Positions 1 through 64,000 of a DNA stretch of 64,000 nucleotides are shown here, piece by piece; within the stretch, counting starts at the first letter, position 1, and each line of letters starts with the position of its first letter. Made by a program: the position numbers and the translations under genes. The notes under the pieces were generated by a model, which had not been told where the DNA came from, made no database searches, and saw nothing but the letters and a program-made list of their open reading frames with translations. Origin of the DNA: Leisingera aquaemixtae (GTDB lineage: Bacteria > Pseudomonadota > Alphaproteobacteria > Rhodobacterales > Rhodobacteraceae). Location of the stretch: assembly GCF_019801145.1 (NCBI RefSeq), contig NZ_JAHVJQ010000004.1:186001-250000 (forward strand), written 5' to 3'.

Positions 1-424
1 TTCCAGCGACCACGCCGCCATCGAGCTGCGCAAGGCCGTTGCCGCCCATATCCAAGCACAGGGCTGGGAGGTTGAGGACATCGGCCCGCAGACCCCTGAG
101 AGCACCCATTACCCCAAGCATGGTGCCGCCGTGGCGGAGCTGGTGGCCTCTGGCGAGTGCGCGCTGGGCATCGTTCTGTGCGGCACCGGCCAGGGCATCA
201 TGATGGCGGCGAACAAGGTAAAGGGCATCCGCTGCGGTGTCTGCTCCGACACGTTCTCGGCCAAGATGATCCGCGCCCACAACGACGCCAACATGCTGTC
301 GATCGGCGCCCGCGTGGTCGGTGAAGGCCTGGCGCTGGAGATCGTCGATGCCTTCCTGGGCACAGAGTTCGAAGGCGGCCGCCACGGCACCCGCGTTGAC
401 ATGATCAAGGCGCTGGAAGACTGA
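1..424 (+). CDS. rpiB: Ribose-5-phosphate isomerase B, 3' part
   Basis: Catalyses ribose-5-phosphate/ribulose-5-phosphate interconversion in the pentose phosphate pathway. The reading frame enters from the left edge (first full codon at base 2), so the start codon and a few residues are missing; about 140 residues are visible. The beginning reads SSDHAA, the sugar-phosphate binding entry of the RpiB/LacAB family. The LCGTGQG loop carries the family's catalytic Cys, and the later ARVVGEGLALEIV stretch matches the RpiB C-terminal half. It converges on the glycosyltransferase gene, with 42 bp between the stop codons. LacA/LacB subunits are the only realistic alternative and are unlikely outside Firmicutes. 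Confidence 0.93.
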   Translation, partial: SSDHAAIELRKAVAAHIQAQGWEVEDIGPQTPESTHYPKHGAAVAELVASGECALGIVLCGTGQGIMMAANKVKGIRCGVCSDTFSAKMIRAHNDANMLSIGARVVGEGLALEIVDAFLGTEFEGGRHGTRVDMIKALED

Positions 425-466
425 TAGGTTCAGACCCGGCTGTGCCGGCCGGGCGCAGGCCCCAGG

Positions 467-2044
467 TCAGTCCGCAAACAGATAGCGGGTTCCGGCAATC
501 TGCCGGGCCTGTTCCGCGGACAGGCCCAGAAAACCGCTGAGCTGGCCTGCGTTTTCCTCCGGGCTGCTGCTTTCGCGCATCTGGTGGAGCTGGCTGAACC
601 CGGCATCCCGGATGCGGTCCGCCTCATGGTGGATGTCATTGCGGATGGACGGCAGCAGCCGTTCCAGCGCCAGCTGCGGTGTGCGCTCCCCCGCAAGCCC
701 GACCCGGTGCGCGTGTCCGGTCAGGTAGTCCTCGCTGAAGTCGCATTCGATCAGCAGGAAGCGGGTTGTGGACCGGTCCGAGTGGAAATCGTTCATCAGG
801 TCGATGTCGGCAGGGTCCAGGCAGATGATCAGCTGATCGGATCCGTAGTATTCAAACAGCATCCGCACCAGCGCGCGGCGGTGGCGGGTGCGTTTCATCA
901 GCGCAGCCTGGATGCCGCCGAGATCGGGCAGCGGGGTGTCTTCCTCGTTGAACAGGTATTCGATGGCCGGGATATTGGTTGCGTGGCGGACCTTCTCCAG
1001 CAGCCGCTTGGCGACATGCCATTTCTTGCAGATCACGATCAGCAGCTCGCGCTCGCGGCCCAGGGTGCTTTCGGTTTCCCAGAACCGCGGCGCAAAGCGG
1101 CGCCCGATGCGGCCGCGCTGGGACAGGAACTGATACAGGCTGCGCCCCTCGTTGGATATCTGGAAGTCCACGCCGCGCGCCGCGTAGAGCCGCCCCAGCC
1201 GCGACTTCAGCTCCTTGGCGCCCGGGCTGATCTTGCGGGCGAACAGAAAGTCCTGGCTGAGCAGCAGGTCATAGTGGTCGTTGTAGAAATTCACCGGAAT
1301 CCCGTAGTCGGTGAACATCAGAAAGGTGAGGGTCCGGGGCTCGATCTCCGCCTCCGGGATGAGGTGGCGCACAAGGGTTTGAAAGAAGGTTTCATCCGGA
1401 ATCCAGGTGGAGCGGAAGAACCGCACAACGTCGCGGCGCTTGGCGGTGAAGTCCAGGATCCACTCCACCGTGCGGCGGCGTAGGCACCACCATTGGCTGC
1501 CGATCTGCACCTGGATGTCGGAGGGGATTTCGCGCTGCAGCCCCAGCCGCTTCTGCAGCCCGTGGCTCCAGTAAAACAGCTGCTTGTGCTTGCGCTCGTT
1601 GAAGAAGTGCCGGTAGATCAGCCGGTCCTCCTTCATGCCGGTCTTGATCCAGTCGCTTTCGAAGAAATCGAAGCTTTCGATGAAATCCTTGTCGTTCTGG
1701 TCCAGGAAACGGTGGGCATATTCCGCCGTCTTCACCGCCATGCAGTCGCCCGACAGCATGTAGAAATGGGTGGCGCGGGGAAACTCCTCCACCGCGCGCT
1801 GCAGTGCCTGCAGCGTCGCCTGCACCAGGGACCATTCGCCCCAGCCGCATTTGATCCGCTTGTCGGCAAAGGCCACATTCGGATTGCCTGCCAGGTCCTC
1901 ACGGATCTTCCGGTAGTCCTCGTCAGGCGCCCGCCCGTCAAAATGGATCGCCATGCAGTCGCCGGCCGCAGTCAGCTGCTCTGCCTGCTGGATGATCGCC
2001 TCAGGGTCTTTATGGCACAGCAAGATATATGCGATTTTTGCCAT
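467..2044 (-). CDS. GT14 beta-1,6-N-acetylglucosaminyltransferase with DUF5928-type C-terminus
   Basis: Predicted sugar-branching transferase of the core-2/I-branching (GT14) family. The start chosen is the ATG at 2044 (MAKIAYILL), giving 525 residues. A 41-residue upstream extension is open but looks non-coding. Residues about 1-250 form the GT14 domain: LLCHKDPEAI at the N-terminus, the LSGDCMAV segment, GSQWWCL, and the PDETFFQ motif holding the family's candidate catalytic Glu. Residues about 250-525 have no such motifs and correspond to the C-terminal region roseobacter annotations call DUF5928. There is no signal peptide or membrane segment, so it probably acts in the cytoplasm on a lipid-linked or nucleotide-linked acceptor. 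It is divergent from a sulfotransferase (143-bp shared upstream region), which suggests a sulfated glycan; the acceptor is unknown. Confidence 0.82.
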   Translation of the reverse strand: MAKIAYILLCHKDPEAIIQQAEQLTAAGDCMAIHFDGRAPDEDYRKIREDLAGNPNVAFADKRIKCGWGEWSLVQATLQALQRAVEEFPRATHFYMLSGDCMAVKTAEYAHRFLDQNDKDFIESFDFFESDWIKTGMKEDRLIYRHFFNERKHKQLFYWSHGLQKRLGLQREIPSDIQVQIGSQWWCLRRRTVEWILDFTAKRRDVVRFFRSTWIPDETFFQTLVRHLIPEAEIEPRTLTFLMFTDYGIPVNFYNDHYDLLLSQDFLFARKISPGAKELKSRLGRLYAARGVDFQISNEGRSLYQFLSQRGRIGRRFAPRFWETESTLGRERELLIVICKKWHVAKRLLEKVRHATNIPAIEYLFNEEDTPLPDLGGIQAALMKRTRHRRALVRMLFEYYGSDQLIICLDPADIDLMNDFHSDRSTTRFLLIECDFSEDYLTGHAHRVGLAGERTPQLALERLLPSIRNDIHHEADRIRDAGFSQLHQMRESSSPEENAGQLSGFLGLSAEQARQIAGTRYLFAD

Positions 2045-2075
2045 GGGGAGGACGGACTGCCTTGTTCTGCCTGAT

Positions 2076-2138
2076 TGTTTACCTTGATAAGCGCGCCAAG
2101 GGCACGAATAAACCAGATAGTTCCCGTTTCGGTAAACA
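2076..2138. promoter_or_regulatory. Widely spaced dyad in the GT14/sulfotransferase divergent promoter
   Basis: An 8-bp exact inverted repeat, TGTTTACC (2076-2083) and GGTAAACA (2131-2138), lies inside the 143-bp region between the two divergent start codons. The 47-bp spacing is too long for a single dimer site, so each arm may be a half-site or the dyad may be chance. No regulator is encoded next to it. Confidence 0.3.
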
Positions 2139-2187
2139 TATGCAATTAGTGCTGGTACACAGCGCAAGAAGCAAATGAGGGCAGCGG

Positions 2188-3006
2188 ATGGGGTTTCCCG
2201 GCACCTGGATGACGGAAAGTGAAAGTGTGGTCTACCGGGTGGTGCCGAAATGCGCCTGCTCGACGATCGGGCAGATCCTCTATTACTCCGATCACGGGCG
2301 GTTCTATGACGGCGACATCCATGATGCCAAGGACGGCCTGCACAAATGGGCGCTGGAGCACAGCCAGGAGGTGATCACCCGCAATGTGCAAGGGCAGCGG
2401 TCCTATGCCTTCACCTGCGTGCGCAACCCCTATACCCGCATCCTCAGTTCGTTTTTCGACAAGATCTGCGGCATCCAGCGCAACGGGCGGCGCTACCGCG
2501 GCAACCTGGTGCCCAAGCTCGCCTATGAATACGGGATCGAGGTCGGCGGCGACGACGGCAAGCAGGAGTTCGACCAGATCAAGAGCTTTCGCCGTTTCCT
2601 GCTGTTTGCCCGCGACACCATCCGCTGGCGCCGCCCGATGGAGCCGGACATCCACTGGTCGGCGATGTCGGGGCATGTGTCGACCTTCATCCTGAACGGC
2701 GGACGTTACAACAGGATCTTCTGGACCGAGGCCTTCAATGACGGGATGCAAGGGGTGCTGGACGCGATCGAGACGCCGCATCCCGTGGACCTGAAGGCAA
2801 TCCCGCGTTTCAACGAAAGCGAAGGCCACGGCCCCAAGCGCGCCCATCCGGTCGAGGACTATTTCGACGACCTGTCGATGCATTTGGTCTACGAGATCTA
2901 CAAGCGCGATTTCGAGCTGTTCAAATACGATTTCGAGAACCCGGGCAACAAAATGCCGGTGGGGGAAATCGACCTGGACGAGGTCCACGCCAAGTTGGGG
3001 GAGTAG
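2188..3006 (+). CDS. Sulfotransferase family 2 protein
   Basis: 272 residues; predicted PAPS-dependent transfer of sulfate to a carbohydrate. The 5'-phosphosulfate loop is seen at about residues 14-26 (VPKCACSTIGQIL, the Cys-rich variant found in carbohydrate sulfotransferases of the Sulfotransfer_2 family). The 3'-phosphate binding segment is RNPYTRILSSFFDK at about residues 82-95. The start at 2188 has a GAGG motif about 8 bp upstream. It is divergent from the GT14 transferase, so the two probably modify the same polysaccharide or glycolipid. No signal peptide is visible. The gene ends about 20 bp before a repeat-rich intergenic region. The family call is firm; the acceptor is unknown. Confidence 0.85.
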   Translation: MGFPGTWMTESESVVYRVVPKCACSTIGQILYYSDHGRFYDGDIHDAKDGLHKWALEHSQEVITRNVQGQRSYAFTCVRNPYTRILSSFFDKICGIQRNGRRYRGNLVPKLAYEYGIEVGGDDGKQEFDQIKSFRRFLLFARDTIRWRRPMEPDIHWSAMSGHVSTFILNGGRYNRIFWTEAFNDGMQGVLDAIETPHPVDLKAIPRFNESEGHGPKRAHPVEDYFDDLSMHLVYEIYKRDFELFKYDFENPGNKMPVGEIDLDEVHAKLGE

Positions 3007-3027
3007 GCGGGTCCAGACCCAAGAGAA

Positions 3028-3229
3028 GCTCCCGCGCCTTGGCGCTGCATCAGGGACGCAGCACCAAGCCTTGGGCCGGGCGCCGCTGGTGCGGCGCAGC
3101 AAATTCCGTGCAGTTTCTTCTTTGCCGAAAATACTCCCGCCGGAGGCGCGCCGTGCGCCAGCACGGGGCCGCGCACAACGCCGCGTGGCGTGCTGGCATC
3201 AGCCAGCGGGCCATAGCGGGGGCGGGAGG
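3028..3229. repeat. Nested-palindrome intergenic repeat, copy 1
   Basis: Left end CTCCCGC (3029-3035), right end GCGGGAG (3222-3228). Inside are hairpins such as GCGCCGC-TGGT-GCGGCGC (about 3080-3097) and CCGTGC-GCCA-GCACGG. The minus strand reads GCGGCGCCCGGCCCAAGG, the core shared with the other copies. CGCGCCTTGG followed by CAAGCCTTGGGCC is closely matched in copy 6 at 35.7 kb. It lies between convergent genes. Confidence 0.7.
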
Positions 3230-3390
3230 TCTTTGCTGGCGCAGAATTTGCTGAGAAGCGGTTCAGGGCAGGTTTGCCCTGAACGCGCCTTGTCCATGTT
3301 AAAGCACCTGAAACCGCCTCAAGGGCAAGCGGCTGCGCCGCCGCGCTTTGCGCGGCCCTTGACCCGGCCTCAGTCGCGGAGGGCAAAAGA

Positions 3391-3418
3391 AAACCCGCCG
3401 CGTTGAGGCGGCGGGTTT
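3391..3418 (-). terminator. Rho-independent terminator of ilvD
   Basis: Perfect 11-bp stem AAACCCGCCGC/GCGGCGGGTTT around a 6-base loop. On the minus strand it is followed by TTTTCTTTT, so it serves ilvD; it may also stop read-through from the plus strand. Confidence 0.8.
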
Positions 3419-3443
3419 GAAACCAAAGTCAGGCTATTGCGCC

Positions 3444-5288
3444 TCAGTCTTCGTCCGGCAGCGCACGCACGGCGCCCTTGGCGGCGGAGGTGGCGAGCAG
3501 CGCATAGGCCTTCAGCGCCTTGGAGACCTTGCGCTTGCGCGGCTCGGCGGGTTTCCAGCCCTTGGCGTCCTGTTCCTCGCGGCGTGCCGCCAGGTCCTCG
3601 TCGGAGACAGCCAGATGGATCGTGCGGTTGGGGATGTCGATCTCGATGGTGTCGCCCTGGCGCACCAAGCCGATGGTGCCGCCTTCGGCCGCCTCGGGGG
3701 AGACATGGCCGATCGACAGGCCGGAGGTGCCGCCGGAGAAACGACCGTCAGTCAGCAGCGCGCAGGCTTTGCCCAGGCCCTTCGACTTCAGGTAGGAGGT
3801 CGGGTAGAGCATTTCCTGCATGCCCGGACCGCCACGCGGGCCTTCGTAGCGGATCACCACCACGTCGCCTTCCTTGACCTTGCCGGTCAGGATGTCGTTC
3901 ACCGCCGCATCCTGGCTTTCGCAGACATAAGCCGAGCCGGTGAACTTGAGGATGTGTTCATCGACGCCCGCGGTCTTCACGATGCAGCCTTCGCGGGCGA
4001 TGTTGCCGAACAGCACCGCCAGGCCGCCGTCCTGGCTGAAGGCGTGCTCCTTGGCGCGGATCACACCGTTTTCACGGTCGGTGTCCAGCTCTTTGTAGCG
4101 GTTGGCCTGAGAGAAGGCTTGCGTGGTGCGGACGCCGCCGGGGGCGGCCTTGAACAGCTCCTCGGCCTCCGGGTTGTTGGCGACCTTGATGTCCCATTTG
4201 GCAATCGCCTCGCCCATGGTCGAGGAGTGCACGGTGTGGCAGTCGTTGTGCAAGAGCCCTGCGCGGCTCAGCTCGCCCAGGATCGAGAAGATGCCGCCGG
4301 CACGGTGCACGTCCTCCATGTGGACGTTGTGGATGTTCGGAGCGACCTTGCACAGGCAGGGTACCCGGCGGCTGAGGCGGTCCATGTCGGACATGGTAAA
4401 GTCCACCTCGCCCTCATTGGCGATGGCCAGGAGGTGCAGCACGGTGTTGGTGGAGCCGCCCATGGCGATATCGAGGCTCATCGCGTTTTCGAAAGCTTCG
4501 AAAGTAGCGATCTCGCGCGGCAGCAGGCCCTTTTCCTCGTCCTGGTAGTGGCGCTTGGTGATCTCGACGATCTTGCGCCCCGCTTCAAGGAACAGGCCCT
4601 TGCGGTCGGCGTGGGTGGCGAGCGTCGAGCCGTTGCCCGGCAGCGCCAGGCCCAGGGCCTCGGCCAGGCAGTTCATCGAGTTGGCGGTGAACATGCCGGA
4701 GCAGGAGCCGCAGGTCGGGCAGGCGTTTTCCTCGATATGCTTCACCTGCTCGTCGGTGAACTTGTCATCCGCGGCGGCAACCATGGCATCCACCAGGTCG
4801 ATCTTTTTCATGTCCAGATCGGCGATGTCGATCTTGCCTGCTTCCATCGGGCCGCCGGAGACGAAGATCGCCGGGATGTTGAGGCGCATGGCGGCCATCA
4901 GCATCCCCGGAGTGATCTTGTCGCAGTTGGAGATGCAGACCATGGCGTCCGCACAGTGCGCGTTGACCATGTATTCGACGCTGTCGGCGATCACCTCGCG
5001 CGAGGGCAGCGAGTAGAGCATGCCGTCATGGCCCATGGCGATGCCGTCATCCACCGCGATGGTGTTGAACTCCTTGGCGACGCCGCCGGCCGCCTCGACC
5101 TCGCGGGCGACCATCTGGCCCAGGTCCTTGAGATGCACGTGGCCGGGCACGAATTGGGTGAAGGAGTTGACGATGGCGATGATCGGCTTGCCGAAATCAT
5201 CGTCCTTCATGCCGGTGGCGCGCCACAGTCCGCGCGCGCCCGCCATGTTGCGGCCATGGGTGGAGGTTCTGGATCGGTACTTTGGCAT
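3444..5288 (-). CDS. ilvD: Dihydroxy-acid dehydratase
   Basis: Dehydrates 2,3-dihydroxy-isovalerate and 2,3-dihydroxy-3-methylvalerate to the 2-oxo acids that precede valine and isoleucine, using an Fe-S cluster. The start at 5288 (MPKYRSRTS) has AAGGGA upstream and gives 614 residues, the normal length. The family's Fe-S cysteines are visible in [11 protein letters not shown] and in [18 protein letters not shown]. The C-terminal [12 protein letters not shown] segment is diagnostic of the IlvD/Edd family, and the N-terminal [17 protein letters not shown] favours IlvD over phosphogluconate dehydratase. It is a single gene with its own terminator; the other branched-chain genes are not here. 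Confidence 0.97.
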
Positions 5289-5421
5289 CAGGCTGGTTCC
5301 CTTAGTCTTTACCCTCAGGGACACGATTTGCGCAACAAAGGCAACCGGCCGGGGGGCTGTTCGGTAATTTTGGCGCAGATTGCGCCGGATTTCAGTGGCG
5401 AAATGTCTCTCGGGCTGTTTC

Positions 5422-6600
5422 TCAGGCGCGGGCGGGGGCAGGTTCGGGGCTTTTCAGCCAGTGATTCACCAGAAGGCCCAGCACCAGCGCCCAGAACGGC
5501 GCGCCGATTCCATAGAAACTGATGCCGGAGACCGTGGTCATGAAGGTAATGAGCGCGGCCTCGCGCCGCTGCGGTTCTGTCAGCGCGGCTGAGAGGCTGT
5601 TGCCGATGGTTGCCAGCAGCGCCAGGCCTGCGACGGTCGCGACCAGCGCCTTGGGGGCGATCAGGAACAGGCTGATCACGGTGGCGCCGCCCAGCCCCAC
5701 CAGGATGTAGAGCAGACCCGTCATCACGCCCGCCAAATAGCGGGTGTCCGGGTTCTCGTCCGCTTCCGGCCCGGCGCAGATGGCAGCGGTGATGGCGGCG
5801 AGGTTGAAGGCAAAGCCGCCGAAGGGCGCGAGCAGCAGTGAGGCCAGGCCGGTGACAGTCAGGCTGGCAGAGACAGGTGTTTCGTAGCCGCAGGCCCGCA
5901 GCGCCACCACGCCGGGCATGTTCTGCGAGGACATGGTGACGATGTAGAGCGGCAGGCCGATGCCGATCAGCACCGGCAGCGAGAAGGCGGGCATCACGAA
6001 TTCCGGGCGGGCGAGCGTCATGTCCAGTGCCGCCAGGCTGCCGAAGGCGCCGGTGGCTGCGCACCAGGCCACACCGGCGGCCAGCACCGCGGGAATACAA
6101 TAGCGGGGGAACAGCTTGCGCCCGGCCAGGAAGGCGAGGCCCATCACCGCCACCAGTGCAGTGTCGGTCTGCAGCGAGGTGAAGGCGGACAGCCCGAACT
6201 GGAACAGAATGCCCGCGAGCATGGCGCTGGCCAGGCTGTCCGGTATCAGGCGGGAGAGGGCGGCGAACCAGCCGGTGAGGCCGGTGAGGGTCAGGAGCAC
6301 CGCGCAGAGAAGGAAGGCGCCCACCGCCTCTGCCAGCGGCACGCCGTTGAGGCTGACTGCCAGCAGCGCTGCGCCCGGCGTCGACCAGGCGGTCAGGATC
6401 GGCATCCGGTAGATCAGCGACAGGATCAGGCAGGTTACGCCCATGCCGAGCCCCAGCACCAGCATCCAGCTGTTGGCCTGGGCCTGGGTGGCGCCGACGG
6501 CCTCGATCGCCTGAAAGATGATGGCAACCGAGCCTGTGTAGCCGACCAGGACGGCCACCGCGCCGGAAACGATATGCGAAAGCTTCAGGTCCTTGAGCAT
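5422..6600 (-). CDS. BenE-family benzoate/H+ symporter-like permease
   Basis: 392 residues, almost entirely hydrophobic, with about 10-12 membrane segments. The opening segment ([17 protein letters not shown]) and the [11 protein letters not shown] segment at about residues 70-80 are typical of the BenE family, whose founding member imports benzoate with protons. No benzoate degradation genes are nearby, so the substrate is unproven. It is divergent from an XRE-cupin regulator across a 104-bp region holding two near-identical palindromic operators, and is probably that regulator's main target. Confidence 0.85.
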
Positions 6601-6637
6601 GCGGGTTTTCCTTGGCGGCCGGGCAGGGTAGGGTGGC

Positions 6638-6679
6638 GTGCGTTATAGCGCACACTACAGTCCGTGCGTTATAGCGCAC
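6638..6679. promoter_or_regulatory. Twin 16-bp operators between benE-like gene and XRE regulator
   Basis: The same 16-mer, GTGCGTTATAGCGCAC, occurs at 6638-6653 and again at 6664-6679, exactly 26 bp apart. Each copy is a near-perfect palindrome (GTGCG/CGCAC arms around TTATAG). The position between divergent genes makes these the likely binding sites of the adjacent XRE-cupin protein, controlling both itself and the carrier. This assignment is inference. Confidence 0.75.
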
Positions 6680-6704
6680 AAGACTTTTCTGACGGGCAGA
6701 GACA

Positions 6705-7265
6705 ATGAGCGATGACGGCATCACCCTGAACCTGCGGGAAATCCGCGCGGCAGCGGGGCTTAGCCTCAGCAAGGCGGCGGAGATCACAGGGGTCAGCAAG
6801 GCGATGCTGGGGCAGATCGAGCGCGGCGAATCAAGCCCGACAATTGCCACCCTTTGGAAGATCGCGAAGGGATTCCACTTGCCGCTGACCGCCCTGCTAG
6901 GAGAGGCCGCACGGCCCGTGAGTGCTGCGACCGGTGTCTATGAGACGGTGCAGTTTCCGGGCAGCATTGGGGTGAAGATCGTCTTTCCGTTTGATCCGCT
7001 GCTGGGGGCAGAGACCTTTCAGGTGACTCTGAAGCCGGGGCAGAGCCACCAGTCGCAGCCGCATGACACCGGTGTGACCGAGGAAGTCTATGTGCTGCAG
7101 GGTTCCATGGAGGTGCTTCGGGATGGCGAATGGGTGGCGCTGGAGCCGGGCCAGGGCCTGCGTTTTGCCGCCGATCAGCCGCATGGCTACCGCAGCCGGG
7201 AGACCGGCGCGGCTTTCCTCAACATGCATCATTACCGGCAGGCGGTTCTGACGCAGCGGGATTGA
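6705..7265 (+). CDS. XRE-family regulator with C-terminal cupin domain
   Basis: 186 residues. Residues about 8-60 form a Cro/C1-type helix-turn-helix (LREIRAAAGLSLSKAAEITG, then VSKAMLGQIERGESSP). Residues about 100-180 form a small cupin barrel (VYVLQGSMEVLRDGEW, with DQPHGYRS), likely the ligand-sensing part. This layout is common in repressors of small-molecule transport or catabolism genes such as PuuR. It is divergent from the BenE-like carrier, and both promoters share the twin operators just upstream, so autoregulation plus carrier control is likely. The inducer is unknown. Confidence 0.9.
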   Translation: MSDDGITLNLREIRAAAGLSLSKAAEITGVSKAMLGQIERGESSPTIATLWKIAKGFHLPLTALLGEAARPVSAATGVYETVQFPGSIGVKIVFPFDPLLGAETFQVTLKPGQSHQSQPHDTGVTEEVYVLQGSMEVLRDGEWVALEPGQGLRFAADQPHGYRSRETGAAFLNMHHYRQAVLTQRD

Positions 7266-7301
7266 TGTGCTTCACTTGTGTATTTTCTCTGGACTGCCTA
7301 C

Positions 7302-7315
7302 CACTTGCGCAAGTG
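7302..7315. promoter_or_regulatory. Perfect 14-bp palindrome upstream of EamA permease
   Basis: CACTTGCGCAAGTG reads identically on both strands and ends 28 bp before the start codon of the permease, where a repressor would block transcription. A related half, CACTTGTG, occurs about 30 bp earlier. The binding protein is unknown. Confidence 0.45.
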
Positions 7316-7343
7316 ATTGAGTTTGCAGGATTTGGAGCCGGGA

Positions 7344-8198
7344 ATGGACACGCTGCGCGGAAGCCTTCTGATGGTGTTGGCCATGGCGGCCTTTGCGCTG
7401 GAGGACATGTTCATCAAATCCGCCGCCGCCAGCCTGCCGGTGGGGCAGATCTTGATCCTGTTCGGGCTTGGCGGCATGGCGATCTTTGCCGCGATGGCGC
7501 GTGCGCAAGGGCACGCTGCGTGGCACCGGGGGTTTGGCACGCGGCCGATGGTGCTGCGCTCTCTGGCGGAGGTGGTCGGGCGGCTGTGCTTCACCCTGGC
7601 GATTGCGCTGACGCCCTTGTCCTCGGCCTCGGCCATTCTGCAGGCGACACCGTTGGTGGTGGCGGCCGGCGCGGTGGTGTTTTTTGGCGAGACCGTCGGC
7701 TGGCGGCGCTGGCTGGCGATTGGCCTGGGATTTGCCGGGGTTCTGCTGATCCTGCGGCCTGGCTTGAGCGGTTTTGAACCGGCCTCGCTGTTTGCGGTGG
7801 CGGGCACTTTGGGGTTTGCGGGCCGTGATCTGGCCACCCGCGCGGCACCCAAAGATATGAGCAACAACCAACTGGGGTTCCTGGGCTTTGCCATGCTGGT
7901 GGTCGCGGGGATCATTGCACTGGGCTGGACCGGCGGCGCGGTCTGGCCGGCCCCGCGCAACTGGCTGGACATTGCCGCCGCCACGGTGATCGGGGTGATT
8001 GCCTATAATGCTTTGTCGGGGGCCATGCGCGCAGGAGAGATCTCCGTCATTGCGCCGTTCCGCTATACCCGGCTGGTCTTTGCCATGGTGCTGGGGGTGC
8101 TGGTGTTCGGCGAAAGCCCGGACGCGCTGACCCTTATCGGCAGCGCGGTGATCGTCGGCAGTGGTGTTTTCACGCTGCTGCGCAGCCGCAAGGCGTAA
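7344..8198 (+). CDS. EamA/DMT-family permease
   Basis: 284 residues with about ten hydrophobic segments in two EamA repeats, the drug/metabolite transporter fold. The start ATG at 7344 (MDTLRGSLLMVL) is preceded by GGAG at 6-bp spacing; a TTG nine codons earlier is in frame but lies next to the palindrome and lacks a ribosome site. Tell-tale DMT segments are the GAVVFFGETVGWRRW stretch near residue 115 and FRYTRLVFAMVLGVLVFGE near residue 240. The substrate cannot be told. It is one of three EamA permeases in this window. Confidence 0.88.
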   Translation: MDTLRGSLLMVLAMAAFALEDMFIKSAAASLPVGQILILFGLGGMAIFAAMARAQGHAAWHRGFGTRPMVLRSLAEVVGRLCFTLAIALTPLSSASAILQATPLVVAAGAVVFFGETVGWRRWLAIGLGFAGVLLILRPGLSGFEPASLFAVAGTLGFAGRDLATRAAPKDMSNNQLGFLGFAMLVVAGIIALGWTGGAVWPAPRNWLDIAAATVIGVIAYNALSGAMRAGEISVIAPFRYTRLVFAMVLGVLVFGESPDALTLIGSAVIVGSGVFTLLRSRKA

Positions 8199-8243
8199 GC
8201 GCCATCTTGCGCCCGCCGCCGCCCGGCCTTACATCTGCCGCCC

Positions 8244-8726
8244 ATGGCCAAGAAGAAGCAGACATCTGACCCGAATTACAAGGTGATCGCCGAGAACCGG
8301 CGGGCACGCTTCGATTACGCAATCGAAAGCGATATCGAATGCGGCATCGTGCTGGAAGGGTCCGAGGTCAAGGCGCTGCGCGGCAATGGCACCAATATCG
8401 CGGACAGCTACGCCGCGGTGGAGAATGGCGAACTGTGGCTGGTGAACTCCTACATCCCGCCCTATGAGCAGGCCAAGGTGTTCAAGCACGAGGAGCGCCG
8501 CCGCCGCAAGCTGCTGGTGTCGCGCAAGGAACTGTCGGATCTGTGGAACCTGACCCAGCGCAAGGGCATGACCCTGGTGCCGCTGGTGATCTATTTCAAC
8601 CACAAGGGCCGCGCCAAGATCAAACTGGGCATCGCAAAGGGCAAGAAGCTGCACGACAAGCGCGAGACCCAGGCCAAGCGCGATTGGGGCCGCCAGAAGC
8701 AGCGGCTGCTGAAGGACGCGCGCTGA
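8244..8726 (+). CDS. smpB: SsrA (tmRNA)-binding protein SmpB
   Basis: Partner of tmRNA in trans-translation; delivers it to stalled ribosomes. 160 residues, the usual length. Visible family motifs: [30 protein letters not shown], the VNSYIPPY segment, and the basic tail ending [20 protein letters not shown] that enters the empty mRNA channel. The tmRNA gene itself is not in this window. The stop is only 2 bp from the stop of the convergent LRR gene, with no terminator hairpin between. Confidence 0.97.
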
Positions 8727-8728
8727 CC

Positions 8729-9937
8729 CTAGGGGGCATCGCCGATGTAACCGGCAATCTGGTCCTTCCCCAGCAGCCGCCTTTGCGGACCGGTGTCCGG
8801 CCCGGCAAAGAGGATCCGGAGGTTTTCAGCCTGCAAGAGCGGGCGCAGGTTCTCTTGCGGCAGGCCAATGGCTCTTAGGATGGAAAGTTTCTTCAGTTCT
8901 CTGAGCGGTTCCAGGTCGCGGATGCCTGTCCCTGAAATGCCAAGTTGCTTGAGTTCCTGCATATGCCGGACGGGTGCCAGGCTGGTCACCGCAGTTCCGG
9001 CGGCGGAGAGTTCCTGCAGGCTGGTCCCAGCCAGCGGCTGAAGGCTGTCGACGGGGGTCCTGTCCAATACCAGTCTGCGAAGCGCCGTCAGGCCTGCCAG
9101 CGGAGCGAGATCGCGAACCTGGGTGTCTGCCAAGTTCAGTTCGGCCAGGCTGGCTGCACCCGATAAGGGGGTCAGGTCGGCAACGCGGCTGGCTGTCAGG
9201 ATCACGGTGTGAAGGAGCGGCTTGTTCTGAAGCCCGTCCAGGTTTTGCAGGCGGCTGCCGTCGGCACGCAGCATTTCCAGTCTGCCGGAGGCTGCCAGCG
9301 GGGCCAGGCTGCGGACCGGGCATCCGGAAATCCAGACCACGCGCAGGTTCGCCGCGGCGAGCGGTGCCAGATCCGAAATCCCGGTTTGGAAAGCCAGGAG
9401 AACCTCCAGCGTTTCGATCCCTTCCAAGGGGGTCAGGTCGGTTACGCCGGAGCCGGCAATATTCAGGCTTTGCAAGCGCGTATAGCCGCGCAGGAGAGAG
9501 AGGTCAGTCACCTCCCTGATACCCCAGACCGACAGGTGCTCCAGCCCGGTCATTTGCGCCAGCGGAGTGAAATCGCGGGTCCGGACAGAATCAAGGCTCA
9601 GCCGTGTCAGCTCCGGCAACCGGGTGAGAGGCGCCAGATCGGGAACGGTGAGCCCCACCAGCGCCAGTTTCTCCAATTTGGGAAGCTGAGCCAGCGGCGA
9701 CAAGTCCACCGGGTCCTCAAACCCCGGTTCCGCCATCAGCGACAGCTCGGTCAATTGCTGAAACTGTATCAGATCCTGTATGCCGGACAGACCCGCGCCT
9801 ATCCGCAGATTTGCCTTTAAGTCGCTGCTTTCTATGCATGTTTCCCCGATCTCTACACAGCTCGCATGCGCGGGAAGGGGGGCTGTCAGCCTGGCGGTCA
9901 AAAGAACGAAAGCAAGAAAAATGCGTAAACCTGACAT
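8729..9937 (-). CDS. Secreted leucine-rich-repeat protein (internalin-like repeats)
   Basis: The start chosen is the ATG at 9937 (MSGLRIFLAFVLL), giving 402 residues with a signal peptide that should be cut near PAHA-SC. The open frame continues 69 codons upstream, but that part has no coding character. After a short cap with two cysteines come about 14 tandem repeats of 21-22 residues of the form LxxLxLxxTxVxDLxPL (for example DLAPLTRLPELTRLSL and DLAPLAGLTALRRLVL). This is the SDS22/internalin class. No anchor, transmembrane tail or enzymatic domain is seen. Such folds bind proteins, so an exported interaction role is likely, but the partner is unknown. It shares a divergent promoter region with sseA that holds a 22-bp tandem repeat. 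Confidence 0.8.
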   Translation of the reverse strand: MSGLRIFLAFVLLTARLTAPLPAHASCVEIGETCIESSDLKANLRIGAGLSGIQDLIQFQQLTELSLMAEPGFEDPVDLSPLAQLPKLEKLALVGLTVPDLAPLTRLPELTRLSLDSVRTRDFTPLAQMTGLEHLSVWGIREVTDLSLLRGYTRLQSLNIAGSGVTDLTPLEGIETLEVLLAFQTGISDLAPLAAANLRVVWISGCPVRSLAPLAASGRLEMLRADGSRLQNLDGLQNKPLLHTVILTASRVADLTPLSGAASLAELNLADTQVRDLAPLAGLTALRRLVLDRTPVDSLQPLAGTSLQELSAAGTAVTSLAPVRHMQELKQLGISGTGIRDLEPLRELKKLSILRAIGLPQENLRPLLQAENLRILFAGPDTGPQRRLLGKDQIAGYIGDAP

Positions 9938-9982
9938 GCGATTACCTATTCTGGAATGTGCCGGAATAATGCAGGCAACATG

Positions 9983-10026
9983 TTGCTGCTCCGTAAAACA
10001 TGCGTTGCCGCTCCGCAAAACACGCG
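9983..10026. promoter_or_regulatory. 22-bp tandem direct repeat in the LRR/sseA divergent promoter
   Basis: Two head-to-tail units, 9983-10004 and 10005-10026, match at 19 of 22 positions; the three differences are all T in the first unit and C in the second. The first unit begins TTGCTGCTCCG and continues TAAAACATGCG. A 22-bp period places both units on the same face of the helix, as expected for a regulator that binds direct repeats. Confidence 0.6.
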
Positions 10027-10122
10027 CAGGATGCGCACCTCGGCTGGTAACGGAACGGGATTGCTTGCACCGCTCAGCCGCGGGATGTACCCATGGCCAT
10101 GTGCAGTCAGGGAGGTACTTTG

Positions 10123-10977
10123 ATGCTGGACGATCCGAAGACACTCGTTTCTACAGAATGGCTTGCGGCCCATCTGAAGGACCCGGATCTTCGGGTGCTG
10201 GACGCATCATGGTATCTGCCGCAGCAGGAGCGCGACGCCAAGGCGGAGTATGAGGCCGCCCATATCCCCGGCGCGCGGTTCTTTGATATCGACGAGATTT
10301 CCGACAACCGCTCCGACTTGCCGCATATGGTGCCGCCGGTTGAAAAATTCATGTCCAAGCTGCGCGCCATGGGCGTCGGCGACGGCCACCAGGTGGTGGT
10401 CTACGACGGTGCCGGCCTGTTCTCGGCGGCCCGTGTCTGGTGGCTGTTCCGGCTGATGGGGCAGACCAATGTTGCGGTGCTGGACGGCGGCTTTCCGAAA
10501 TGGCAGGCCGAAGGCCATCCGGTCGAGGATCTGCCGCCGGTGATCCGCGACCGCCATATGACCGTGCGGGTGCAGAACCACATGGTGCGCGATGTGACCC
10601 AGGTCTCTGCCGCCGCCAAGCTGGGCGACCACGAAATCATCGATGCCCGCTCCGCCGAGCGATACCGCGGTGACGCGCCGGAGCCGCGCGAGGGGCTGCG
10701 GGCGGGCCATATTCCCGGCTCCCGCAATGTGCCTTTCGGCCAGGTGCTGAACGCGGATGGCACCATGAAGGACGCCGATGGCATCCGCGCCGCCTTTGAG
10801 GCCGCCGGCGTCGATCTGAGCAAACCTGCGATTACTTCCTGCGGATCGGGCGTTACCGCCGCCATCCTCAGCCTCGCCCTGGAGCGTCTCGGCAAGACCG
10901 ATCATTCGCTTTATGACGGGTCCTGGGTGGAGTGGGGTGCCTTCCCGACCCTTCCCGTTGCTACCGGAGAGAACTGA
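10123..10977 (+). CDS. sseA: 3-mercaptopyruvate sulfurtransferase
   Basis: Moves sulfur from 3-mercaptopyruvate to thiol or cyanide acceptors. 284 residues with two rhodanese domains (about 1-140 inactive, 160-284 catalytic). The active-site loop reads CGSGVTA, the six-residue loop of mercaptopyruvate sulfurtransferases rather than that of thiosulfate sulfurtransferase. The start at 10123 has GGAGG at 7-bp spacing. Its stop TGA overlaps the ATG of the following aminotransferase by one base, so the two are translationally coupled. The pairing makes sense because aspartate-type aminotransferases can convert cysteine to 3-mercaptopyruvate. Confidence 0.94.
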   Translation: MLDDPKTLVSTEWLAAHLKDPDLRVLDASWYLPQQERDAKAEYEAAHIPGARFFDIDEISDNRSDLPHMVPPVEKFMSKLRAMGVGDGHQVVVYDGAGLFSAARVWWLFRLMGQTNVAVLDGGFPKWQAEGHPVEDLPPVIRDRHMTVRVQNHMVRDVTQVSAAAKLGDHEIIDARSAERYRGDAPEPREGLRAGHIPGSRNVPFGQVLNADGTMKDADGIRAAFEAAGVDLSKPAITSCGSGVTAAILSLALERLGKTDHSLYDGSWVEWGAFPTLPVATGEN

Positions 10978-12161
10978 TGTTCGAGACCCTGAAACCCCAG
11001 CCCGCCGACAAGATCCTGGCGCTGATGCAGATGTTCCGCGACGACCCGCGCGCGGACAAGATCGACCTTGGCGTCGGCGTCTATAAGAACGCCGAGGGCG
11101 TCACCCCGGTGATGCGTGCCATCAAGGCGGCCGAGCACAAGCTGTGGGAAGAGCAGACCAGCAAGTCCTATGTCGGCCTGGCTGGCGACCCGGCCTATGC
11201 GGATGCGATGATCAAGCTGATCCTGGGCGATGCGGTTGCGCGTGAAAACATCGCGGCTGCTGCGACCCCCGGCGGCACCGGTGCAGTGCGCCAGGCGTTT
11301 GAGCTGATCAAGATGGCCAACCCCAAGGCGCGCGTCTTTGTGTCGGATCCGACCTGGCCGAACCATGTGTCGATCCTGAACTATGTCGGCATCGAGACCG
11401 TCGTCTACCGCTATTTCGACCGCGACACCCGCGGTGTGAACTTCGACGGCATGATGGAAGACCTGAAAGGCGCGCAGAAGGGCGACGTGGTGCTGCTGCA
11501 CGGCTGCTGCCACAACCCGACCGGCGCCAACCTCAACGAGGTGCAGTGGAAAGAGGTCATCGCGCTGTTGAACGAGCGCGGCCTGATCCCGATGATCGAC
11601 ATCGCCTATCAGGGCTTTGGCGACGGTCTGGAAGAAGACGCGCTGGGCGTGCGCCTGGTGGCCTCCAGCTGCCCCGAGGTGCTGATTGCGGCCAGCTGCT
11701 CCAAAAACTTCGGCATCTACCGCGAGCGCACCGGCCTGCTGATGGCGGTGTCCAACGATGCCTCGGCTCAGGCGCTGAACCAGGGCACCCTGGCGTTCCT
11801 GAACCGGCAGAACTACTCCTTTCCGCCGGATCATGGCGCCCGGCTGGTGACCATGATCCTGAACGACGATGCCCTTCGAACCGACTGGGCGGCAGAGCTG
11901 GAGGAAGTGCGCCTCGGCATGCTGGGCCTGCGCCAGCAGCTGGCGGATGAGTTGCAGCGCCTGACCGGCTCCGACCGGTTCAGCTTCATCGCCCAGCACC
12001 GCGGCATGTTCTCGCTCCTCGGCACCACGCCGGAGCTGGTCGAGAAGATGCGGGTCGACAACGGCATCTACATGGTCGGCGACAGCCGCCTGAATATCGC
12101 GGGCCTCAACGCAAATACCGTGCCGGTGCTGGCCAAGGCGATTGTCGACGCCGGCGTCTGA
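10977..12161 (+). CDS. Aspartate/aromatic aminotransferase, class I alpha
   Basis: PLP-dependent transfer of amino groups between aspartate or aromatic amino acids and 2-oxoglutarate. 394 residues. Landmarks of the AspC/TyrB branch: IDLGVGVYKN, the HGCCHNPTG segment, DIAYQGFGDGLEED, the PLP lysine in SCSKNFGIYRER, and R-G-M-F near the C-terminus. AspC and TyrB cannot be separated by eye, so no symbol is given. It is coupled to sseA (TGATG overlap), suggesting it may also supply 3-mercaptopyruvate from cysteine; that role is inference. A strong terminator follows at 12187. Confidence 0.93.
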   Translation: MFETLKPQPADKILALMQMFRDDPRADKIDLGVGVYKNAEGVTPVMRAIKAAEHKLWEEQTSKSYVGLAGDPAYADAMIKLILGDAVARENIAAAATPGGTGAVRQAFELIKMANPKARVFVSDPTWPNHVSILNYVGIETVVYRYFDRDTRGVNFDGMMEDLKGAQKGDVVLLHGCCHNPTGANLNEVQWKEVIALLNERGLIPMIDIAYQGFGDGLEEDALGVRLVASSCPEVLIAASCSKNFGIYRERTGLLMAVSNDASAQALNQGTLAFLNRQNYSFPPDHGARLVTMILNDDALRTDWAAELEEVRLGMLGLRQQLADELQRLTGSDRFSFIAQHRGMFSLLGTTPELVEKMRVDNGIYMVGDSRLNIAGLNANTVPVLAKAIVDAGV

Positions 12162-12186
12162 GCCTCTGTCACTTTGAAATCCAGGA

Positions 12187-12213
12187 ACGCGCCCCTTGCG
12201 GGCGCGTTTTTTT
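12187..12213 (+). terminator. Rho-independent terminator after the aminotransferase gene
   Basis: 8-bp stem ACGCGCCC/GGGCGCGT with loop CTTGC, followed by a run of seven T (12207-12213), 26 bp after the stop codon. This closes the sseA-aminotransferase operon. Confidence 0.92.
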
Positions 12214-12235
12214 GGCGCGGTGGCTTGCGGCATTG

Positions 12236-12345
12236 CGAGGGCAGGGCTCCCGCGCCTGCTGTGCACCCTGGCTGCGCCAAGCTCTTTGCAGGCTTGGGTG
12301 TGGCACCGCCGGCGCGGTGCGAGATGCCGCTTGACGCTAGGTCAT
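12236..12345. repeat. Nested-palindrome intergenic repeat, copy 2 (degenerate)
   Basis: Carries a CTCCCGCGCC end, a CCAAGC/GCTTGG stem, and the perfect hairpin GCACCGC-CGGC-GCGGTGC. A CCGCCGGCGCGGTGC stretch recurs in copy 7 at 39.4 kb. This is the one copy between codirectional genes, although it lies directly behind a terminator. It lacks the clear GGCCCAA core. Confidence 0.45.
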
Positions 12346-12426
12346 GTGCGCAAGGGCGACGGAAGCGCCAAAGCCCCGCGTTTGTGCTTGCGGAAGTCAC
12401 ATAGCAACACAGCCTAGGAGATCGAA

Positions 12427-12684
12427 ATGACCCTCGCAAAATCCGCCCTCGCCGTGATCCTGTCCGCCGCCGTTGCCCTGCCGCTGGCCGCCCCCGCCTT
12501 TGCTGCAAACGGCGAGGTCATCGACCGGGTGGAGAACCGCGCCGACCGCCGGGAGAACCGCCGGGATGAAGCTGTCGATACCGGCGTCTGGGATGTGGTG
12601 GAGGACCATCTGGACCGCGCCGAAGACCGCCGCGACTACCGCGACCAGAAGGCGCCCAAGGTGATTGTTGTCCCCCAGGGCTGA
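12427..12684 (+). CDS. Small secreted Arg/Asp-rich hypothetical protein
   Basis: 85 residues. The first 26 are a textbook signal peptide (LAVILSAAVALPLAAPAFA-AN). The mature part of about 60 residues is highly charged, built from repeated RVENRADRRENRRDE-like and DHLDRAEDRRDYRDQ stretches, with a short hydrophobic end KVIVVPQG. It is probably helical and periplasmic. A ribosome site (TAGGAG) precedes the start at about 6 bp. I do not recognise a family. The 3' side meets amtB head-on with a repeat element and a terminator between. Confidence 0.7.
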   Translation: MTLAKSALAVILSAAVALPLAAPAFAANGEVIDRVENRADRRENRRDEAVDTGVWDVVEDHLDRAEDRRDYRDQKAPKVIVVPQG

Positions 12685-12772
12685 GCCCGGAACCGCGCCG
12701 CGGCAGCGGCGCCCGGCCCAACAGGGAGGGATCAACTCTTGATGATCCTGCACCTGGCGGGAGCCCCGCCGG
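12682..12772. repeat. Nested-palindrome intergenic repeat, copy 3
   Basis: The core GCGGCGCCCGGCCCAAC is at 12706-12722, and the right-hand GCGGGAG at 12757-12763 lies within GGCGGGAGCCCCGCC, itself a hairpin. The core is the same as the minus strand of copy 1. It lies between the convergent small secreted protein gene and amtB. Confidence 0.65.
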
Positions 12773-12780
12773 AACGCAAA

Positions 12781-12805
12781 CGCGGCGCCTGAAACAGGCG
12801 CCGCG
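12781..12805 (-). terminator. Terminator of glnK-amtB
   Basis: Perfect 11-bp stem CGCGGCGCCTG/CAGGCGCCGCG with loop AAA, 22 bp beyond the amtB stop. The T-run is short on both strands (TTT on the minus, CTTTT on the plus), so it may act in both directions. Confidence 0.78.
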
Positions 12806-12827
12806 CTTTTGATTCCAGGCTGCAAGG

Positions 12828-14162
12828 TCAGCTCAGAGAGAACTCGGGATAGGCTTCCATGCCCAGCTCCGCCATGTCCAGCCCGTTGACCTCGTCCTCT
12901 TCCTCAACCCGGATGCCGGTGGTGGCGCGCAGCACCATCCACACGACGGCAGAGGCTGCAACGGTGAACACACCCACTACGGCAATCCCGGTCAGCTGCT
13001 TCAGCAGGGTGGCATCGGGGTTCGACAGCACCACCGCAACGGTGCCCCAGATGCCGCAGAAAAGGTGCACCGGGATGGCGCCGACCACGTCGTCGATGCG
13101 CAGCTTGTCCAGCATCGGCACCGCAAACACTACGATCACGCCGCCGATGGCACCGATCAGGGTGGACAGGCCCAGGCCCGGGGTCAGCGGTTCAGCAGTG
13201 ATTGCCACCAGGCCGGCCAGCGCGCCGTTCAGGATCATGGTCAGGTCCGGTTTCTTGAACAGAAGCTGGGTCAGCACCAGCGCAGCCACGGCGCCGCCAG
13301 CTGCTGCGGCATTGGTGTTGGCGAAGATGCGGCTGATGTCTGCCACGTCGCCGATCGAGCCCATGGCCAGCTGCGAGCCGCCGTTGAAGCCGAACCAGCC
13401 CATCCACAGGATGAAGGTGCCAAGCGTGGCCAGCGCCAGGTTGGAGCCGGGCATCGGAATGGTCTTGCCGTCCTTGTACTTGCCGATGCGGGGGCCGAGG
13501 ATTAGCGCGCCGGTCAGTGCGGCCCAGCCGCCCACCGAATGCACCACGGTGGAACCTGCGAAATCCAGGAAGCCCATTTCCTCCAGGAAGCCGCCGCCCC
13601 ATTTCCAGCTGGCCTGGAACGGATAGATCACGGCGGTCAGGATGATGGTGAAGATCAGGAACGGCCACAGCTTGATGCGTTCCGCCAGGGTGCCCGACAC
13701 GATCGAGGCAGTGGCGGCGCAGAACATCAGCTGAAAGAAGAAATCCGACCCGGTGGAGGCATAGGAATAATCATCCGCACCTTCCGCGGTGATCCCCACC
13801 GCCTCCAGCACGCCGGGGCCAAAGACACCGGACAGGACGCCGTCGACGGCCCAGTTGCCCAGCGGGTACATCAGGTTGTAGCCAATCAGCCAGTAGAACA
13901 GCGCCGCCAGTGAAAACAGCGCCATGTTCTTGGTCAGCTGCATGGTCACGTTCTTGGAGCGCACCAGGCCGGCCTCGAGCATGGCAAAGCCCGCTGCCAT
14001 CCAGAACACCAGGCAGCCACCGATCAGGAACAGGAGCGAGTTCAGGATGAACACGGTGTCGGTTGCGGGGTTCACGCCCGGCGCCGGGCCGTCCTGGGCC
14101 AGCGCCAGGCCCGGAAGCGCGCTCAGCGCCAGGGCCGCAAGGGGGAGTTTCAGGGTCTTCAT
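12828..14162 (-). CDS. amtB: Ammonium transporter
   Basis: Conducts ammonium/ammonia across the inner membrane. 444 residues from the ATG at 14162 (MKTLKLPLAALALS), which has GGAGG upstream. A cleavable signal peptide is followed by about 11 membrane segments. The two conserved pore histidines are visible in VVHSVGGWAALTG and in VHLFCGIWGTVAVV, and the Phe-gate region is in the GFAMLEAGLVRSKN stretch. It is the second gene of the classic glnK-amtB operon, 26 bp after glnK. GlnK blocks the channel when nitrogen is plentiful. Confidence 0.97.
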   Translation of the reverse strand: MKTLKLPLAALALSALPGLALAQDGPAPGVNPATDTVFILNSLLFLIGGCLVFWMAAGFAMLEAGLVRSKNVTMQLTKNMALFSLAALFYWLIGYNLMYPLGNWAVDGVLSGVFGPGVLEAVGITAEGADDYSYASTGSDFFFQLMFCAATASIVSGTLAERIKLWPFLIFTIILTAVIYPFQASWKWGGGFLEEMGFLDFAGSTVVHSVGGWAALTGALILGPRIGKYKDGKTIPMPGSNLALATLGTFILWMGWFGFNGGSQLAMGSIGDVADISRIFANTNAAAAGGAVAALVLTQLLFKKPDLTMILNGALAGLVAITAEPLTPGLGLSTLIGAIGGVIVVFAVPMLDKLRIDDVVGAIPVHLFCGIWGTVAVVLSNPDATLLKQLTGIAVVGVFTVAASAVVWMVLRATTGIRVEEEDEVNGLDMAELGMEAYPEFSLS

Positions 14163-14188
14163 TAGTCTTTCCTCCATGCCGGGCGCGC

Positions 14189-14527
14189 TCACAGCGCCTC
14201 GAGATTGGTTTCGCCGGTGCGCACCCGCAGGGCCTGTTCAACATCCAGGACGAATATCTTGCCGTCGCCGATCTTGCCGGTGCGGGCGGTTTCGGAGATC
14301 GCGCTGACGGCCTGTTCGGCCTGATCGGCGGGCACCACCAGCTCCAGCTTCAGTTTCGGCACGAAATTCACTTCGTATTCCGCGCCGCGGTAAATTTCGG
14401 TATGGCCCGCCTGCGCGCCAAAGCCCTTGATTTCAGTGACCATCAGCCCGCTCACGCCAAGACCGGTCAGCGCCTCGCGGACCTCGTCCAGCTTGAAGGG
14501 CTTGATGGCGGCTATGATCATTTTCAT
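14189..14527 (-). CDS. glnK: Nitrogen regulatory protein P-II
   Basis: 112-residue PII signal protein that senses 2-oxoglutarate and ATP/ADP and reports nitrogen status to AmtB and other targets. The T-loop reads KGFGAQAGHTEIYRGAEYEV, with the uridylylated Tyr51 in YRGAEY. The C-terminal TGKIGDGKIFV motif matches the PII signature. Because it is linked to amtB, the GlnK name is preferred over GlnB. The upstream region contains a dyad (14650-14668) where an NtrC-type activator could sit. Confidence 0.95.
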   Translation of the reverse strand: MKMIIAAIKPFKLDEVREALTGLGVSGLMVTEIKGFGAQAGHTEIYRGAEYEVNFVPKLKLELVVPADQAEQAVSAISETARTGKIGDGKIFVLDVEQALRVRTGETNLEAL

Positions 14528-14649
14528 CGCAGCATCCCCTGCATTTGCTTACGCCGGCCCCATGCCGATGCATTTCGCACCTGCAGCAAAACCGGCGCTC
14601 CGAGTCGTGCAAAGCCAAGGGCAGCAAGTTTCCGCGCGTCTTTCTGCGA

Positions 14650-14668
14650 GCGCACAATAATTTTGCGC
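14650..14668. promoter_or_regulatory. Dyad upstream of glnK
   Basis: GCGCA-N9-TGCGC about 125-140 bp before the glnK start, at the distance expected for an enhancer site of NtrC. I could not find a convincing sigma-54 -24/-12 promoter downstream of it, so the assignment is weak. Confidence 0.25.
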
Positions 14669-14796
14669 CTTTCGCCGGGTTCGCTTAAAAACCGGCCATC
14701 TGGAAAAGGGGAAAGGTCCGGATTCTGCCCCCTCTACAATCCGGCGCGGTCAGGGTATTGTCGCCGGATAACGGGCAAACCGGGCAGGAACAGACG

Positions 14797-17013
14797 ATGG
14801 CACAAGGATCCGGGCGCAAGCCTTTGGTGGCTGAGAAACGCTATTCCGCAAGCGGCAAGGGCAAGGCCTCTGCTGCCAAGAAGCCTGCGCGCAAGAAGCC
14901 CGCGCGCAAGGCAAAGAAGCCCGGTCTGCTGGGGCGGCTGTTCACCCGCAAGAAGACGCGCGCCAGGCCTGCAGCGAAAAAACGCGGCCTCATCGGCTGG
15001 CTGCTGGCGCCGTTTGCCTTTGCCTTCCGGCTGGTCTGGGGCTTTACCTGGCGTGTCGGCATGGTGGCCTGTGCGCTGGTGGGCCTGGCCGTGGCTTTCC
15101 AATATGCCCGGCTGCCGGAGGTTTCCGCCTATCTGGACGGCCGTGCCCGCGGCTCTGTCACCATTCTGGACCGCGAGGGCGAGGTCTTTGCCTGGCGCGG
15201 CGACCAGTTCGGCGGCGTGGTGACGGCGGACACGGTCTCGCCGCATCTGAAAAACGCGATTGTGGCGACCGAAGACAAGCGGTTCTACCGCCACCTCGGC
15301 CTGTCGCCGCGCGGTATCGCCAGCGCCGTGCGCATCAACCTGAGCGAAGGGCGCGGGCCGCTGTCGGGCCACGGCGGTTCCACCATCACCCAGCAGGCGG
15401 CAAAGCTGCTTTGCCTCGGCAAGATCTATGACCCGGCTGAGTGGAAGAGCGAAAGCGCCTATGAGGCCGACTGCCGCAAGGGTTCGCTCTGGCGCAAGGG
15501 GACCGAGGCGATCTTTGCCCTGGCGATGGAAGCCAAATACACCAAGGACGAAATCCTCTCGATCTACATGAACCGCGCCTATATGGGCGGCGGCGCCTAT
15601 GGGGCGGAGGCCGCAGCGCAGCGGTATTTCGGCAAGTCAGCAAACCAGCTGAACCCGGCAGAGGGCGCAATGCTGGCGGGTCTGCTGACCGCGCCCTCGA
15701 CGCTGGCGCCCACAAACAATCTGCAGCGCTCGCAGGACCGGGCCGCCACCGTGCTGCGGCTGATGCAGGAACAGGGCTACCTGACCACGGCGGAGATGCA
15801 GAAATACCAGGACAACCCGGCAGTGCTGAGCGAGGCCGCGGCCGCGCGGGCGGGCGGCTACTTCGCCGACTGGGTGATGGACAGCATTCCGGACTTCCTG
15901 GGCGACCAGACCACTGAGGATGTGGTGATCCGCTCCACCATGGACCAGCGGCTGCAGGCCGCTGCGGAAGACGCGCTGAAGTACGTGTTCGAGAACAAGG
16001 TCCGCGAGGGGTCCAAGGCGCAGGCGGCGATTGTGGTGATGAGCGCAGACGGCGCTGTGCGCGCCATGGTGGGCGGGCGCAAGACCCGCGTCTCCGGTGT
16101 GTTCAACCGCGCCACCCAGGCCAAGCGGCAAACCGGGTCGGCCTTCAAGCCCTTTGTCTATGCCACCGCGCTGGAGCTGGGCTATTCGCCTTACGACCGG
16201 GTGCTGGATGCGAAATACTGCCTGAACATACCCGGCTCCGGCCAGTGGTGCCCCGACAACTATACCCGCAAGTTCTATGGCGAGGTGACCTTGGCGCGGG
16301 CGCTCAGGGATTCGCTGAACGTCCCGGCGGTGAAGATTTCGGAGGCGGTCGGGCGCGACAAGGTGAGCCGCGTGGCCCGGGATTTCGGCATCGACAGCGA
16401 CCTGGCTGCCGGTCCGGCGCTGGCGCTGGGCGCGTCCGAGAGCTCGCTTCTGGAAATGACCGGCGCCTATGCCGGCATCCTCAACGGCGGCTCGTCGGTG
16501 ACGCCTTACGGGGTGACCGAGCTGAAGCTTGTGGAGGACAACGAGGCGCTGATGGGCGCCAGCGGCGGCATCGGCGAGCGGGTGATCCGCACAGAAGCAG
16601 CGCAGCAGCTGGTCTGGATGATGGAGAAGGTGATTGCCGGCGGCACCGGCCAGCGGGCGCAGATCCCGGGCTGGCAGGCGGCTGGCAAATCCGGCACCAC
16701 TTCGGCCGCCAAGGATGCCTGGTTCATCGGCTTCACCGCCGATTACGTGGCGGGTGTCTGGATGGGCTATGACGACAACACGCCGCTCTCCGGCGTGACC
16801 GGCGGCGGCCTGCCCGCCGAGATCTGGCGCGAAACCATGGTGAGGGTGCATGACGGACTGGAGCCGAAGCCGCTGCCGATGCTGGAGCCCGCACCGATCG
16901 CACCGCCGCCGCAGCAGACCCGCCGCGAACGCCGCCGACGCCAGGGGCCGCAGCTTGGCAAGGAACTGGGCCGCGCGGTGGACAATATCCTGCGCGATAT
17001 TCTGGGCAACTGA
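14797..17013 (+). CDS. Class A penicillin-binding protein (transglycosylase/transpeptidase)
   Basis: Polymerises glycan strands and cross-links peptides of peptidoglycan in the periplasm. 738 residues from the ATG at 14797 (AGGAA upstream). Residues 1-62 form a Lys/Ala/Arg-rich cytoplasmic tail with a KKPARKKPARKAKK run; one membrane span lies at about 66-102. The GT51 domain has the catalytic EDKRFYRH (Glu159) and GGSTITQQ. The transpeptidase domain has S448-A-F-K451, S506-L-N508 and KSGTT. Two features are unusual: an insertion after TITQQ with Cys206 and Cys226, and Cys475/Cys485 in the transpeptidase domain, which could form disulfides. The C-terminus ends in a Pro/Arg-rich stretch. Confidence 0.93.
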   Translation: MAQGSGRKPLVAEKRYSASGKGKASAAKKPARKKPARKAKKPGLLGRLFTRKKTRARPAAKKRGLIGWLLAPFAFAFRLVWGFTWRVGMVACALVGLAVAFQYARLPEVSAYLDGRARGSVTILDREGEVFAWRGDQFGGVVTADTVSPHLKNAIVATEDKRFYRHLGLSPRGIASAVRINLSEGRGPLSGHGGSTITQQAAKLLCLGKIYDPAEWKSESAYEADCRKGSLWRKGTEAIFALAMEAKYTKDEILSIYMNRAYMGGGAYGAEAAAQRYFGKSANQLNPAEGAMLAGLLTAPSTLAPTNNLQRSQDRAATVLRLMQEQGYLTTAEMQKYQDNPAVLSEAAAARAGGYFADWVMDSIPDFLGDQTTEDVVIRSTMDQRLQAAAEDALKYVFENKVREGSKAQAAIVVMSADGAVRAMVGGRKTRVSGVFNRATQAKRQTGSAFKPFVYATALELGYSPYDRVLDAKYCLNIPGSGQWCPDNYTRKFYGEVTLARALRDSLNVPAVKISEAVGRDKVSRVARDFGIDSDLAAGPALALGASESSLLEMTGAYAGILNGGSSVTPYGVTELKLVEDNEALMGASGGIGERVIRTEAAQQLVWMMEKVIAGGTGQRAQIPGWQAAGKSGTTSAAKDAWFIGFTADYVAGVWMGYDDNTPLSGVTGGGLPAEIWRETMVRVHDGLEPKPLPMLEPAPIAPPPQQTRRERRRRQGPQLGKELGRAVDNILRDILGN

Positions 17014-17015
17014 CC

Positions 17016-17134
17016 GGCCTGCATCCCGGCGGGCTCCCGCCCGGCGCCGCACCCGGCGGTGCGCCTGGCCCAACGGGAGCGCAGCATTGGCTATGCTGCC
17101 GCGGCGGGCGGGAGCCCGCCGGGCTGCAAGGGCC
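17016..17134. repeat. Nested-palindrome intergenic repeat, copy 4 (best preserved)
   Basis: A 17-bp perfect inverted repeat, CCCGGCGGGCTCCCGCC at 17025-17041 and its complement at 17107-17123, encloses two smaller hairpins: GGCGCCGCAC/GTGCGCC (one bulge) and GCAGCAT-TGGCT-ATGCTGC. The core GCGCCTGGCCCAACGG is at 17061-17076. The whole can fold as a cloverleaf-like cruciform. It lies between the convergent PBP and mlaC genes. Confidence 0.8.
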
Positions 17135-17150
17135 GGAGGGGCGGTCAAAC

Positions 17151-17177
17151 AAAAAAGGCTTCCCGAAGGAAGCCTTT
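17151..17177 (-). terminator. Terminator of mlaA-mlaC
   Basis: 10-bp perfect stem AAAGGCTTCC/GGAAGCCTTT with loop CGAA. On the minus strand it runs into TTTTTT. It lies 26 bp beyond the mlaC stop. Confidence 0.88.
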
Positions 17178-17202
17178 CCGGATCATGCCTTGAAGGATCT
17201 GT

Positions 17203-17799
17203 TCAGCTCAGCCGCTCCAGCTCCGCGATCAGCGCGTTGATGTCGCCCTTGTTGCGGTCCAGGATCGCGCCGATCTCGGTGCGTTCAGTCAGCAGCAGGT
17301 TCACACCCTCGATGAACATGTTGAAGAACAGGTCCCGGCCGGAGCGGTCGGAGACCAGGAAGGTCACTTCGAACGGCGACTGGCCCTTGAGGTAGGCGAT
17401 GGTGCTCACCTCATACCACTTCTTCACCCGCTTAACGCCGGTCACTTCCAGCTTGCCGCCGATGAATTCGCGGAAGCGTTTTCCGTACTTGCGCGAGATG
17501 TAGCCCTGGAACGCCTTGGAGAAGGCCTTCTTCTGGGCCGGAGACGCCCGGCGGCCGTCCGCTCCCAGCGCGTAGGCTGCGATATAGGAGGTGTCGCTGT
17601 AGCGCTGGAAGATCCGCTCGAAGTCGCGGAACATCGCGCTCTCGCTCTTGCCGGAGGCGATCACCCGGTTGATGTCGCCGACCAGGCTGTTGATCAGCGT
17701 GCTTGCGCTGTTCTCGGTCAGCGCCCACAGTGCCTGCGGCGCAGCGGCCAGCGCAGCACCGCCAGCGGCGAGCCTGGTCAGGAATTTGCGGCGGTCCAT
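17203..17799 (-). CDS. mlaC: MlaC-like phospholipid-binding protein (Ttg2D family)
   Basis: 198 residues; periplasmic carrier that shuttles phospholipids between outer-membrane MlaA and the inner-membrane MlaFEDB transporter. It starts MDRRKFLTRLAAGG, a likely Tat signal peptide (RRKFL) cut near residue 27. The body shows the Ttg2 pattern: RDFERIFQRYSDTSYIAAYALG, YGKRFREFIGG, then the VTFLVSDRSGRDLFFNMFIEGVNLL region. It follows mlaA with a 2-bp gap, so they form one operon; mlaFEDB are not in this window. Tat export of MlaC, if real, would be an alphaproteobacterial variation. Confidence 0.9.
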   Translation of the reverse strand: MDRRKFLTRLAAGGAALAAAPQALWALTENSASTLINSLVGDINRVIASGKSESAMFRDFERIFQRYSDTSYIAAYALGADGRRASPAQKKAFSKAFQGYISRKYGKRFREFIGGKLEVTGVKRVKKWYEVSTIAYLKGQSPFEVTFLVSDRSGRDLFFNMFIEGVNLLLTERTEIGAILDRNKGDINALIAELERLS

Positions 17800-17801
17800 G
17801 T

Positions 17802-18563
17802 TTAGAATCCTTCCGTGTTCAGTTCGAACGGGTCGATTTCCTGGATTTCTGCGCCGTCACCCAGCTCGAACCGGCGGTTCTGCAGGTAGATCAGCCGCGA
17901 TTGCGCGTAGCTGTCGGCGCTCTCGTACAGAATCGAGTCGATCGTGTCGGAAAAGTTGCCACGATCACCCATGCGGCGCACGATCTCGGCGTAGATGGTA
18001 ATGTTATCGGCTGTATTCTGCTGGGCATATCCCAGCGGATTGGTGAAGAAGTCAACGGCGACACCCACCGCATCGCGGCTGGTGGAGGGGCCGAGCAGGG
18101 GCAGTTCCACATAGGCGCCTTCACCGACCCCCCATGTGTGCAGCGTTTCACCGAAATCGGTATCGACGGCCGGGATTTTGAATTCGCTGGCCGGGTCGGC
18201 AAGTCCGGCAAAGCCCACGGTCGAGTTGATCACAAAGCGCGAAAACGCGTTGCCTGCCGTTTTCAGATCGCCTTGCAGCAATGCGTTGACCATCTGCCCC
18301 GGCATTGACAGGTTTTCGGCAAAATACGAGAAGCTGGTGACCATCGGTGCGGGCACAATCGCCACATAGCCTTTGGAGGCAGGGCGGAAGGCGATCCGGT
18401 CGACACCGCGGTTGAAGGCGTGAATGGTGCGGTTGGTCCGTTCATAAGGGTCAAAGACTTCGCCAGAAGCGCGCGCAACCGGATCCTGAGTGGCGCAGCC
18501 TGCGGCGAAAACCGCCAGCAGCAGCGCGGGTAAAAATTTAAACGGTCGCAACATGAAGGGCAT
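17802..18563 (-). CDS. mlaA: MlaA/VacJ outer-membrane lipoprotein
   Basis: Removes phospholipids from the outer leaflet of the outer membrane. 253 residues with a lipoprotein signal: hydrophobic LPALLLAVFAA then the lipobox Cys in AAGC-AT at residue 23. Family landmarks: VFDPYERTNRTIHAFNRGVD, and the later DFGETLHTWGVGEGAYVELPLLGPSTSRDAVG. An internal ATG at residue 4 is an equally good start. It is first in the mlaA-mlaC operon and is divergent from the type I exporter genes. Confidence 0.93.
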   Translation of the reverse strand: MPFMLRPFKFLPALLLAVFAAGCATQDPVARASGEVFDPYERTNRTIHAFNRGVDRIAFRPASKGYVAIVPAPMVTSFSYFAENLSMPGQMVNALLQGDLKTAGNAFSRFVINSTVGFAGLADPASEFKIPAVDTDFGETLHTWGVGEGAYVELPLLGPSTSRDAVGVAVDFFTNPLGYAQQNTADNITIYAEIVRRMGDRGNFSDTIDSILYESADSYAQSRLIYLQNRRFELGDGAEIQEIDPFELNTEGF

Positions 18564-18725
18564 TCGGGTAATAGTCCAATTGGTACTGGAACAGGCGCGT
18601 CGGAGAGCAGATATGGGTTCTCAAGCCGATTTCCAGTCTGATTACATTTTTTTACCTGCTTGTGCCACAGCTGGTAAAATCCCAGCCCTGACCTGAAGCC
18701 AACGAACCACTATTGCAGTCTGACG

Positions 18726-20459
18726 ATGAATAAAAGCTTTTATAAGAACGGCTATGAGGAACTGCGCCAGGTGCGGCGGCAGAGCCGCGGCCTGTACTGG
18801 TTCACGGGGATTTTCAGCTTCTTCGTCAACCTGCTGATGCTGACCGGGCCTTTGTATATGTTGCAGGTTTATGACCGGGTGCTGGGCAGCCGGTCGGAAG
18901 CGACGCTGCTGGCGCTGTCGCTGCTGGTGGTGTTTCTCTATGGCATGATGGGTCTTCTGGATTACGCCCGCGGCCGGATCATGGCGCGGGTGGGCGCGCG
19001 GTTTCAATCAGCCCTCGACCGGCGGGTGTTTGACGCGGCGATCCGCCGTTCGGCGGTGGCGCAGGACCCGGTGGCGCAGACCGGCCTTTCCGATCTGGAG
19101 GCAGTGCAGCGTCTGATTGCCTCTCCGGTTCTGACTGCGGCCTTCGATCTGCCCTGGACGCCGGTGTTCCTGGCGGGCATCGCCCTGTTCCACCCCTGGC
19201 TCGGCCTCCTGGCGCTTGGCGGCGGCGCGGTGCTGGTGCTGATTGCGGTCCTGAACCAGATGTTCACCCGGCTGCCGGTGCAGAAGGCCAACATGACCAG
19301 CCACAAGGCCAGCCTGATGTCCGAGGAGATCCGCAACGAGGCGGAAATGATCCAGTCGATGGGCATGCGCGGGGCTTCGTTCGAGCGCTGGAAACGGGCC
19401 CGCGATGAGGCGCTGACCGAAAATGTGACCGCCAATGACACTGGCGGCGGCTTCACCACGCTGACCAAGACGCTGCGGCTGTTCCTGCAGTCGGCGATGC
19501 TCGGCCTGGGTGCTTATCTGGTTCTTCAGGGCGAACTCACGCCGGGGGCGATGATCGCGGGGTCCATCCTGATGGGACGGGCGCTGGCGCCGATTGAGCT
19601 GGGGCTGGGCCAATGGGCGCTGGTGCAGCGGGCGCTGAAAGGCTGGCACAGCCTGGCCGAACTTCTGGACAAGGTGCCGGAGGAAGTTGCGCGCACCGAG
19701 TTGCCCAAACCGAAGGCGCTCTTGGAGGTGCAGGGGCTGGCCATTGTGCCGCCGGGCAGCACCACGCCGCTGCTGCGCAACGTGAATTTCCGGGTTCAGC
19801 CGGGACAGGCAATCGGGGTGATCGGGCCGTCGGGGTCCGGAAAGTCAACGCTGGCACGGGCGCTCACCGGTGTCTGGCGGCCGGCGGCCGGTTCTGTCCG
19901 GCTGGATGGCGCGACGCTGGACCAGTACGCGCCTGATGTGCTGGGCGGCCATATCGGATACCTGCCGCAGCGGGTGCAGGTGTTCGACGGCACCATCGCC
20001 CAGAACATCGCCCGTCTTAATCAGGCACCTGAAGCGGAAAAGGTGGTGGCATCTGCCCGCAAGGCCGCCGCGCATGAGATGATCCTGAAACTGCCCGAAG
20101 GCTATGACACGCGCGTCAACGCCACCGGCGGGCGGCTGTCGGGCGGCCAGATGCAGCGGGTCGGGCTGGCACGGGCGCTGTTTGACGATCCGGTGATCGT
20201 GATCCTTGATGAACCGAACTCCAACCTCGACAACGAAGGCTCGATTGCGCTCAACAAGGCGATCAAGCAGATCAAGGCGGAAGGGCGGTCAGTGCTGATC
20301 ATGGCGCACCGCCCGGCTGCGATCCAGGAATGCGATATGCTGCTGGTGATCGACAAGGGCACCCAGACCGCCTTTGGGCCGAAAGACAAGGTGCTGCAGG
20401 AAATGGTCGCCAACCATCAGAACATCCGCCAGGCCACTGGCACAGGAGGTGTGAGATGA
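18726..20459 (+). CDS. Type I secretion system permease/ATPase (PrtD family)
   Basis: 577 residues; inner-membrane ABC component that drives one-step export of RTX-type proteins. Residues about 20-300 form the six-span membrane domain, opening with [20 protein letters not shown] and [18 protein letters not shown], the characteristic PrtD/LapB start. The ATPase follows: Walker [11 protein letters not shown]-loop [11 protein letters not shown], signature LSGGQMQR, Walker [12 protein letters not shown], and the switch His in MAHRPAA. No C39 peptidase domain is present. The adaptor gene overlaps its stop by 4 bp (ATGA). No RTX substrate or TolC gene lies nearby. Confidence 0.93.
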
Positions 20460-21760
20460 GTGTGGAAAGCAAGTGGCCTGCACGGCGGCCGCTGACCATC
20501 GGCCTGATTGCCCTTGCGGTGCTGGTCGGCGGCTTTGGCACCTGGTCGGTGCTGTCGTCGATTTCCGGCGCGGTGGTGGCCACGGGGCGGATCGAAGTGG
20601 ACCGTAATCGCCAGGTGGTGCAGCATCTGGACGGCGGCATAGTTGACGAAATCCTGGTGGATGAGGGCGACACGGTGGCGGAGGGCGCGACGCTGATCAG
20701 GCTGGACGCCAATGAGCTGACCTCGCAATTGGTGATCACCGAAGGCCAGCTGTTCGAGATGATGGCGCGGCGCGGCCGGCTGGAAGCGGAACGGGACGAA
20801 GCGGTGGAAATCACCTTTGAGCCGGAACTGCTGGAAGCGACTGAAACCCAGCCGGAGGTCAAGGACCTAGTGCAGGGCCAGCGCCGCCTGTTCCAAGCCC
20901 GCAAGGAAACTACCGAGCGCGAGATTGAGCAGCTGGAGAAGCGCCGGGTGCAGATCGAGGAGCAAATCCGCGGCATCCAGGCGCAGCAGAAGTCATTGAA
21001 AGTGCAACTGGAACTGATCGGCGAAGAACTGGGCAACCAGCAGTCGCTCCTGGACCGCGGCCTGGCGCAGGCGGCAACGGTGCTGAATCTGCGCCGCACG
21101 CAAGCCAGTCTGGATGGTCAGCTTGGGGAACTGGTGGCCGCGGAGGCGCAGGCTGAGGGCCGCATCACCGAGATCGACATCGAGATCCTGAAACTCGGCA
21201 CCGGCCAGCGTGAGGAGGCGATCACGCGGCTGCGCGACTTGCGCTACCAGGAGCTGGAACTGGCCGAGACCCGCCGCTCGCTGCGGCAGCGGCTGGCGCG
21301 GCTGGATATTACCGCGCCGGTTTCCGGTGTCGTCTACGGGTTGCAGGTGCAGACGCCGCGCTCAGTGATCCGGCCGGCCGACCCGGTGCTGTATCTGGTG
21401 CCGCAGGACCGGCCGCTGGTGATTGCCGCGCAGGTGGCGCCGACGGATATTGATCAACTTTTCACGGGGCAGGAAGTAACCGTTCGCTTCTCAGCACTGG
21501 ATCAGCGCAGCACGCCGGAACTGTTCGGCCATGTGACCCAGGTCTCGGCAGATGCGTTTGAGGATGAGGGCAGCGGGATTTCCTATTACCGGGCCGAAAT
21601 CGAGCTCAATCCCGGAGAGCAGGGCCGGCTGCCTGAAGGCACGGTCCTGATTCCGGGGATGCCGGTGGAAAGCTATATCCGCACCGCCGACCGTTCTCCG
21701 CTGGCTTATCTGGTCAAGCCGCTGGCGGACTATTTCAACAAGGCTTTCCGCGAAAGCTGA
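20456..21760 (+). CDS. HlyD-family periplasmic adaptor of the type I exporter
   Basis: 434 residues; membrane fusion protein linking the PrtD-like ABC protein to an outer-membrane channel. One span at about residues 12-34 ([20 protein letters not shown]) is followed by the first half-lipoyl motif ([25 protein letters not shown]). A long coiled-coil hairpin spans about 90-290, rich in Glu/Gln/Arg. The second half-lipoyl and beta-barrel segment contains [16 protein letters not shown]. It starts within the ABC gene (ATGA) behind a strong AGGAGGT site. The substrate is unknown. Confidence 0.93.
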
Positions 21761-21907
21761 GGGGGCTTTTTTCCTTGCTGGAAAACAGCCTTGTGCAAAC
21801 TGCGGGGCCCAAGGGCGGAAAGGCGTGCCTGGGCTTCGCATTTTCTCTTTCCGAAATCTGCCGCGCCGGGTAGCGTCCCGGCCAGCAAAGACTCGGAGGA
21901 ATGCGCC

Positions 21908-22366
21908 ATGAGCATCGAAGCAAAACTGAAAGAGCTGGGTGTGACCCTGCCCGACGCGCCGGCACCGGCGGCAAACTATGTGCCCTATGTTGTGGCAGGC
22001 GACATGGTCTATATCTCCGGCCAGATTTCGGCGGACGAGAACGGGCTGATCACTGGCACTTTGGGGGCGGACATGGATGTCGACGCAGGCCAGGCTGCTG
22101 CCAAACGCTGCGCGATTGCACTGCTGGCACAGCTGAAGGCCGCTTGCGGCGGCGATCTGGACCGCCTGGTCCGCGTCGTGAAACTGGGCGCCTTTGTCAA
22201 TTCGACCGCTGATTTCACCCAGCAGCCGCAGGTGGTGAACGGCGCCTCCGACTTCCTGGTCGAAGCGCTGGGCGACATCGGGCGCCATGCGCGTTCTGCC
22301 GTCAGCTCGCCCTCGCTGCCGCTGGGCGTTGCAGTGGAAATCGACGGCGTATTCCAGATCAAATGA
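21908..22366 (+). CDS. RidA/YjgF family protein
   Basis: 152 residues with GGAGGA 7 bp before the start. RidA proteins hydrolyse reactive enamine/imine intermediates released by PLP enzymes. Visible landmarks are VYISGQISADENG and the C-terminal VAVEIDGVF. At about 150 residues it belongs to the longer YjgF subfamily (TdcF-like proteins are about 130), so the substrate may differ. The region near SAVSSPSLPLG where RidA has its key Arg (usually in a CRxxV-type motif) is changed, although an Arg is present in GRHARSAV. Its stop overlaps the ATG of the phosphodiesterase gene (ATGA). Confidence 0.85.
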   Translation: MSIEAKLKELGVTLPDAPAPAANYVPYVVAGDMVYISGQISADENGLITGTLGADMDVDAGQAAAKRCAIALLAQLKAACGGDLDRLVRVVKLGAFVNSTADFTQQPQVVNGASDFLVEALGDIGRHARSAVSSPSLPLGVAVEIDGVFQIK

Positions 22367-23136
22367 CGCCGTCCCTGCCTGCCGCCTTTCTGACTGTCCC
22401 GCTGGCCCACCGCGCGCTGCATGATGTTGCGGACGGGCGCCCGGAGAACAGCCTTGCTGCCATCAGGGCGGCCTTGGCGGCGGGCTACGGGATCGAGATC
22501 GACCTGCAGCTGTCCCAGGACGGCTGCGCCATGGTCTTTCACGATTATCATCTGGACCGGCTCGCCGAAGGCACTGGGCCAGTCCGCGCCCGGACCCGCG
22601 AGGAGCTGCGCGCCATCCCGCTGAAGGGCGGTGACGGCGAGGGCATTCCGGACCTGACGGAGGTGCTGGAGCTGGTGGATGGCCAGGTGCCGCTGCTGAT
22701 CGAACTGAAGGATCAGCAGGGCGAAATGGGCGTTACCGACGGCGCGCTGGAACGGGCAACGGCAGAGGCGCTAAAGGGCTACAGCGGCCCGGTGGCGCTG
22801 ATGTCCTTCAATCCGAACTCGGTCGCGGAACTGGCGCAGCAAGCGCCGGAAATTGCGCGGGGCATCACCACCAGTGCCTATGACCCGTCGGAATGGGCGG
22901 AGCTGCCCAAGGCAGTCTGCGATGATCTGCGCGGCATTCCGGACTTTGAGCGGAGCGGTTCCAGCTTCATCAGCCATGAGGCCGGAGACCTGGCCCGGCC
23001 GCGGGTGCAGGCGCTGCGCAGCGCAGGTGTGCCGGTGCTGTGCTGGACAATCAGGTCGGCAGCTGAGGAAGCCGCGGCGCGAGCCTTTGCCGACAATGTT
23101 ACATTTGAACGGTACCTTTCGCCGCTAACATCTTGA
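22363..23136 (+). CDS. Glycerophosphodiester phosphodiesterase
   Basis: 257 residues. Hydrolyses glycerophosphodiesters to glycerol-3-phosphate and an alcohol. The TIM-barrel GDPD motifs are present: LAHRALHD, PENSLAAIRAALAAG, the metal pair in IEIDLQLSQDG, and VFHDYHLDRLAEGTG holding the catalytic His. The C-terminal VPVLCWTIRS segment matches the family's last strand. No signal peptide is present, so it is cytoplasmic (UgpQ-like). It is translationally coupled to the RidA-like gene. Confidence 0.92.
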   Translation: MTPSLPAAFLTVPLAHRALHDVADGRPENSLAAIRAALAAGYGIEIDLQLSQDGCAMVFHDYHLDRLAEGTGPVRARTREELRAIPLKGGDGEGIPDLTEVLELVDGQVPLLIELKDQQGEMGVTDGALERATAEALKGYSGPVALMSFNPNSVAELAQQAPEIARGITTSAYDPSEWAELPKAVCDDLRGIPDFERSGSSFISHEAGDLARPRVQALRSAGVPVLCWTIRSAAEEAAARAFADNVTFERYLSPLTS

Positions 23137-23184
23137 TCGCGCTGGACCGCACCCCACATCTTTGAAGCGGTGCGGAGGAATTGC

Positions 23185-24372
23185 ATGTCTCAGGCGCAAA
23201 TCGAAGTCAGGGTGCTGGCGTCGCTGTCGCAGATCACGGCAGACGCGTGGGACGCCTGTGCCTGCCCGGAGGCGGCGGATGGCGGGCGCCCGCTGGATCC
23301 GTTCACCACCTACCGGTTTCTGAGCGCGCTGGAGGACAGCGGGTCTGTCGGGCCGGGCACCGGCTGGCAGCCGCAGTATCTGACCGCCTATCAGGAGGGC
23401 CGCCTGATCGCCTGCGCGCCGCTTTACGCCAAGGGGCACAGTCAGGGCGAATATATCTTCGACCATAACTGGGCGCATGCCTATGAACAGGCGGGCGGCC
23501 ACTATTACCCCAAGCTTCAGATCGCGGTGCCGTTCACCCCGGCCACCGGGCGCCGGTTTCTGGTGCGCCCGGGTTATGACGGCATCGGCCATTCGGCGCT
23601 TTTGCAGGGGGCGGTGCAGCTGGCGGCGAACAACAACCTGTCGTCGCTGCACATAACCTTTTGCACCCAGGACGAGGCCCGGATGGGCGAGGAGATGGGG
23701 CTGATGTCCCGGGCCACGCAGCAGTTCCATTGGCAGAATGACGGGTATGCCGATTTCGAAGCCTTTATGCGGGCACTGTCGTCGCGCAAGCGCAAGAATA
23801 TCCGCAAGGAGCGGATGCAGGCGCAGTGTTTCGGTGGTGATATCCGTGTCTTTCAGGGCGATGATCTGCGCCCTGAACACTGGGATGCGTTCTGGGCATT
23901 CTACCAGGACACCGGCGCGCGCAAATGGGGATCGCCCTATCTGACCCGGCAGTTCTTTGACATTGCGCACCGGACCATGGCGCACGACATCGCGCTGGTT
24001 CTGGCTGAGCGCAACGGGCGCTATGTCGCCGGAGCGTTGAATTTCATTGGCCGCAAGACGCTGTACGGGCGGTATTGGGGGTGCGTCGAACAGCACCCCT
24101 GCCTGCACTTTGAGCTGTGCTATTATCAGGCCATAGAGCTGGCCATTGCTCAGGGGCTTGACCGGGCGGAGGCTGGCGCACAGGGTGAACACAAGCTTGC
24201 GCGCGGCTACATGCCATGCCAGACCCATAGCCTGCACTGGATCGGCGATCCCGGGTTCGCCGGGGCCGTCGGACGTTTCCTCGAGGCTGAACGGGCCGCC
24301 ACCGAGGAAGAGATCGAAATCCTGACCGAATACGGCCCGTTCCGCAAAGCCCATGTGGAGGAGCAAGAATGA
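23185..24372 (+). CDS. GNAT/FemAB-like N-acyltransferase (COG3146 type)
   Basis: 395 residues from ATG 23185 with GCGGAGGA upstream. The sequence resembles the DUF482/COG3146 group of predicted N-acyltransferases: [18 protein letters not shown] early, [15 protein letters not shown] near residue 95, [12 protein letters not shown] near the middle, and [33 protein letters not shown] late. The family has a double-GNAT fold but no assigned substrate. It is coupled to phhB by ATGA and follows the phosphodiesterase by 48 bp. Confidence 0.85.
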
Positions 24373-24677
24373 CGGAGAAACTTTCCGAAGCCACCCGCGG
24401 CCCGCTGCTGGAGCCGCTTTTTGCCACCGGCTGGGAAATGGCGGAGGGCCGTGATGCCATCACCAAGACCTTCAAGTTCAAAAACTTCGCCGATGCCTTT
24501 GGCTGGATGACCCGCGCAGCGATCTGGGCCGAGAAATGGAACCACCATCCCGAATGGAGCAATGTCTACAACAGGGTGACGGTGGTGCTGACCACTCATG
24601 ACGTGGACGGAATCAGTTCACAGGACGCAAAGCTGGCGCGCAAGATGGACGGCCTGTACGGCGAGCCGCAGGACTGA
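24369..24677 (+). CDS. phhB: Pterin-4-alpha-carbinolamine dehydratase
   Basis: 102 residues. Dehydrates 4a-hydroxytetrahydropterin formed by aromatic amino acid hydroxylases; in bacteria without such hydroxylases it may serve other pterins. The active-site signature is visible: [12 protein letters not shown], then [16 protein letters not shown] with the catalytic His pair, and [12 protein letters not shown]. It overlaps the upstream gene by 4 bp. No phenylalanine hydroxylase gene lies in the window. Confidence 0.95.
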
Positions 24678-24787
24678 CCTTCGCGGCCCGCGCGATGGGT
24701 CAGCGGTTCTGTCCAAATGTTTCGTGCGCAAAATATTCCAACAGCGGGGCTGACCCTACTTTTCACAAAATATTAAGGGGTTGAGAA

Positions 24788-24813
24788 GGCGGCCGCCGGT
24801 TTCGGCGGCTGCC
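24788..24813 (-). terminator. Hairpin beyond the peroxiredoxin gene
   Basis: 11-bp stem with one mismatch, GGCAGCCGCCG/CGGCGGCCGCC read on the minus strand, 13 bp past the stop. No proper T-run follows, so termination is uncertain. Confidence 0.4.
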
Positions 24814-24825
24814 ATGCTTTCTTAT

Positions 24826-25314
24826 TCACCCCATGGAGTCCAGCAGGCCCTCGCCGGCCGACAGTTCGCACTGGCCGGGGTTTTCCTCCTTGTTGAGGAT
24901 CTTCACCTCGCCGTCCTCCACCAGCATCGCATAGCGCAGGGAGCGGCCGATCAGGCCCGCGGCTGGGGCGTCCAGGCGCATGCCGATCGCCTCGGTAAAG
25001 GTGCATTCGGCATCCGACAGCATGGTGATCCCGGCCTCGTTGGCGCCGGTGTTGTCGCCCCAGATCGACATGACAAAGGGGTCGTTGCCGGCCAGGCAGA
25101 TGATTTCATCGACGCCCTTGGCGGCGAACTGGTCCTTGGTGCGAATGAAGCTGGGCACATGGGCGGAATGGCAGGTGCTGGTGAAGGCGCCGGGCACCGC
25201 GAACAGCACAACCTTCCGCCCCTTCAGCTTGTCCGCCAGCTGCACCTGTTCAGGGCCGTTCTCGCCAATCCGTGTCAGTGTCGCGTCCGGCAGTTGGTCT
25301 CCAACAGAAATCAT
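24826..25314 (-). CDS. Peroxiredoxin, Prx5 type
   Basis: 162 residues from ATG 25314, with GAGGAA upstream. Reduces peroxides by an active-site thiol. The peroxidatic Cys is in PGAFTSTCHSAHVPSF; the Prx5 motifs GDQLPDATLTRIG, the SIWG stretch, and RSLRYAMLVEDG are present. No C-terminal glutaredoxin domain is fused, so an external reductant is needed. It is divergent from an FAD-dependent ferredoxin-reductase-like gene (95 bp between starts); the two may be linked by redox metabolism but no shared operator is evident. Confidence 0.93.
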   Translation of the reverse strand: MISVGDQLPDATLTRIGENGPEQVQLADKLKGRKVVLFAVPGAFTSTCHSAHVPSFIRTKDQFAAKGVDEIICLAGNDPFVMSIWGDNTGANEAGITMLSDAECTFTEAIGMRLDAPAAGLIGRSLRYAMLVEDGEVKILNKEENPGQCELSAGEGLLDSMG

Positions 25315-25409
25315 CGCACGTTCCTCTTTCTCCTGATTGCGTTTTGGGGCCCCGGGTATATAGGGTCCGGTGAAAGCGTGACGGGAACTATTGCGGGAGG
25401 CAAGGGGAG

Positions 25410-26621
25410 ATGTCCCACATCGTCGTGATTGGAGCGGGGCAGGCTGGGTCCTCGCTGGTGGCAAAACTGCGCAAGGACGGGTTTGACGGGGAGATAACCC
25501 TGATCGGCGCGGAAGAGGTGCTGCCCTATCAGCGCCCGCCTTTGTCCAAGGCTTACCTGTTGGGGGAGATGGAGCTGGAGCGGCTGTTCCTGCGGCCTGA
25601 GAGCTTCTATTCGGAAAACAACATCACCCTGAAGCTGGGCCAGCGTGTCACCGGGATTGATACGGCAGCCAAGACGGTATCGCTGGGGGATGAGGTGATC
25701 TCCTACGATCAGCTGGCGCTGACCACCGGTTCCGACCCGCGCCGCCTGCCGGCGGCGATCGGCGGCGACCTGGAAGGCGTTTACGTGGTGCGCGGCCTGA
25801 GTGATGTGGACGCGATGGCGCCCAACGTGACAGAGGGCAAGCGCGCCTTGATCGTCGGCGGCGGCTACATCGGGCTGGAAGCGGCAGCAGTCTGCGCCAA
25901 ACGCGGCGTGCAGGTGACGCTGGTCGAGATGGCCGACCGCATTCTGCAGCGGGTTGCAGCGCCGGAGACCTCGGATTTCTTCCGCAGCCTGCACACCGGC
26001 CACGGCGTGGACATCCGCGAAGGTGTCGGCCTGGAGCGGCTGGAAGGCGAAGGCGGCAAGGTGACCCGCGCTGTGCTGAGCGGCGGCGAGGCGCTGGACG
26101 TGGATTTCGTCGTGGTAGGCGTGGGCATTACCCCGTCGTCGCAGCTGGCGGAGATGGCCGGGCTGGAGCTGGACAACGGCATCAAGGTGGATGCCAAGGG
26201 CCGCACCTCCGACCCGTCGGTCTGGGCGGCGGGCGATTGCGCCTCCTTCCCGTTCCAGGGCAACCGTATCCGTCTGGAAAGCGTGCCCAATGCCATCGAT
26301 CAGGCTGAGGTGGTGGCGCAGAACATGCTGGGCGCGGACAAGGATTACGTCGCGACGCCGTGGTTCTGGTCGGATCAGTATGACGTCAAGCTGCAGATCG
26401 CGGGTCTCAACACCGGGTATGACAACGTCGTCACCCGCCAGGGCGAGGGGGGGCAGGTCTCCTTCTGGTACTACAAGGGCGACCAACTGGTGGCGGTGGA
26501 CGCGATGAACGACCCGCGCGCCTATATGGTGGCAAAACGGCTGATTGACGCGGGCAAGACCGCGGACAAGGCGGTTGCCGGTGATCCTGCCGCGGACCTG
26601 AAGCCGCTCTTGAAGGCGTGA
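25410..26621 (+). CDS. FAD-dependent ferredoxin/rhodocoxin reductase-like oxidoreductase
   Basis: 403 residues. Transfers electrons from NAD(P)H through FAD to a [2Fe-2S] ferredoxin. The FAD site is VVIGAGQAGSSLVAKLR at the N-terminus; YQRPPLSKAYLLGE is typical of the ThcD/CamA-type reductases. The NAD site is LIVGGGYIGLEAAAV near residue 150, and the second FAD motif is VWAAGDCASFPF. A C-terminal reductase domain follows. No ferredoxin or P450 gene is adjacent. Its stop overlaps the GTG start of rsmD (GTGA). Confidence 0.9.
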   Translation: MSHIVVIGAGQAGSSLVAKLRKDGFDGEITLIGAEEVLPYQRPPLSKAYLLGEMELERLFLRPESFYSENNITLKLGQRVTGIDTAAKTVSLGDEVISYDQLALTTGSDPRRLPAAIGGDLEGVYVVRGLSDVDAMAPNVTEGKRALIVGGGYIGLEAAAVCAKRGVQVTLVEMADRILQRVAAPETSDFFRSLHTGHGVDIREGVGLERLEGEGGKVTRAVLSGGEALDVDFVVVGVGITPSSQLAEMAGLELDNGIKVDAKGRTSDPSVWAAGDCASFPFQGNRIRLESVPNAIDQAEVVAQNMLGADKDYVATPWFWSDQYDVKLQIAGLNTGYDNVVTRQGEGGQVSFWYYKGDQLVAVDAMNDPRAYMVAKRLIDAGKTADKAVAGDPAADLKPLLKA

Positions 26622-27178
26622 GGATCATTGCCGGAGACTTCCGCGGCCGGGCCTTGGCCGCGGTGGGCAAGGGGGATGCGGGCGCCCACCTGCGCCCCAC
26701 CACCGACCGGGTGCGCGAAAGCCTGTTCAGCGTGCTGATGCACACGGGCGCCATTCCCGGCGCCCGGGTGCTGGACCTGTTCGCAGGCACCGGCGCGCTG
26801 GGGCTGGAGGCGCTGTCGCGCGGTGCGGCGGAAGCGGTGTTCGTCGATGACGGCCGTGTATCCACCGGCCTGATCCGCAAGAACATCGCCATCTGCCGGG
26901 CAGAGGACCGCTGCACGCTCGCGCGGCGCGATGCGCTGAAGCTGGGGCAGAACCCGGATGCGCCATATGATCTGATCTTTCTTGATCCGCCTTACGGCAA
27001 GGGGCTGGGAGAGAAGGCGCTGGCGGCAGCCGCGGCAGGCGGCTGGGTGGCGGATGATGCGCTGGTGGTCTGGGAGGAAAACACCCCGATGGCTGCGCCG
27101 GAGGGGTTTGAGCTGCATGACAGCCGCAAGTACGGCGATACGCACGTCACTCTGATGTGGCGGGATGTTTCAGGCTGA
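26618..27178 (+). CDS. rsmD: 16S rRNA (guanine-966-N2)-methyltransferase
   Basis: 186 residues. Methylates G966 of 16S rRNA in the 30S subunit. GTG start overlapping the upstream stop. RsmD markers: MRIIAGDFRGRAL at the start, LRPTTDRVRESLFSVL, the SAM loop VLDLFAGTGALGLEALSRGA, and the catalytic LIFLDPPYGKGLG. Length and motif order fit the family without change. Confidence 0.96.
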   Translation: MRIIAGDFRGRALAAVGKGDAGAHLRPTTDRVRESLFSVLMHTGAIPGARVLDLFAGTGALGLEALSRGAAEAVFVDDGRVSTGLIRKNIAICRAEDRCTLARRDALKLGQNPDAPYDLIFLDPPYGKGLGEKALAAAAAGGWVADDALVVWEENTPMAAPEGFELHDSRKYGDTHVTLMWRDVSG

Positions 27179-27300
27179 AACAGGTCTGGCGGCGGATTGC
27201 TTAGCACCGGTTTGCCGCATTGCCGGCGCTGCTTTACTACAGGACAGGACGTTCGTCGGCGCGGTGCAAGCGCTGTCTGTTCCGCTACGAAGTGAGTTTT

Positions 27301-27963
27301 ATGCCCAAAACATTCCCGACCCCGAAACTGGTGATCTTTGACTGCGACGGCGTGCTCGTCGACAGCGAACCGGCCTCGAATCAGGCTATGGCGGACAATC
27401 TGACCCGCCACGGGCTGCCGCTGACAGCCGAGCAGTCGATGCAGCATTTCGTCGGCGGCACCATGGCCGGGGTGATGCAGAAGGCCCGTGGCCTGGGGGC
27501 AAATCTGCCGGATAATTGGATTGACGAAATCTACGCCGAAACCTTTGCCCGGCTGAGGCAGGGCGTGCCGCTGACGCCCGGTGTTTCCGAGTTGCTGGCG
27601 CGGCTGGACGCGCAGGGCATTCCGGTGTGCGTTGCCTCCAACGGCAGCGTGGACAAGATGCGGATCACCCTGGGCCAGAACGGGTTGTGGGAGCGGTTCC
27701 ACCCCAATGCGATGTTCTCGGCCCATTCGCTGGGCGTTTCCAAGCCGGAACCGGGGCTGTTTCTAGCGGCGGCCAGCCATTTCGGGGTGCAGGCCCGCGA
27801 TTGCCTGGTGATCGAGGACAGCGGCAGCGGGGTGACCGCAGCTGTGCGCGCGGGCATGCGCTGCCTCGCCTTCGTGCCGCAGGGCGGCGGCAGAAAGCTA
27901 GCGGCCTTGGGCGCAGAGGTGTTCAGCGACATGGCAGAGGTGCCCGCGCTTTTGTCGATCTGA
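27301..27963 (+). CDS. HAD-superfamily phosphatase (beta-phosphoglucomutase-like)
   Basis: 220 residues. HAD motif I is FDCDGVLVDSE, motif II is VASNGS, motif III Lys is in GVSKPEPG, and motif IV is IEDSGSGVTAA. The small helical cap between motifs I and II groups it with PGM-like/YieH-type phosphatases acting on sugar phosphates or 6-phosphogluconate. The start at 27301 has a weak ribosome site. The substrate cannot be deduced. Confidence 0.9.
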   Translation: MPKTFPTPKLVIFDCDGVLVDSEPASNQAMADNLTRHGLPLTAEQSMQHFVGGTMAGVMQKARGLGANLPDNWIDEIYAETFARLRQGVPLTPGVSELLARLDAQGIPVCVASNGSVDKMRITLGQNGLWERFHPNAMFSAHSLGVSKPEPGLFLAAASHFGVQARDCLVIEDSGSGVTAAVRAGMRCLAFVPQGGGRKLAALGAEVFSDMAEVPALLSI

Positions 27964-27987
27964 GGCTGTTGTGGTACTGTTCCGGAG

Positions 27988-28170
27988 ATGGAACAGACAT
28001 TGCACCCGCCGTTCCTGCCGCCCGTGAACAAGGCCGAAGCCCGGACGAAGCCCAAGCCGAAACCGGCGCGGGCGCCGCTGTTCATTCAGGATGCTGTGAC
28101 GCCGTTTGGAGATGATACCCTGCTGCTGGCGCTGTGGCGTTTGCAGGAGGCAAAAGACGAGACCGGCTGA
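27988..28170 (+). CDS. Small hypothetical protein
   Basis: 60 residues; starts 24 bp after the HAD phosphatase gene with CGGAG directly upstream. The sequence is basic and Pro/Lys-rich in the first half (KPKPKPARAP) and ends in an amphipathic LLLALWRLQEAKDE helix. No family is recognised. Its spacing behind the phosphatase gene suggests a shared transcript. It could be spurious. Confidence 0.45.
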   Translation: MEQTLHPPFLPPVNKAEARTKPKPKPARAPLFIQDAVTPFGDDTLLLALWRLQEAKDETG

Positions 28171-28250
28171 ACGAAGGGCCGCGGCTGCCTTTTCTCTTGC
28201 CGGAAATGGCCTGGGGGTGCGGGGGGCGCCCCCGCTTCAGCCGTTTTGGC

Positions 28251-29075
28251 TTACCCGTAGGTCGGGTGGAATTTCCCGGCCGGCGACAGGGTGAAAATGT
28301 CAGCCCCGCCGGAAGTTACCCCGATCGAATGCTCGAACTGCGCCGACAGCGACTTGTCGCGGGTGACGGCGGTCCACTCGTCCGCCAGGATCTTGGTTTC
28401 CGGCCGGCCCAGGTTGATCATCGGCTCGATGGTGAAGAACATGCCTTCTTCCAGCACCGGGCCGGTGCCGGGGCGGCCGTAGTGCAGCACGTTCGGCGGC
28501 GCGTGGAACACCTGGCCCAGGCCGTGGCCGCAGAAGTCGCGGACCACGCTCATCCGCTGGCTTTCGGCATAGGTCTGGATCGCATGGCCGATATCGCCGA
28601 AGGTGTTGCCGGGTTTCACCGCCTCGATGCCCATCATCAGCGAATCATGGGTGACCTGGATCAGCCGCTCCGCTTTGCGGCTGAGCTTGCCTGCGACGAA
28701 CATGCGCGAAGTGTCGCCAAACCAGCCATCGACGATCACGGTCACGTCGATGTTCAGGATGTCGCCGTCCTTCAGCTTCTTGTCGCCGGGGATGCCGTGG
28801 CAAACCACGTGGTTCACCGAGATGCAGCTGGCGTGCTGATAGCCCTTGTAGCCGATGGTGGCGGACTTTGCGCCCGCGTCCTCGACCATTTGGGTGATGA
28901 TGCGGTCGATTTCACCGGTGGTCTGGCCGGGGAACACATGGGCAGCGATATCATCCAGAATGCGCGCGGCAAGCGCCCCCGCCTTGTGCATACCGGCATA
29001 GTCGCCGGCTTCATGAATGCGGATGCCGTCCTTGGTTGTGCGGCCGTCTTTCGATCTCATCAGGCGGTGCTCCAT
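28251..29075 (-). CDS. map: Methionine aminopeptidase, type I
   Basis: Removes the initiator Met from nascent proteins. 274 residues from ATG 29075 (MEHRLM); the next Met, five residues on, is also possible. Five metal ligands are visible in context: Asp in LNIDVTVIVDGWFGDTSRMF (two), His in CGHGLGQVFH, Glu in MFFTIEPM, and Glu in QFEHSIGVT. The HASCISVNHVVCHGIP segment carries the substrate-binding His. It stands alone, divergent from the mechanosensitive channel. Confidence 0.96.
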   Translation of the reverse strand: MEHRLMRSKDGRTTKDGIRIHEAGDYAGMHKAGALAARILDDIAAHVFPGQTTGEIDRIITQMVEDAGAKSATIGYKGYQHASCISVNHVVCHGIPGDKKLKDGDILNIDVTVIVDGWFGDTSRMFVAGKLSRKAERLIQVTHDSLMMGIEAVKPGNTFGDIGHAIQTYAESQRMSVVRDFCGHGLGQVFHAPPNVLHYGRPGTGPVLEEGMFFTIEPMINLGRPETKILADEWTAVTRDKSLSAQFEHSIGVTSGGADIFTLSPAGKFHPTYG

Positions 29076-29215
29076 CGCGTATCTTTGCGTAGCTATGTAA
29101 GGGGTCCGGGCCAAAAGGGCCAGAGGCAGCTGGCGCCGCATCCGGGAACTTTTGCTGCCGTTCCGCGTTGGGCTGGCTGAAGAACTATTGCGGCAACACG
29201 GAGGGACACAGCGGC

Positions 29216-30115
29216 ATGGACAGCGTTAGCGACCTGATGCGGACCGAAATCTACGATGGCAAATCCCTGGCGGATCTTGTCACGCTTGAGTTCCTGGCGC
29301 AGGCCCTGGGAAGCGTTGTTGCAGCCGTTGTCATCCTGCTGGCCGGATTCATCGTGGCAGGCTGGGTCAAGCGCCGCATCGTGCGCTTGGGTGATACGCA
29401 TGCCAAGCTGGACGTCACGCTGTTCCACTTCCTCGGCAACCTGGCGCGTTATGTCATTCTGGCCTTTGCGGCGCTGTTTGTGCTGAACACCTTTGGCGTG
29501 AAGACCACGTCTATCGTGGCGGCCATCGGTGCGGCGGGCCTGGCCATCGGCCTTGCCATGCAGGGGGCGCTGTCCAATGTTGCGGCAGGTGTGATGATCA
29601 TCCTGTTCCGCCCGTTCAAGCTGGGTGATTTCATCGAAGTGAACGATGAGATGGGCACGGTGCATGAAATCACCTTGAACAACACGGTGATTGCCAGCCT
29701 GTCGAACCTCAAGGTGATCATTCCCAACTCCGAGGTCTGGGGCAACACGATCACCAATTACTCCTCCTTCGACACACGCCGGGCCGAGTGGACATTCGGC
29801 GTCGGCTACGGCGCCAACCTTGCCACTGCCGAAAAGGTGATCCGTGACACGATCATGGGCGACAGCCGGTCGCACAGCGATCCGGAGCCGTTCCTTCAGG
29901 TGAATGAGCTGAACAGCAGTTCGGTTGATTTCCTGGTGCGGGTCTGGGTCGATGCCGCGGAATACTTCCAGTACCAGGCCGACATGAAGCGCAAGGTGAA
30001 GGAAGCGCTGGATGCCGCCGGGGTCGAAATTCCGTTCCCAACCCGCACACTGATCCGGGCCGAGCCGAAGCGCGAGGAGGGGGACGCTAAGGGTCAGGTG
30101 GATCAGGCGGCCTGA
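29216..30115 (+). CDS. mscS: Small-conductance mechanosensitive channel
   Basis: 299 residues from ATG 29216 (GGAGGGA upstream). Releases osmolytes on membrane tension. Three membrane spans lie in the first about 125 residues; the pore-lining third helix contains the Ala/Gly ladder GAAGLAIGLAMQGALSNVAAG. The beta domain follows with FRPFKLGDFIEV and VIIPNSEVWGNTITNYS, then the C-terminal alpha/beta cage ending EIPFPTRTL. The length matches MscS of E. coli. It is convergent with sfsA, 21 bp apart. Confidence 0.94.
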   Translation: MDSVSDLMRTEIYDGKSLADLVTLEFLAQALGSVVAAVVILLAGFIVAGWVKRRIVRLGDTHAKLDVTLFHFLGNLARYVILAFAALFVLNTFGVKTTSIVAAIGAAGLAIGLAMQGALSNVAAGVMIILFRPFKLGDFIEVNDEMGTVHEITLNNTVIASLSNLKVIIPNSEVWGNTITNYSSFDTRRAEWTFGVGYGANLATAEKVIRDTIMGDSRSHSDPEPFLQVNELNSSSVDFLVRVWVDAAEYFQYQADMKRKVKEALDAAGVEIPFPTRTLIRAEPKREEGDAKGQVDQAA

Positions 30116-30136
30116 TCCGATGCGTGGCAGGGGTTG

Positions 30137-30838
30137 TTAGCCTGCCGCGAGCGGCCCGGCAACCTCGACACCTTGCGGTGTGATCCGCGTTCCGAGCACC
30201 AGCCGTTCCACCCCGGCTGCCTGCGCGCTGGCAAAGGCATCGGCATAGGCCGGGTCTATATCCGCGGCAAGCTGGAAGCGGCGGCAGTCGCTGCGCTGCA
30301 CAAGGTAGAGCATGATTGCGCGGTGGCCCTGCGCCACCATGTTTGCCAGCTCCCCTAAATGCTTGGTGCCTCGGGCGGTAACGCTGTCGGGAAACTCGGC
30401 CAGGCCCGGCTGGCGCGACAGGGTCACGCTTTTCACCTCGACATAGCAGTCCGGCAGGCCGTCCTGCTGCAGCAGGAAATCGATGCGGCTGTTTGCGCCG
30501 TATTTCACCTCGGCCCGCACAGTCTTGTAGGTGGCGAGCTCCGCAATTTCGCCAGTTTCCAGCGCGGCCCGCAGGGCGCGGTTCGGAACTGAAGTGTCGA
30601 CGCCGGTGAAGTGGCCATCCGCATGTTCCACCAGCCGCCAGCCGTATTTCAGCTTCTTCTTCGGATCGTCGTTGGGCTCCAGCCAGACCGTCATGCCCGG
30701 TTCTGCCAGTCCCATCATGCTGCCGGGGTTGGCGCAATGGGCGGTGATCTCTTGACCGTCTTGCAACCGGCAATCGGCGAGAAAACGTTTGTAGCGGCGG
30801 ATTAGCACGGCGGGGATCAGAGGGGTTTCAAAGCGCAT
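30137..30838 (-). CDS. sfsA: SfsA family protein (sugar fermentation stimulation)
   Basis: 233 residues from ATG 30838; the open frame extends 51 codons further but without coding character. Family hallmarks: RYKRFLADC near the start, HCANPGSMMGL, then SRIDFLL, CYVEVKSVTL and FPDSVTARGTKHLGEL, which form a nuclease-like fold (Asp, Glu-x-Lys). The biochemical role is still unclear; nonspecific DNA binding is reported for the E. coli protein. It is divergent from the CinA-like gene with a short dyad between. Confidence 0.95.
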   Translation of the reverse strand: MRFETPLIPAVLIRRYKRFLADCRLQDGQEITAHCANPGSMMGLAEPGMTVWLEPNDDPKKKLKYGWRLVEHADGHFTGVDTSVPNRALRAALETGEIAELATYKTVRAEVKYGANSRIDFLLQQDGLPDCYVEVKSVTLSRQPGLAEFPDSVTARGTKHLGELANMVAQGHRAIMLYLVQRSDCRRFQLAADIDPAYADAFASAQAAGVERLVLGTRITPQGVEVAGPLAAG

Positions 30839-30850
30839 GGCAACGGGCCT

Positions 30851-30871
30851 ATACCTGCGGAGACGAGGTAT
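30851..30871. promoter_or_regulatory. Dyad in sfsA/cinA-like divergent promoter
   Basis: ATACCT-N9-AGGTAT, a 21-bp inverted repeat with 6-bp exact arms in the 48-bp gap between the two starts. It may be an operator or a promoter overlap; the evidence is only symmetry. Confidence 0.3.
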
Positions 30872-30886
30872 CAAGGGAGGAAGAAC

Positions 30887-31609
30887 ATGGCCAATCCGAC
30901 AGCTGCCATGCTTGTGATCGGAGACGAGATCCTGTCGGGCCGCACCCGGGATGCCAATATGCACTATCTGGCGGGGGAGCTGACCAAACACGGCATCGAC
31001 CTGAAGGAAGTGCGGGTGGTGAGCGACGACGAAGCGGCGATCATTGCCGCGGTGCGGGCGCTGTCAGGCGCTTATGACCATGTGTTCACCAGCGGCGGCA
31101 TCGGGCCGACGCATGACGATATCACCGCCGATTGCATCGCCAAGGCGTTTGAGGCGCATCTGGGGGTGCGGGACGACGCCCGGGCCATCCTGCAGGCGCA
31201 CTATGACACCCAAGGTTTGGAAATGAACGAGGCGCGGCTGCGGATGGCGCGTATTCCGGACGGGGCCGCGCTGATCGACAACCCGGTCTCGGCGGCGCCC
31301 GGGTTTACCATCGGCAATGTGCATGTGATGGCTGGGGTGCCGATGATCTTTCAAGCCATGGTGGCGAGCGTGATGCCGACCCTGACCGGCGGCCGCCCGA
31401 TGCTGTCGCAGACCCTGCGGGTCCAACGAGGCGAAGGTGAAATCGCGGCCCCGTTGCGCGCTCTGGCAGAGGCTTATGCCGATCTGTCGGTGGGCTGCTA
31501 CCCGTTTCAGAAAGACGGCGCGTTCGGCGCCAATATCGTGATCCGCGGCACCGATGGCGCGCGCATCGATGCGGCGATGACCGAACTGGCAAAGGAGCTG
31601 GAGCAGTGA
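30887..31609 (+). CDS. CinA N-terminal-type molybdopterin-binding protein
   Basis: 240 residues; a stand-alone COG1058 (MoaB/CinA N-terminal) domain without the C-terminal nicotinamide-nucleotide amidase domain. Motifs: LVIGDEILSGRTRDAN, VFTSGGIGPTHDDIT, and MAGVPMIFQAM. Related full-length CinA proteins hydrolyse ADP-ribose-type pyrophosphates. A GGAGG site precedes the start. The GNAT gene overlaps its stop (GTGA), beginning a tightly packed four-gene run. Confidence 0.93.
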   Translation: MANPTAAMLVIGDEILSGRTRDANMHYLAGELTKHGIDLKEVRVVSDDEAAIIAAVRALSGAYDHVFTSGGIGPTHDDITADCIAKAFEAHLGVRDDARAILQAHYDTQGLEMNEARLRMARIPDGAALIDNPVSAAPGFTIGNVHVMAGVPMIFQAMVASVMPTLTGGRPMLSQTLRVQRGEGEIAAPLRALAEAYADLSVGCYPFQKDGAFGANIVIRGTDGARIDAAMTELAKELEQ

Positions 31610-32331
31610 CCACCGATCCCCGTTACTATGCCGTGACCGAGGCGACCTGGCCGCCGGCATCGCTGCGCGAACTTGGGCCTGTCACCCTGCGCGAAGGGCA
31701 GGGCGGCGGCAGCCGGGTGTCGGCGGCGACAGTGAGTGGCGCCGTCACGGAGGCGGAGATTGCAGCGGCTGAGGACGCGATGCGCGCCATGGGCCAGGAC
31801 TGCCTGTTCATGATCCGCGACGGCGAGGCAGAGCTGGACGCGCAACTGGAAGCGCGCGGTTATGCCGTGAAGGATCCGGTCAACCTTTGGACCTGCCCGG
31901 CAGCGCGGCTGACGGATGTTCCGGTGCCGCGTGTCACCGCCTTTTGCGTCTGGGAGCCGCTGGCGATCCAGCGCGAGATCTGGGAACAGGGCGGCATCGG
32001 GCCGGAGCGGCTGGCGGTGATGAGCCGGGTGCAGGGGCCCAAGACGGGGCTGCTGGCCCGCCACAGGGACAAACCGGCTGGTGCTGGTTTCGTGGCGGTG
32101 CATGACGGAGTGGCGATGGTGCATGCGCTGGAGATCCTGCCGCATCAGCGCCGGGCCGGCATGGGCGCCTGGATGATGCGCCAGGCGGCATTCTGGGCGC
32201 TGGAGAACGGCGCCAGTGAATTGGCAGTTCTTTGCACGAAACGTAACGAGGGCGCCAACGGGCTTTATGCTTCCCTCGGCATGGACTGTGTCGGACAGTA
32301 CCACTACCGGATTTTGCAACAAGGCGATTGA
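31606..32331 (+). CDS. GNAT-family N-acetyltransferase
   Basis: 241 residues with a GTG start overlapping the previous stop. The C-terminal half (about 140-240) holds the GNAT core: VAMVHALEILPHQRRAGMGAWMMRQAAFWA (acetyl-CoA loop as RRAGMG) and the last strands LYASLGMDCVGQYHYRI. The N-terminal half is a degenerate second GNAT-like region. The target is unknown. It is coupled with the CinA-like gene upstream and the AhpD-like gene downstream. Confidence 0.88.
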   Translation: MTTDPRYYAVTEATWPPASLRELGPVTLREGQGGGSRVSAATVSGAVTEAEIAAAEDAMRAMGQDCLFMIRDGEAELDAQLEARGYAVKDPVNLWTCPAARLTDVPVPRVTAFCVWEPLAIQREIWEQGGIGPERLAVMSRVQGPKTGLLARHRDKPAGAGFVAVHDGVAMVHALEILPHQRRAGMGAWMMRQAAFWALENGASELAVLCTKRNEGANGLYASLGMDCVGQYHYRILQQGD

Positions 32332-32336
32332 ATGCG

Positions 32337-32909
32337 ATGAGTGACCAGACCCAGCCCACAGCCCTCGACCTGCCGATGGTGGACCCGCTGCCGCCGGAGA
32401 CGCAGAAGTATTTCGATATCTGCGTCGAGAAACTGGGCTTTGTGCCGAATGTGCTGAAGGCCAATGCCTTTGACATCGCCAAGCTCAACGCATTCACCGC
32501 CATGTACAACGATCTGATGCTGGCGGACAGCGGCCTGAGCAAGTTGGAGCGGGAGATGATTGCGGTGGTGGTCTCTGCGATCAACCGCTGCTTCTATTGC
32601 CTGGTGGCGCATGGCGCGGCCGTGCGGCAGCTGTCGGGCGACCCGCAGCTGGGCGAGATGCTGGTGATGAACTACCGGGTGGCGCCGCTGGACGCGCGTC
32701 AGCGGGCGATGCTGGACTTCTCCGCCAAGATGACCACCGCCAGCGCGGAGATCGAGGAGGCGGATCGCCAGATCCTGCGGGATGCGGGCTTTAGCGACCG
32801 GGACATCTGGGACATCGCCAATGTCGCGGGCTTCTTCAACATGTCGAACCGGGTGGCCAGCGCAACCGCGATGGTGCCCAATCCGGAATATCACAGCCAG
32901 TGCCGCTAA
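32337..32909 (+). CDS. AhpD-like peroxidase-related protein (carboxymuconolactone decarboxylase family)
   Basis: 190 residues from ATG 32337; a TTG nine bases earlier is in frame and overlaps the preceding stop. The redox-active CxxC with the trailing His is seen in CFYCLVAHGAAV, as in AhpD-type alkylhydroperoxidases. The protein belongs to the peroxidase-related branch of the family (begins LPMVDPLPPETQKYFDICVE). It likely helps reduce peroxides with an unidentified partner. It overlaps the downstream OmpA-family gene by 10 bp. Confidence 0.9.
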   Translation: MSDQTQPTALDLPMVDPLPPETQKYFDICVEKLGFVPNVLKANAFDIAKLNAFTAMYNDLMLADSGLSKLEREMIAVVVSAINRCFYCLVAHGAAVRQLSGDPQLGEMLVMNYRVAPLDARQRAMLDFSAKMTTASAEIEEADRQILRDAGFSDRDIWDIANVAGFFNMSNRVASATAMVPNPEYHSQCR

Positions 32910-33817
32910 GACGCTTCATTGCATGTGCAGCCGCTGCCCTGCTGCCGGGGGTGGCGGCCGCGGCAGAGCTCACCCTTCCGCCAACTGCGGCAGCGGTTTC
33001 CGAACGGGCAACGGCGCTGGGCGTCTACCAGTTGCCCGTTGGCCCGGAAACGGCCGACAAGGTGCCCTCGCAGCGGTTCGAGGGGCAGATCTCGCGCCGC
33101 ACCTGGCGGGTCGAAAAGGCCGGCACCGTGCTGCAGATCCTGGCGCCCTTGCGGGAGCAGCTGACAGGGCAGGGTTATGAGGTGCTGCTGGACTGCGCGG
33201 CGCGGGATTGCGGCGGTTTCGGCTTTCGCTTCGGGATCGAAGTGGTGCCGGCGCCAGACATGATGGTGGATATCTCCCGCTATCACTTCCTGTCGGCTGC
33301 CAAGGGCGAGGCGGCGGTCTCTGTGCTGGTGTCGCGGGCGGGCGGCGCGGCCTATGTGCAGGTGATCAGCGTGCAGCCGCCGGAGGCCGCGCCGGCGGTA
33401 GTGAAACCTGCAGTGCAGCAGCCAACAGACCCGGAGCGGCCGGTGGAACTGGCCAAGGTGCTGGAGGTGCGCGGCCATGCGGTGCTGACTGATCTGGTGT
33501 TTGACAGCGGCTCCACGCGGCTTCAGGACGGCAGCTACGCCAGCCTGCGCGCGCTGGCCGCATTCCTGGCGGCAAACCCGCAATACAGGCTGCTGCTGGT
33601 CGGCCACACAGACACGGTTGGTTCCCAGGAGCAGAACGTCGCGATCTCTGAACGCCGGGCGCAATCGGTGAAGGAGCGGCTGGCCGGGGCCTATGGTGCC
33701 GAGGAGGCCCGTATCGACGTGGCCGGGGCCGGCTATCTGGCGCCGATTGCCAGCAACCAGATCCCCGAGGGCCGCGAGGCCAACCGGCGGGTGGAGGCTG
33801 TGCTGCTCGGAAACTGA
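32900..33817 (+). CDS. OmpA-family outer-membrane/periplasmic protein
   Basis: 305 residues, GTG start inside the preceding gene. A signal peptide (FIACAAAALLPGVAAAAE) is followed by a domain of about 150 residues unlike known barrels, then a Pro-rich linker. A C-terminal OmpA domain (about 190-305) binds peptidoglycan: LVFDSGSTRLQDGSYASLRALAAFL, LVGHTDTVGSQEQN, SERRAQSVKERL, REANRRVEAVL. The layout fits a peptidoglycan-tethered envelope protein rather than a porin. Translational coupling to a peroxidase-like gene is unusual. Confidence 0.88.
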   Translation: MPLRRFIACAAAALLPGVAAAAELTLPPTAAAVSERATALGVYQLPVGPETADKVPSQRFEGQISRRTWRVEKAGTVLQILAPLREQLTGQGYEVLLDCAARDCGGFGFRFGIEVVPAPDMMVDISRYHFLSAAKGEAAVSVLVSRAGGAAYVQVISVQPPEAAPAVVKPAVQQPTDPERPVELAKVLEVRGHAVLTDLVFDSGSTRLQDGSYASLRALAAFLAANPQYRLLLVGHTDTVGSQEQNVAISERRAQSVKERLAGAYGAEEARIDVAGAGYLAPIASNQIPEGREANRRVEAVLLGN

Positions 33818-33846
33818 CGGCAGACAAAACTTGGCCCGGTGTGCCG

Positions 33847-34770
33847 TCAGCGGCGGCGCATGTCGCGCGGGCTGCGCTGGTACATGGCCTTGAACTGGCG
33901 GGAAAACCCCGGCAGCGAGGCAAATCCCGTTGCCAGGGCCACCTCGGTGACCGGCATGGCGGTGCTTTGAAGCAGCTCGCGCGCCCGCTGCAGGCGCATC
34001 TGAAGATAGGCCGCCTGCGGTGTCATGCCCAATCCGCGTTTACAGCGCAGGCGCAGCGCTTTGAGGCTGAGGCCGAGCCGCCCGGCAATGTCTGTGAGCG
34101 CCAGGGGCTCCGGCAGGTTGTCCAGCATCAGCTGCTGCATCCGGCCCAGCACCGGATCAGCTGATGGCTGCAGCCGCTGGCGCACTTCCGGAGGCCGGAT
34201 CGAGCCATGCGCCATGTCTTCGGAGGTGGCCGCCGCCAGCCCGTCCGGGCCGGTGGCCGCGACCCAGGCGAGCATAGCGTCGCCGGTGGCGGTGCCGCCT
34301 ACGGCCGTCAGCCTGCCGCGGCCGAAACAGTAAATCCGGTCGCTCACCGCAATATCGGGCCAGCGCTCGCGGAATCCCGCCTCGGCTTCGTGGTGCAGCA
34401 CCGCTTCATGCCCGTCCAGATAGCCAAGCTGGGCCAGCACCACGGTGCCGGTGTCGATGCCGCCCAGCGTCGCGCCTGCGCGCCCGGCACGTGCCAGATA
34501 GGCGCGCAGCCCCTGCGGCAGGTGGCGCAACGGATCGTAGCCGGCGCAAAGCAGCACCAGGCCGGGCGGTTCACCGAGCTCCCAGCCGCTGCGGTCCGGC
34601 GCGGCCAGCCGTCCACTGGAGGCAGGCACCGGCGCCTGGGTGACGCTGAGCGTCTCCCATGTGTACAGCGGACGGCCGGCATTTTTGTTGGCGATGCGCA
34701 GGGTTTCGGAGGCCAGCACATAGGCCAGCATCTGGAACTCAGGAAACAGGATGAAGCTCACCTTCGGCAT
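33847..34770 (-). CDS. GlxA-type AraC-family regulator
   Basis: 307 residues. The N-terminal about 180 residues form a DJ-1/PfpI (class I amidotransferase-like) domain; the C-terminal about 100 form a double helix-turn-helix of AraC type (IAGRLGLSLKALRLRCKRGLG and EVALATGFASLPGFSRQFKAMYQRSPRDMRR). This architecture is used by GlxA, ArgR-like and GbdR-type regulators of amine and amino acid catabolism. It is divergent from the class II aldolase gene, with an 11-bp-spaced direct repeat between the starts. Confidence 0.92.
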   Translation of the reverse strand: MPKVSFILFPEFQMLAYVLASETLRIANKNAGRPLYTWETLSVTQAPVPASSGRLAAPDRSGWELGEPPGLVLLCAGYDPLRHLPQGLRAYLARAGRAGATLGGIDTGTVVLAQLGYLDGHEAVLHHEAEAGFRERWPDIAVSDRIYCFGRGRLTAVGGTATGDAMLAWVAATGPDGLAAATSEDMAHGSIRPPEVRQRLQPSADPVLGRMQQLMLDNLPEPLALTDIAGRLGLSLKALRLRCKRGLGMTPQAAYLQMRLQRARELLQSTAMPVTEVALATGFASLPGFSRQFKAMYQRSPRDMRRR

Positions 34771-34778
34771 GACAGGAC

Positions 34779-34795
34779 GTTACGTACAAGTTACG
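34779..34795. promoter_or_regulatory. Direct repeat GTTACG-N5-GTTACG between regulator and aldolase
   Basis: Two GTTACG hexamers start at 34779 and 34790, 11 bp apart, about 70-85 bp before the aldolase ATG and just upstream of the regulator gene. AraC-type proteins bind direct half-sites one or two helical turns apart, so this is a candidate site for the adjacent GlxA-type protein. Confidence 0.35.
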
Positions 34796-34865
34796 GGCGT
34801 TTCCATGCAAATAATGCGGGCACACGGCAGCTAGGGTTCCTCCAGTCACAGGAAAGGAAACGCCA

Positions 34866-35657
34866 ATGACCGTCATGACCCCGACCCCGCTGCAGGGCCG
34901 CCCGGCCAATTGTTCGGACGCCGAATGGGAGGCCCGCTGCGAGCTGGCTGCGATTTACAATGCGCTGGTGAAATACCGGCTGACCGATCAGACCAACCAG
35001 TGGCACGCGATCCGGGTGCCGGGCGAGGACGCGCTGATCACCCATCACTATGGCTGGATGCATGAGGAGGTGACCGCCTCCAACCTGATCAAAGTCGGTT
35101 TCGACCGGGTGAACCACAATCCGGAAAACGGCGAGCCGAACCCCTCGGCCACCGAAATCGGCAAGCTGTTTTTCGAGGCGGAGCCGGAGAAGAACTGCAT
35201 CATGCATATCCACACCAAGGCAATCATGGGGGTGTCGGCCCAGACCGGCGGGGTGGGCCCCTACAGCCAGGCCTATCTGATGATCGGCGGCGGCGATGTG
35301 CTGGGGTATACGGATTACGAGTTCGAATGCACCGAAGATTTTCTGAACGGATTGCTGGACGCCGGCCGCGGCAGGAAGGCGGTGGTGGAAGCCTGGCACG
35401 GTGCCTTTGTGTTCGGGGCGACCGCGGGCGAGGCGTTCTTCCGCTCCTTCTACCTGGATCAGGCCTGTGCGGTGCAGCTGGAGGTGCAGAAGGCCGCGGC
35501 CTGCCCGGGGGTGGAGATCCGCACCATTCCCGAGGCGGAGCAGAAGCGCCATCTGCGCGACATGGCCGTCAGCGACTGGTACGGCTACGAGGGCGAGCTG
35601 GAGTGGCATGCCATCCGCCGCCGACTGGATGCAGAGGCGCCGCACTACAAAAGCTGA
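34866..35657 (+). CDS. Class II aldolase/adducin-family protein
   Basis: 263 residues. The family uses a zinc bound by three His plus a Glu; here MHIHTKAIMG and VVEAWHGAFVFG supply such residues, with the ITHHYGWMHEEVTASNLIKV motif near the N-terminus. Members include fuculose-phosphate aldolase and many uncharacterised proteins; the adducin-like branch often lacks phosphate-binding residues, so the substrate is open. GAAAGGAAACG precedes the start. It is probably controlled by the divergent GlxA-type regulator. Confidence 0.88.
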   Translation: MTVMTPTPLQGRPANCSDAEWEARCELAAIYNALVKYRLTDQTNQWHAIRVPGEDALITHHYGWMHEEVTASNLIKVGFDRVNHNPENGEPNPSATEIGKLFFEAEPEKNCIMHIHTKAIMGVSAQTGGVGPYSQAYLMIGGGDVLGYTDYEFECTEDFLNGLLDAGRGRKAVVEAWHGAFVFGATAGEAFFRSFYLDQACAVQLEVQKAAACPGVEIRTIPEAEQKRHLRDMAVSDWYGYEGELEWHAIRRRLDAEAPHYKS

Positions 35658-35680
35658 CCAAGCCGCCATTTCAGCGGCAG

Positions 35681-35845
35681 GGTGCCCCCGCGCCTTGGCC
35701 GCAGCATCGCAGATGCCGCAGCAAGCCTTGGGCCCGGCCCCGTGCTGGCGCACGGCGCGCGCCACGAAGCGGCGCCTGGCCCAACGGAAGCGGGTCAATC
35801 TGCGATTGGCCCGGGACGGGCGGGAGCCTTGCGGTCCGCCCGTGC
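35681..35845. repeat. Nested-palindrome intergenic repeat, copy 6
   Basis: CGCGCCTTGG, then CAAGCCTTGGGCC, then hairpin CCGTGC-TGGC-GCACGG, then core GCGGCGCCTGGCCCAACGG (35769-35787), GCGGGAG (35820-35826), and an outer hairpin ACGGGCGG/CCGCCCGT. The order parallels copy 1. It lies between the convergent aldolase and LysR genes. Confidence 0.75.
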
Positions 35846-35866
35846 GTTTCTCTGCTGCAACCTCTG

Positions 35867-35897
35867 CAAAAAAAGCCCCCGCGAGTGGCGCGGGGGC
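35867..35897 (-). terminator. Terminator of the LysR gene
   Basis: 9-bp stem GCCCCCGCG/CGCGGGGGC with loop AGTGG; on the minus strand it is followed by seven or more T. It starts about 45 bp beyond the LysR stop. Confidence 0.88.
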
Positions 35898-35941
35898 AGG
35901 TCTTCGAGGGAAGTCTTGTTCCGGTTTTCCGTTGAACCGGT

Positions 35942-36853
35942 TCAGGTTTTCCATTCGGACGGGTCGCGGTCGGCAAAGGCCGCAACCAGGAAATCGATAA
36001 AGGCCCGCACCTTGGGCTGGGTGAACTTGCCGGGCGGGTAGACGGCATAAATGCCTTGGGTTTCCACCGGCAGGCTGGGCATCACGTCCTCGACCAGCCC
36101 CTCCTCCATCGCTGCGGAGTAGAGGTAGCTGGGCAGGTAGGCGATGCCGAGGCCGGAAATCGCGGCGTTCAGCAGCGATTGCCCGTCATTGACGGACAGC
36201 CAGCCGGAGGTGCGCACCTGACGCTTTTCACCCGAGGGCGCGGTGATCTTCCAGACGTTGCCGCTGGACTGGCTGGAGTAGTGCAGCAGTTTGTGGGTGT
36301 TAAGCTCGTCGATTTTCTGCGGGCGGCCGAATTTCTCCAGATATTCCGGAGAGGCGATCATACGCTTGGTGGTCTCGGTCAGCTTGCGGGCGCGCAAGCT
36401 GCTGTCCTCCAGCTCGCCGATGCGGACCGCCATGTCGAAGCCTTCGGAGATCAGCTCCACATAGCGGTTGTTCAGCACCATGTTGACGGTGATGTCCGGG
36501 AAGTCGCGCAGGAAGTCCGACAGCACCGGCGACAGATGGTTGACGCCGAAGTCGGTGGCAACCGAAATCCGCAACAGGCCCGAAGGCGCCGATTGCATCG
36601 AGGTGACCAGCGCATCCGCTTCACCTGCGTCATTCAGCACCCGGCGGGCGCGGTCGTAATAGGCCAGGCCGATCTCGGTCGGGGACACCCGGCGGGTGGT
36701 GCGGTTCAGCAGCCTTGCGCCGAGGCGGGCTTCAAGGCTGGAGACATGTTTGGAGACGGCCGACTTCGATATTCCCATCTTCCGCGCCGCATCGGTGAAA
36801 CCGCCCTGGTCCACCACATTGGCAAAGGCCTCCATTTCCATCAGTCGGTCCAT
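35942..36853 (-). CDS. LysR-family transcriptional regulator
   Basis: 303 residues from ATG 36853. The N-terminal winged helix is MEMEAFANVVDQGGFTDAARKMGISKSAVSKHVSSLEARLGARLLNRTTR; the rest is the periplasmic-binding-like effector domain (CrgA/DsdC-like branch, with RISVATDFGVNHLSPVLSDFLRDFPDI). LysR proteins usually control a divergent neighbour; here the adjacent upstream gene is the codirectional AEC carrier, 163 bp away, so no target is obvious. Confidence 0.93.
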   Translation of the reverse strand: MDRLMEMEAFANVVDQGGFTDAARKMGISKSAVSKHVSSLEARLGARLLNRTTRRVSPTEIGLAYYDRARRVLNDAGEADALVTSMQSAPSGLLRISVATDFGVNHLSPVLSDFLRDFPDITVNMVLNNRYVELISEGFDMAVRIGELEDSSLRARKLTETTKRMIASPEYLEKFGRPQKIDELNTHKLLHYSSQSSGNVWKITAPSGEKRQVRTSGWLSVNDGQSLLNAAISGLGIAYLPSYLYSAAMEEGLVEDVMPSLPVETQGIYAVYPPGKFTQPKVRAFIDFLVAAFADRDPSEWKT

Positions 36854-37016
36854 GTGCACCCGTCCTCGCATATCCTGTTGCCCTGAAGCTGACGGGCAAA
36901 TCGGGCAAGATCGGGGCGGAGGTGGGATAATTGCGAGGTTTCGCCGGGATCGTTTGCGCTGTGGAAACGGCGGCGTCTGGAAGGGGGTGGCGGGCCTAAG
37001 AGGTCCTAACGAAACC

Positions 37017-37928
37017 TTAAAGCGCAAGCTTGATGGTCAGGATCCACAGGGGCAGTGTTACCGCGCTGAGCAGGGTGGATTGCGCAATAAGTGTGGCAGC
37101 AAGCGTTCGGTCCGCGCCAAAGGCCGAGGCCAGCACATGCGCCGCGGATGCGGTGGGCAGTGCAGCGAACAGAACCAGCACCGCGGCAAAGCCGGGCTCG
37201 GTTCCCAGCAGCAGGCAGGCCGCCAGCACGATGGCCGGCACCAGCACCAGCCGGACCAGGCAGAGATAACCGTTGAACAGGTCGAGCCGGGCCAGCGCCC
37301 GCCAGTTCATGGTGGCGCCGATCGACAGCAGCGCAATGGGGATCGCCGCATGGGCCAGCATTTCGGCCGGGGCCAGAACCGGGGCGGGGATCCTGTAGCC
37401 CGAAAGCCCCACTGCGACGCCGGCGATGGAGGCCAGCAGGAATGGATTGAGCGCGATTTTGATGGCCGTTTCGCGCAGCGAAAGGCTGCCGCCGCGTGAC
37501 AGTGCCGTGACCGCCATCACATTGGCCACCGGCACCGCCATGCCGATTGCAACTGCCATCTGACCGGTCAGTTCTACACCGACCGAAGGCAGCGCAACAA
37601 AAGCAATGGCGGTATTGAAGCGCCAGGCGGTCTGCCAGGCGCCGGCGAAGTCGAGAATCTTCTCGGGCCCGAACCGGCGCGCCAGCCAGCCGAGGCCAAA
37701 CGCCAGGGCCAGAATGCTCCAGACCGCGGGGCCGATACGGCCCAGATCGGAGACGGCAATGGGGCGGCCGCTGGCGGCAAAGAACAGCAGCGCGGGAAAC
37801 AGCACTTCGAAATTCAGCTTGTCGAGGCCTTGCCAGGCTTGCGGAGCCAGACGCTTGCGTACCATGCCGCCGAGCCCGACCATCAGGAAGCTGGGGGTCA
37901 GCCCCATCAGAATGACTGCAAATACCAT
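37017..37928 (-). CDS. AEC-family (auxin efflux carrier-like) permease
   Basis: 303 residues from ATG 37928 with AGGAG upstream. About ten hydrophobic segments in the two five-helix halves of the AEC fold. Landmarks: GLGGMVRKRLAPQAWQGLDKLNFEVLFPALLF at the start and the IALLSIGATM segment after the centre. Bacterial members export or import organic acids such as malonate or malate; the substrate here is unknown. It is divergent from the DUF4399 gene. Confidence 0.88.
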   Translation of the reverse strand: MVFAVILMGLTPSFLMVGLGGMVRKRLAPQAWQGLDKLNFEVLFPALLFFAASGRPIAVSDLGRIGPAVWSILALAFGLGWLARRFGPEKILDFAGAWQTAWRFNTAIAFVALPSVGVELTGQMAVAIGMAVPVANVMAVTALSRGGSLSLRETAIKIALNPFLLASIAGVAVGLSGYRIPAPVLAPAEMLAHAAIPIALLSIGATMNWRALARLDLFNGYLCLVRLVLVPAIVLAACLLLGTEPGFAAVLVLFAALPTASAAHVLASAFGADRTLAATLIAQSTLLSAVTLPLWILTIKLAL

Positions 37929-38124
37929 GGCTGGCTCCTGCCTGTATATCGCTGGAGACACTGCCTCCGCCGGGCGGGCCAGGCAAGCGGGACGGACAAG
38001 GTATTGCCGCGGTCGGCTGCCGGTGCTGCCTTTTTGTGCAACTGCTCACTATGCCGGATTTGCCGTTGCCAGGCCCGCTGCTAGATCTAACCTGTTGGTT
38101 GAGAGAATTGCCGGAGGACTGGAC

Positions 38125-38565
38125 ATGAAATTTCTGCTGGCTGCTGCCGCGGTATTGAGCTTTGCCGCGCCGCTTGGGGCGCAAGAGCGCACGCCGTCGC
38201 ATCCGGATGCGAAGGTCTTTTTCGTCAACCTCAAGGACGGAGACACGGTTTCCTCGCCGGTGACGGTGGTGTTTGGTCTGTCCGGCATGGAGGTTGCGCC
38301 TGCCGGGACGGAAAAAGAGCACTCGGGCCATCACCATCTTCTGATCGACCGCCCGGCGATCGGAGAAGGCGAAGACGGCGCGGATGAGCTACTGAACGGG
38401 CTGCCGGCGGATGAGCATCATGTGCATTTCGGCGGCGGGCAGACGGAGACCACACTGGAGCTGTCGCCAGGCCGCCACACCTTGCAACTGGTGCTTGGCG
38501 ATGCCAGCCACGTGCCGCATGACTCGCCCGTGGTGTCCGAGGTCATTACCATCAACGTGGAGTGA
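38125..38565 (+). CDS. Secreted DUF4399-family protein
   Basis: 146 residues with a signal peptide ending GAQ-ER (about residue 20) and GGAGGA before the start. The body matches DUF4399: VFFVNLKDGDTVSSPVTVVFGLSGMEVAPAG, the HSGHHHLLID cluster, and LPADEHHVHFGGGQTET; the many histidines suggest metal binding. The family has no assigned function; ATPase-linked annotations are unsupported. It may be a periplasmic copper or other metal chaperone (inference). Confidence 0.88.
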   Translation: MKFLLAAAAVLSFAAPLGAQERTPSHPDAKVFFVNLKDGDTVSSPVTVVFGLSGMEVAPAGTEKEHSGHHHLLIDRPAIGEGEDGADELLNGLPADEHHVHFGGGQTETTLELSPGRHTLQLVLGDASHVPHDSPVVSEVITINVE

Positions 38566-38641
38566 CGCTTCGGTGTGCAGCGAAGCATCCGGCAGCTGAG
38601 GCGGGTTAGGCAGAACGTCCTGAACAGACAAAGGACCTGTC

Positions 38642-38962
38642 ATGCTGACCTGCATCATCCGCTATCACATAGATCCCGCCAAGAAGGCGCAGTTCGAACA
38701 ATACGCCCGCAACTGGGGCCAGGCGATTCCGCGCTGCGGGGCGGATCTGGTTGGTTATTTCGCACCGCATGAGGGGTCTTCGACCTTGGCGTATGGTATT
38801 TATAACGTGGGCAGCCTGGCAGAGTATGAGGCCTACAGGGCGCGGCTGGCGGCAGACCCGCTGGGGCGCGAGAACTATGAATTTGCCCAGAAGGAACGGA
38901 TTTTGCTGCGTGAAGACCGGACCTGGCTGAAACTGGCCTCAGCCCCGCATGGCGACGGATAG
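38642..38962 (+). CDS. NIPSNAP-family protein
   Basis: 106 residues. Ferredoxin-like alpha+beta barrel of the NIPSNAP/dimeric barrel type: MLTCIIRYHIDPAKKAQFEQYARNW at the start, then YGIYNVGSLAEYEAYRARLAADP. The function is unknown. It precedes another dimeric-barrel protein by 12 bp, so the two are cotranscribed and could form a heterodimer. Confidence 0.88.
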   Translation: MLTCIIRYHIDPAKKAQFEQYARNWGQAIPRCGADLVGYFAPHEGSSTLAYGIYNVGSLAEYEAYRARLAADPLGRENYEFAQKERILLREDRTWLKLASAPHGDG

Positions 38963-38974
38963 GAGTAGACCCTG

Positions 38975-39319
38975 ATGATTGCCGTTATTTTTGAAGTGGA
39001 GCCGGCCGAGGGCATGAAGGACACTTACCTTGAGCATGCCGCCGGGCTGCGGCCGCTGTTTGAGGGGATTGAGGGGTTCATCTCGGTCGAGCGCTTCCAG
39101 AGCCTGACAACGCCGGGCAAGCTGCTGTCGCTGTCGTTCTGGGAGAGCGAGGAGGCCTTGGCCGCCTGGCGCCAGGTCCCGGCGCACCGGGCAGCGCAGG
39201 CCAGGGGCCGCAGCGGCTATTTCGCGGACTACCGGCTGCGCGTTGCGGGGGTGATCCGCGATTACGGGATGGAGGCGCGGGAGGAGGCCCCGGCGGACAG
39301 CATCGCGGCACACGGCTGA
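38975..39319 (+). CDS. Antibiotic biosynthesis monooxygenase (ABM) family protein
   Basis: 114 residues. ABM barrel: MIAVIFEVEPAEGMKDTYLEHAAGLRP, GFISVERFQSL, LLSLSFWESEEALAAWRQVPAHRAAQARGR. Members are heme-degrading or quinol-oxidising monooxygenases, or simple ligand binders; the heme-binding His/Asn pair of IsdG is not evident. It follows the NIPSNAP gene directly. Confidence 0.88.
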   Translation: MIAVIFEVEPAEGMKDTYLEHAAGLRPLFEGIEGFISVERFQSLTTPGKLLSLSFWESEEALAAWRQVPAHRAAQARGRSGYFADYRLRVAGVIRDYGMEAREEAPADSIAAHG

Positions 39320-39399
39320 GCGCCGCGCGGGCCACGCTGCTGCAGGGCTGCTGCGGGCGGTTCCCGTCTAGCTTAGGCGCATTGAAAATACGCCGCGCC

Positions 39400-39510
39400 C
39401 GTTGGGCGCAGCACCGCGCGGAGCGCGGTGCCATCCGCCGTGCCGCCGGCGCGGTGCCCGGCCCAACTGCGGGCCGGACCTGAAAGGGGCGGCTGCCGCA
39501 AGCGGGAGGA
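39400..39510. repeat. Nested-palindrome intergenic repeat, copy 7
   Basis: Contains GCACCGCGC/GCGCGGTGC, the CCGCCGGCGCGGTGC stretch shared with copy 2, the core GCGGTGCCCGGCCCAAC (39451-39467), and GCGGGAG (39502-39508). It lies between the convergent ABM and FadH-type genes. Confidence 0.65.
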
Positions 39511-39521
39511 CGTCTGCTGCC

Positions 39522-42693
<3,172 letters not shown>

Positions 42694-42699
42694 TGCTGG

Positions 42700-43569
42700 T
42701 TATTCAGCTGCGGTTGCGGGGCGCTGTGACCGCAGCCGCACCTGGCCGAGCCAAAGGCTGAACAGGGCCAGTGTGGCGCCCAGCATCTGGTTGGGCGTCA
42801 GGGTTTCTCCCAGCAGCAGCCAGCCCAGGATCACGGCAGACAGCGGGCTCAGGACGCCGAGCAGTGAGACTTGCGACGGGTCGATCCGAGCGAGGCCGCG
42901 GAACCACAGGATATAAGTCAGCGCACCGCCGATGAGGCTCATGTAGGCAAGGCCCAGGATATTGGCAGCCGTGAAGACCGGCATCTCCGGCACCATCCAC
43001 AGCGCAACAGGCACCAGCAGCAGCCCGCCTGCGGTCAGCTGCCAGGCGGTGAAGGTGAGCGGCGGCACCGGCGGCTGCCACTTCCGGGTCAGAACAACGC
43101 CGGCGGCCATCGACAAGGCGCCGCCAAGGCCGGCCAGGACGCCCAGCGTGTCCAGCTTGGCGGCCGGGGTCAGCACCAGCAAGGCAACGCCTGCCATGCT
43201 CAGAAGCGCGGCGGCAACGGCAGCAGCGCGGATCTGCGTCTGCAGCAGCAAGGCGGACAGGAACACTACGATCAGCGGCTGCACGGCGCCAAGCGTCGCG
43301 GCGACCCCGCCGGGCAGGCGGTAGGCGGACAGGAACAACAGCACCCAGAACAGCGAGAAGTTCAGCGCGCCAAGCACCATCAGCCGCGGCAGCCAGCTGA
43401 GCGGCGGTAGCTGGCGCACCAGCAGCAGCAGCAGCAGGCCCGCGGGCAGCGCCCTGAGGAGTGCTACCACCAGCGGCGAGTGGCCTGGCAGGAAAGTCGT
43501 TGTCACGATGTAGCTGCTGCCCCAGATGGCAGGGGCCAGCGCGGTCAGCAGAAGGGTCCGGATCGGCAT
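42700..43569 (-). CDS. EamA/DMT-family permease
   Basis: 289 residues, ten hydrophobic segments, two EamA repeats (TALAPAIWGSSYIVTT early; LIGGALTYILWFRGLARIDPSQVSLLGVLSPLSAVILGWLLLGE late). The AAGG/GGAG region upstream is a good ribosome site. It is divergent from a MarR regulator with two palindromic operators between, so it is probably an effluxer induced when the MarR ligand is present. The substrate is unknown. Confidence 0.9.
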   Translation of the reverse strand: MPIRTLLLTALAPAIWGSSYIVTTTFLPGHSPLVVALLRALPAGLLLLLLVRQLPPLSWLPRLMVLGALNFSLFWVLLFLSAYRLPGGVAATLGAVQPLIVVFLSALLLQTQIRAAAVAAALLSMAGVALLVLTPAAKLDTLGVLAGLGGALSMAAGVVLTRKWQPPVPPLTFTAWQLTAGGLLLVPVALWMVPEMPVFTAANILGLAYMSLIGGALTYILWFRGLARIDPSQVSLLGVLSPLSAVILGWLLLGETLTPNQMLGATLALFSLWLGQVRLRSQRPATAAE

Positions 43570-43582
43570 GTGTTTCTCCTTG

Positions 43583-43623
43583 TCTTGATGTCGAGATAAT
43601 AGGTTTTATCTTGACGTCAAGAT
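43583..43623. promoter_or_regulatory. Paired palindromic operators, EamA/MarR
   Basis: A perfect 16-bp palindrome ATCTTGACGTCAAGAT at 43608-43623 and a related one, TCTTGATGTCGAGA at 43583-43596 (imperfect dyad, two mispairings), with centres 26 bp apart. They fill the 75-bp gap between the divergent starts and match the size of MarR-family sites. Confidence 0.75.
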
Positions 43624-43644
43624 GTAAATGCCTAAACCGGTGGC

Positions 43645-44130
43645 ATGGACCATGTGGATTTTATCACCCAGCAATGGGGGCAGGAGCGGCCGGACCTGGA
43701 TGTGACGGCCATGGGAGTGATCGGCAGAGTGGCCAGGCTGTACTTGGCCTATCAGCGCGAGATGCATAAGACATTTGCGGAATTCGGGCTGAACGCGGCC
43801 AAATTCGACGTGCTGGCCACGCTGCGCCGGTCCGGGGCGCCTTACACGCTGTCGCCGGGCGATCTGCTGAAGGCGACGATGGTGGCGTCCGGCACCATGA
43901 CCAACCGCATCGACCGGCTGGAGGCGGACGGACTGGTCAAGCGCGAGGTGAACCCGGAGGACAGCCGCAGTTTCCTGGTCGGGCTGACGGAAGAAGGCTT
44001 TGCCCTGATCGACCGGGCCGTCGCAGCCCATGTTGAAACTCAGACACGGCTGCTGAGCGGGATGAGCGCTCAGGAGGTCGAGACCTTCAAAGCGCTTCTG
44101 AGCAAGGCGCAGCTTTCGGCTGACAGCTGA
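43645..44130 (+). CDS. MarR-family transcriptional regulator
   Basis: 161 residues. Winged-helix MarR fold: LNAAKFDVLATLRRSGAPYTLSPGDLLKATMVASGTMTNRIDRLEADGLVKREVNPEDSRSFLVGLTEEG holds the recognition helix and wing (EDSRSFLV in place of DRRxxxL). It likely represses itself and the divergent EamA permease through the paired palindromes and responds to a small molecule exported by the permease. Confidence 0.94.
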   Translation: MDHVDFITQQWGQERPDLDVTAMGVIGRVARLYLAYQREMHKTFAEFGLNAAKFDVLATLRRSGAPYTLSPGDLLKATMVASGTMTNRIDRLEADGLVKREVNPEDSRSFLVGLTEEGFALIDRAVAAHVETQTRLLSGMSAQEVETFKALLSKAQLSADS

Positions 44131-44149
44131 GGCCGGAACCGGTAAGCCC

Positions 44150-44262
44150 GTGTGCCTGCCGCAGGCAGGCTGCGCGGGGCGGCAAGGCCGCGCCGCGCTA
44201 CGCCCAAGGGCCGGAAGTGCACCGCGAGCTGCAGTTCCGGCGGGCGGGAGTGCCCGGCTGGA
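44150..44262. repeat. Nested-palindrome intergenic repeat, copy 5
   Basis: Hairpin CTGCCGCAGGCAG near 44157, a GCCGCGCCGCGCTACGCCCAAGGGCC stretch related to the shared core, and GCGGGAG at 44244-44250. It lies between the convergent MarR and kinase genes. Numbering of copies follows description, not position. Confidence 0.55.
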
Positions 44263-45255
44263 TTAAACCAGCCCGGCTTCTTCCAGCAGGTGCCGGACGT
44301 TGGTTTCGGGGCGCGGGCCGATATGGCGGATGACTTCGCCTGCACAGATGCAGCCCATGCGGGCGCAGGTTTCCATGCTGCGGCCAGTCGCCAAGCCGTA
44401 CAGGAAGCCGGCAGCAAACTGGTCGCCGGCCCCGGTCGCATCCACCGGCACGATGGTTTCGACCGGCACGTCGACGCGCGTGCCATCATTCAGCACGGTC
44501 ACGCCGTCGCCGGACCGGGTGCAGACCACCAGCGGACAGATCGCGGCGGTTTTGGCCATTGCCTCTTCCAGGTCGCTGGTTTCGAACAAGGCGCAGATTT
44601 CGTCCTGGTTGCCGATCACGAAATCCAGCTCGTTGCCGATCAGGTTCAGGAAATCGGCCCGGTGGCGCTCGACGCAGAACGGGTCGGAGATCGAAATGCC
44701 AACTTTGCCGCCGCCTTCACGGCAGTCGCGGGCCGCTTCCAGAAAGGCGGTCTTGCCCTTGTCCTTGTCGAACAGATAGCCCTCCAGGAACATGATCTGC
44801 GCGTTGCCGGCCACGTCCTGGGGCACGTCGGCGGAACTCAGTTCCGACGAAATGCCAAGGTAGGTGTTCATTGAACGCTCACCGTCCGGCGAGACAAAGA
44901 TCATCGACCGCGAGGTCGGCATCTCGCCGTCCGCAACCGGCGGATTCACAAAGCCAACGCCCTCGTTGTTCATCGCATCCGCGTAGAAACTTCCCAGCGA
45001 GTCGTCACGGACCCGGCCGATGAAGGCGGCCTGGAGCCCCAGCGCACCGGCGCCGGCGATGGTGTTGGCGACCGAGCCGCCCGGAGTCATAACCCGGTTT
45101 CCCATTGCCGCATAGAGATCCTCGCAGCGGTCGCGCTCAATGAGCTGCATGATGCCTTTTTCGATGCCTTGCTCGGCCAGGAAACTGTCCTCGCACTGGG
45201 CGATCACATCGACGACGGCATTGCCGATTCCGACGAGCTGGTAGGTTTTGGTCAT
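44263..45255 (-). CDS. PfkB-family sugar/adenosine kinase
   Basis: 330 residues, with GAGGAGG upstream. The sequence follows the adenosine-kinase-like branch: YQLVGIGNAVVDVIAQ at the start, TPGGSVANTIAGAGALG, and the catalytic DATGAGDQFAAGFLYGLATG anion hole with Asp near residue 260. It could phosphorylate adenosine, ribose or a related nucleoside. It stands alone. Confidence 0.9.
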   Translation of the reverse strand: MTKTYQLVGIGNAVVDVIAQCEDSFLAEQGIEKGIMQLIERDRCEDLYAAMGNRVMTPGGSVANTIAGAGALGLQAAFIGRVRDDSLGSFYADAMNNEGVGFVNPPVADGEMPTSRSMIFVSPDGERSMNTYLGISSELSSADVPQDVAGNAQIMFLEGYLFDKDKGKTAFLEAARDCREGGGKVGISISDPFCVERHRADFLNLIGNELDFVIGNQDEICALFETSDLEEAMAKTAAICPLVVCTRSGDGVTVLNDGTRVDVPVETIVPVDATGAGDQFAAGFLYGLATGRSMETCARMGCICAGEVIRHIGPRPETNVRHLLEEAGLV

Positions 45256-45356
45256 GGGCTGCCCTCCTCGGGGAGTGTTGCGCCGGGTCCGGCGGATTTG
45301 TCTAGCGATATGGAGTGACGAGGTTTAGCCAGGCTGCAGGCCGGGCGGGTAAAGCC

Positions 45357-46001
<645 letters not shown>

Positions 46002-46134
46002 CGCGCGCCATATGTACAGAGCGGACCTTAAAGCGCAATTGAAATTGGGCGGGAAAGCAGCGCTTCATCAGAGTTAGAGGGAGAATGCTGCAATAGCGCA
46101 AGTTCCGGGTCGCGTGCTTGGGGCGGGCGTATTA

Positions 46135-46148
46135 ACTTGGCTGCAAGT
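46135..46148. promoter_or_regulatory. Dyad upstream of the Ada-like gene
   Basis: ACTTG-GCTG-CAAGT, 5-bp arms, ending 17 bp before the start codon. It could be a self-regulatory site for the AraC-type domain of the Ada-like protein; the support is symmetry and position only. Confidence 0.25.
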
Positions 46149-46165
46149 AAAATCGGATTGGGCCA

Positions 46166-47035
46166 ATGAAAATCGAAGCGCGGGAAAACTCATACCACTA
46201 CGGCGTCATGCGGCGGGCGATTGAGCTGATCGACGATGGCGGCGAGGATCTGACGCTGGAGCAGCTGGCCGCCCGTATGGACATGAGCCCGGCGCATTTT
46301 CAGCGGCTGTTCTCGGCCTGGGTCGGGGTGTCGCCAAAGCGCTACCAGCAGTATCTGCGGCTGGGCCATGCCAAGGCGTTGCTGCGCGAACGGTTCACCA
46401 CGCTGGAGGCATCGCATGCGGTGGGGCTGTCCGGCTCCGGCCGGCTGCACGACCTGTTTCTTCGATGGGAGGCGATGAGCCCCGGAGAATATGCCCGCAG
46501 GGGGGATGGCCTGCGGATTTTCTGGGGCTGGTTCGACAGCCCCTTTGGACTGGCCTTGGTGATGGGGACGGAGAAAGGTATCTGCGGGCTTGGCTTTGCT
46601 GCCGAAACCGGGGCCGAGGCCGCCATGGAAGACATGCGCTCACGCTGGCCGCAAGCGGAATATGTTGAGGACGCCGAAGCGCTCCGCCCCCTGGCAGAGG
46701 CGGCCTTTGCCCAGAAGGGCGAAACTGCGCTGCACATGATCGGCGCCCCGCTGCAGATCAAGGTTTGGGAAGCGCTGCTGCGCATCCCTTCCGGCCATGT
46801 CACAACATATTCCGAACTGGCCCAGGCGATCGGCGTACCCAAGGCGGTGCGGGCGGTGGGCACGGCGGTCGGGCGCAACCCGGTCAGCTGGCTGATCCCC
46901 TGCCACCGTGCCCTGCGCAAGTCCGGCGCTCTTGGCGGTTACCACTGGGGGCTGCCGGTCAAACGCGCGATGCTTGCTTTTGAGGCCGCGCGGGAGGAGG
47001 AGGCGGCGGCCGGAGATATGCGCGCCGCCGGCTGA
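46166..47035 (+). CDS. AraC-OGT fusion: Ada-like methylated-DNA-cysteine methyltransferase
   Basis: 289 residues. Residues about 15-110 form an AraC-type double HTH (LEQLAARMDMSPAHFQRLFSAWVG); residues about 120-275 are the O6-alkylguanine-DNA methyltransferase with IPCHRAL as the acceptor-cysteine motif, preceded by VTTYSELAQAIG and AVGTAVGRNP. The N-terminal Ada zinc domain with the methylphosphotriester-sensing Cys is absent, so activation cannot be by the E. coli Ada route. The AraC helices may sense alkylation via the OGT domain or may only bind DNA. Its 3' end overlaps a small opposite-strand gene by 77 bp. Confidence 0.93.
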   Translation: MKIEARENSYHYGVMRRAIELIDDGGEDLTLEQLAARMDMSPAHFQRLFSAWVGVSPKRYQQYLRLGHAKALLRERFTTLEASHAVGLSGSGRLHDLFLRWEAMSPGEYARRGDGLRIFWGWFDSPFGLALVMGTEKGICGLGFAAETGAEAAMEDMRSRWPQAEYVEDAEALRPLAEAAFAQKGETALHMIGAPLQIKVWEALLRIPSGHVTTYSELAQAIGVPKAVRAVGTAVGRNPVSWLIPCHRALRKSGALGGYHWGLPVKRAMLAFEAAREEEAAAGDMRAAG

Positions 47036-47201
47036 ACAGGCGATGAAGCAGGCCGGGAAGGGTAGGGCGGGCAACCCTCTGAGCTTCGTATCGCCTGCGC
47101 GCTTCCTCGCGCTCGATTTCATGCGGGGCCAAGGGGCGCCGCTGGCTTTCCCAGCGGTCCAGTCCCAGGGTGATCAGAACGAACCAGTCATAACTCAGCA
47201 T
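46959..47201 (-). CDS. Small basic hypothetical protein overlapping the Ada-like gene
   Basis: 80 residues. Starts MLSYDWFVLITLGLDRWE, followed by charged helix LAPHEIEREEARRRYEAQRV and a Pro/Arg-rich tail. AAGGAG lies 7 bp before the ATG, a near-ideal ribosome site, which is why I accept it although the last 77 bp overlap the Ada-like gene tail-to-tail. It shares its upstream region, including a palindrome, with the divergent YafY regulator, so it is a plausible target of that regulator. The function is unknown. Confidence 0.6.
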   Translation of the reverse strand: MLSYDWFVLITLGLDRWESQRRPLAPHEIEREEARRRYEAQRVARPTLPGLLHRLFSRRRAYLRPPPPPPARPQKQASRV

Positions 47202-47242
47202 GGGTTTTCTCCTTTTTCTGAGAGGCAGAAAACCAGAGGTCT

Positions 47243-47262
47243 GCTGACATCCTGTTGTCAGC
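47243..47262. promoter_or_regulatory. Palindrome between small gene and YafY-type regulator
   Basis: GCTGACA-N6-TGTCAGC (7-bp exact arms) in the 104-bp divergent gap, 43 bp before the regulator start. It is a candidate site for the adjacent HTH-WYL protein. Confidence 0.5.
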
Positions 47263-47305
47263 GGCTTGTGTTAAGGTGGCAGCAGATTGTCACTGGAGCC
47301 TGCCC

Positions 47306-47995
47306 ATGCCCCGCACCGGACGCCTGTTCGAAATCATCCAGATCCTGCGCTCTGCCCCGGCACCGGTGCGGGCGGAAGACCTCGCGGAGAAGCTTGAGGT
47401 CTCAAAACGCACCATCTACCGCGACATTGCCGCCTTGCAGGCGATGCGCACGCCGGTCGAGGGGGAGGCGGGTATCGGTTACATGCTGCGCAAGGGCTAT
47501 GATCTGCCACCGCTTAATTTCGACGAAGAAGAGCTGGAGGCGCTGCACGTCGGACTGGCAATGCTGATGCGCACCGGCGATGGCGCCATGCAGCAGGCCG
47601 CCGCCAGGGTCAGCCGCAAGATTCGTGATGTGCATGCCTCGGCGGAATGGCTGCAGGTGGCTCCCTGGGGGGCGCCGCTGGATGACCCCGAGCAGGGCTG
47701 CGTGTCCAAGGCGCTGCTGCGCCAGGCGGTGCGCGAATGCCGCAAGCTGCAGCTGACCTACCTCAGCCCCGAACGCGGAGAAAGCCGCAGGACCCTGCGG
47801 CCGCTGGCGCTGATCTATCACATTGAATGCACCATGCTCGCCGCCTGGTGCGAATTGCGCGGCGGCTTCCGGCATTTCCGCACCGACCGTATGCTGTCGG
47901 CGGAGATCCGGGAGGACAGTTTTGCCGCCGAGGCGAAAACCCTCCGCAGGCTCTGGATGGAACAGGAAGGCTGGAACTTCGCATTTTCGCCCTGA
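47306..47995 (+). CDS. YafY-type HTH-WYL transcriptional regulator
   Basis: 229 residues from ATG 47306. The HTH_11 domain is at residues about 3-58 (RLFEIIQILRSAPAPVRAEDLAEKLEVSKRTIYRDIAALQ), followed by a WYL-type sensor domain (LSPERGESRRTLRPLALIYHIECTMLAAWCELRGGFRHFRTDRM). In canonical WYL proteins the motif Trp-Tyr-Leu appears; here the equivalent is Thr-Met-Leu-Ala-Ala-Trp, so it is divergent. Such proteins often respond to nucleic acid or nucleotide signals. It is divergent from the small hypothetical gene. Confidence 0.9.
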   Translation: MPRTGRLFEIIQILRSAPAPVRAEDLAEKLEVSKRTIYRDIAALQAMRTPVEGEAGIGYMLRKGYDLPPLNFDEEELEALHVGLAMLMRTGDGAMQQAAARVSRKIRDVHASAEWLQVAPWGAPLDDPEQGCVSKALLRQAVRECRKLQLTYLSPERGESRRTLRPLALIYHIECTMLAAWCELRGGFRHFRTDRMLSAEIREDSFAAEAKTLRRLWMEQEGWNFAFSP

Positions 47996-48135
47996 AACCG
48001 GGTCCTTCTGCGGGTTTTGCGCGGTATTCCGCCGAACCGGATTTCCCTTCCCTTGAGAACGCCGCGCAGCATCACGATATTCGTGCCGACTGCCGGGCGC
48101 CGCCCGGACCTTAGAAAGCAGAAGGCAATTTGAAA

Positions 48136-48792
48136 ATGCAGATGAAACTCACCACGGCTGGTATTGTCGCCGCAGCACTGGGCCTGAGCGCCTGTACCGA
48201 CCCCGCAACCATCGGCACTCCGGGCAGCAACACCCAGAAGGGCGCGGTTCTGGGCGGTATCATCGGTGCCGGCGTTGGCGCGATTGCCAACGACTCCGAC
48301 CGTGGGCTGGGGGCTGCGACCGGCGCGCTGGTCGGGGCCGCTGCAGGCAGCGTGATCGGCAACCAACTGGACGCGCAGGAGCGCGAGCTGCGCCAGAACC
48401 TGTCGAATGACGATATCACCATCGTCAACACCGGCGACCGGCTGATCCTGTCCTTCCCGAATGACTTGACCTTTGCCACCGACAGCGCGGCAATCTCGCC
48501 GGCGGTGCAGGGCGATCTGCGCCGCGTGGCCAACAGCCTGGTGCGCTACCCCAACAGCACCATCCAGGTGATCGGCCATACCGACAGCGATGGCGACGCG
48601 GGCTACAACCAGGGCCTGTCAGAGCGCCGCGCCAACGCAGTGGCCAGCGAAATTGCAGCCGGCGGCGTGCCTTACCACCGCATGCGCATCATCGGCCGCG
48701 GCGAGGAGCAGCCGGTGGCCTCGAACCTGACGCCGGAGGGCAAGGCCCGCAACCGCCGCGTCGAGGTGGTGGTGATCCCGCAGGCTGCCTGA
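48136..48792 (+). CDS. OmpA-family lipoprotein (YiaD/PAL-like)
   Basis: 218 residues. Lipoprotein signal with lipobox LSAC (Cys near residue 20). A glycine-zipper segment (GAVLGGIIGAGVGAIAND, then GAATGALVGAAAGSVIG) may lie in or on the membrane. The C-terminal OmpA domain (about 105-218) binds peptidoglycan: DLTFATDSAAISPAVQGDLRRVANSL, VIGHTDSDGDAGYNQGLSERRANAV, and KARNRRVEVVVIP. The start could also be the ATG two codons on. It closes with a strong terminator. Confidence 0.93.
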   Translation: MQMKLTTAGIVAAALGLSACTDPATIGTPGSNTQKGAVLGGIIGAGVGAIANDSDRGLGAATGALVGAAAGSVIGNQLDAQERELRQNLSNDDITIVNTGDRLILSFPNDLTFATDSAAISPAVQGDLRRVANSLVRYPNSTIQVIGHTDSDGDAGYNQGLSERRANAVASEIAAGGVPYHRMRIIGRGEEQPVASNLTPEGKARNRRVEVVVIPQAA

Positions 48793-48815
48793 TCTGGCTC
48801 TGCCGGCATGAATTG

Positions 48816-48845
48816 CAGCCCGCCCCGCAAGGGGCGGGCTGTTTT
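48816..48845 (+). terminator. Terminator of the OmpA-family lipoprotein gene
   Basis: Perfect 11-bp stem CAGCCCGCCCC/GGGGCGGGCTG with loop GCAA and a following TTTT, 23 bp after the stop. Confidence 0.9.
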
Positions 48846-48966
48846 CGTTCTGCTACAGCAGCTTTACGCAACGCTGCACATTGCTTGCGCGGGCATGGCT
48901 GTTTCATGCTGGAGGCGGCCTCTTACATGATAGGGGCAACACAGACGCGAACAGAAGGAACTCCCC

Positions 48967-49509
48967 ATGGCTGACCCTGTCCTGCTGACCATTTCCGGCT
49001 CGCTGCGCCGTGAGGCCACCAACCGCAAGCTTCTGGCCGAAGCCGCGCGGGTGTTCGGCCCGGCCACTGTCGTGGAGGCCGATCTGAACCTGCCGCTGTA
49101 TGATGGCGATGTAGAAGCAGCGGAGGGGATCCCGCCTGCCGTGCAGGTGCTAGCAGATCAGATCGCGGCTGCGGATGCGGTGGCGATCTCCACCCCGGAA
49201 TACAACAAGGGGCCGTCGGGCGTGCTGAAGAATGCGCTCGACTGGGTCAGCCGCACCGAGGGCAGCCCCTGGGCGGACAAGCCGGTGGCGGTGATGTCAG
49301 CGGCGGCAGGCCGGGCCGGGGGCGAGCGCGCGCAGATGATCCTGCGCGGCTTCCTGGTGCCCTTCCAGCCGCGGCTGATCACCGGACCTGAGGTGCATCT
49401 TGCCGGATCCAGCAAGGAATTTGACGAGCGCGGACGGCTGACGAGCGACCAGTACGAGGCCACGCTGACCAAGCTGATGCAGAAGCTGCGGGAAAACATC
49501 AGCCGCTGA
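48967..49509 (+). CDS. NADPH-dependent FMN reductase
   Basis: 180 residues. Flavodoxin-like fold of the NADPH-dependent FMN reductase/chromate reductase family: SGSLRREATNRKLLAEA binds the FMN phosphate, and STPEYNKGPSGVLKNALDWVSR is the family signature near the isoalloxazine. It reduces quinones, FMN or chromate with NAD(P)H. It is followed after 36 bp by the MaoC-like gene. Confidence 0.92.
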   Translation: MADPVLLTISGSLRREATNRKLLAEAARVFGPATVVEADLNLPLYDGDVEAAEGIPPAVQVLADQIAAADAVAISTPEYNKGPSGVLKNALDWVSRTEGSPWADKPVAVMSAAAGRAGGERAQMILRGFLVPFQPRLITGPEVHLAGSSKEFDERGRLTSDQYEATLTKLMQKLRENISR

Positions 49510-49545
49510 ACTTGCCACCTGGCGGGGCGCGGCTAATGTGGCGGC

Positions 49546-50367
49546 ATGAGTAACGACACCGCCTCCGCCCCCGCGCTGCTTGTAACGGACATGATGGACC
49601 CGGCCCGCGCAGCCGCCTTTCAGGCTGCGCTGGGGCTGACGCCGCAGGTTGCGGCAGGCAGCCGGCTGCCGCCCTTCTTTCATCAGCTTTACTTCTGGAC
49701 GCCGCTGCCGCCGGGTGCACTGGGCCGCGACGGTCACCCCAAGGTCGGCGGAGCCGGGCTGATCCCGGACATGGGCCTGCCGCGGCGCATGTGGGCTGGC
49801 GGGCGGTTGCGGTTTCAGGCGCCTTTGCGGGCCGGCATCGCGGCAGAGAAAACCTCCGTGCTGGAAAAGGCGGAGCGGAAAACCGGCAGAACCGGGCCCT
49901 TGGGGATTGTGACGCTGCGCCATGAGATCCGGCAGGAGGGCGCGCTGTGCCTGACCGAATGGCATGATCTGGTCTATCGCGAGGACCCCGATCCGGCAGC
50001 GCCGAAACCTGTGCCGCCAGAAGCGCGTACCGACGAGACGGAAGCGCGGGAGGTGTCGTTCAGCTCAACCCTGCTGTTCCGTTACTCGGCGCTGACCTTC
50101 AACGGGCACCGGATCCACTATGACCTGGACTACGCCCGCGATGTTGAGGGTTACGAAGGTCTGGTGGTGCACGGACCGCTGCTGGCGCAGCACCTGATGC
50201 TGCTGGCAGAGGAACTGATGGGGCCACTGGCGGAGTTTTCGTTCCGGGCGTCGTCGCCGCTGATGCATTCCGAAAGCGCCGTTTTGTGCCGCAACGGCCC
50301 GGACCTGTGGGTGCGCGGACCGGACGGGCGGCAGTGCATGAGCGCAACGGCAGCCCCCAAGCTATGA
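49546..50367 (+). CDS. MaoC-like hydratase (COG3777, mesaconyl-C4-CoA/itaconyl-CoA hydratase-like)
   Basis: 273 residues with two hot-dog halves. The C-terminal half has the hydratase signature FRYSALTFNGHRIHYDLDYARDVEGYEGLVVHGPLLAQHLM, with the Asp/His pair expected for R-specific hydratases (DYA... / HGPL). The N-terminal half carries LPPFFHQLYFW and GGRLRFQAPL as in HTD2/MeH. It may hydrate a branched C5 unsaturated acyl-CoA. No pathway partner is adjacent, so the substrate is open. Confidence 0.83.
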   Translation: MSNDTASAPALLVTDMMDPARAAAFQAALGLTPQVAAGSRLPPFFHQLYFWTPLPPGALGRDGHPKVGGAGLIPDMGLPRRMWAGGRLRFQAPLRAGIAAEKTSVLEKAERKTGRTGPLGIVTLRHEIRQEGALCLTEWHDLVYREDPDPAAPKPVPPEARTDETEAREVSFSSTLLFRYSALTFNGHRIHYDLDYARDVEGYEGLVVHGPLLAQHLMLLAEELMGPLAEFSFRASSPLMHSESAVLCRNGPDLWVRGPDGRQCMSATAAPKL

Positions 50368-50371
50368 ATCG

Positions 50372-50470
50372 GAGCGCTCCTGGGCCCAAGGGTGCCCTGA
50401 GCCGGGCAGATTAGCGGCTTGGGCGTAGTGCTGCTGCGCGGCGACTGGCGCCGCCCTTGGCCCGTCAAAG
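50372..50470. repeat. Nested-palindrome intergenic repeat, copy 8 (diverged)
   Basis: Contains TGGGCCCAAGGGTGCCC at 50381-50397, a CTGGCGCCGCCCTTGGCCC stretch, and several short complementary arms. It shares GCCCAAGG and GGCGCC pieces with the other copies but lacks GCGGGAG. It lies between the convergent MaoC-like and FAD oxidoreductase genes. Confidence 0.45.
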
Positions 50471-50486
50471 GGCGAAGGGGCTGGGA

Positions 50487-51527
50487 TTAGAGGTTGTCCT
50501 CTACCCTGAAGCCTTGCGGGATGCTGTCCATGTCTTCCAGCAGCAGGTCCGCCATCACATGTGCTACCTTGGGGGCCATGCCGAAGCCGATCTTGAAGCC
50601 ACCGTTAGCAATGTAATGGCCATTGCGGCCCGGCCAGGCGCCGAGCATCGGGGCACGGGACTTGGCCCGGGGGCGCACGCCGGCCCAGCGTTCGATGACC
50701 TCCGCCCCGTGCAGCACCGGCACCGCGGCGCGGGCGCGCTCAATCACGTCGTCAAGCTGGCCATCAGTGGCTCTTCCGTCGTCGAATTCCCGTTCGCTGG
50801 TGGAGCCGATCGCCAGGGTTCCGTCCGCATGCGGGATGATGTGCAGGCCGTCAGCATAGAGCTGCGGCACCTCGCCTTCGTGAAAGCGCAAGAGCGCCGC
50901 CTGGCCCTTGACGCCGCCGCCGATCGTCTTGCCGAAGTTTTCGTTCAGCTCCAAGAGGCCCGCGTAGCCCTTGGCATGCACCACCTTGCCCTGATCGGCC
51001 GCTTCCTGCTGCACCTCAACACCCATAACCGCCAGGGCGGAGACCAGCGCGGCGCAGGCGCGGCGGGGGTGCATGCGGGCGCTGAGGGTGTCGTGAATGA
51101 CATAGCCGGTGGCGCTGGGCGGCACCCAGGGCCCGAGGCTGTCCGCGTCGCAGACCGTCCACTCGGCCTCATTCTTCCACAGTTTGCGGGCGGAAGCTTC
51201 GCGACTGCGGGCAAGCTCTAGGGAGCGTTCATCGTTGATGGGCTGCAGGCGCCCGGTGCGGCCGTAACCGGGGGACACACCGCCGGTGGCCTCGACCCCT
51301 TCCCAGAAGCCTTCTGCCATCAGCAGGCTTTCAAGCTGGAACTGCTTCTTGGAGTTCCAGTTTTCCGGCACATGCGGGGCCAAGGCGCCGACCAGGCCGC
51401 CGCTGGAGCCTGCACCTGCCCCGAACGGGTCCACCACCTGCACCTTTGCACCGTGCCGGGCGCAGAGCCAGGCAATTGACAGGCCGAAAATGCCCGCCCC
51501 GCGCACTGTTACATCTGCCATTGCCAT
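50487..51527 (-). CDS. FAD-dependent oxidoreductase, MnmC C-terminal (MnmC2)-like
   Basis: 346 residues from ATG 51527 (AAAGGA upstream); a second ATG two codons on is possible. DAO-family fold: FAD site VTVRGAGIFGLSIAWLCARHG at the N-terminus, later GTLAIGSTSEREFDDG and the C-terminal GRNGHYIANGGFKIGFGMAPKVAHVMADLLL. The closest neighbour logic is the FAD domain of MnmC, which cleaves the carboxymethyl group from cmnm5(s2)U34 in tRNA: the divergent gene, starting 58 bp away, encodes MnmD, the methyltransferase half of MnmC. DadA or glycine oxidase are alternatives on sequence alone. Confidence 0.75.
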   Translation of the reverse strand: MAMADVTVRGAGIFGLSIAWLCARHGAKVQVVDPFGAGAGSSGGLVGALAPHVPENWNSKKQFQLESLLMAEGFWEGVEATGGVSPGYGRTGRLQPINDERSLELARSREASARKLWKNEAEWTVCDADSLGPWVPPSATGYVIHDTLSARMHPRRACAALVSALAVMGVEVQQEAADQGKVVHAKGYAGLLELNENFGKTIGGGVKGQAALLRFHEGEVPQLYADGLHIIPHADGTLAIGSTSEREFDDGRATDGQLDDVIERARAAVPVLHGAEVIERWAGVRPRAKSRAPMLGAWPGRNGHYIANGGFKIGFGMAPKVAHVMADLLLEDMDSIPQGFRVEDNL

Positions 51528-51585
51528 TTGCTGATCCTTTCGCCAGTGTCGCGCCGTTCCAGACACTCACTTAGGGGATTATAGC

Positions 51586-52254
51586 ATGGCAGACCAGCAG
51601 GCCCGCCTCAGCTGGCGCGATGGCACTGTTCCGGTGTCGGATCAGTTCGATGATCCCTATTTCTCAAACCAGGACGGGCTGGCAGAGACGGAGCATGTGT
51701 TCCTGGCTGGAAACAGCTTGCCGGAGCGGTTTGCTCCGGGCTTTCATATTGCCGAGCTGGGCTTTGGCACCGGTCTCAACATGCTGGCGGCCTGGCGTGC
51801 CTGGGAAGCAGCAGGGCAGGAAGGGCCGCTGCGCTTCACCAGTTTCGAGGCCTTCCCGATGGCGCCTGGTGATATGGACAAGGCGCTGGAGGCGTTTCCG
51901 GCGGTTGCCCCCTGGGCGGAGCGGTTCCTGGCCAAGTGGCATGGCACAGGGGCTTGCGATCTGGGCAGCCTGCAACTGGAGGTGATCCAGGGCGACGCGC
52001 GGGTGTCGCTGCCGGAGTGGACAGGGCTGGCGGATGCTTGGTTTCTGGACGGGTTCTCTCCGGCCAAAAACCCTGAGTTGTGGGAGGAGGCGCTGATGGC
52101 GGAGGTTGCGGCGCATACCGCGCCCGGCGGCTCGGCGGCGACCTATACTGCAGCGGGCTTTGTCCGCCGCGGGCTGGAGGCAGCAGGATTTGAAGTGACC
52201 CGCATTCCCGGTTACGGGCGCAAGCGGCATATGACAAAGGCGGTATTGCGATGA
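51586..52254 (+). CDS. mnmD: tRNA 5-methylaminomethyl-2-thiouridine methyltransferase (MnmD)
   Basis: 222 residues. Adds the final methyl to nm5(s2)U34 of tRNA using SAM. Motifs: LSWRDGTVPVSDQFDDPYFSNQDGLAETEHVFL at the start, the SAM loop IAELGFGTGLNMLAAWRAW, and DAWFLDGFSPAKNPELWEEALM, all matching the N-terminal half of E. coli MnmC. The oxidase half is missing here and lies on the opposite strand next door. Its stop overlaps the ATG of the following EamA permease. Confidence 0.94.
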   Translation: MADQQARLSWRDGTVPVSDQFDDPYFSNQDGLAETEHVFLAGNSLPERFAPGFHIAELGFGTGLNMLAAWRAWEAAGQEGPLRFTSFEAFPMAPGDMDKALEAFPAVAPWAERFLAKWHGTGACDLGSLQLEVIQGDARVSLPEWTGLADAWFLDGFSPAKNPELWEEALMAEVAAHTAPGGSAATYTAAGFVRRGLEAAGFEVTRIPGYGRKRHMTKAVLR

Positions 52255-53159
52255 GCATGGTTCCACAGGGCAAAAGCCTGCCTCAGCCCCGGGTGCAGCA
52301 GAACAACGTGCCGCTGGGTATTCTGCTGATGATCGGAGCCACCATCGTCTTTGCCCTGCAGGACGGCATTTCGCGCCATCTGGCGGGCACCTACAACACC
52401 TACATGGTGGTGATGGTGCGCTACTGGTTCTTTGCTGCCTTTGTGGTTTTCCTGGCGGCAAGGGCGCCGGGAGGGATCAAGGAGGCTGCCCGTACCGACC
52501 AGCTGTGGCTGCAGATCTTCCGCGGCGTTTTGCTGGTCGCTGAAATCTGTGTGGCGGTCTATGGCTTTACCGTGCTGGGCCTTATCGAGAGCCAGGCGGT
52601 GTTCATCTGCTATCCGCTGCTGGTCGCGGCGCTGAGCGGCCCGGTCCTGGGTGAAAGCGTCGGCTGGCGGCGCTGGGTGGCGATCGGCGTCGGCCTGATC
52701 GGGGTGCTGGTTATCCTGCAGCCGGGCATGGGCGTGTTCAACCCGGCCGCGGTGATACCGTTCATCTCGGCGCTGATGTTTGCCGTTTACGGGCTGGTGA
52801 CGCGCTACGCCGCGCGCAGGGACAGCACCGCCACCAGTTTCTTCTGGACCGGGGTTGCCGGCATGGTCTTCATGACCGCAATCGGCATCTGGTTCTGGGA
52901 GCCGATGAGCCAAGGCGACTGGTTCTGGATGGCGCTGCTGTGCGTTTCGGGCGTGACCGGCCACTGGCTGCTGATCAAGTGCTACGAGATGGCCGAGGCC
53001 AGCGCAGTTCAGCCTTTCGCCTATTTCCACCTGATCTGGGCGGCGATGCTGGGCATGGCGGTGTTCGGCGAGGTGATCCGCACCAATGTCGCCATCGGTG
53101 CAGGCATCATCATCGCCGCGGGCCTGTTCACCCTATGGCGCGAACGCGTGAAGGGTTGA
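52251..53159 (+). CDS. EamA/DMT-family permease
   Basis: 302 residues, ten hydrophobic segments, two EamA repeats (LGILLMIGATIVFALQDGISRHLAG early, FAYFHLIWAAMLGMAVFGE late). It belongs to the RhaT/S-adenosylmethionine-uptake-like branch (EAARTDQLWLQIFRGVLL). It starts 4 bp inside the mnmD stop. The 3' end overlaps the convergent lytic transglycosylase gene by 27 bp. The substrate is unknown; SAM uptake is conceivable by family but not shown. Confidence 0.88.
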   Translation: MSMVPQGKSLPQPRVQQNNVPLGILLMIGATIVFALQDGISRHLAGTYNTYMVVMVRYWFFAAFVVFLAARAPGGIKEAARTDQLWLQIFRGVLLVAEICVAVYGFTVLGLIESQAVFICYPLLVAALSGPVLGESVGWRRWVAIGVGLIGVLVILQPGMGVFNPAAVIPFISALMFAVYGLVTRYAARRDSTATSFFWTGVAGMVFMTAIGIWFWEPMSQGDWFWMALLCVSGVTGHWLLIKCYEMAEASAVQPFAYFHLIWAAMLGMAVFGEVIRTNVAIGAGIIIAAGLFTLWRERVKG

Positions 53160-55100
53160 GCCCTTCAGCTCCTTGGAGAACGGAACCGGCAGCGGCGCCT
53201 TGCCCAGCCGGGCCCGGTAGACCGGCAGGCTTTCGGTGACCCGCATCACGTAGTTGCGGGTCTCGTTGAAGGGGATGTGTTCGATCCAGTCAACGATATC
53301 TGGGTCGCCGTCCCGGGGATCACCATAGCGTTCCATCCAGGCTATGGGGCGGTGCGGGCCGGCGTTGTAGCCGGCCGCCATCATCACAACGTTGCCGCGG
53401 AACTTGCCGGCCAGGCCTGCCAGGTAATTGGCCCCCAGCTTGGCGTTGTAATCCCACTCCGCTGTCAGGCGGGACGTCTTGTGGTTTGCCAGAATGCCCA
53501 GTTCCGTTGCCACCAGCTTGGCCGTTGCCGGCATCACCTGCATCAGCCCGCGTGCGCCGGCATGGCTGACGACCGCAGGATCAAACTCGCTTTCGCGCCG
53601 GGCAATGGCCAGGGTCATTTCTTCGGCCATAGGCAGCTGACGCTTGGCAACCGCGTGCAGCGGGTAGTAGGCGCCCTCCAGCTCCACCCCGCCGCGGGCA
53701 GCGCGTTTTGAGATCATCACCGCCAGATGCGGCTGGTCCAATTCCACCGCCATTTGCCCCAGCTGGCGCGCCTGGACCGGTGGCAGGGTCTCCACCAGAT
53801 GAGTAAGAAAGCGCTCTGCCAGCGCCAGATCGCCGGCTTCCAGCAGCATCAGCCCGGCCTCGGCCACCGAGGATTGCATGAAAGCCGCCTTGCGCCAGTC
53901 AGGCATGGGGGCGGGTTTCACCAGCGCCGGATCAAAGGGGCGTCCAAGTTTTTCGGCGGCCAGCAGGCCATAGAAAGACGTCTGGTATTCCGCGCCTTTG
54001 GCATAGGCCTCGTGCGCCTTGTCGGCTTCGCCCATTGCCGCATAGGCCCGGCCCAGCCAGTAGCCGCCGCGGCCGATCGAGATCGGGGTCTCGACCGAGG
54101 AAAGGAACCGCTGAAAATGCACCACAGCAAGCTCGGGGTCGCGCAAATTCTGCAAGGCGATGTAGCCGGCCAGCCATTCGCAGTCGGAATAGCCATAACC
54201 GTCCTCGGGCGTGGAGAAATGATAGGCCGCAAGCTGGTAGGCGCGCTCGTGATCGCCGTCGCGCATCAATTGCCGGGCCAGATCGCGGCGGCGGTTGAGC
54301 CATTTTCCCGGCTCGCCCAGTTTCTCTGCGCTGGTACTGCGGTCCATCATCATGTCGATGGCGCTGTCCTGCAGCCGCTTGCGGTCGCGCCAGGCAAAGC
54401 GGTCGTACGCAAGACCGGCAGAGGCTTGCAGGCTGGCGGGAACGGCTTCGATCTTGGCGTCCACGCCTGGGGCACGTTCCTGCAGGGCTATGCGGGCTTC
54501 TGCCAGTTTACGCTCAGGCTCGGGAACCAGTGGCAGCATCCGCTTGGAACTAACCAGATGATCCTCCCACAAGAGCCGGTCCAGCCGCGCGGTGTGGTGC
54601 GGCTTCAGCAGCTTGCCGAAGTCCCGCAAGTAGAGCTTCTGGATCGCGCTGCCCATCGCCATGGTGCGCCAGGCCAGCACGATCTCCGCCTCGCCGTCGC
54701 CGCGGCGCCCGGCAGCAATCAGGGCCTTGCCCAGGCTCAGCGCGCCTTCAGCAGTTTGCGGACGGTCTTCGGCATAAAAGGCCAGGATGGTCTCGCGCCC
54801 GGTGGCGGCTATGGCGTCCTCATTCTGGCGGCGCAGGTAGTCGAGCCCGGGCCAGTCCGGGCGCCGATCCAGAAACGCCATTACATCGCCTGCTGATCCC
54901 AGCCCGGCCCGCAGCCGGTGCCATTCGATGACATCGCGCGCCACGCTTTGACGCTTGCCCGCTTCGCGCGCGGCCTGATCCCATTTCTCGGCCCGCATCA
55001 GATCAAGCGCCGTGCCCAAATCGCGGGCTTGGGCAGGTGCTCCGGGCAGGGCCGCCGCAATGAGCAGAATAAGGGCCAGAATGCGTGTCATCTCTTGCAT
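53133..55100 (-). CDS. slt: Soluble lytic murein transglycosylase
   Basis: 655 residues. Cleaves peptidoglycan with formation of 1,6-anhydro-MurNAc. A signal peptide (LALILLIAAALPGAPAQA) is followed by a long alpha-superhelical (U/L) domain up to about residue 470, then the SLT domain: IARRESEFDPAVVSHAGARGLMQVMPATAK with the catalytic Glu in RRESEF, AGYNAGPHRPIAW, and ETRNYVMRVTE. The ATG at 55100 gives MQEMTRIL; the next ATG (55091) is equally possible. It overlaps the convergent permease gene by 27 bp. Confidence 0.94.
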   Translation of the reverse strand: MQEMTRILALILLIAAALPGAPAQARDLGTALDLMRAEKWDQAAREAGKRQSVARDVIEWHRLRAGLGSAGDVMAFLDRRPDWPGLDYLRRQNEDAIAATGRETILAFYAEDRPQTAEGALSLGKALIAAGRRGDGEAEIVLAWRTMAMGSAIQKLYLRDFGKLLKPHHTARLDRLLWEDHLVSSKRMLPLVPEPERKLAEARIALQERAPGVDAKIEAVPASLQASAGLAYDRFAWRDRKRLQDSAIDMMMDRSTSAEKLGEPGKWLNRRRDLARQLMRDGDHERAYQLAAYHFSTPEDGYGYSDCEWLAGYIALQNLRDPELAVVHFQRFLSSVETPISIGRGGYWLGRAYAAMGEADKAHEAYAKGAEYQTSFYGLLAAEKLGRPFDPALVKPAPMPDWRKAAFMQSSVAEAGLMLLEAGDLALAERFLTHLVETLPPVQARQLGQMAVELDQPHLAVMISKRAARGGVELEGAYYPLHAVAKRQLPMAEEMTLAIARRESEFDPAVVSHAGARGLMQVMPATAKLVATELGILANHKTSRLTAEWDYNAKLGANYLAGLAGKFRGNVVMMAAGYNAGPHRPIAWMERYGDPRDGDPDIVDWIEHIPFNETRNYVMRVTESLPVYRARLGKAPLPVPFSKELKGSTLHAFAP

Positions 55101-55230
55101 TTTCCAACGGTCCGGGGATAGAGGCTTGAACGTTACTTATTGGCGTGCCGGTATCAACTCAAATCACTGGCATTCCGTACCTTGACGGCGGCGGATTGCC
55201 GCCTGCACCTGCAGCGAAGGGAGCGTGCCC

Positions 55231-56103
55231 ATGTTCAAAGGCTCTATGCCAGCACTCGTTACCCCGTTTTCGAACGGCGAGCTGGATCTGGATGCGCTCA
55301 AACGCCTGGTGGAATGGCAGATTGCCGAAGGGTCGACCGGCCTGGTGCCCGTCGGGACCACCGGTGAAAGCCCGACGCTGACCCACGAGGAGCATGAGCA
55401 GGTCATCGCAGAGACGGTCAAGGCAGCGGCTGGCCGGGTGCCGGTGATTGCGGGCGCAGGCTCCAACAACACCGTCGAGATGATTCGCTTTGTCGAGTTT
55501 GCCAAGAAAGTCGGTGCCGATGCGGCGCTGGTCGTGACGCCGTATTACAACAAGCCGACGCAGCGCGGCATGGTGCAGCACTTCCAGGCCGCCCATGACT
55601 GTGCCGAGATCCCGATCATCATCTACAACATCCCCGGCCGCTCGGTCGTCGACATGACGCCTGCGACCATGGGGGAGCTGGCCAAGCTGCCGCGCATCAT
55701 CGGGGTGAAGGATGCCACCGGCGATCTGGCCCGCGTCAGCCAGCAGCGTGCCGCTTGCGGCAAGGAATTCGTGCAGCTGTCTGGCGAAGACGCGACCGCA
55801 CTGGGTTTCAACGCCCACGGCGGTGTTGGCTGCATCTCGGTGACCGCGAACGTCGCGCCGAAGCTCTGTGCCGAATTCCAGGCCGCTACCCTGGCAGGCG
55901 ACTATGCCAAGGCTCTGGAGTATCAGGACAGGCTGATGCCGCTGCACGAGGCGATCTTCATCGAGCCGGGCCTTGCAGGCGCCAAATACGGCCTGTCCAA
56001 GCTCGGCATGTGCAGCGAAGAGGTTCGCTCGCCGCTGACCACGCTGGAGGACAGCACCAAGGCTGCCATCGACGCGGCCATGGTGCACGCGGGCCTGCTG
56101 TAA
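55231..56103 (+). CDS. dapA: 4-hydroxy-tetrahydrodipicolinate synthase
   Basis: 290 residues. Condenses pyruvate with aspartate semialdehyde in lysine and diaminopimelate synthesis. The TIM barrel shows [14 protein letters not shown] (substrate-binding Thr pair), [11 protein letters not shown] with the catalytic Tyr, [13 protein letters not shown], and [10 protein letters not shown] with the Schiff-base Lys. The ATG at 55231 has AAGGGAG at 7 bp; a GTG two codons earlier is the alternative. A terminator follows the stop by 25 bp. Confidence 0.97.
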
Positions 56104-56128
56104 ACTTTATCCGCATCTGAAAACAGCT

Positions 56129-56160
56129 AGGGCGGCCTCCATCCCAGTGCCGCCCTTTTT
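56129..56160 (+). terminator. Terminator of dapA
   Basis: 8-bp stem AGGGCGGC/GCCGCCCT followed by TTTTT (56156-56160). Confidence 0.88.
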
Positions 56161-56224
56161 GCCTCTTGCCGGTTGGAAATACTCAGGGAGGTGTTGCCCT
56201 GAAGGGGCAAGAGGGGTTGCCCCT

Positions 56225-57106
56225 TCAGCTCAGAGCATCCGCCAGGTGCCGGGTCTTATCCGGGTTGCGGGTCACATAGATCCTTGTGATCTTGCCCTCC
56301 GCGATCTCCAGCGAGGTTGCTTGCAGGATACCATCCTCGGCCAGGTTCAAAATCGCCGGAAGGCCGTTCAGGCGGCAAAAACGCCAGCGGGTCGGAACCG
56401 TTTTGCCGAACTTGCGGGCAATGCCTTCCAGCAGCCGCAGCACCTTGTCCCGCCCGTAGATCGGATTGAGCGCCGCTATGGCCTTGCCGCCGCCATCCGA
56501 AATGAGCTGCACATCCTGCGCCAGAAGCTGGGTCAGGGCCGCTGTGTCGCCTGTTCTGGACGCCCGGAAGAAAGCTTCGGTCAATTCCCGCCCCTGATCC
56601 GGGTCGGCCGGGGCCCGCGGCCGCAGCTTCTGGACCTTGCGCCTGGCGCGGGCAGCCAATTGGCGGCAAGCCTCGGGAGAGCGGTTCAGCGCGGAGGAAA
56701 TGTCGTCATATGAGCTGTCGAAAATGTCACGCAGCAGGAAAGCGGCGCGTTCCAGCGGCGACAGGGCTTCCAGCGCCATCAGCAGCGCAACCGAGACGTC
56801 ATGGTCCAGCTGTTCGGTTGCGTCCTCGGTCAGAAGCGGCTCCGGCAGCCATTCGCCGGGATACGTCTCGCGCCGCACACGGGCCGATTTCAGCTGGTCC
56901 AGGCACAGCCGGGTAGTGATCCTCATCAGGTAGCCGGTCGGGTCCCGCACCTCAGCCTTGTCTGTTGCCTGCCAGCGCAGGAACGCATCCTGCAGGATGT
57001 CCTCGGCGTCGCTAACCGTGCCCAGCATCCGGTAGGCGGCCGCAAACAATCGCGGCCGCGCTGTCAGGAACACATCGGTTCCGTCTTTTTTGTGCTGGGC
57101 TGTCAC
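56225..57106 (-). CDS. ECF41-group sigma factor with SnoaL-like C-terminus
   Basis: 293 residues. Region 2 (RPRLFAAAYRMLGTVSDAEDILQDAFLRW) and region 4 (LSPLERAAFLLRDIFDSSYDDISSALNRSPEACRQLAARAR) are joined to a C-terminal SnoaL-like domain of about 120 residues in place of an anti-sigma factor. Three ECF41 hallmarks are all present: WLPEPL (86-91) between regions 2 and 4, DGGGK (204-208), and NPDK (281-284) near the end. In characterised ECF41 proteins the extension tunes activity. The ATG overlaps the stop of the CMD-family gene, so both come from the ECF41-type promoter at 57598-57624, implying autoregulation. Confidence 0.95.
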   Translation of the reverse strand: MTAQHKKDGTDVFLTARPRLFAAAYRMLGTVSDAEDILQDAFLRWQATDKAEVRDPTGYLMRITTRLCLDQLKSARVRRETYPGEWLPEPLLTEDATEQLDHDVSVALLMALEALSPLERAAFLLRDIFDSSYDDISSALNRSPEACRQLAARARRKVQKLRPRAPADPDQGRELTEAFFRASRTGDTAALTQLLAQDVQLISDGGGKAIAALNPIYGRDKVLRLLEGIARKFGKTVPTRWRFCRLNGLPAILNLAEDGILQATSLEIAEGKITRIYVTRNPDKTRHLADALS

Positions 57107-57564
57107 GCGGCATTGGCCTCCTCAGCGGCAGGATGCGAGGTGCGGAAACCGATTGCAATGCGGTTCCAGGCATTGATGGCGCTGATCAGAAGTGTCAGCA
57201 CCACCTGCTCGCGCGGGGAGAACAGCCGGGTCATTTCCTCATAGTCTGTATCAGGCGCGCCGGTCTTTTCCACCCGCGTCAGCGCTTCGCACCAGGCCAG
57301 CGCAGCACGCTCCCGCTTGGTGTAAAGCGAGGATTCACGCCAGGCATTCAGCAGCTGCATCCGGTCCTCGCTTTCACCATGAGCGCGCAGGTCGTGGCTG
57401 TGCATGTGGATGCAGAAGGCACAGCCGTTGATCTGCGAAGCCCGCAGCTTCACCAGCTCCACCAGACTGTGCTCCAGGGTGCTGTCCTTGAACAGCTTCT
57501 CCTGCTCCAGCATCGGCTGAAACAGGTCGGGGGTGATGGCGAAATAGTCGAGGCGTTGGGACAT
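57103..57564 (-). CDS. Carboxymuconolactone decarboxylase family protein (ECF41 partner, AhpD-like)
   Basis: 153 residues from ATG 57564, preceded by AAAGGAA. The redox motif is CAFCIHMHSHDL, as in AhpD-type proteins of COG2128; the N-terminal MSQRLDYFAITPDLFQPMLEQEKLF is typical of ECF41 partners. It is first in the two-gene operon, with ECF41 second (ATGA overlap). By analogy with Bacillus and Rhodobacter ECF41 loci this is the sigma factor's main target. The physiological substrate is unknown. Confidence 0.93.
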   Translation of the reverse strand: MSQRLDYFAITPDLFQPMLEQEKLFKDSTLEHSLVELVKLRASQINGCAFCIHMHSHDLRAHGESEDRMQLLNAWRESSLYTKRERAALAWCEALTRVEKTGAPDTDYEEMTRLFSPREQVVLTLLISAINAWNRIAIGFRTSHPAAEEANAA

Positions 57565-57597
57565 TTGTCTGTTCCTTTCTGGTGGCTTCAGGAACAG

Positions 57598-57624
57598 GAC
57601 GAGGCAGCCAGGACGTTTGTGACA
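57598..57624 (-). promoter_or_regulatory. ECF41-type promoter
   Basis: On the minus strand, TGTCACA (57624-57618), a 16-bp spacer, then CGTC (57601-57598), 34 bp before the ATG of the CMD gene. These are exactly the -35 and -10 elements reported for ECF41 sigma factors. The adjacent ECF41 gene makes autogenous control very likely. Confidence 0.88.
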
Positions 57625-57653
57625 TGGCTGGTAAAAAATACTCGAAATAGATC

Positions 57654-57675
57654 GGGGCGCCGCATTGGGCGCCCC
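57654..57675 (-). terminator. Hairpin after soeC
   Basis: Perfect 8-bp stem GGGGCGCC/GGCGCCCC with a 6-base loop, 8 bp beyond the soeC stop. The T-rich stretch comes only about 18 bp later on the minus strand, so it may be a weak terminator. It insulates the sulfite operon from the ECF41 operon. Confidence 0.6.
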
Positions 57676-57682
57676 GGGAATG

Positions 57683-58570
57683 TCAGCGTTTGCCGTAGTA
57701 GAGGCCGACCACATGTTCGGCCTGGGCAAAGAACAGCCAGCGCGAGGTGGCGATGCCTGCAAGATGCGACAGCACCGCGAGGGCAGCAAACACATGCTTG
57801 ATCACGATGCCCTGAACCGGGGTCAGGATCAGCAGCAGCGGCAGGGCAAAGCCGAGGATAAAGGCAATCATCCGCAGCTTCTGCGCGTGCTTGCGGCCGA
57901 CCACATGAACGAACTCGCGCAAGAGGTAGTTGGAGCCGGTGTGCGGCGGTTCAAAGGCGCGGACCGCGCCGCGGTCGCCAAGGCCGGTGGCAGTGCCCAG
58001 ATTGGTGCCGGAGTTCTCCAGCGCCTTGTCGCCCTTGGCCCAATAGGCCAGCTGCACCGCGCCGGCGATGGCCAGCAGCCAGGGCGCCACCGACTCGGCT
58101 CCGGCCAGCAGCGCGCCGCCTGCCAGGCTGAAAGACAGGAACATCGCAGGCGTCAATTCCATGTTCCAGCGCGGGATGGTCTTCAATTGGGTGTAGATCA
58201 TCGAGGTGGTGAAGACTGTGGCGAGGCTGAGTGCCGCGCCGATCCAGCCCAACAGCGTCCAATGGCTGTCCATGAAAACCGCGCCAAGCGCGTAGAGGCC
58301 CATGACAATCAGCGCCCCGACGGCGCAGACGCCCTCGCGGCTGAGCCAGCTGGTTTTCCACTGGGTCAGGGCACGCCAGGCGCGCTCCGGGCGGCCCAGG
58401 TGGAAGGTAGATGCCAACAGGCCGCCGCAGGCCAGGCCGAAGGCTATGGCGTAGAACACAAAGGCCACTTTCCCGGTCACGGCGGGCTGGCCGAGGCCGA
58501 GGAAGAACAAGAGGCCAAAGCCGAGGCCGGAGAGCGTAGTGAAGATAATGACGGATGGTGCGGGATGCAT
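57683..58570 (-). CDS. soeC: Sulfite dehydrogenase membrane anchor (DmsC family)
   Basis: 295 residues, about eight hydrophobic segments, DmsC fold (FTTLSGLGFGLLFFLGLGQP at the start; FHLGRPERAWRALTQWKTSWLSREG, typical of the family). It anchors the SoeAB pair and passes electrons to the quinone pool. It is third in the soeABC order, with its ATG overlapping the soeB stop by one base (TGATG). The assignment as SoeC rather than DmsC rests on the adjacent pta and tauE genes. Confidence 0.88.
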   Translation of the reverse strand: MHPAPSVIIFTTLSGLGFGLLFFLGLGQPAVTGKVAFVFYAIAFGLACGGLLASTFHLGRPERAWRALTQWKTSWLSREGVCAVGALIVMGLYALGAVFMDSHWTLLGWIGAALSLATVFTTSMIYTQLKTIPRWNMELTPAMFLSFSLAGGALLAGAESVAPWLLAIAGAVQLAYWAKGDKALENSGTNLGTATGLGDRGAVRAFEPPHTGSNYLLREFVHVVGRKHAQKLRMIAFILGFALPLLLILTPVQGIVIKHVFAALAVLSHLAGIATSRWLFFAQAEHVVGLYYGKR

Positions 58571-59334
58571 CAGTTCGCTCCTCCCGGAAGTTTGTCGAGG
58601 GCCTTGTCCAGCCAGCCCATGAAGCCTTGCGGTTCGTCAGCGACCGGTGCCAGCAGCGGGGCGAGAATGTCGATCTGCTCCTCGATCTGGTCCTTGGGAC
58701 GGGGCGGCAGGTACTTGTTCACCGGCTTGGTGCCCATTTCCGGCATCAGATCCATGCCGCCGCGTTCTGCCACCAGTTTGGAGACATCGCTGTCCGGATC
58801 GCCCAGATCGCCGAAATGGCGGGCGCCTGCGGGGCAGGTCCGCACGCAAGAGGGGATGCGGTCCACTTCCGGCAGGTTCTCGTTGTAGATCCGGTCAACG
58901 CAGAGGGTGCATTTCTTCATCACGCCTTCTGCCAGGTCCAGTTCCCGCGCTCCGTAAGGGCAGGACCAGGCGCAGAGGCCGCAGCCGATGCAGTGGTCCT
59001 CATTCACCAGCACGATGCCGTCCTCGGCGCGCTTATAGCTGGCGCCGGTGGGGCAGACGGTGACGCAGGGCGCGTCCTCGCAGTGCAGGCAGGACTTGGG
59101 GAAATGGATCAGCTGCGCATGGCCTTCCGCGGGCTGCACCTCGTATGAGTGCACCCGGTTCAGGAAGGTGCCCGACGGGTCGCCGCCGTAGGGGTTCTGG
59201 TCTGACAAGGGGGCGCCGTAGTTTTCGGTATTCCAGCCCTTGCAGGAGATCACGCAGGCATGGCAGCCGACGCAAGTGTCCAGGTCGATGACCAGGCCCA
59301 TCTTGCGGTCTGTGGAGTTGGGGAGCTCGGTCAT
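58570..59334 (-). CDS. soeB: Sulfite dehydrogenase iron-sulfur subunit
   Basis: 254 residues. Four [4Fe-4S] sites in the DmsB/NrfC pattern: CVGCHACVISCKGWN, CLHCEDAPCVTVCPTGA, CIGCGLCAWSCPYGA, and CTLCVDRIYNENLPEVDRIPSCVRTCP. It carries electrons from the molybdenum site in SoeA to SoeC. The ATG at 59334 overlaps the soeA stop (ATGA). The C-terminal 60 residues extend past the usual DmsB fold. Confidence 0.92.
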   Translation of the reverse strand: MTELPNSTDRKMGLVIDLDTCVGCHACVISCKGWNTENYGAPLSDQNPYGGDPSGTFLNRVHSYEVQPAEGHAQLIHFPKSCLHCEDAPCVTVCPTGASYKRAEDGIVLVNEDHCIGCGLCAWSCPYGARELDLAEGVMKKCTLCVDRIYNENLPEVDRIPSCVRTCPAGARHFGDLGDPDSDVSKLVAERGGMDLMPEMGTKPVNKYLPPRPKDQIEEQIDILAPLLAPVADEPQGFMGWLDKALDKLPGGAN

Positions 59335-62153
59335 TTGCCTACTTTCCACTTCAGTTCTTTCGGGCCGGTGCCAACCGGAGATTCCTGCGCCGGGAAGGCC
59401 GGCTGGCTTTCCTGCAGATCCTCCGGCGCGGCGGCTTTTTCGATTTTGACCTTCAGGTCGAACCAGGCCGCCTGGCCGGTGATCGGGTCCGAGTTGGCCC
59501 ACCGCATGCCATCGCCCTTCGCAGGCAGCAGTTCGTGGATCAGGTGGTTCAAGAGGAAGCCCTTGGTGGCCTCCGGCGCGTCCTTCTCCAGCGCCCAGGC
59601 TCCCTTGCGCTTGCCGATGGCGTTCCAGGTCCAGACGGTGTTGTCATTCAGCGCGGCCATCTCCATCACCGGCACGGTGATTTCACCGTGCGGCGAGGTG
59701 ACCTTGGCCCAGTCGCCGTCCTGCAACCCATGCTTGCGCATCAGCTTGGTTGGGACATAGAGCGGATTGCGTCCATGCAGCTGCCGCAGCCAGGCGTTTT
59801 GGGTGCCCCAAGAGTGGTACATCGCCATCGGGCGCTGGGTTAGCGCGTTGACTGTAAAGCCCTCGTTGCCCTGCTGGTCGGTCTCGTACCAGATCGGCAG
59901 CGGGTCCATCACGTCCTTCACCCGCTGGCGCAGATGCTCGGGGGGCTGGCGTTCGCCATGGCCCTCTGCAGCCAGCTGGAACTTGCGCATCGGCTCCACA
60001 TACAGCTGGAACAGATAGGGCTGCGGGCTGTCATAGATGCCCATGCCCACCGCCCAGTCCTGATAGGCGGTGTTCCAGGGTTTGTAGTAGTCCGCGCCGT
60101 CCGGGATGTGGGCGACGTAGAAACCGCCGTTTTCGATGTATTTGTCCAGCTGCTCGGGGTTCACCTCGCCGCGGCCTTCCTTGTCGCCGTTTTCACCGCG
60201 GAAGCCTGCCAGCGGGCCGATGCCCGGCTTGCGTTCGTGGTTGACGATGTAGTCGGCGTAGTTCCTCCACTTGGGGGTGCGGTCCTCATTGGTGAAATTC
60301 GGCAGCTTCATCCGGTTGGCCAGCTGGATCAGCACCGTCTGGAAGCCGCGCACGTTCCGGTCCGGCTCGATCACCGGCCAGCGGATCGCATCCGCCGCTG
60401 CATCCGCCTCGCAGATCGGGCGGTCCAGCAGCGAGATGCAGTCGTGGCGCTCGAGATAGGTGGTGTCGGGCAGGATCAGGTCGGCAAAGGCCACCATCTC
60501 GGAGGAATAGGCATCCGAGTAGATGATATGCGGGATCTTGTAGTCGCCGTTTTCATCCTTGCCGGTCAGCATCTCCATCACACCCTTGGTGTTCATGGAG
60601 GAGTTCCACGACATGTTGGCCATGTACATGAACAGCGTGTCGATCTTGTAGGGATCGCCGGCATAGGCGTTGGAGATCACCATGTGCATAAGACCATGCG
60701 CCGACATCGGGTTTTCCCAGGTGAAGGCCTTGTCGATCCGCGCCGGGCTGCCGTCTTCCTTCAGCGCCAGATGCTCCGGGCCGCGGACAAAGCCCAGATG
60801 CGGGCCGTCCAGCGGGGTGTCAGGCGTGGATTTGCAGTGCGGTGTCGGATGCGCCTCCACCGGCTTAGGGTAGGGCGGTTTGAAGCGGAAGCCGCCGGGA
60901 ACCTCGACAGTGCCCAGCAGGATCTGCAGCACATGCAGCGCGCGGCAGGTCTGGAAGCCGTTCGCATGCGCCGAAACCCCGCGCATTGAGTGCATCGAGA
61001 CCGGGCGGCCCACCATCTTGGTGTGCTTCTCGCCGCGGAAGTCGGTCCATTCGACATCCAGCTCGAAGGCCTCGTCAAAGGCGACGCGGGCCAGTTCGCC
61101 GGCAATGGCGCGAATGCGTTGGGCCGGGATGCCGCATTTTTCTGCGATTGCCTCCGGCGCGTACTCATCAGCCAGGTAACGCTCTGCCATCAGGTGGAAG
61201 ACGGGGCGGTGGGTGACGCCGTCTTTCTCGTGGACGGCGCTCAGGTCCGGACGCACGCCTGGCTGGTCAAACGGGGTCAGCTTGCCGGTGTTGCGGTCGA
61301 TCACCAGCATCTTGCCGTCACCGTCCCGCAGGAACAGGCCCTTTTCTGGCCCTTCCTCGGCGTTGATCAGCACCGGCGCATTGGTGTAGCGGCTGAGGTA
61401 GTCGAGGTCGATCTTGCCAGCCTTCATCAGCACATGGATCAGGGACAGGATGAACAGTCCGTCGGTGCCGGGGGTAATGCCGACCCAGTCGTCAGCCACT
61501 GCGTTGTAGCCGGAGCGGATCGGATTGACGCCGATCACCCGCGCACCGCGCTTTTTGATCTTGCCGATGCCCATTTTGATCGGGTTGGAGTCGTGGTCCT
61601 CGGCCACGCCGAACAGCATGAACAGCTTGGTGTGCTCCCAGTCGGGCTGGCCGAATTCCCAGAACGCACCACCCATGGTGTAGATGCCCGCGGTCGCCAT
61701 GTTGACCGAGCAAAAACCGCCATGCGCCGCATAGTTGGGGGTGCCGAAGCTTTGCGCCCAAAAGCTGGTGAAGCTTTGCGATTGATCGCGGCCGGTGAAG
61801 AAGGCCAACTGCTCGGGTGCCTCGTGCCGGACAGGCTCCAGCCAGCCCACCGCAATCGCAAGCGCCTCGTCCCAGGAGATTTCCTTAAACTGGCCGGAAC
61901 CGCGCGGGCCGGTGCGGATCATCGGCGCCTTCAGCCGTGAAGGCGCGTTCACCTGCATGATCCCCGCTGAACCCTTGGCGCAGAGGACGCCCTTGTTCAC
62001 CGGGTGGTCGCGGTTGCCCTCGATATAGGCGACCTTGCCGTCCTTCATGTGCACGTTGATGCCGCAGCGGCAGGCGCACATGTAGCAGGTGGTCTTGCGG
62101 ATCTCGTCCGAAACCTTGGGCGAGGTGTTCAGGATTGGCTGCTGATGGGTCAT
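59331..62153 (-). CDS. soeA: Sulfite dehydrogenase molybdopterin subunit
   Basis: 940 residues. Large DMSO-reductase-family Mo-bis-MGD enzyme; oxidises sulfite to sulfate in the cytoplasm. The N-terminal [4Fe-4S] ligands are C23-x2-C26-x3-C30 and C58 (CYMCACRCG ... VLCAKG). No Tat signal is present, which fits the cytoplasm-facing SoeABC type and argues against a periplasmic DMSO or thiosulfate reductase. The gene heads soeABC (read right to left) and lies directly downstream of pta, matching the roseobacter sulfonate-degradation arrangement. DmsA, PsrA and TtrA are family alternatives excluded mainly by context. Confidence 0.9.
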   Translation of the reverse strand: MTHQQPILNTSPKVSDEIRKTTCYMCACRCGINVHMKDGKVAYIEGNRDHPVNKGVLCAKGSAGIMQVNAPSRLKAPMIRTGPRGSGQFKEISWDEALAIAVGWLEPVRHEAPEQLAFFTGRDQSQSFTSFWAQSFGTPNYAAHGGFCSVNMATAGIYTMGGAFWEFGQPDWEHTKLFMLFGVAEDHDSNPIKMGIGKIKKRGARVIGVNPIRSGYNAVADDWVGITPGTDGLFILSLIHVLMKAGKIDLDYLSRYTNAPVLINAEEGPEKGLFLRDGDGKMLVIDRNTGKLTPFDQPGVRPDLSAVHEKDGVTHRPVFHLMAERYLADEYAPEAIAEKCGIPAQRIRAIAGELARVAFDEAFELDVEWTDFRGEKHTKMVGRPVSMHSMRGVSAHANGFQTCRALHVLQILLGTVEVPGGFRFKPPYPKPVEAHPTPHCKSTPDTPLDGPHLGFVRGPEHLALKEDGSPARIDKAFTWENPMSAHGLMHMVISNAYAGDPYKIDTLFMYMANMSWNSSMNTKGVMEMLTGKDENGDYKIPHIIYSDAYSSEMVAFADLILPDTTYLERHDCISLLDRPICEADAAADAIRWPVIEPDRNVRGFQTVLIQLANRMKLPNFTNEDRTPKWRNYADYIVNHERKPGIGPLAGFRGENGDKEGRGEVNPEQLDKYIENGGFYVAHIPDGADYYKPWNTAYQDWAVGMGIYDSPQPYLFQLYVEPMRKFQLAAEGHGERQPPEHLRQRVKDVMDPLPIWYETDQQGNEGFTVNALTQRPMAMYHSWGTQNAWLRQLHGRNPLYVPTKLMRKHGLQDGDWAKVTSPHGEITVPVMEMAALNDNTVWTWNAIGKRKGAWALEKDAPEATKGFLLNHLIHELLPAKGDGMRWANSDPITGQAAWFDLKVKIEKAAAPEDLQESQPAFPAQESPVGTGPKELKWKVGK

Positions 62154-62228
62154 GGGCGGGTCCTGTTGGGTGTTTCGGGCGACCGTATGACGGAAAGCCT
62201 TCTTTTGGGAATAGTGTTCTGTTTCGGC

Positions 62229-63257
62229 TCAGGAGGATGGGCCATTTGTTCCTGATGCCTGAAGGATTGTAACGGCAATGATCTGAGTAACATCTTCGGC
62301 GCTGCAGCCGCGGGAAAGGTCGTTGGCTGGTTTCGCCAGTCCCTGCAGCACCGGGCCGATGGCGGAATAGCCGCCTAGCCGCTGGGTAATCTTGTAGCCG
62401 ATATTGCCGGCGTCCAGGTTAGGGAAGATCATCACGTTGGCCTGGCCCGCGACACTGGATCCTGGCGACTTGCGTTCGCCGACCGAGGGGACAAATGCGG
62501 CGTCGAACTGCAGTTCTCCATCCGCTTGCAGGTCAGGATAGGCGTCATGAAAAAGGCTCAAGGCCTCTGCCGCTTTGTCTACAGCAGGGTGTTTGGCGCT
62601 GCCCTTTGTCGAGAAGCTGAGGAACGCAAGCTTCGGCTCTACCCGCAGCAGCGCGCGGGCCGATTGAGCCGAGGCAGCGGCGATCGAGACCATTTCGGCA
62701 GGATTGGGGTCGATTACCAGCCCGCAGTCCGAATAAAGCATCGCACGGGCGCCTTCGGGGGCGTTTTCCGGCGGGTACATCAGGAAGAAAGAAGAGACCA
62801 TGCCGGCTCCCGGCGCCATGCCGATGACCTGAATGGCGCTGCGCACTACGTCGCCGGTGGTGTGCACTGCACCGCCAACGGTGCCGGTGGCATGCCCTAG
62901 GCGCACCAGCATGGCAGCATAGACCAGTGGAGTCTCGGCCGCCTCGCGGGCCTTGGCTTGATCAACGCCCTTGTTTTTGCGGAGTTCGTAGTATTCGGCG
63001 GCAAAAGAAGCTGTCAGCTCTGAACTGACCGGGTCGTGTACCGCCACGCCGTTCCCGGCGCTGGCGCCTTCGGCTTGCAGGGCTGCTTCGACCTCTGCCT
63101 GCGGGCCGATCAGGATCACATCGGCGATGCCTGCCTGGTGCGCCGCCAATGCGCCTGCCACCACGCGGGGATCAGTACCTTCGCTCAGCGCGACAACGGG
63201 GCGGGCGGCCGGGGCTTCGGCCTTCAGCAGTTCGAGCGGGGACAAGGTCTGGGTCAC
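62229..63257 (-). CDS. pta: Phosphate acetyltransferase
   Basis: 342 residues, the short PTA-domain-only form. Converts acetyl phosphate and CoA to acetyl-CoA. Motifs: VVALSEGTDPRVV near the start, GTVGGAVHTTGDVVRSAIQVIG, MLYSDCGLVIDPN, and the C-terminal KPANDLSRGCSAEDV. In sulfonate-degrading roseobacters this Pta sits beside xsc and handles the acetyl phosphate released with sulfite from sulfoacetaldehyde. Here it lies between tauE and soeA with 43- and 75-bp gaps. Confidence 0.95.
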   Translation of the reverse strand: MTQTLSPLELLKAEAPAARPVVALSEGTDPRVVAGALAAHQAGIADVILIGPQAEVEAALQAEGASAGNGVAVHDPVSSELTASFAAEYYELRKNKGVDQAKAREAAETPLVYAAMLVRLGHATGTVGGAVHTTGDVVRSAIQVIGMAPGAGMVSSFFLMYPPENAPEGARAMLYSDCGLVIDPNPAEMVSIAAASAQSARALLRVEPKLAFLSFSTKGSAKHPAVDKAAEALSLFHDAYPDLQADGELQFDAAFVPSVGERKSPGSSVAGQANVMIFPNLDAGNIGYKITQRLGGYSAIGPVLQGLAKPANDLSRGCSAEDVTQIIAVTILQASGTNGPSS

Positions 63258-63300
63258 GGGCGTGCGTCCTGTAACAGCGGTTTCGGGGCGGGGCTGGCAA

Positions 63301-64000
63301 TCAGAACGCCAGCCGAGCGATATTGATCAGCGAAAGCGCGGTGAGCATCAGCACCACCGCGCGGCGGAACAGCGGCTGTGAAACCGCCTTGAAACTGTGG
63401 GAGCCGGCCCATATGCCGAGGCCCAGAATGGGAAAGGCCAGCAGGATGCCGGTCAGGGTTTCCGGCCCGACCAGACCGTTCGCGGCCATCACCGGCAGCG
63501 CCATCACGTCGATACCGGTCAGGAACACGATCATCGTGGCGCGAAACACCGCAGGCGGCACAGGCTGCGCAGTCAGGAAGGCCGCCACCGGCAGACCGCC
63601 GACGCCGGCGCTGTTGGCGATGCCTGCTATGGCACCCACACCCACATTCCCGTTTCGCCCCACCGGACGTTCCAGCTGCCAGCCGCTGAGCAAAACGAGG
63701 CTCAGCACCAGGATCAGGCTTGAGATCGCCAGCCGCGCCTCCTGTTCGCCCAGCCGCGCCATGATGGCGATGGCGGGAACGGTTGCGACGGCGGCTCCTG
63801 CCAGCAGGGCAATGGCCCGGCGCCAGTCAATATGCGGGCGGATGTCCCTCGCCTGAAAGGCGGTCATGGCGATTTCGCAGGAAAACACCACTGGGATCAG
63901 CGGCAGCGGATTGGTGGTCAGCGCCGCAAGGATGATGAAAATGGCGGAGAAGCCGAAGCCGGAAAAGCCCCGGATCAAGGCCGCCGCGAATAACGCGGCG
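63301..64000 (-). CDS. tauE: TauE/SafE-family sulfite exporter-like permease, 5' end cut
   Basis: About 233 residues are visible; the frame stays open to the right edge, so the start lies outside. The family motif RGFSGFGFSAIF is at the start of the visible part and the second half repeats it as SAGVGGLPVAAF. About seven membrane segments are seen. TauE/SafE carriers export sulfite or sulfonates; together with pta and soeABC it points to disposal of sulfite from sulfonate breakdown. The exact substrate is inferred from context. Confidence 0.88.
   Translation of the reverse strand, partial: AALFAAALIRGFSGFGFSAIFIILAALTTNPLPLIPVVFSCEIAMTAFQARDIRPHIDWRRAIALLAGAAVATVPAIAIMARLGEQEARLAISSLILVLSLVLLSGWQLERPVGRNGNVGVGAIAGIANSAGVGGLPVAAFLTAQPVPPAVFRATMIVFLTGIDVMALPVMAANGLVGPETLTGILLAFPILGLGIWAGSHSFKAVSQPLFRRAVVLMLTALSLINIARLAF

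Follow-up and report, generated by a model that had tools for sequence, protein, structure and literature searches.

A family of two-hairpin units with strand-polar folding at convergent gene ends in Leisingera and related genera

The window analysed here, a stretch of 64,000 nucleotides from Leisingera aquaemixtae (contig NZ_JAHVJQ010000004.1, positions 186,001 to 250,000), contains ten copies of an intergenic unit of 83-97 nt, which were located at seven places by two covariance models, R1 and R2. Each unit consists of two hairpins in the order hp2-GGCCCAA-hp1-GCGGGAG, and some units form mirror pairs, in which the CTCCCGC/GCGGGAG ends are inverted relative to each other. R1 derives from the strand opposite to the functional one and from 18 of the 20 core matches located between genes, the remaining two lacking the flanking motif; R2 was built on the functional strand from 56 of 67 units, leaving out 11. 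Since seven of the ten units in the window are among the model-building sequences, the scores listed for these seven are partly circular.

3019..3103, minus (functional strand): left unit of site 1 (3.0 kb), hp2 then hp1; R2 68.4 bits, R1 79.2 bits
3142..3238, plus: right unit of site 1; R2 32.4 bits, E 0.003 (1.6-Mb search), outside the training sets
12237..12326, minus: unit with a GGCTNNGCC-type apex; R2 39.2 bits, E 1.5e-4 (1.6-Mb search), outside the training sets
12689..12771, plus: unit flanked by + gene 12427-12684 and - gene 12828-14192; R2 66.6 bits
17038..17122, plus: unit between + gene 14827-17013 and - gene 17203-17799; R2 55.2 bits
35677..35764, minus: left unit of the 35.7-kb pair; R2 61.2 bits
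35753..35836, plus: right unit of the 35.7-kb pair; R2 64.5 bits
39351..39437, minus: left unit of the 39.4-kb pair; R2 59.7 bits
39429..39518, plus: right unit of the 39.4-kb pair; R2 42.2 bits
44171..44260, plus: weak unit, possibly degenerate, flanked by + gene 43645-44130 and - gene 44263-45255; R2 33.4 bits, E 0.002 (1.6-Mb search), outside the training sets

A preliminary description of this DNA had listed eight elements, seven of them between convergent genes. Seven of the eight places hold members of the family, while the one at 50.37-50.47 kb falls below reporting with both models and is not a member. The count of seven convergent places out of eight was reproduced with independent gene calls, made by a hexamer-based caller and not taken from annotation; by these calls the seven real sites comprise six convergent ones and a tandem one at 12.24 kb, between + genes 10977-12161 and 12427-12684. 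At site 1, 14 nt separate the GCGGGAG-side end of the left unit from the stop codon of + gene 2188-3006, and the two units make up a widely spaced pair, which other genera retain between the orthologous genes. The 17.0-kb unit, whose neighbours according to Pfam are a penicillin-binding protein (+ gene) and MlaC (- gene), forms arms of 32 nt with 91% complementarity; it is the only unit detected there in the window, and a pair is found at 8 of 37 traced orthologous junctions.

Exact matches to a GGCGCC-N-GGCCCAA core had also been claimed, and those at 12708, 35771 and (inverted) 3071 are indeed exact, while those at 17060 and 39453 carry one mismatch, as does another at 35728. With up to two mismatches, the short core is found 15 times in the window compared to 10.6 expected, a number reached in 13 of 100 shuffles and thus not beyond chance, so that the case rests on the full unit. 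In the whole genome there are 21 exact occurrences of the 13-mer GCGCCYGGCCCAA and 5 of its reversed control. Of the marks of a MITE (strong identity among copies, inverted ends, target-site duplications), inverted ends are present in pairs, and the hp1 stems vary freely between copies, the left arms of 78 units comprising 57 distinct 6-nt sequences.

A covariance-model search of the Leisingera genome, which the preliminary description had proposed, demonstrated that the repeat family is real, with at least 82 matches (E up to 1) at 69 sites, of which 40 are convergent, 25 tandem, 3 divergent and 1 within a gene. All copy counts are lower bounds, as scoring covered 150 of 8634 candidates in this genome and 27-74 per genome elsewhere. 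The preference for convergent junctions was borne out by 40 of 69 sites genome-wide against 129 of 772 junctions in a background counted in 800 kb (p 6e-15); inside these 800 kb alone, 14 of 20 sites are convergent. All but one of the 82 units lie outside called genes, and units are single at 56 sites and paired at 13, 12 of the latter in one order. Units without a detectable core were dropped from the analyses below (3 of 82 own units, 8 of 110 from relatives, and 1 of 63 and 5 of 145 in further sets).

We examined pairing in 56 of the 67 units with at least 38 bits, the other 11 having been excluded by eye for a longer or odd hp1. In this set 91.2% of cells are paired, and the covariation score, for a structure taken from the very alignment tested, is 0.368, compared to 0.115 after shuffling (0 of 500 as high) and 0.04-0.08 after sliding. 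In 79 of the 82 units, the hp1 arms match their own partner at 0.87 and a swapped partner at 0.34; the former value is raised by hp1 having been picked by its pairing, and shuffled cores score 8.0 against 12.4. The arms of hp1 thus coevolve. Moreover, folding is preserved by evolution on one strand only. MFE prefers the strand opposite TTGGGCC by 70 to 7 in 79 own units and by 90 to 8 in 102 units of relatives; relative to dinucleotide shuffles, the z values of the two strands are -3.0 and -1.7, the functional strand having the lower value for 70 of 79 own units and, after the same correction, for 58 of 62 units from five other genera, which were retrieved with R2, a model whose functional-strand build is a possible source of bias for polarity there. 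Stem mismatches on the TTGGGCC strand comprise 27 A.C and 5 G.T (composition-corrected p 5e-4), and 150 sampled element-free 3' ends displayed no strand bias (p 0.46). For hp2, mismatches on the TTGGGCC strand are 9 G.T and 2 C.A, opposite in sign to hp1, and the energy difference between strands is not significant for own units (p 0.10) nor for those of relatives (p 0.93), with p 0.03 in the CTCCCGCC subset; a polarity of hp2 was therefore rejected.

The earlier suggestion of a roseobacter family agrees with its presence in all 20 other genomes of the genus that were searched. With one genome per genus across the bacterial family, own included, 25 of 159 genomes have matches, and 16 have at least three. 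Around site 3.0 kb, a unit is retained at 31 of 37 traced orthologous junctions from Leisingera to Ruegeria, with stem sequences rewritten and pairing intact. In a set of 80 loci, 43 have a match. Paralogues and orthologues are not independent in the counts given here. Paired sites in other genera have the same mirror order in 13 of 13 cases.

At convergent junctions the units sit close to stop codons: in 42 of 48 units, no more than 40 nt separate the GCGGGAG-side end from the opposing stop, compared to 19.6 expected and at most 30 in 2000 random placements; the same holds for 28 of 36 units in other genera. Among the 30 own tandem units, 14 have the other orientation, with no opposing stop directly next to them. 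Using a simple scan for a hairpin followed by a T-run, we found an intrinsic terminator for 4 of 32 genes reading a single convergent unit in sense, for 15 of 32 partner genes and for 81 of 176 element-free genes, a shortage for the sense reader with p 3e-4 and 0.005. The corresponding numbers in other genera are 2 of 20 for the sense reader and 5 of 20 for the partner, and at the pairs of nine Ruegeria records and one MAG, with junctions of 150-194 nt, 2 of 10 in one direction and 0 of 10 in the other. For sense readers at tandem sites the shortage is absent, 4 of 9 having a terminator compared to 95 of 339 where no unit is present (p 0.28). Orthologous junctions provide weak evidence of terminator exclusion: for the + gene at 17.0 kb a terminator is found at 1 of 9 junctions with a unit and 13 of 28 without (p 0.11), or 1 of 9 and 12 of 22 when restricted to junctions of at least 60 nt (p 0.045), for the - gene at 10 of 12 and 13 of 19, and at site 3.0 the exclusion is not significant in either direction. 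We also considered the unit as a replacement for the intrinsic terminator of the adjacent gene, A, and rejected this (17 of 43 against 87 of 220).

In the explanation that we favour, to which we assign a probability of roughly 45%, the unit would be a polar structured RNA element lacking a U-tract, which forms or guards transcript 3' ends. A polymerase arriving from one side, either from gene B of a convergent junction or as antisense transcription at a tandem one, would read hp2 and then GGCCCAA-hp1-GCGGGAG, and the last hairpin would either stop transcription or block 3' exonucleases after Rho-type termination further on. The transcript would then end just short of where the opposing gene A has its stop codon, and antisense RNA would therefore be kept from entering A; paired units could serve both directions. 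What the computation shows is the family, covariation in both of its hairpins, a fold kept on one strand, the setting immediately outside an opposing stop codon, the scarcity of intrinsic terminators for sense readers of single convergent units, and the preservation of site 3.0 across genera; we infer action as RNA rather than as single-stranded DNA, a role in termination or protection, and the Rho and exonuclease step. Among tandem units with a functional strand antisense to both neighbours, 26 of 27 have the same polarity, which fits a barrier to antisense transcription and not a plain role in an mRNA 3' UTR, and is also compatible with a single-stranded DNA element. The bidirectional terminator proposed earlier survives in part: the terminator shortage suggests a terminator-like role at convergent sites, but a single unit is polar, and only pairs could be bidirectional.

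The absence of a terminator shortage at tandem sites weakens this explanation and strengthens a different one, namely that the units are REP/BIME-like DNA repeats, relics of single-stranded mobile elements of which one strand folded for a transposase, and which became fixed mostly at gene ends, where insertion is harmless. Single-stranded DNA, like RNA, pairs G.T better than A.C, polarity is independent of gene context, copies are many and dispersed, with mirror pairs and other repeat modules nearby, and 81 of 82 units are extragenic, much as in REPs. According to PMC3733652, REP repeats are likewise extragenic, palindromic and multi-copy, with units in opposite orientation, are located at 3' ends at mostly tandem or convergent sites and are thought to act as RNA, and CGTC REPs are said to do without a dedicated transposase as well. 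Yet REPs measure 20-40 bp, far from a two-hairpin unit of 83-97 nt whose fold is kept on one strand and whose hp1 stem covaries with little sequence identity. The REP/MITE mobility and the RAYT/IS200-like gene raised by the preliminary description found no support: the genome has no match to PF01797 (5 of 14 control genomes do), and a Y1 transposase occurs in 6 of 21 genomes of the genus, own included, whereas the unit family occurs in 21 of 21. The GTAG tag is not enriched (3 of 82 units, 4.2 expected), and CGTC, in 40 of 82 units compared to 30.8 expected, sits at varying places within the unit, whereas a REP tag marks one end of the palindrome. The age of site 3.0, kept across several genera with its stems rewritten yet paired, and the one-directional terminator shortage at convergent sites also argue against such relics, which we regard as a serious but rather unlikely origin.

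It is improbable that the units act as DNA cruciforms or protein-bound double-stranded sites absorbing supercoils where convergent transcription meets. The convergent preference would suit this, as would the cloverleaf noted earlier, since a closed four-way cloverleaf is predicted on both strands for the two Ruegeria pairs that were folded; but a double-stranded function treats both strands alike and does not predict a fold kept on one of them, in pairs too (43 of 50), and single units are commoner than pairs. A family of stand-alone, trans-acting small RNAs, conceivable for structured, polar and conserved units, is very improbable given the tight spacing to the opposing stop codon, the dozens of copies per genome and the lack of an evident shared motif, by eye, in the 55 nt upstream of hp2.

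Among known systems, the Cuckoo RNAs of Rhodobacteraceae are also repeated hairpin RNAs of Alphaproteobacteria, but have CCUCCUCCC loops that are absent from the unit consensus. Intrinsic (Rho-independent) terminators, including bidirectional ones, share the GC-rich hairpin at gene ends, and convergent genes reading a unit in sense mostly have no other terminator; the unit differs in its two hairpins, its conserved GGCCCAA and GCGGGAG, its setting against the opposing stop codon, and in having no U-tract, the first nine positions after GCGGGAG being 44-65% C and 15-24% T (132 of 145 units). Stem-loops that protect 3' ends after Rho-dependent termination would likewise leave an RNA ending in a stable hairpin; they are not known to constitute one conserved sequence-structure family. 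Rfam 15 gave no match in the window at the gathering score, with matches far below threshold at a Ruegeria pair and site 3.0. A literature search covering few subscription papers yielded no description of this family, nor do the available portions of PMC12306157, PMC3733652, PMC4809877 and PMC1590033 contain one.

One could also speculate, and we hold this to be doubtful, that the units are dedicated polar barriers outside stop codons that exclude antisense transcription without U-tracts, with mirror pairs forming a cloverleaf at convergent junctions, as the lineage's alternative to intrinsic terminators and possibly read by a protein recognising GGCCCAA/GCGGGAG. If the RNA-element explanation is correct, a repeat-like family would have a testable direction of action, and it would indicate how some GC-rich bacteria end convergent transcripts without U-tracts and keep antisense RNA off coding regions. 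The polarity test used here, which compares G.T with A.C mismatches and the fold z of the two strands, could be extended to other REP-like families of disputed function.

An attC-like reading of GCCCAAC/GTTGGGC, based on the familiar attC consensus, was dropped on account of the partner arm GCGGGAG, which is not the complementary core. We likewise rejected a third hairpin formed by GCGGGAG with the flank on its 3' side: complementarity exceeds that of shuffled flanks, yet own flanks (4.55) do no better than swapped ones (4.45), so the two do not coevolve and their pairing reflects the shared C-rich tail.

On the functional strand, each unit of the family consists of a GC-rich hairpin, hp2 (GCGCCGC..GCGGCGCC), the motif GGCCCAA, another hairpin, hp1, with a freely variable stem sequence, and then GCGGGAG and a C-rich tail; the opposite strand is here called the TTGGGCC strand. 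Exact copies of the core GCGCCYGGCCCAA number 21 in the 4.88 Mb source genome of Leisingera aquaemixtae, compared with 5 for a reversed control. From 18 of the 20 intergenic core matches in an 800 kb sample (C4:1-400000, C4 being NZ_JAHVJQ010000004.1 with the window at 186001-250000, and C1:1-400000) we built an alignment, A1, and a covariance model, R1, which gave at least 82 matches in the genome (E up to 1; 150 of 8634 candidates scored). A second model, R2, was built from 56 units taken on the strand opposite to that of R1. The preliminary description had placed elements at eight positions in the window; seven of these hold units according to R2 (10 units, 3 of them absent from the training sets of both models), while the one at 50.4 kb was not reached by R2. 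The stretch 50368-50486 is a GC-rich, palindromic convergent junction that looks family-like by eye and matches neither model. The listed units are spread unevenly over the contigs (C4 24, C2 19, C1 16, C6 11, C3 6, C5 3, C13 2 and C9 1, with none on the other contigs among the matches listed), possibly reflecting a difference between the chromosome and extrachromosomal replicons.

The fold shows covariation. In the alignment, 91.2% of cells are paired and both sides changed in 109 cells (56/67 units), with a covariation score of 0.368 against 0.115 when shuffled (0/500) and 0.04-0.08 with slid partners, for a structure that came from the same alignment it was scored on. For the arms of hp1 the match is 0.87 with their own partner and 0.34 with swapped ones; the hairpin was selected by its pairing, for which shuffled cores score 8.0 and real ones 12.4. 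Back-to-back pairs of units are found at 13 of the 69 own sites among the matches listed, 12 of them in one order, as are all 13 pairs in other genera. Pairs in Ruegeria records have a single central palindrome common to both units, and the two that were folded form a closed cloverleaf on both strands; the three window pairs gave other, more complex folds. By eye, own and Ruegeria units have two kinds of hp1, one with apex ATC-NNN-GAT and foot CTCCCGCC, the other with apex GGCT-NN-GCC and foot CTCCCGCG, and Ruegeria pairs combine a CTCCCGCC half with a GGCT-type half.

A double-stranded DNA function would preserve the palindrome equally in the two strands, but the fold is kept unequally. Mismatches in the hp1 stem, read on the TTGGGCC strand, are A.C in 27 cases and G.T in 5 (p 5e-4 after composition correction). 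By RNA folding energy, the functional strand is the lower one in 70 versus 7 of 79 own units, and in 90 versus 8 of 102 units of relatives. The dinucleotide-corrected z is -3.01 versus -1.74 in own units (functional strand lower in 70/79) and -2.68 versus -0.88 in five other genera (58/62), the latter units coming from R2, which was built on the functional strand itself; R1, from which the own-genome and the syntenic results derive, had been made from the opposite strand and should thus not favour this outcome. Element-free 3' ends had no such asymmetry (150 sampled, p 0.46). We favour the interpretation that the units are RNA 3'-end elements. Its main rival is an element that acts as single-stranded DNA, with only one of its strands active, since G.T is a better pair than A.C in DNA as well.

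The 69 own sites among the matches listed comprise 40 convergent, 25 tandem and 3 divergent junctions and 1 site inside a gene, on a background of 129 convergent, 514 tandem and 129 divergent junctions in the 800 kb; the preference for convergent junctions noted in the preliminary description is thus upheld (40/69 versus 129/772, p 6e-15), and divergent junctions are depleted (p 0.003). The 800 kb alone gave 14 convergent sites out of 20, and five other genera 28 convergent, 20 tandem and 2 divergent among 50. The GCGGGAG-side end lies within 40 nt of the opposing stop codon in 42 of 48 own convergent units, where 2000 random placements of these 48 gave 19.6 expected and a maximum of 30, a spacing that speaks against the single-stranded DNA rival. 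The same holds for 28/36 convergent units in other genera; such a stop lies within 40 nt of that side in 12 of the 16 own tandem units with a functional strand antisense to their genes (the other 14 have the opposite orientation), and in 54/82 listed own units overall.

A shortage of intrinsic terminators at convergent junctions also tells against the single-stranded DNA element. Among single-unit convergent junctions at least 60 nt long, a terminator was found for 4/32 sense readers, the genes transcribing the unit in the functional sense, and for 15/32 partners, the opposing genes whose stop the unit abuts, compared with 81/176 at element-free convergent junctions (p 3e-4 and 0.005 for the comparisons). 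As the intergenic stretch searched is identical for the two directions, the difference is directional. Paired own sites had a terminator in 4/16, and other genera showed the same trend in small numbers (sense readers 2/20, partners 5/20, pairs 1/16). Orthologous junctions gave a mixed picture. At the single-unit site near 17.0 kb, the orthologous + gene had a terminator in 1/9 junctions with its unit and 13/28 without (p 0.11), or 1/9 and 12/22 when junctions below 60 nt were excluded (p 0.045); the - gene did not differ (10/12 with, 13/19 without). Junctions orthologous to the paired site near 3.0 kb gave no significant terminator difference (8/28 vs 4/9; 20/30 vs 4/7). Pairs in junctions of 150-194 nt, from nine records of Ruegeria plus a MAG, came with terminators in only 2/10 and 0/10 for the two directions. 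Tandem junctions had no shortage (sense readers 4/9, versus 95/339 without a unit, p 0.28) and are no help to the RNA 3'-end interpretation.

As an RNA 3'-end element, a unit transcribed from one side would yield hp2 first and hp1 second, and the RNA would end just short of the opposing stop codon, either through termination by the hairpin itself or through trimming to the hairpin after Rho-dependent release; that there is no U-tract favours trimming or a protein partner. Polarity is present in 43/50 paired and 84/90 single units, and in convergent and both tandem contexts, including 26/27 tandem units antisense to both neighbours; polarity in these last units suggests that the common task is to bar antisense transcription from a gene's 3' end.

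The paired site near 3.0 kb is flanked by two genes:
2188-3006, sulfotransferase
3444-5246, ilvD-type dehydratase

Of 37 junctions traced here from 80 syntenic loci, 31 hold at least one unit and 27 a pair, in loci spanning Leisingera, Pseudophaeobacter, Phaeobacter, Tritonibacter, Epibacterium and Ruegeria records; four of the six junctions lacking a unit are in Ruegeria records. The stem sequences have been rewritten with pairing kept, and retention of the site across genera again weighs against the single-stranded DNA element. Turnover is faster near 17.0 kb, with a unit in 13/37 traced junctions. The roseobacter repeat surmised earlier was recovered in 20/20 other genomes of the genus (at least 38-74 matches each, E up to 0.001) and in 25/159 genomes of the family (one per genus, own included), 16 of which have three or more. 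R1 matched 0/24 genomes of other families, and R2, among 142 genomes of the class, matched only our own and one of the same family. A Y1-type transposase is absent from our genome and present in 6/21 genomes of the genus.

No Rfam family matches the units. A REP survey (PMC3733652) reports comparable locations, and possible roles as RNA, for tagged repeats of 20-40 bp. The main text of the RepRanger survey (PMC12306157) does not name Rhodobacter, Ruegeria, Phaeobacter or Leisingera, and that of a Ruegeria pomeroyi sRNA paper (PMC4809877) does not mention palindromes or "convergent". We class the family as a REP-like, terminator-like element with a sequence, structure and polarity of its own.

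Further repeat modules near units form a BIME-like mosaic (window 3240-3444 and C4 about 395539-395718): in the 800 kb, TTTGCTGAGAAG has 9 loose matches, of which 4 lie no more than 200 nt from a unit; a GGGGCAGGTNTGCCC-type hairpin occurs 5 times (3 close to a unit), and CCCTTGACCCG occurs 4 times (1 close to a unit). An ARAGORN-predicted tRNA-Glu (C6:34830-34916, minus strand) overlaps a unit and may be a spurious prediction caused by the hairpins. Window 12427-12684 (+), which has a unit on either side, encodes an 85-aa protein without a Pfam match, whose N-terminus is signal-like and whose body is charged and rich in D/E/R; several Leisingera loci have similar proteins in the corresponding position.
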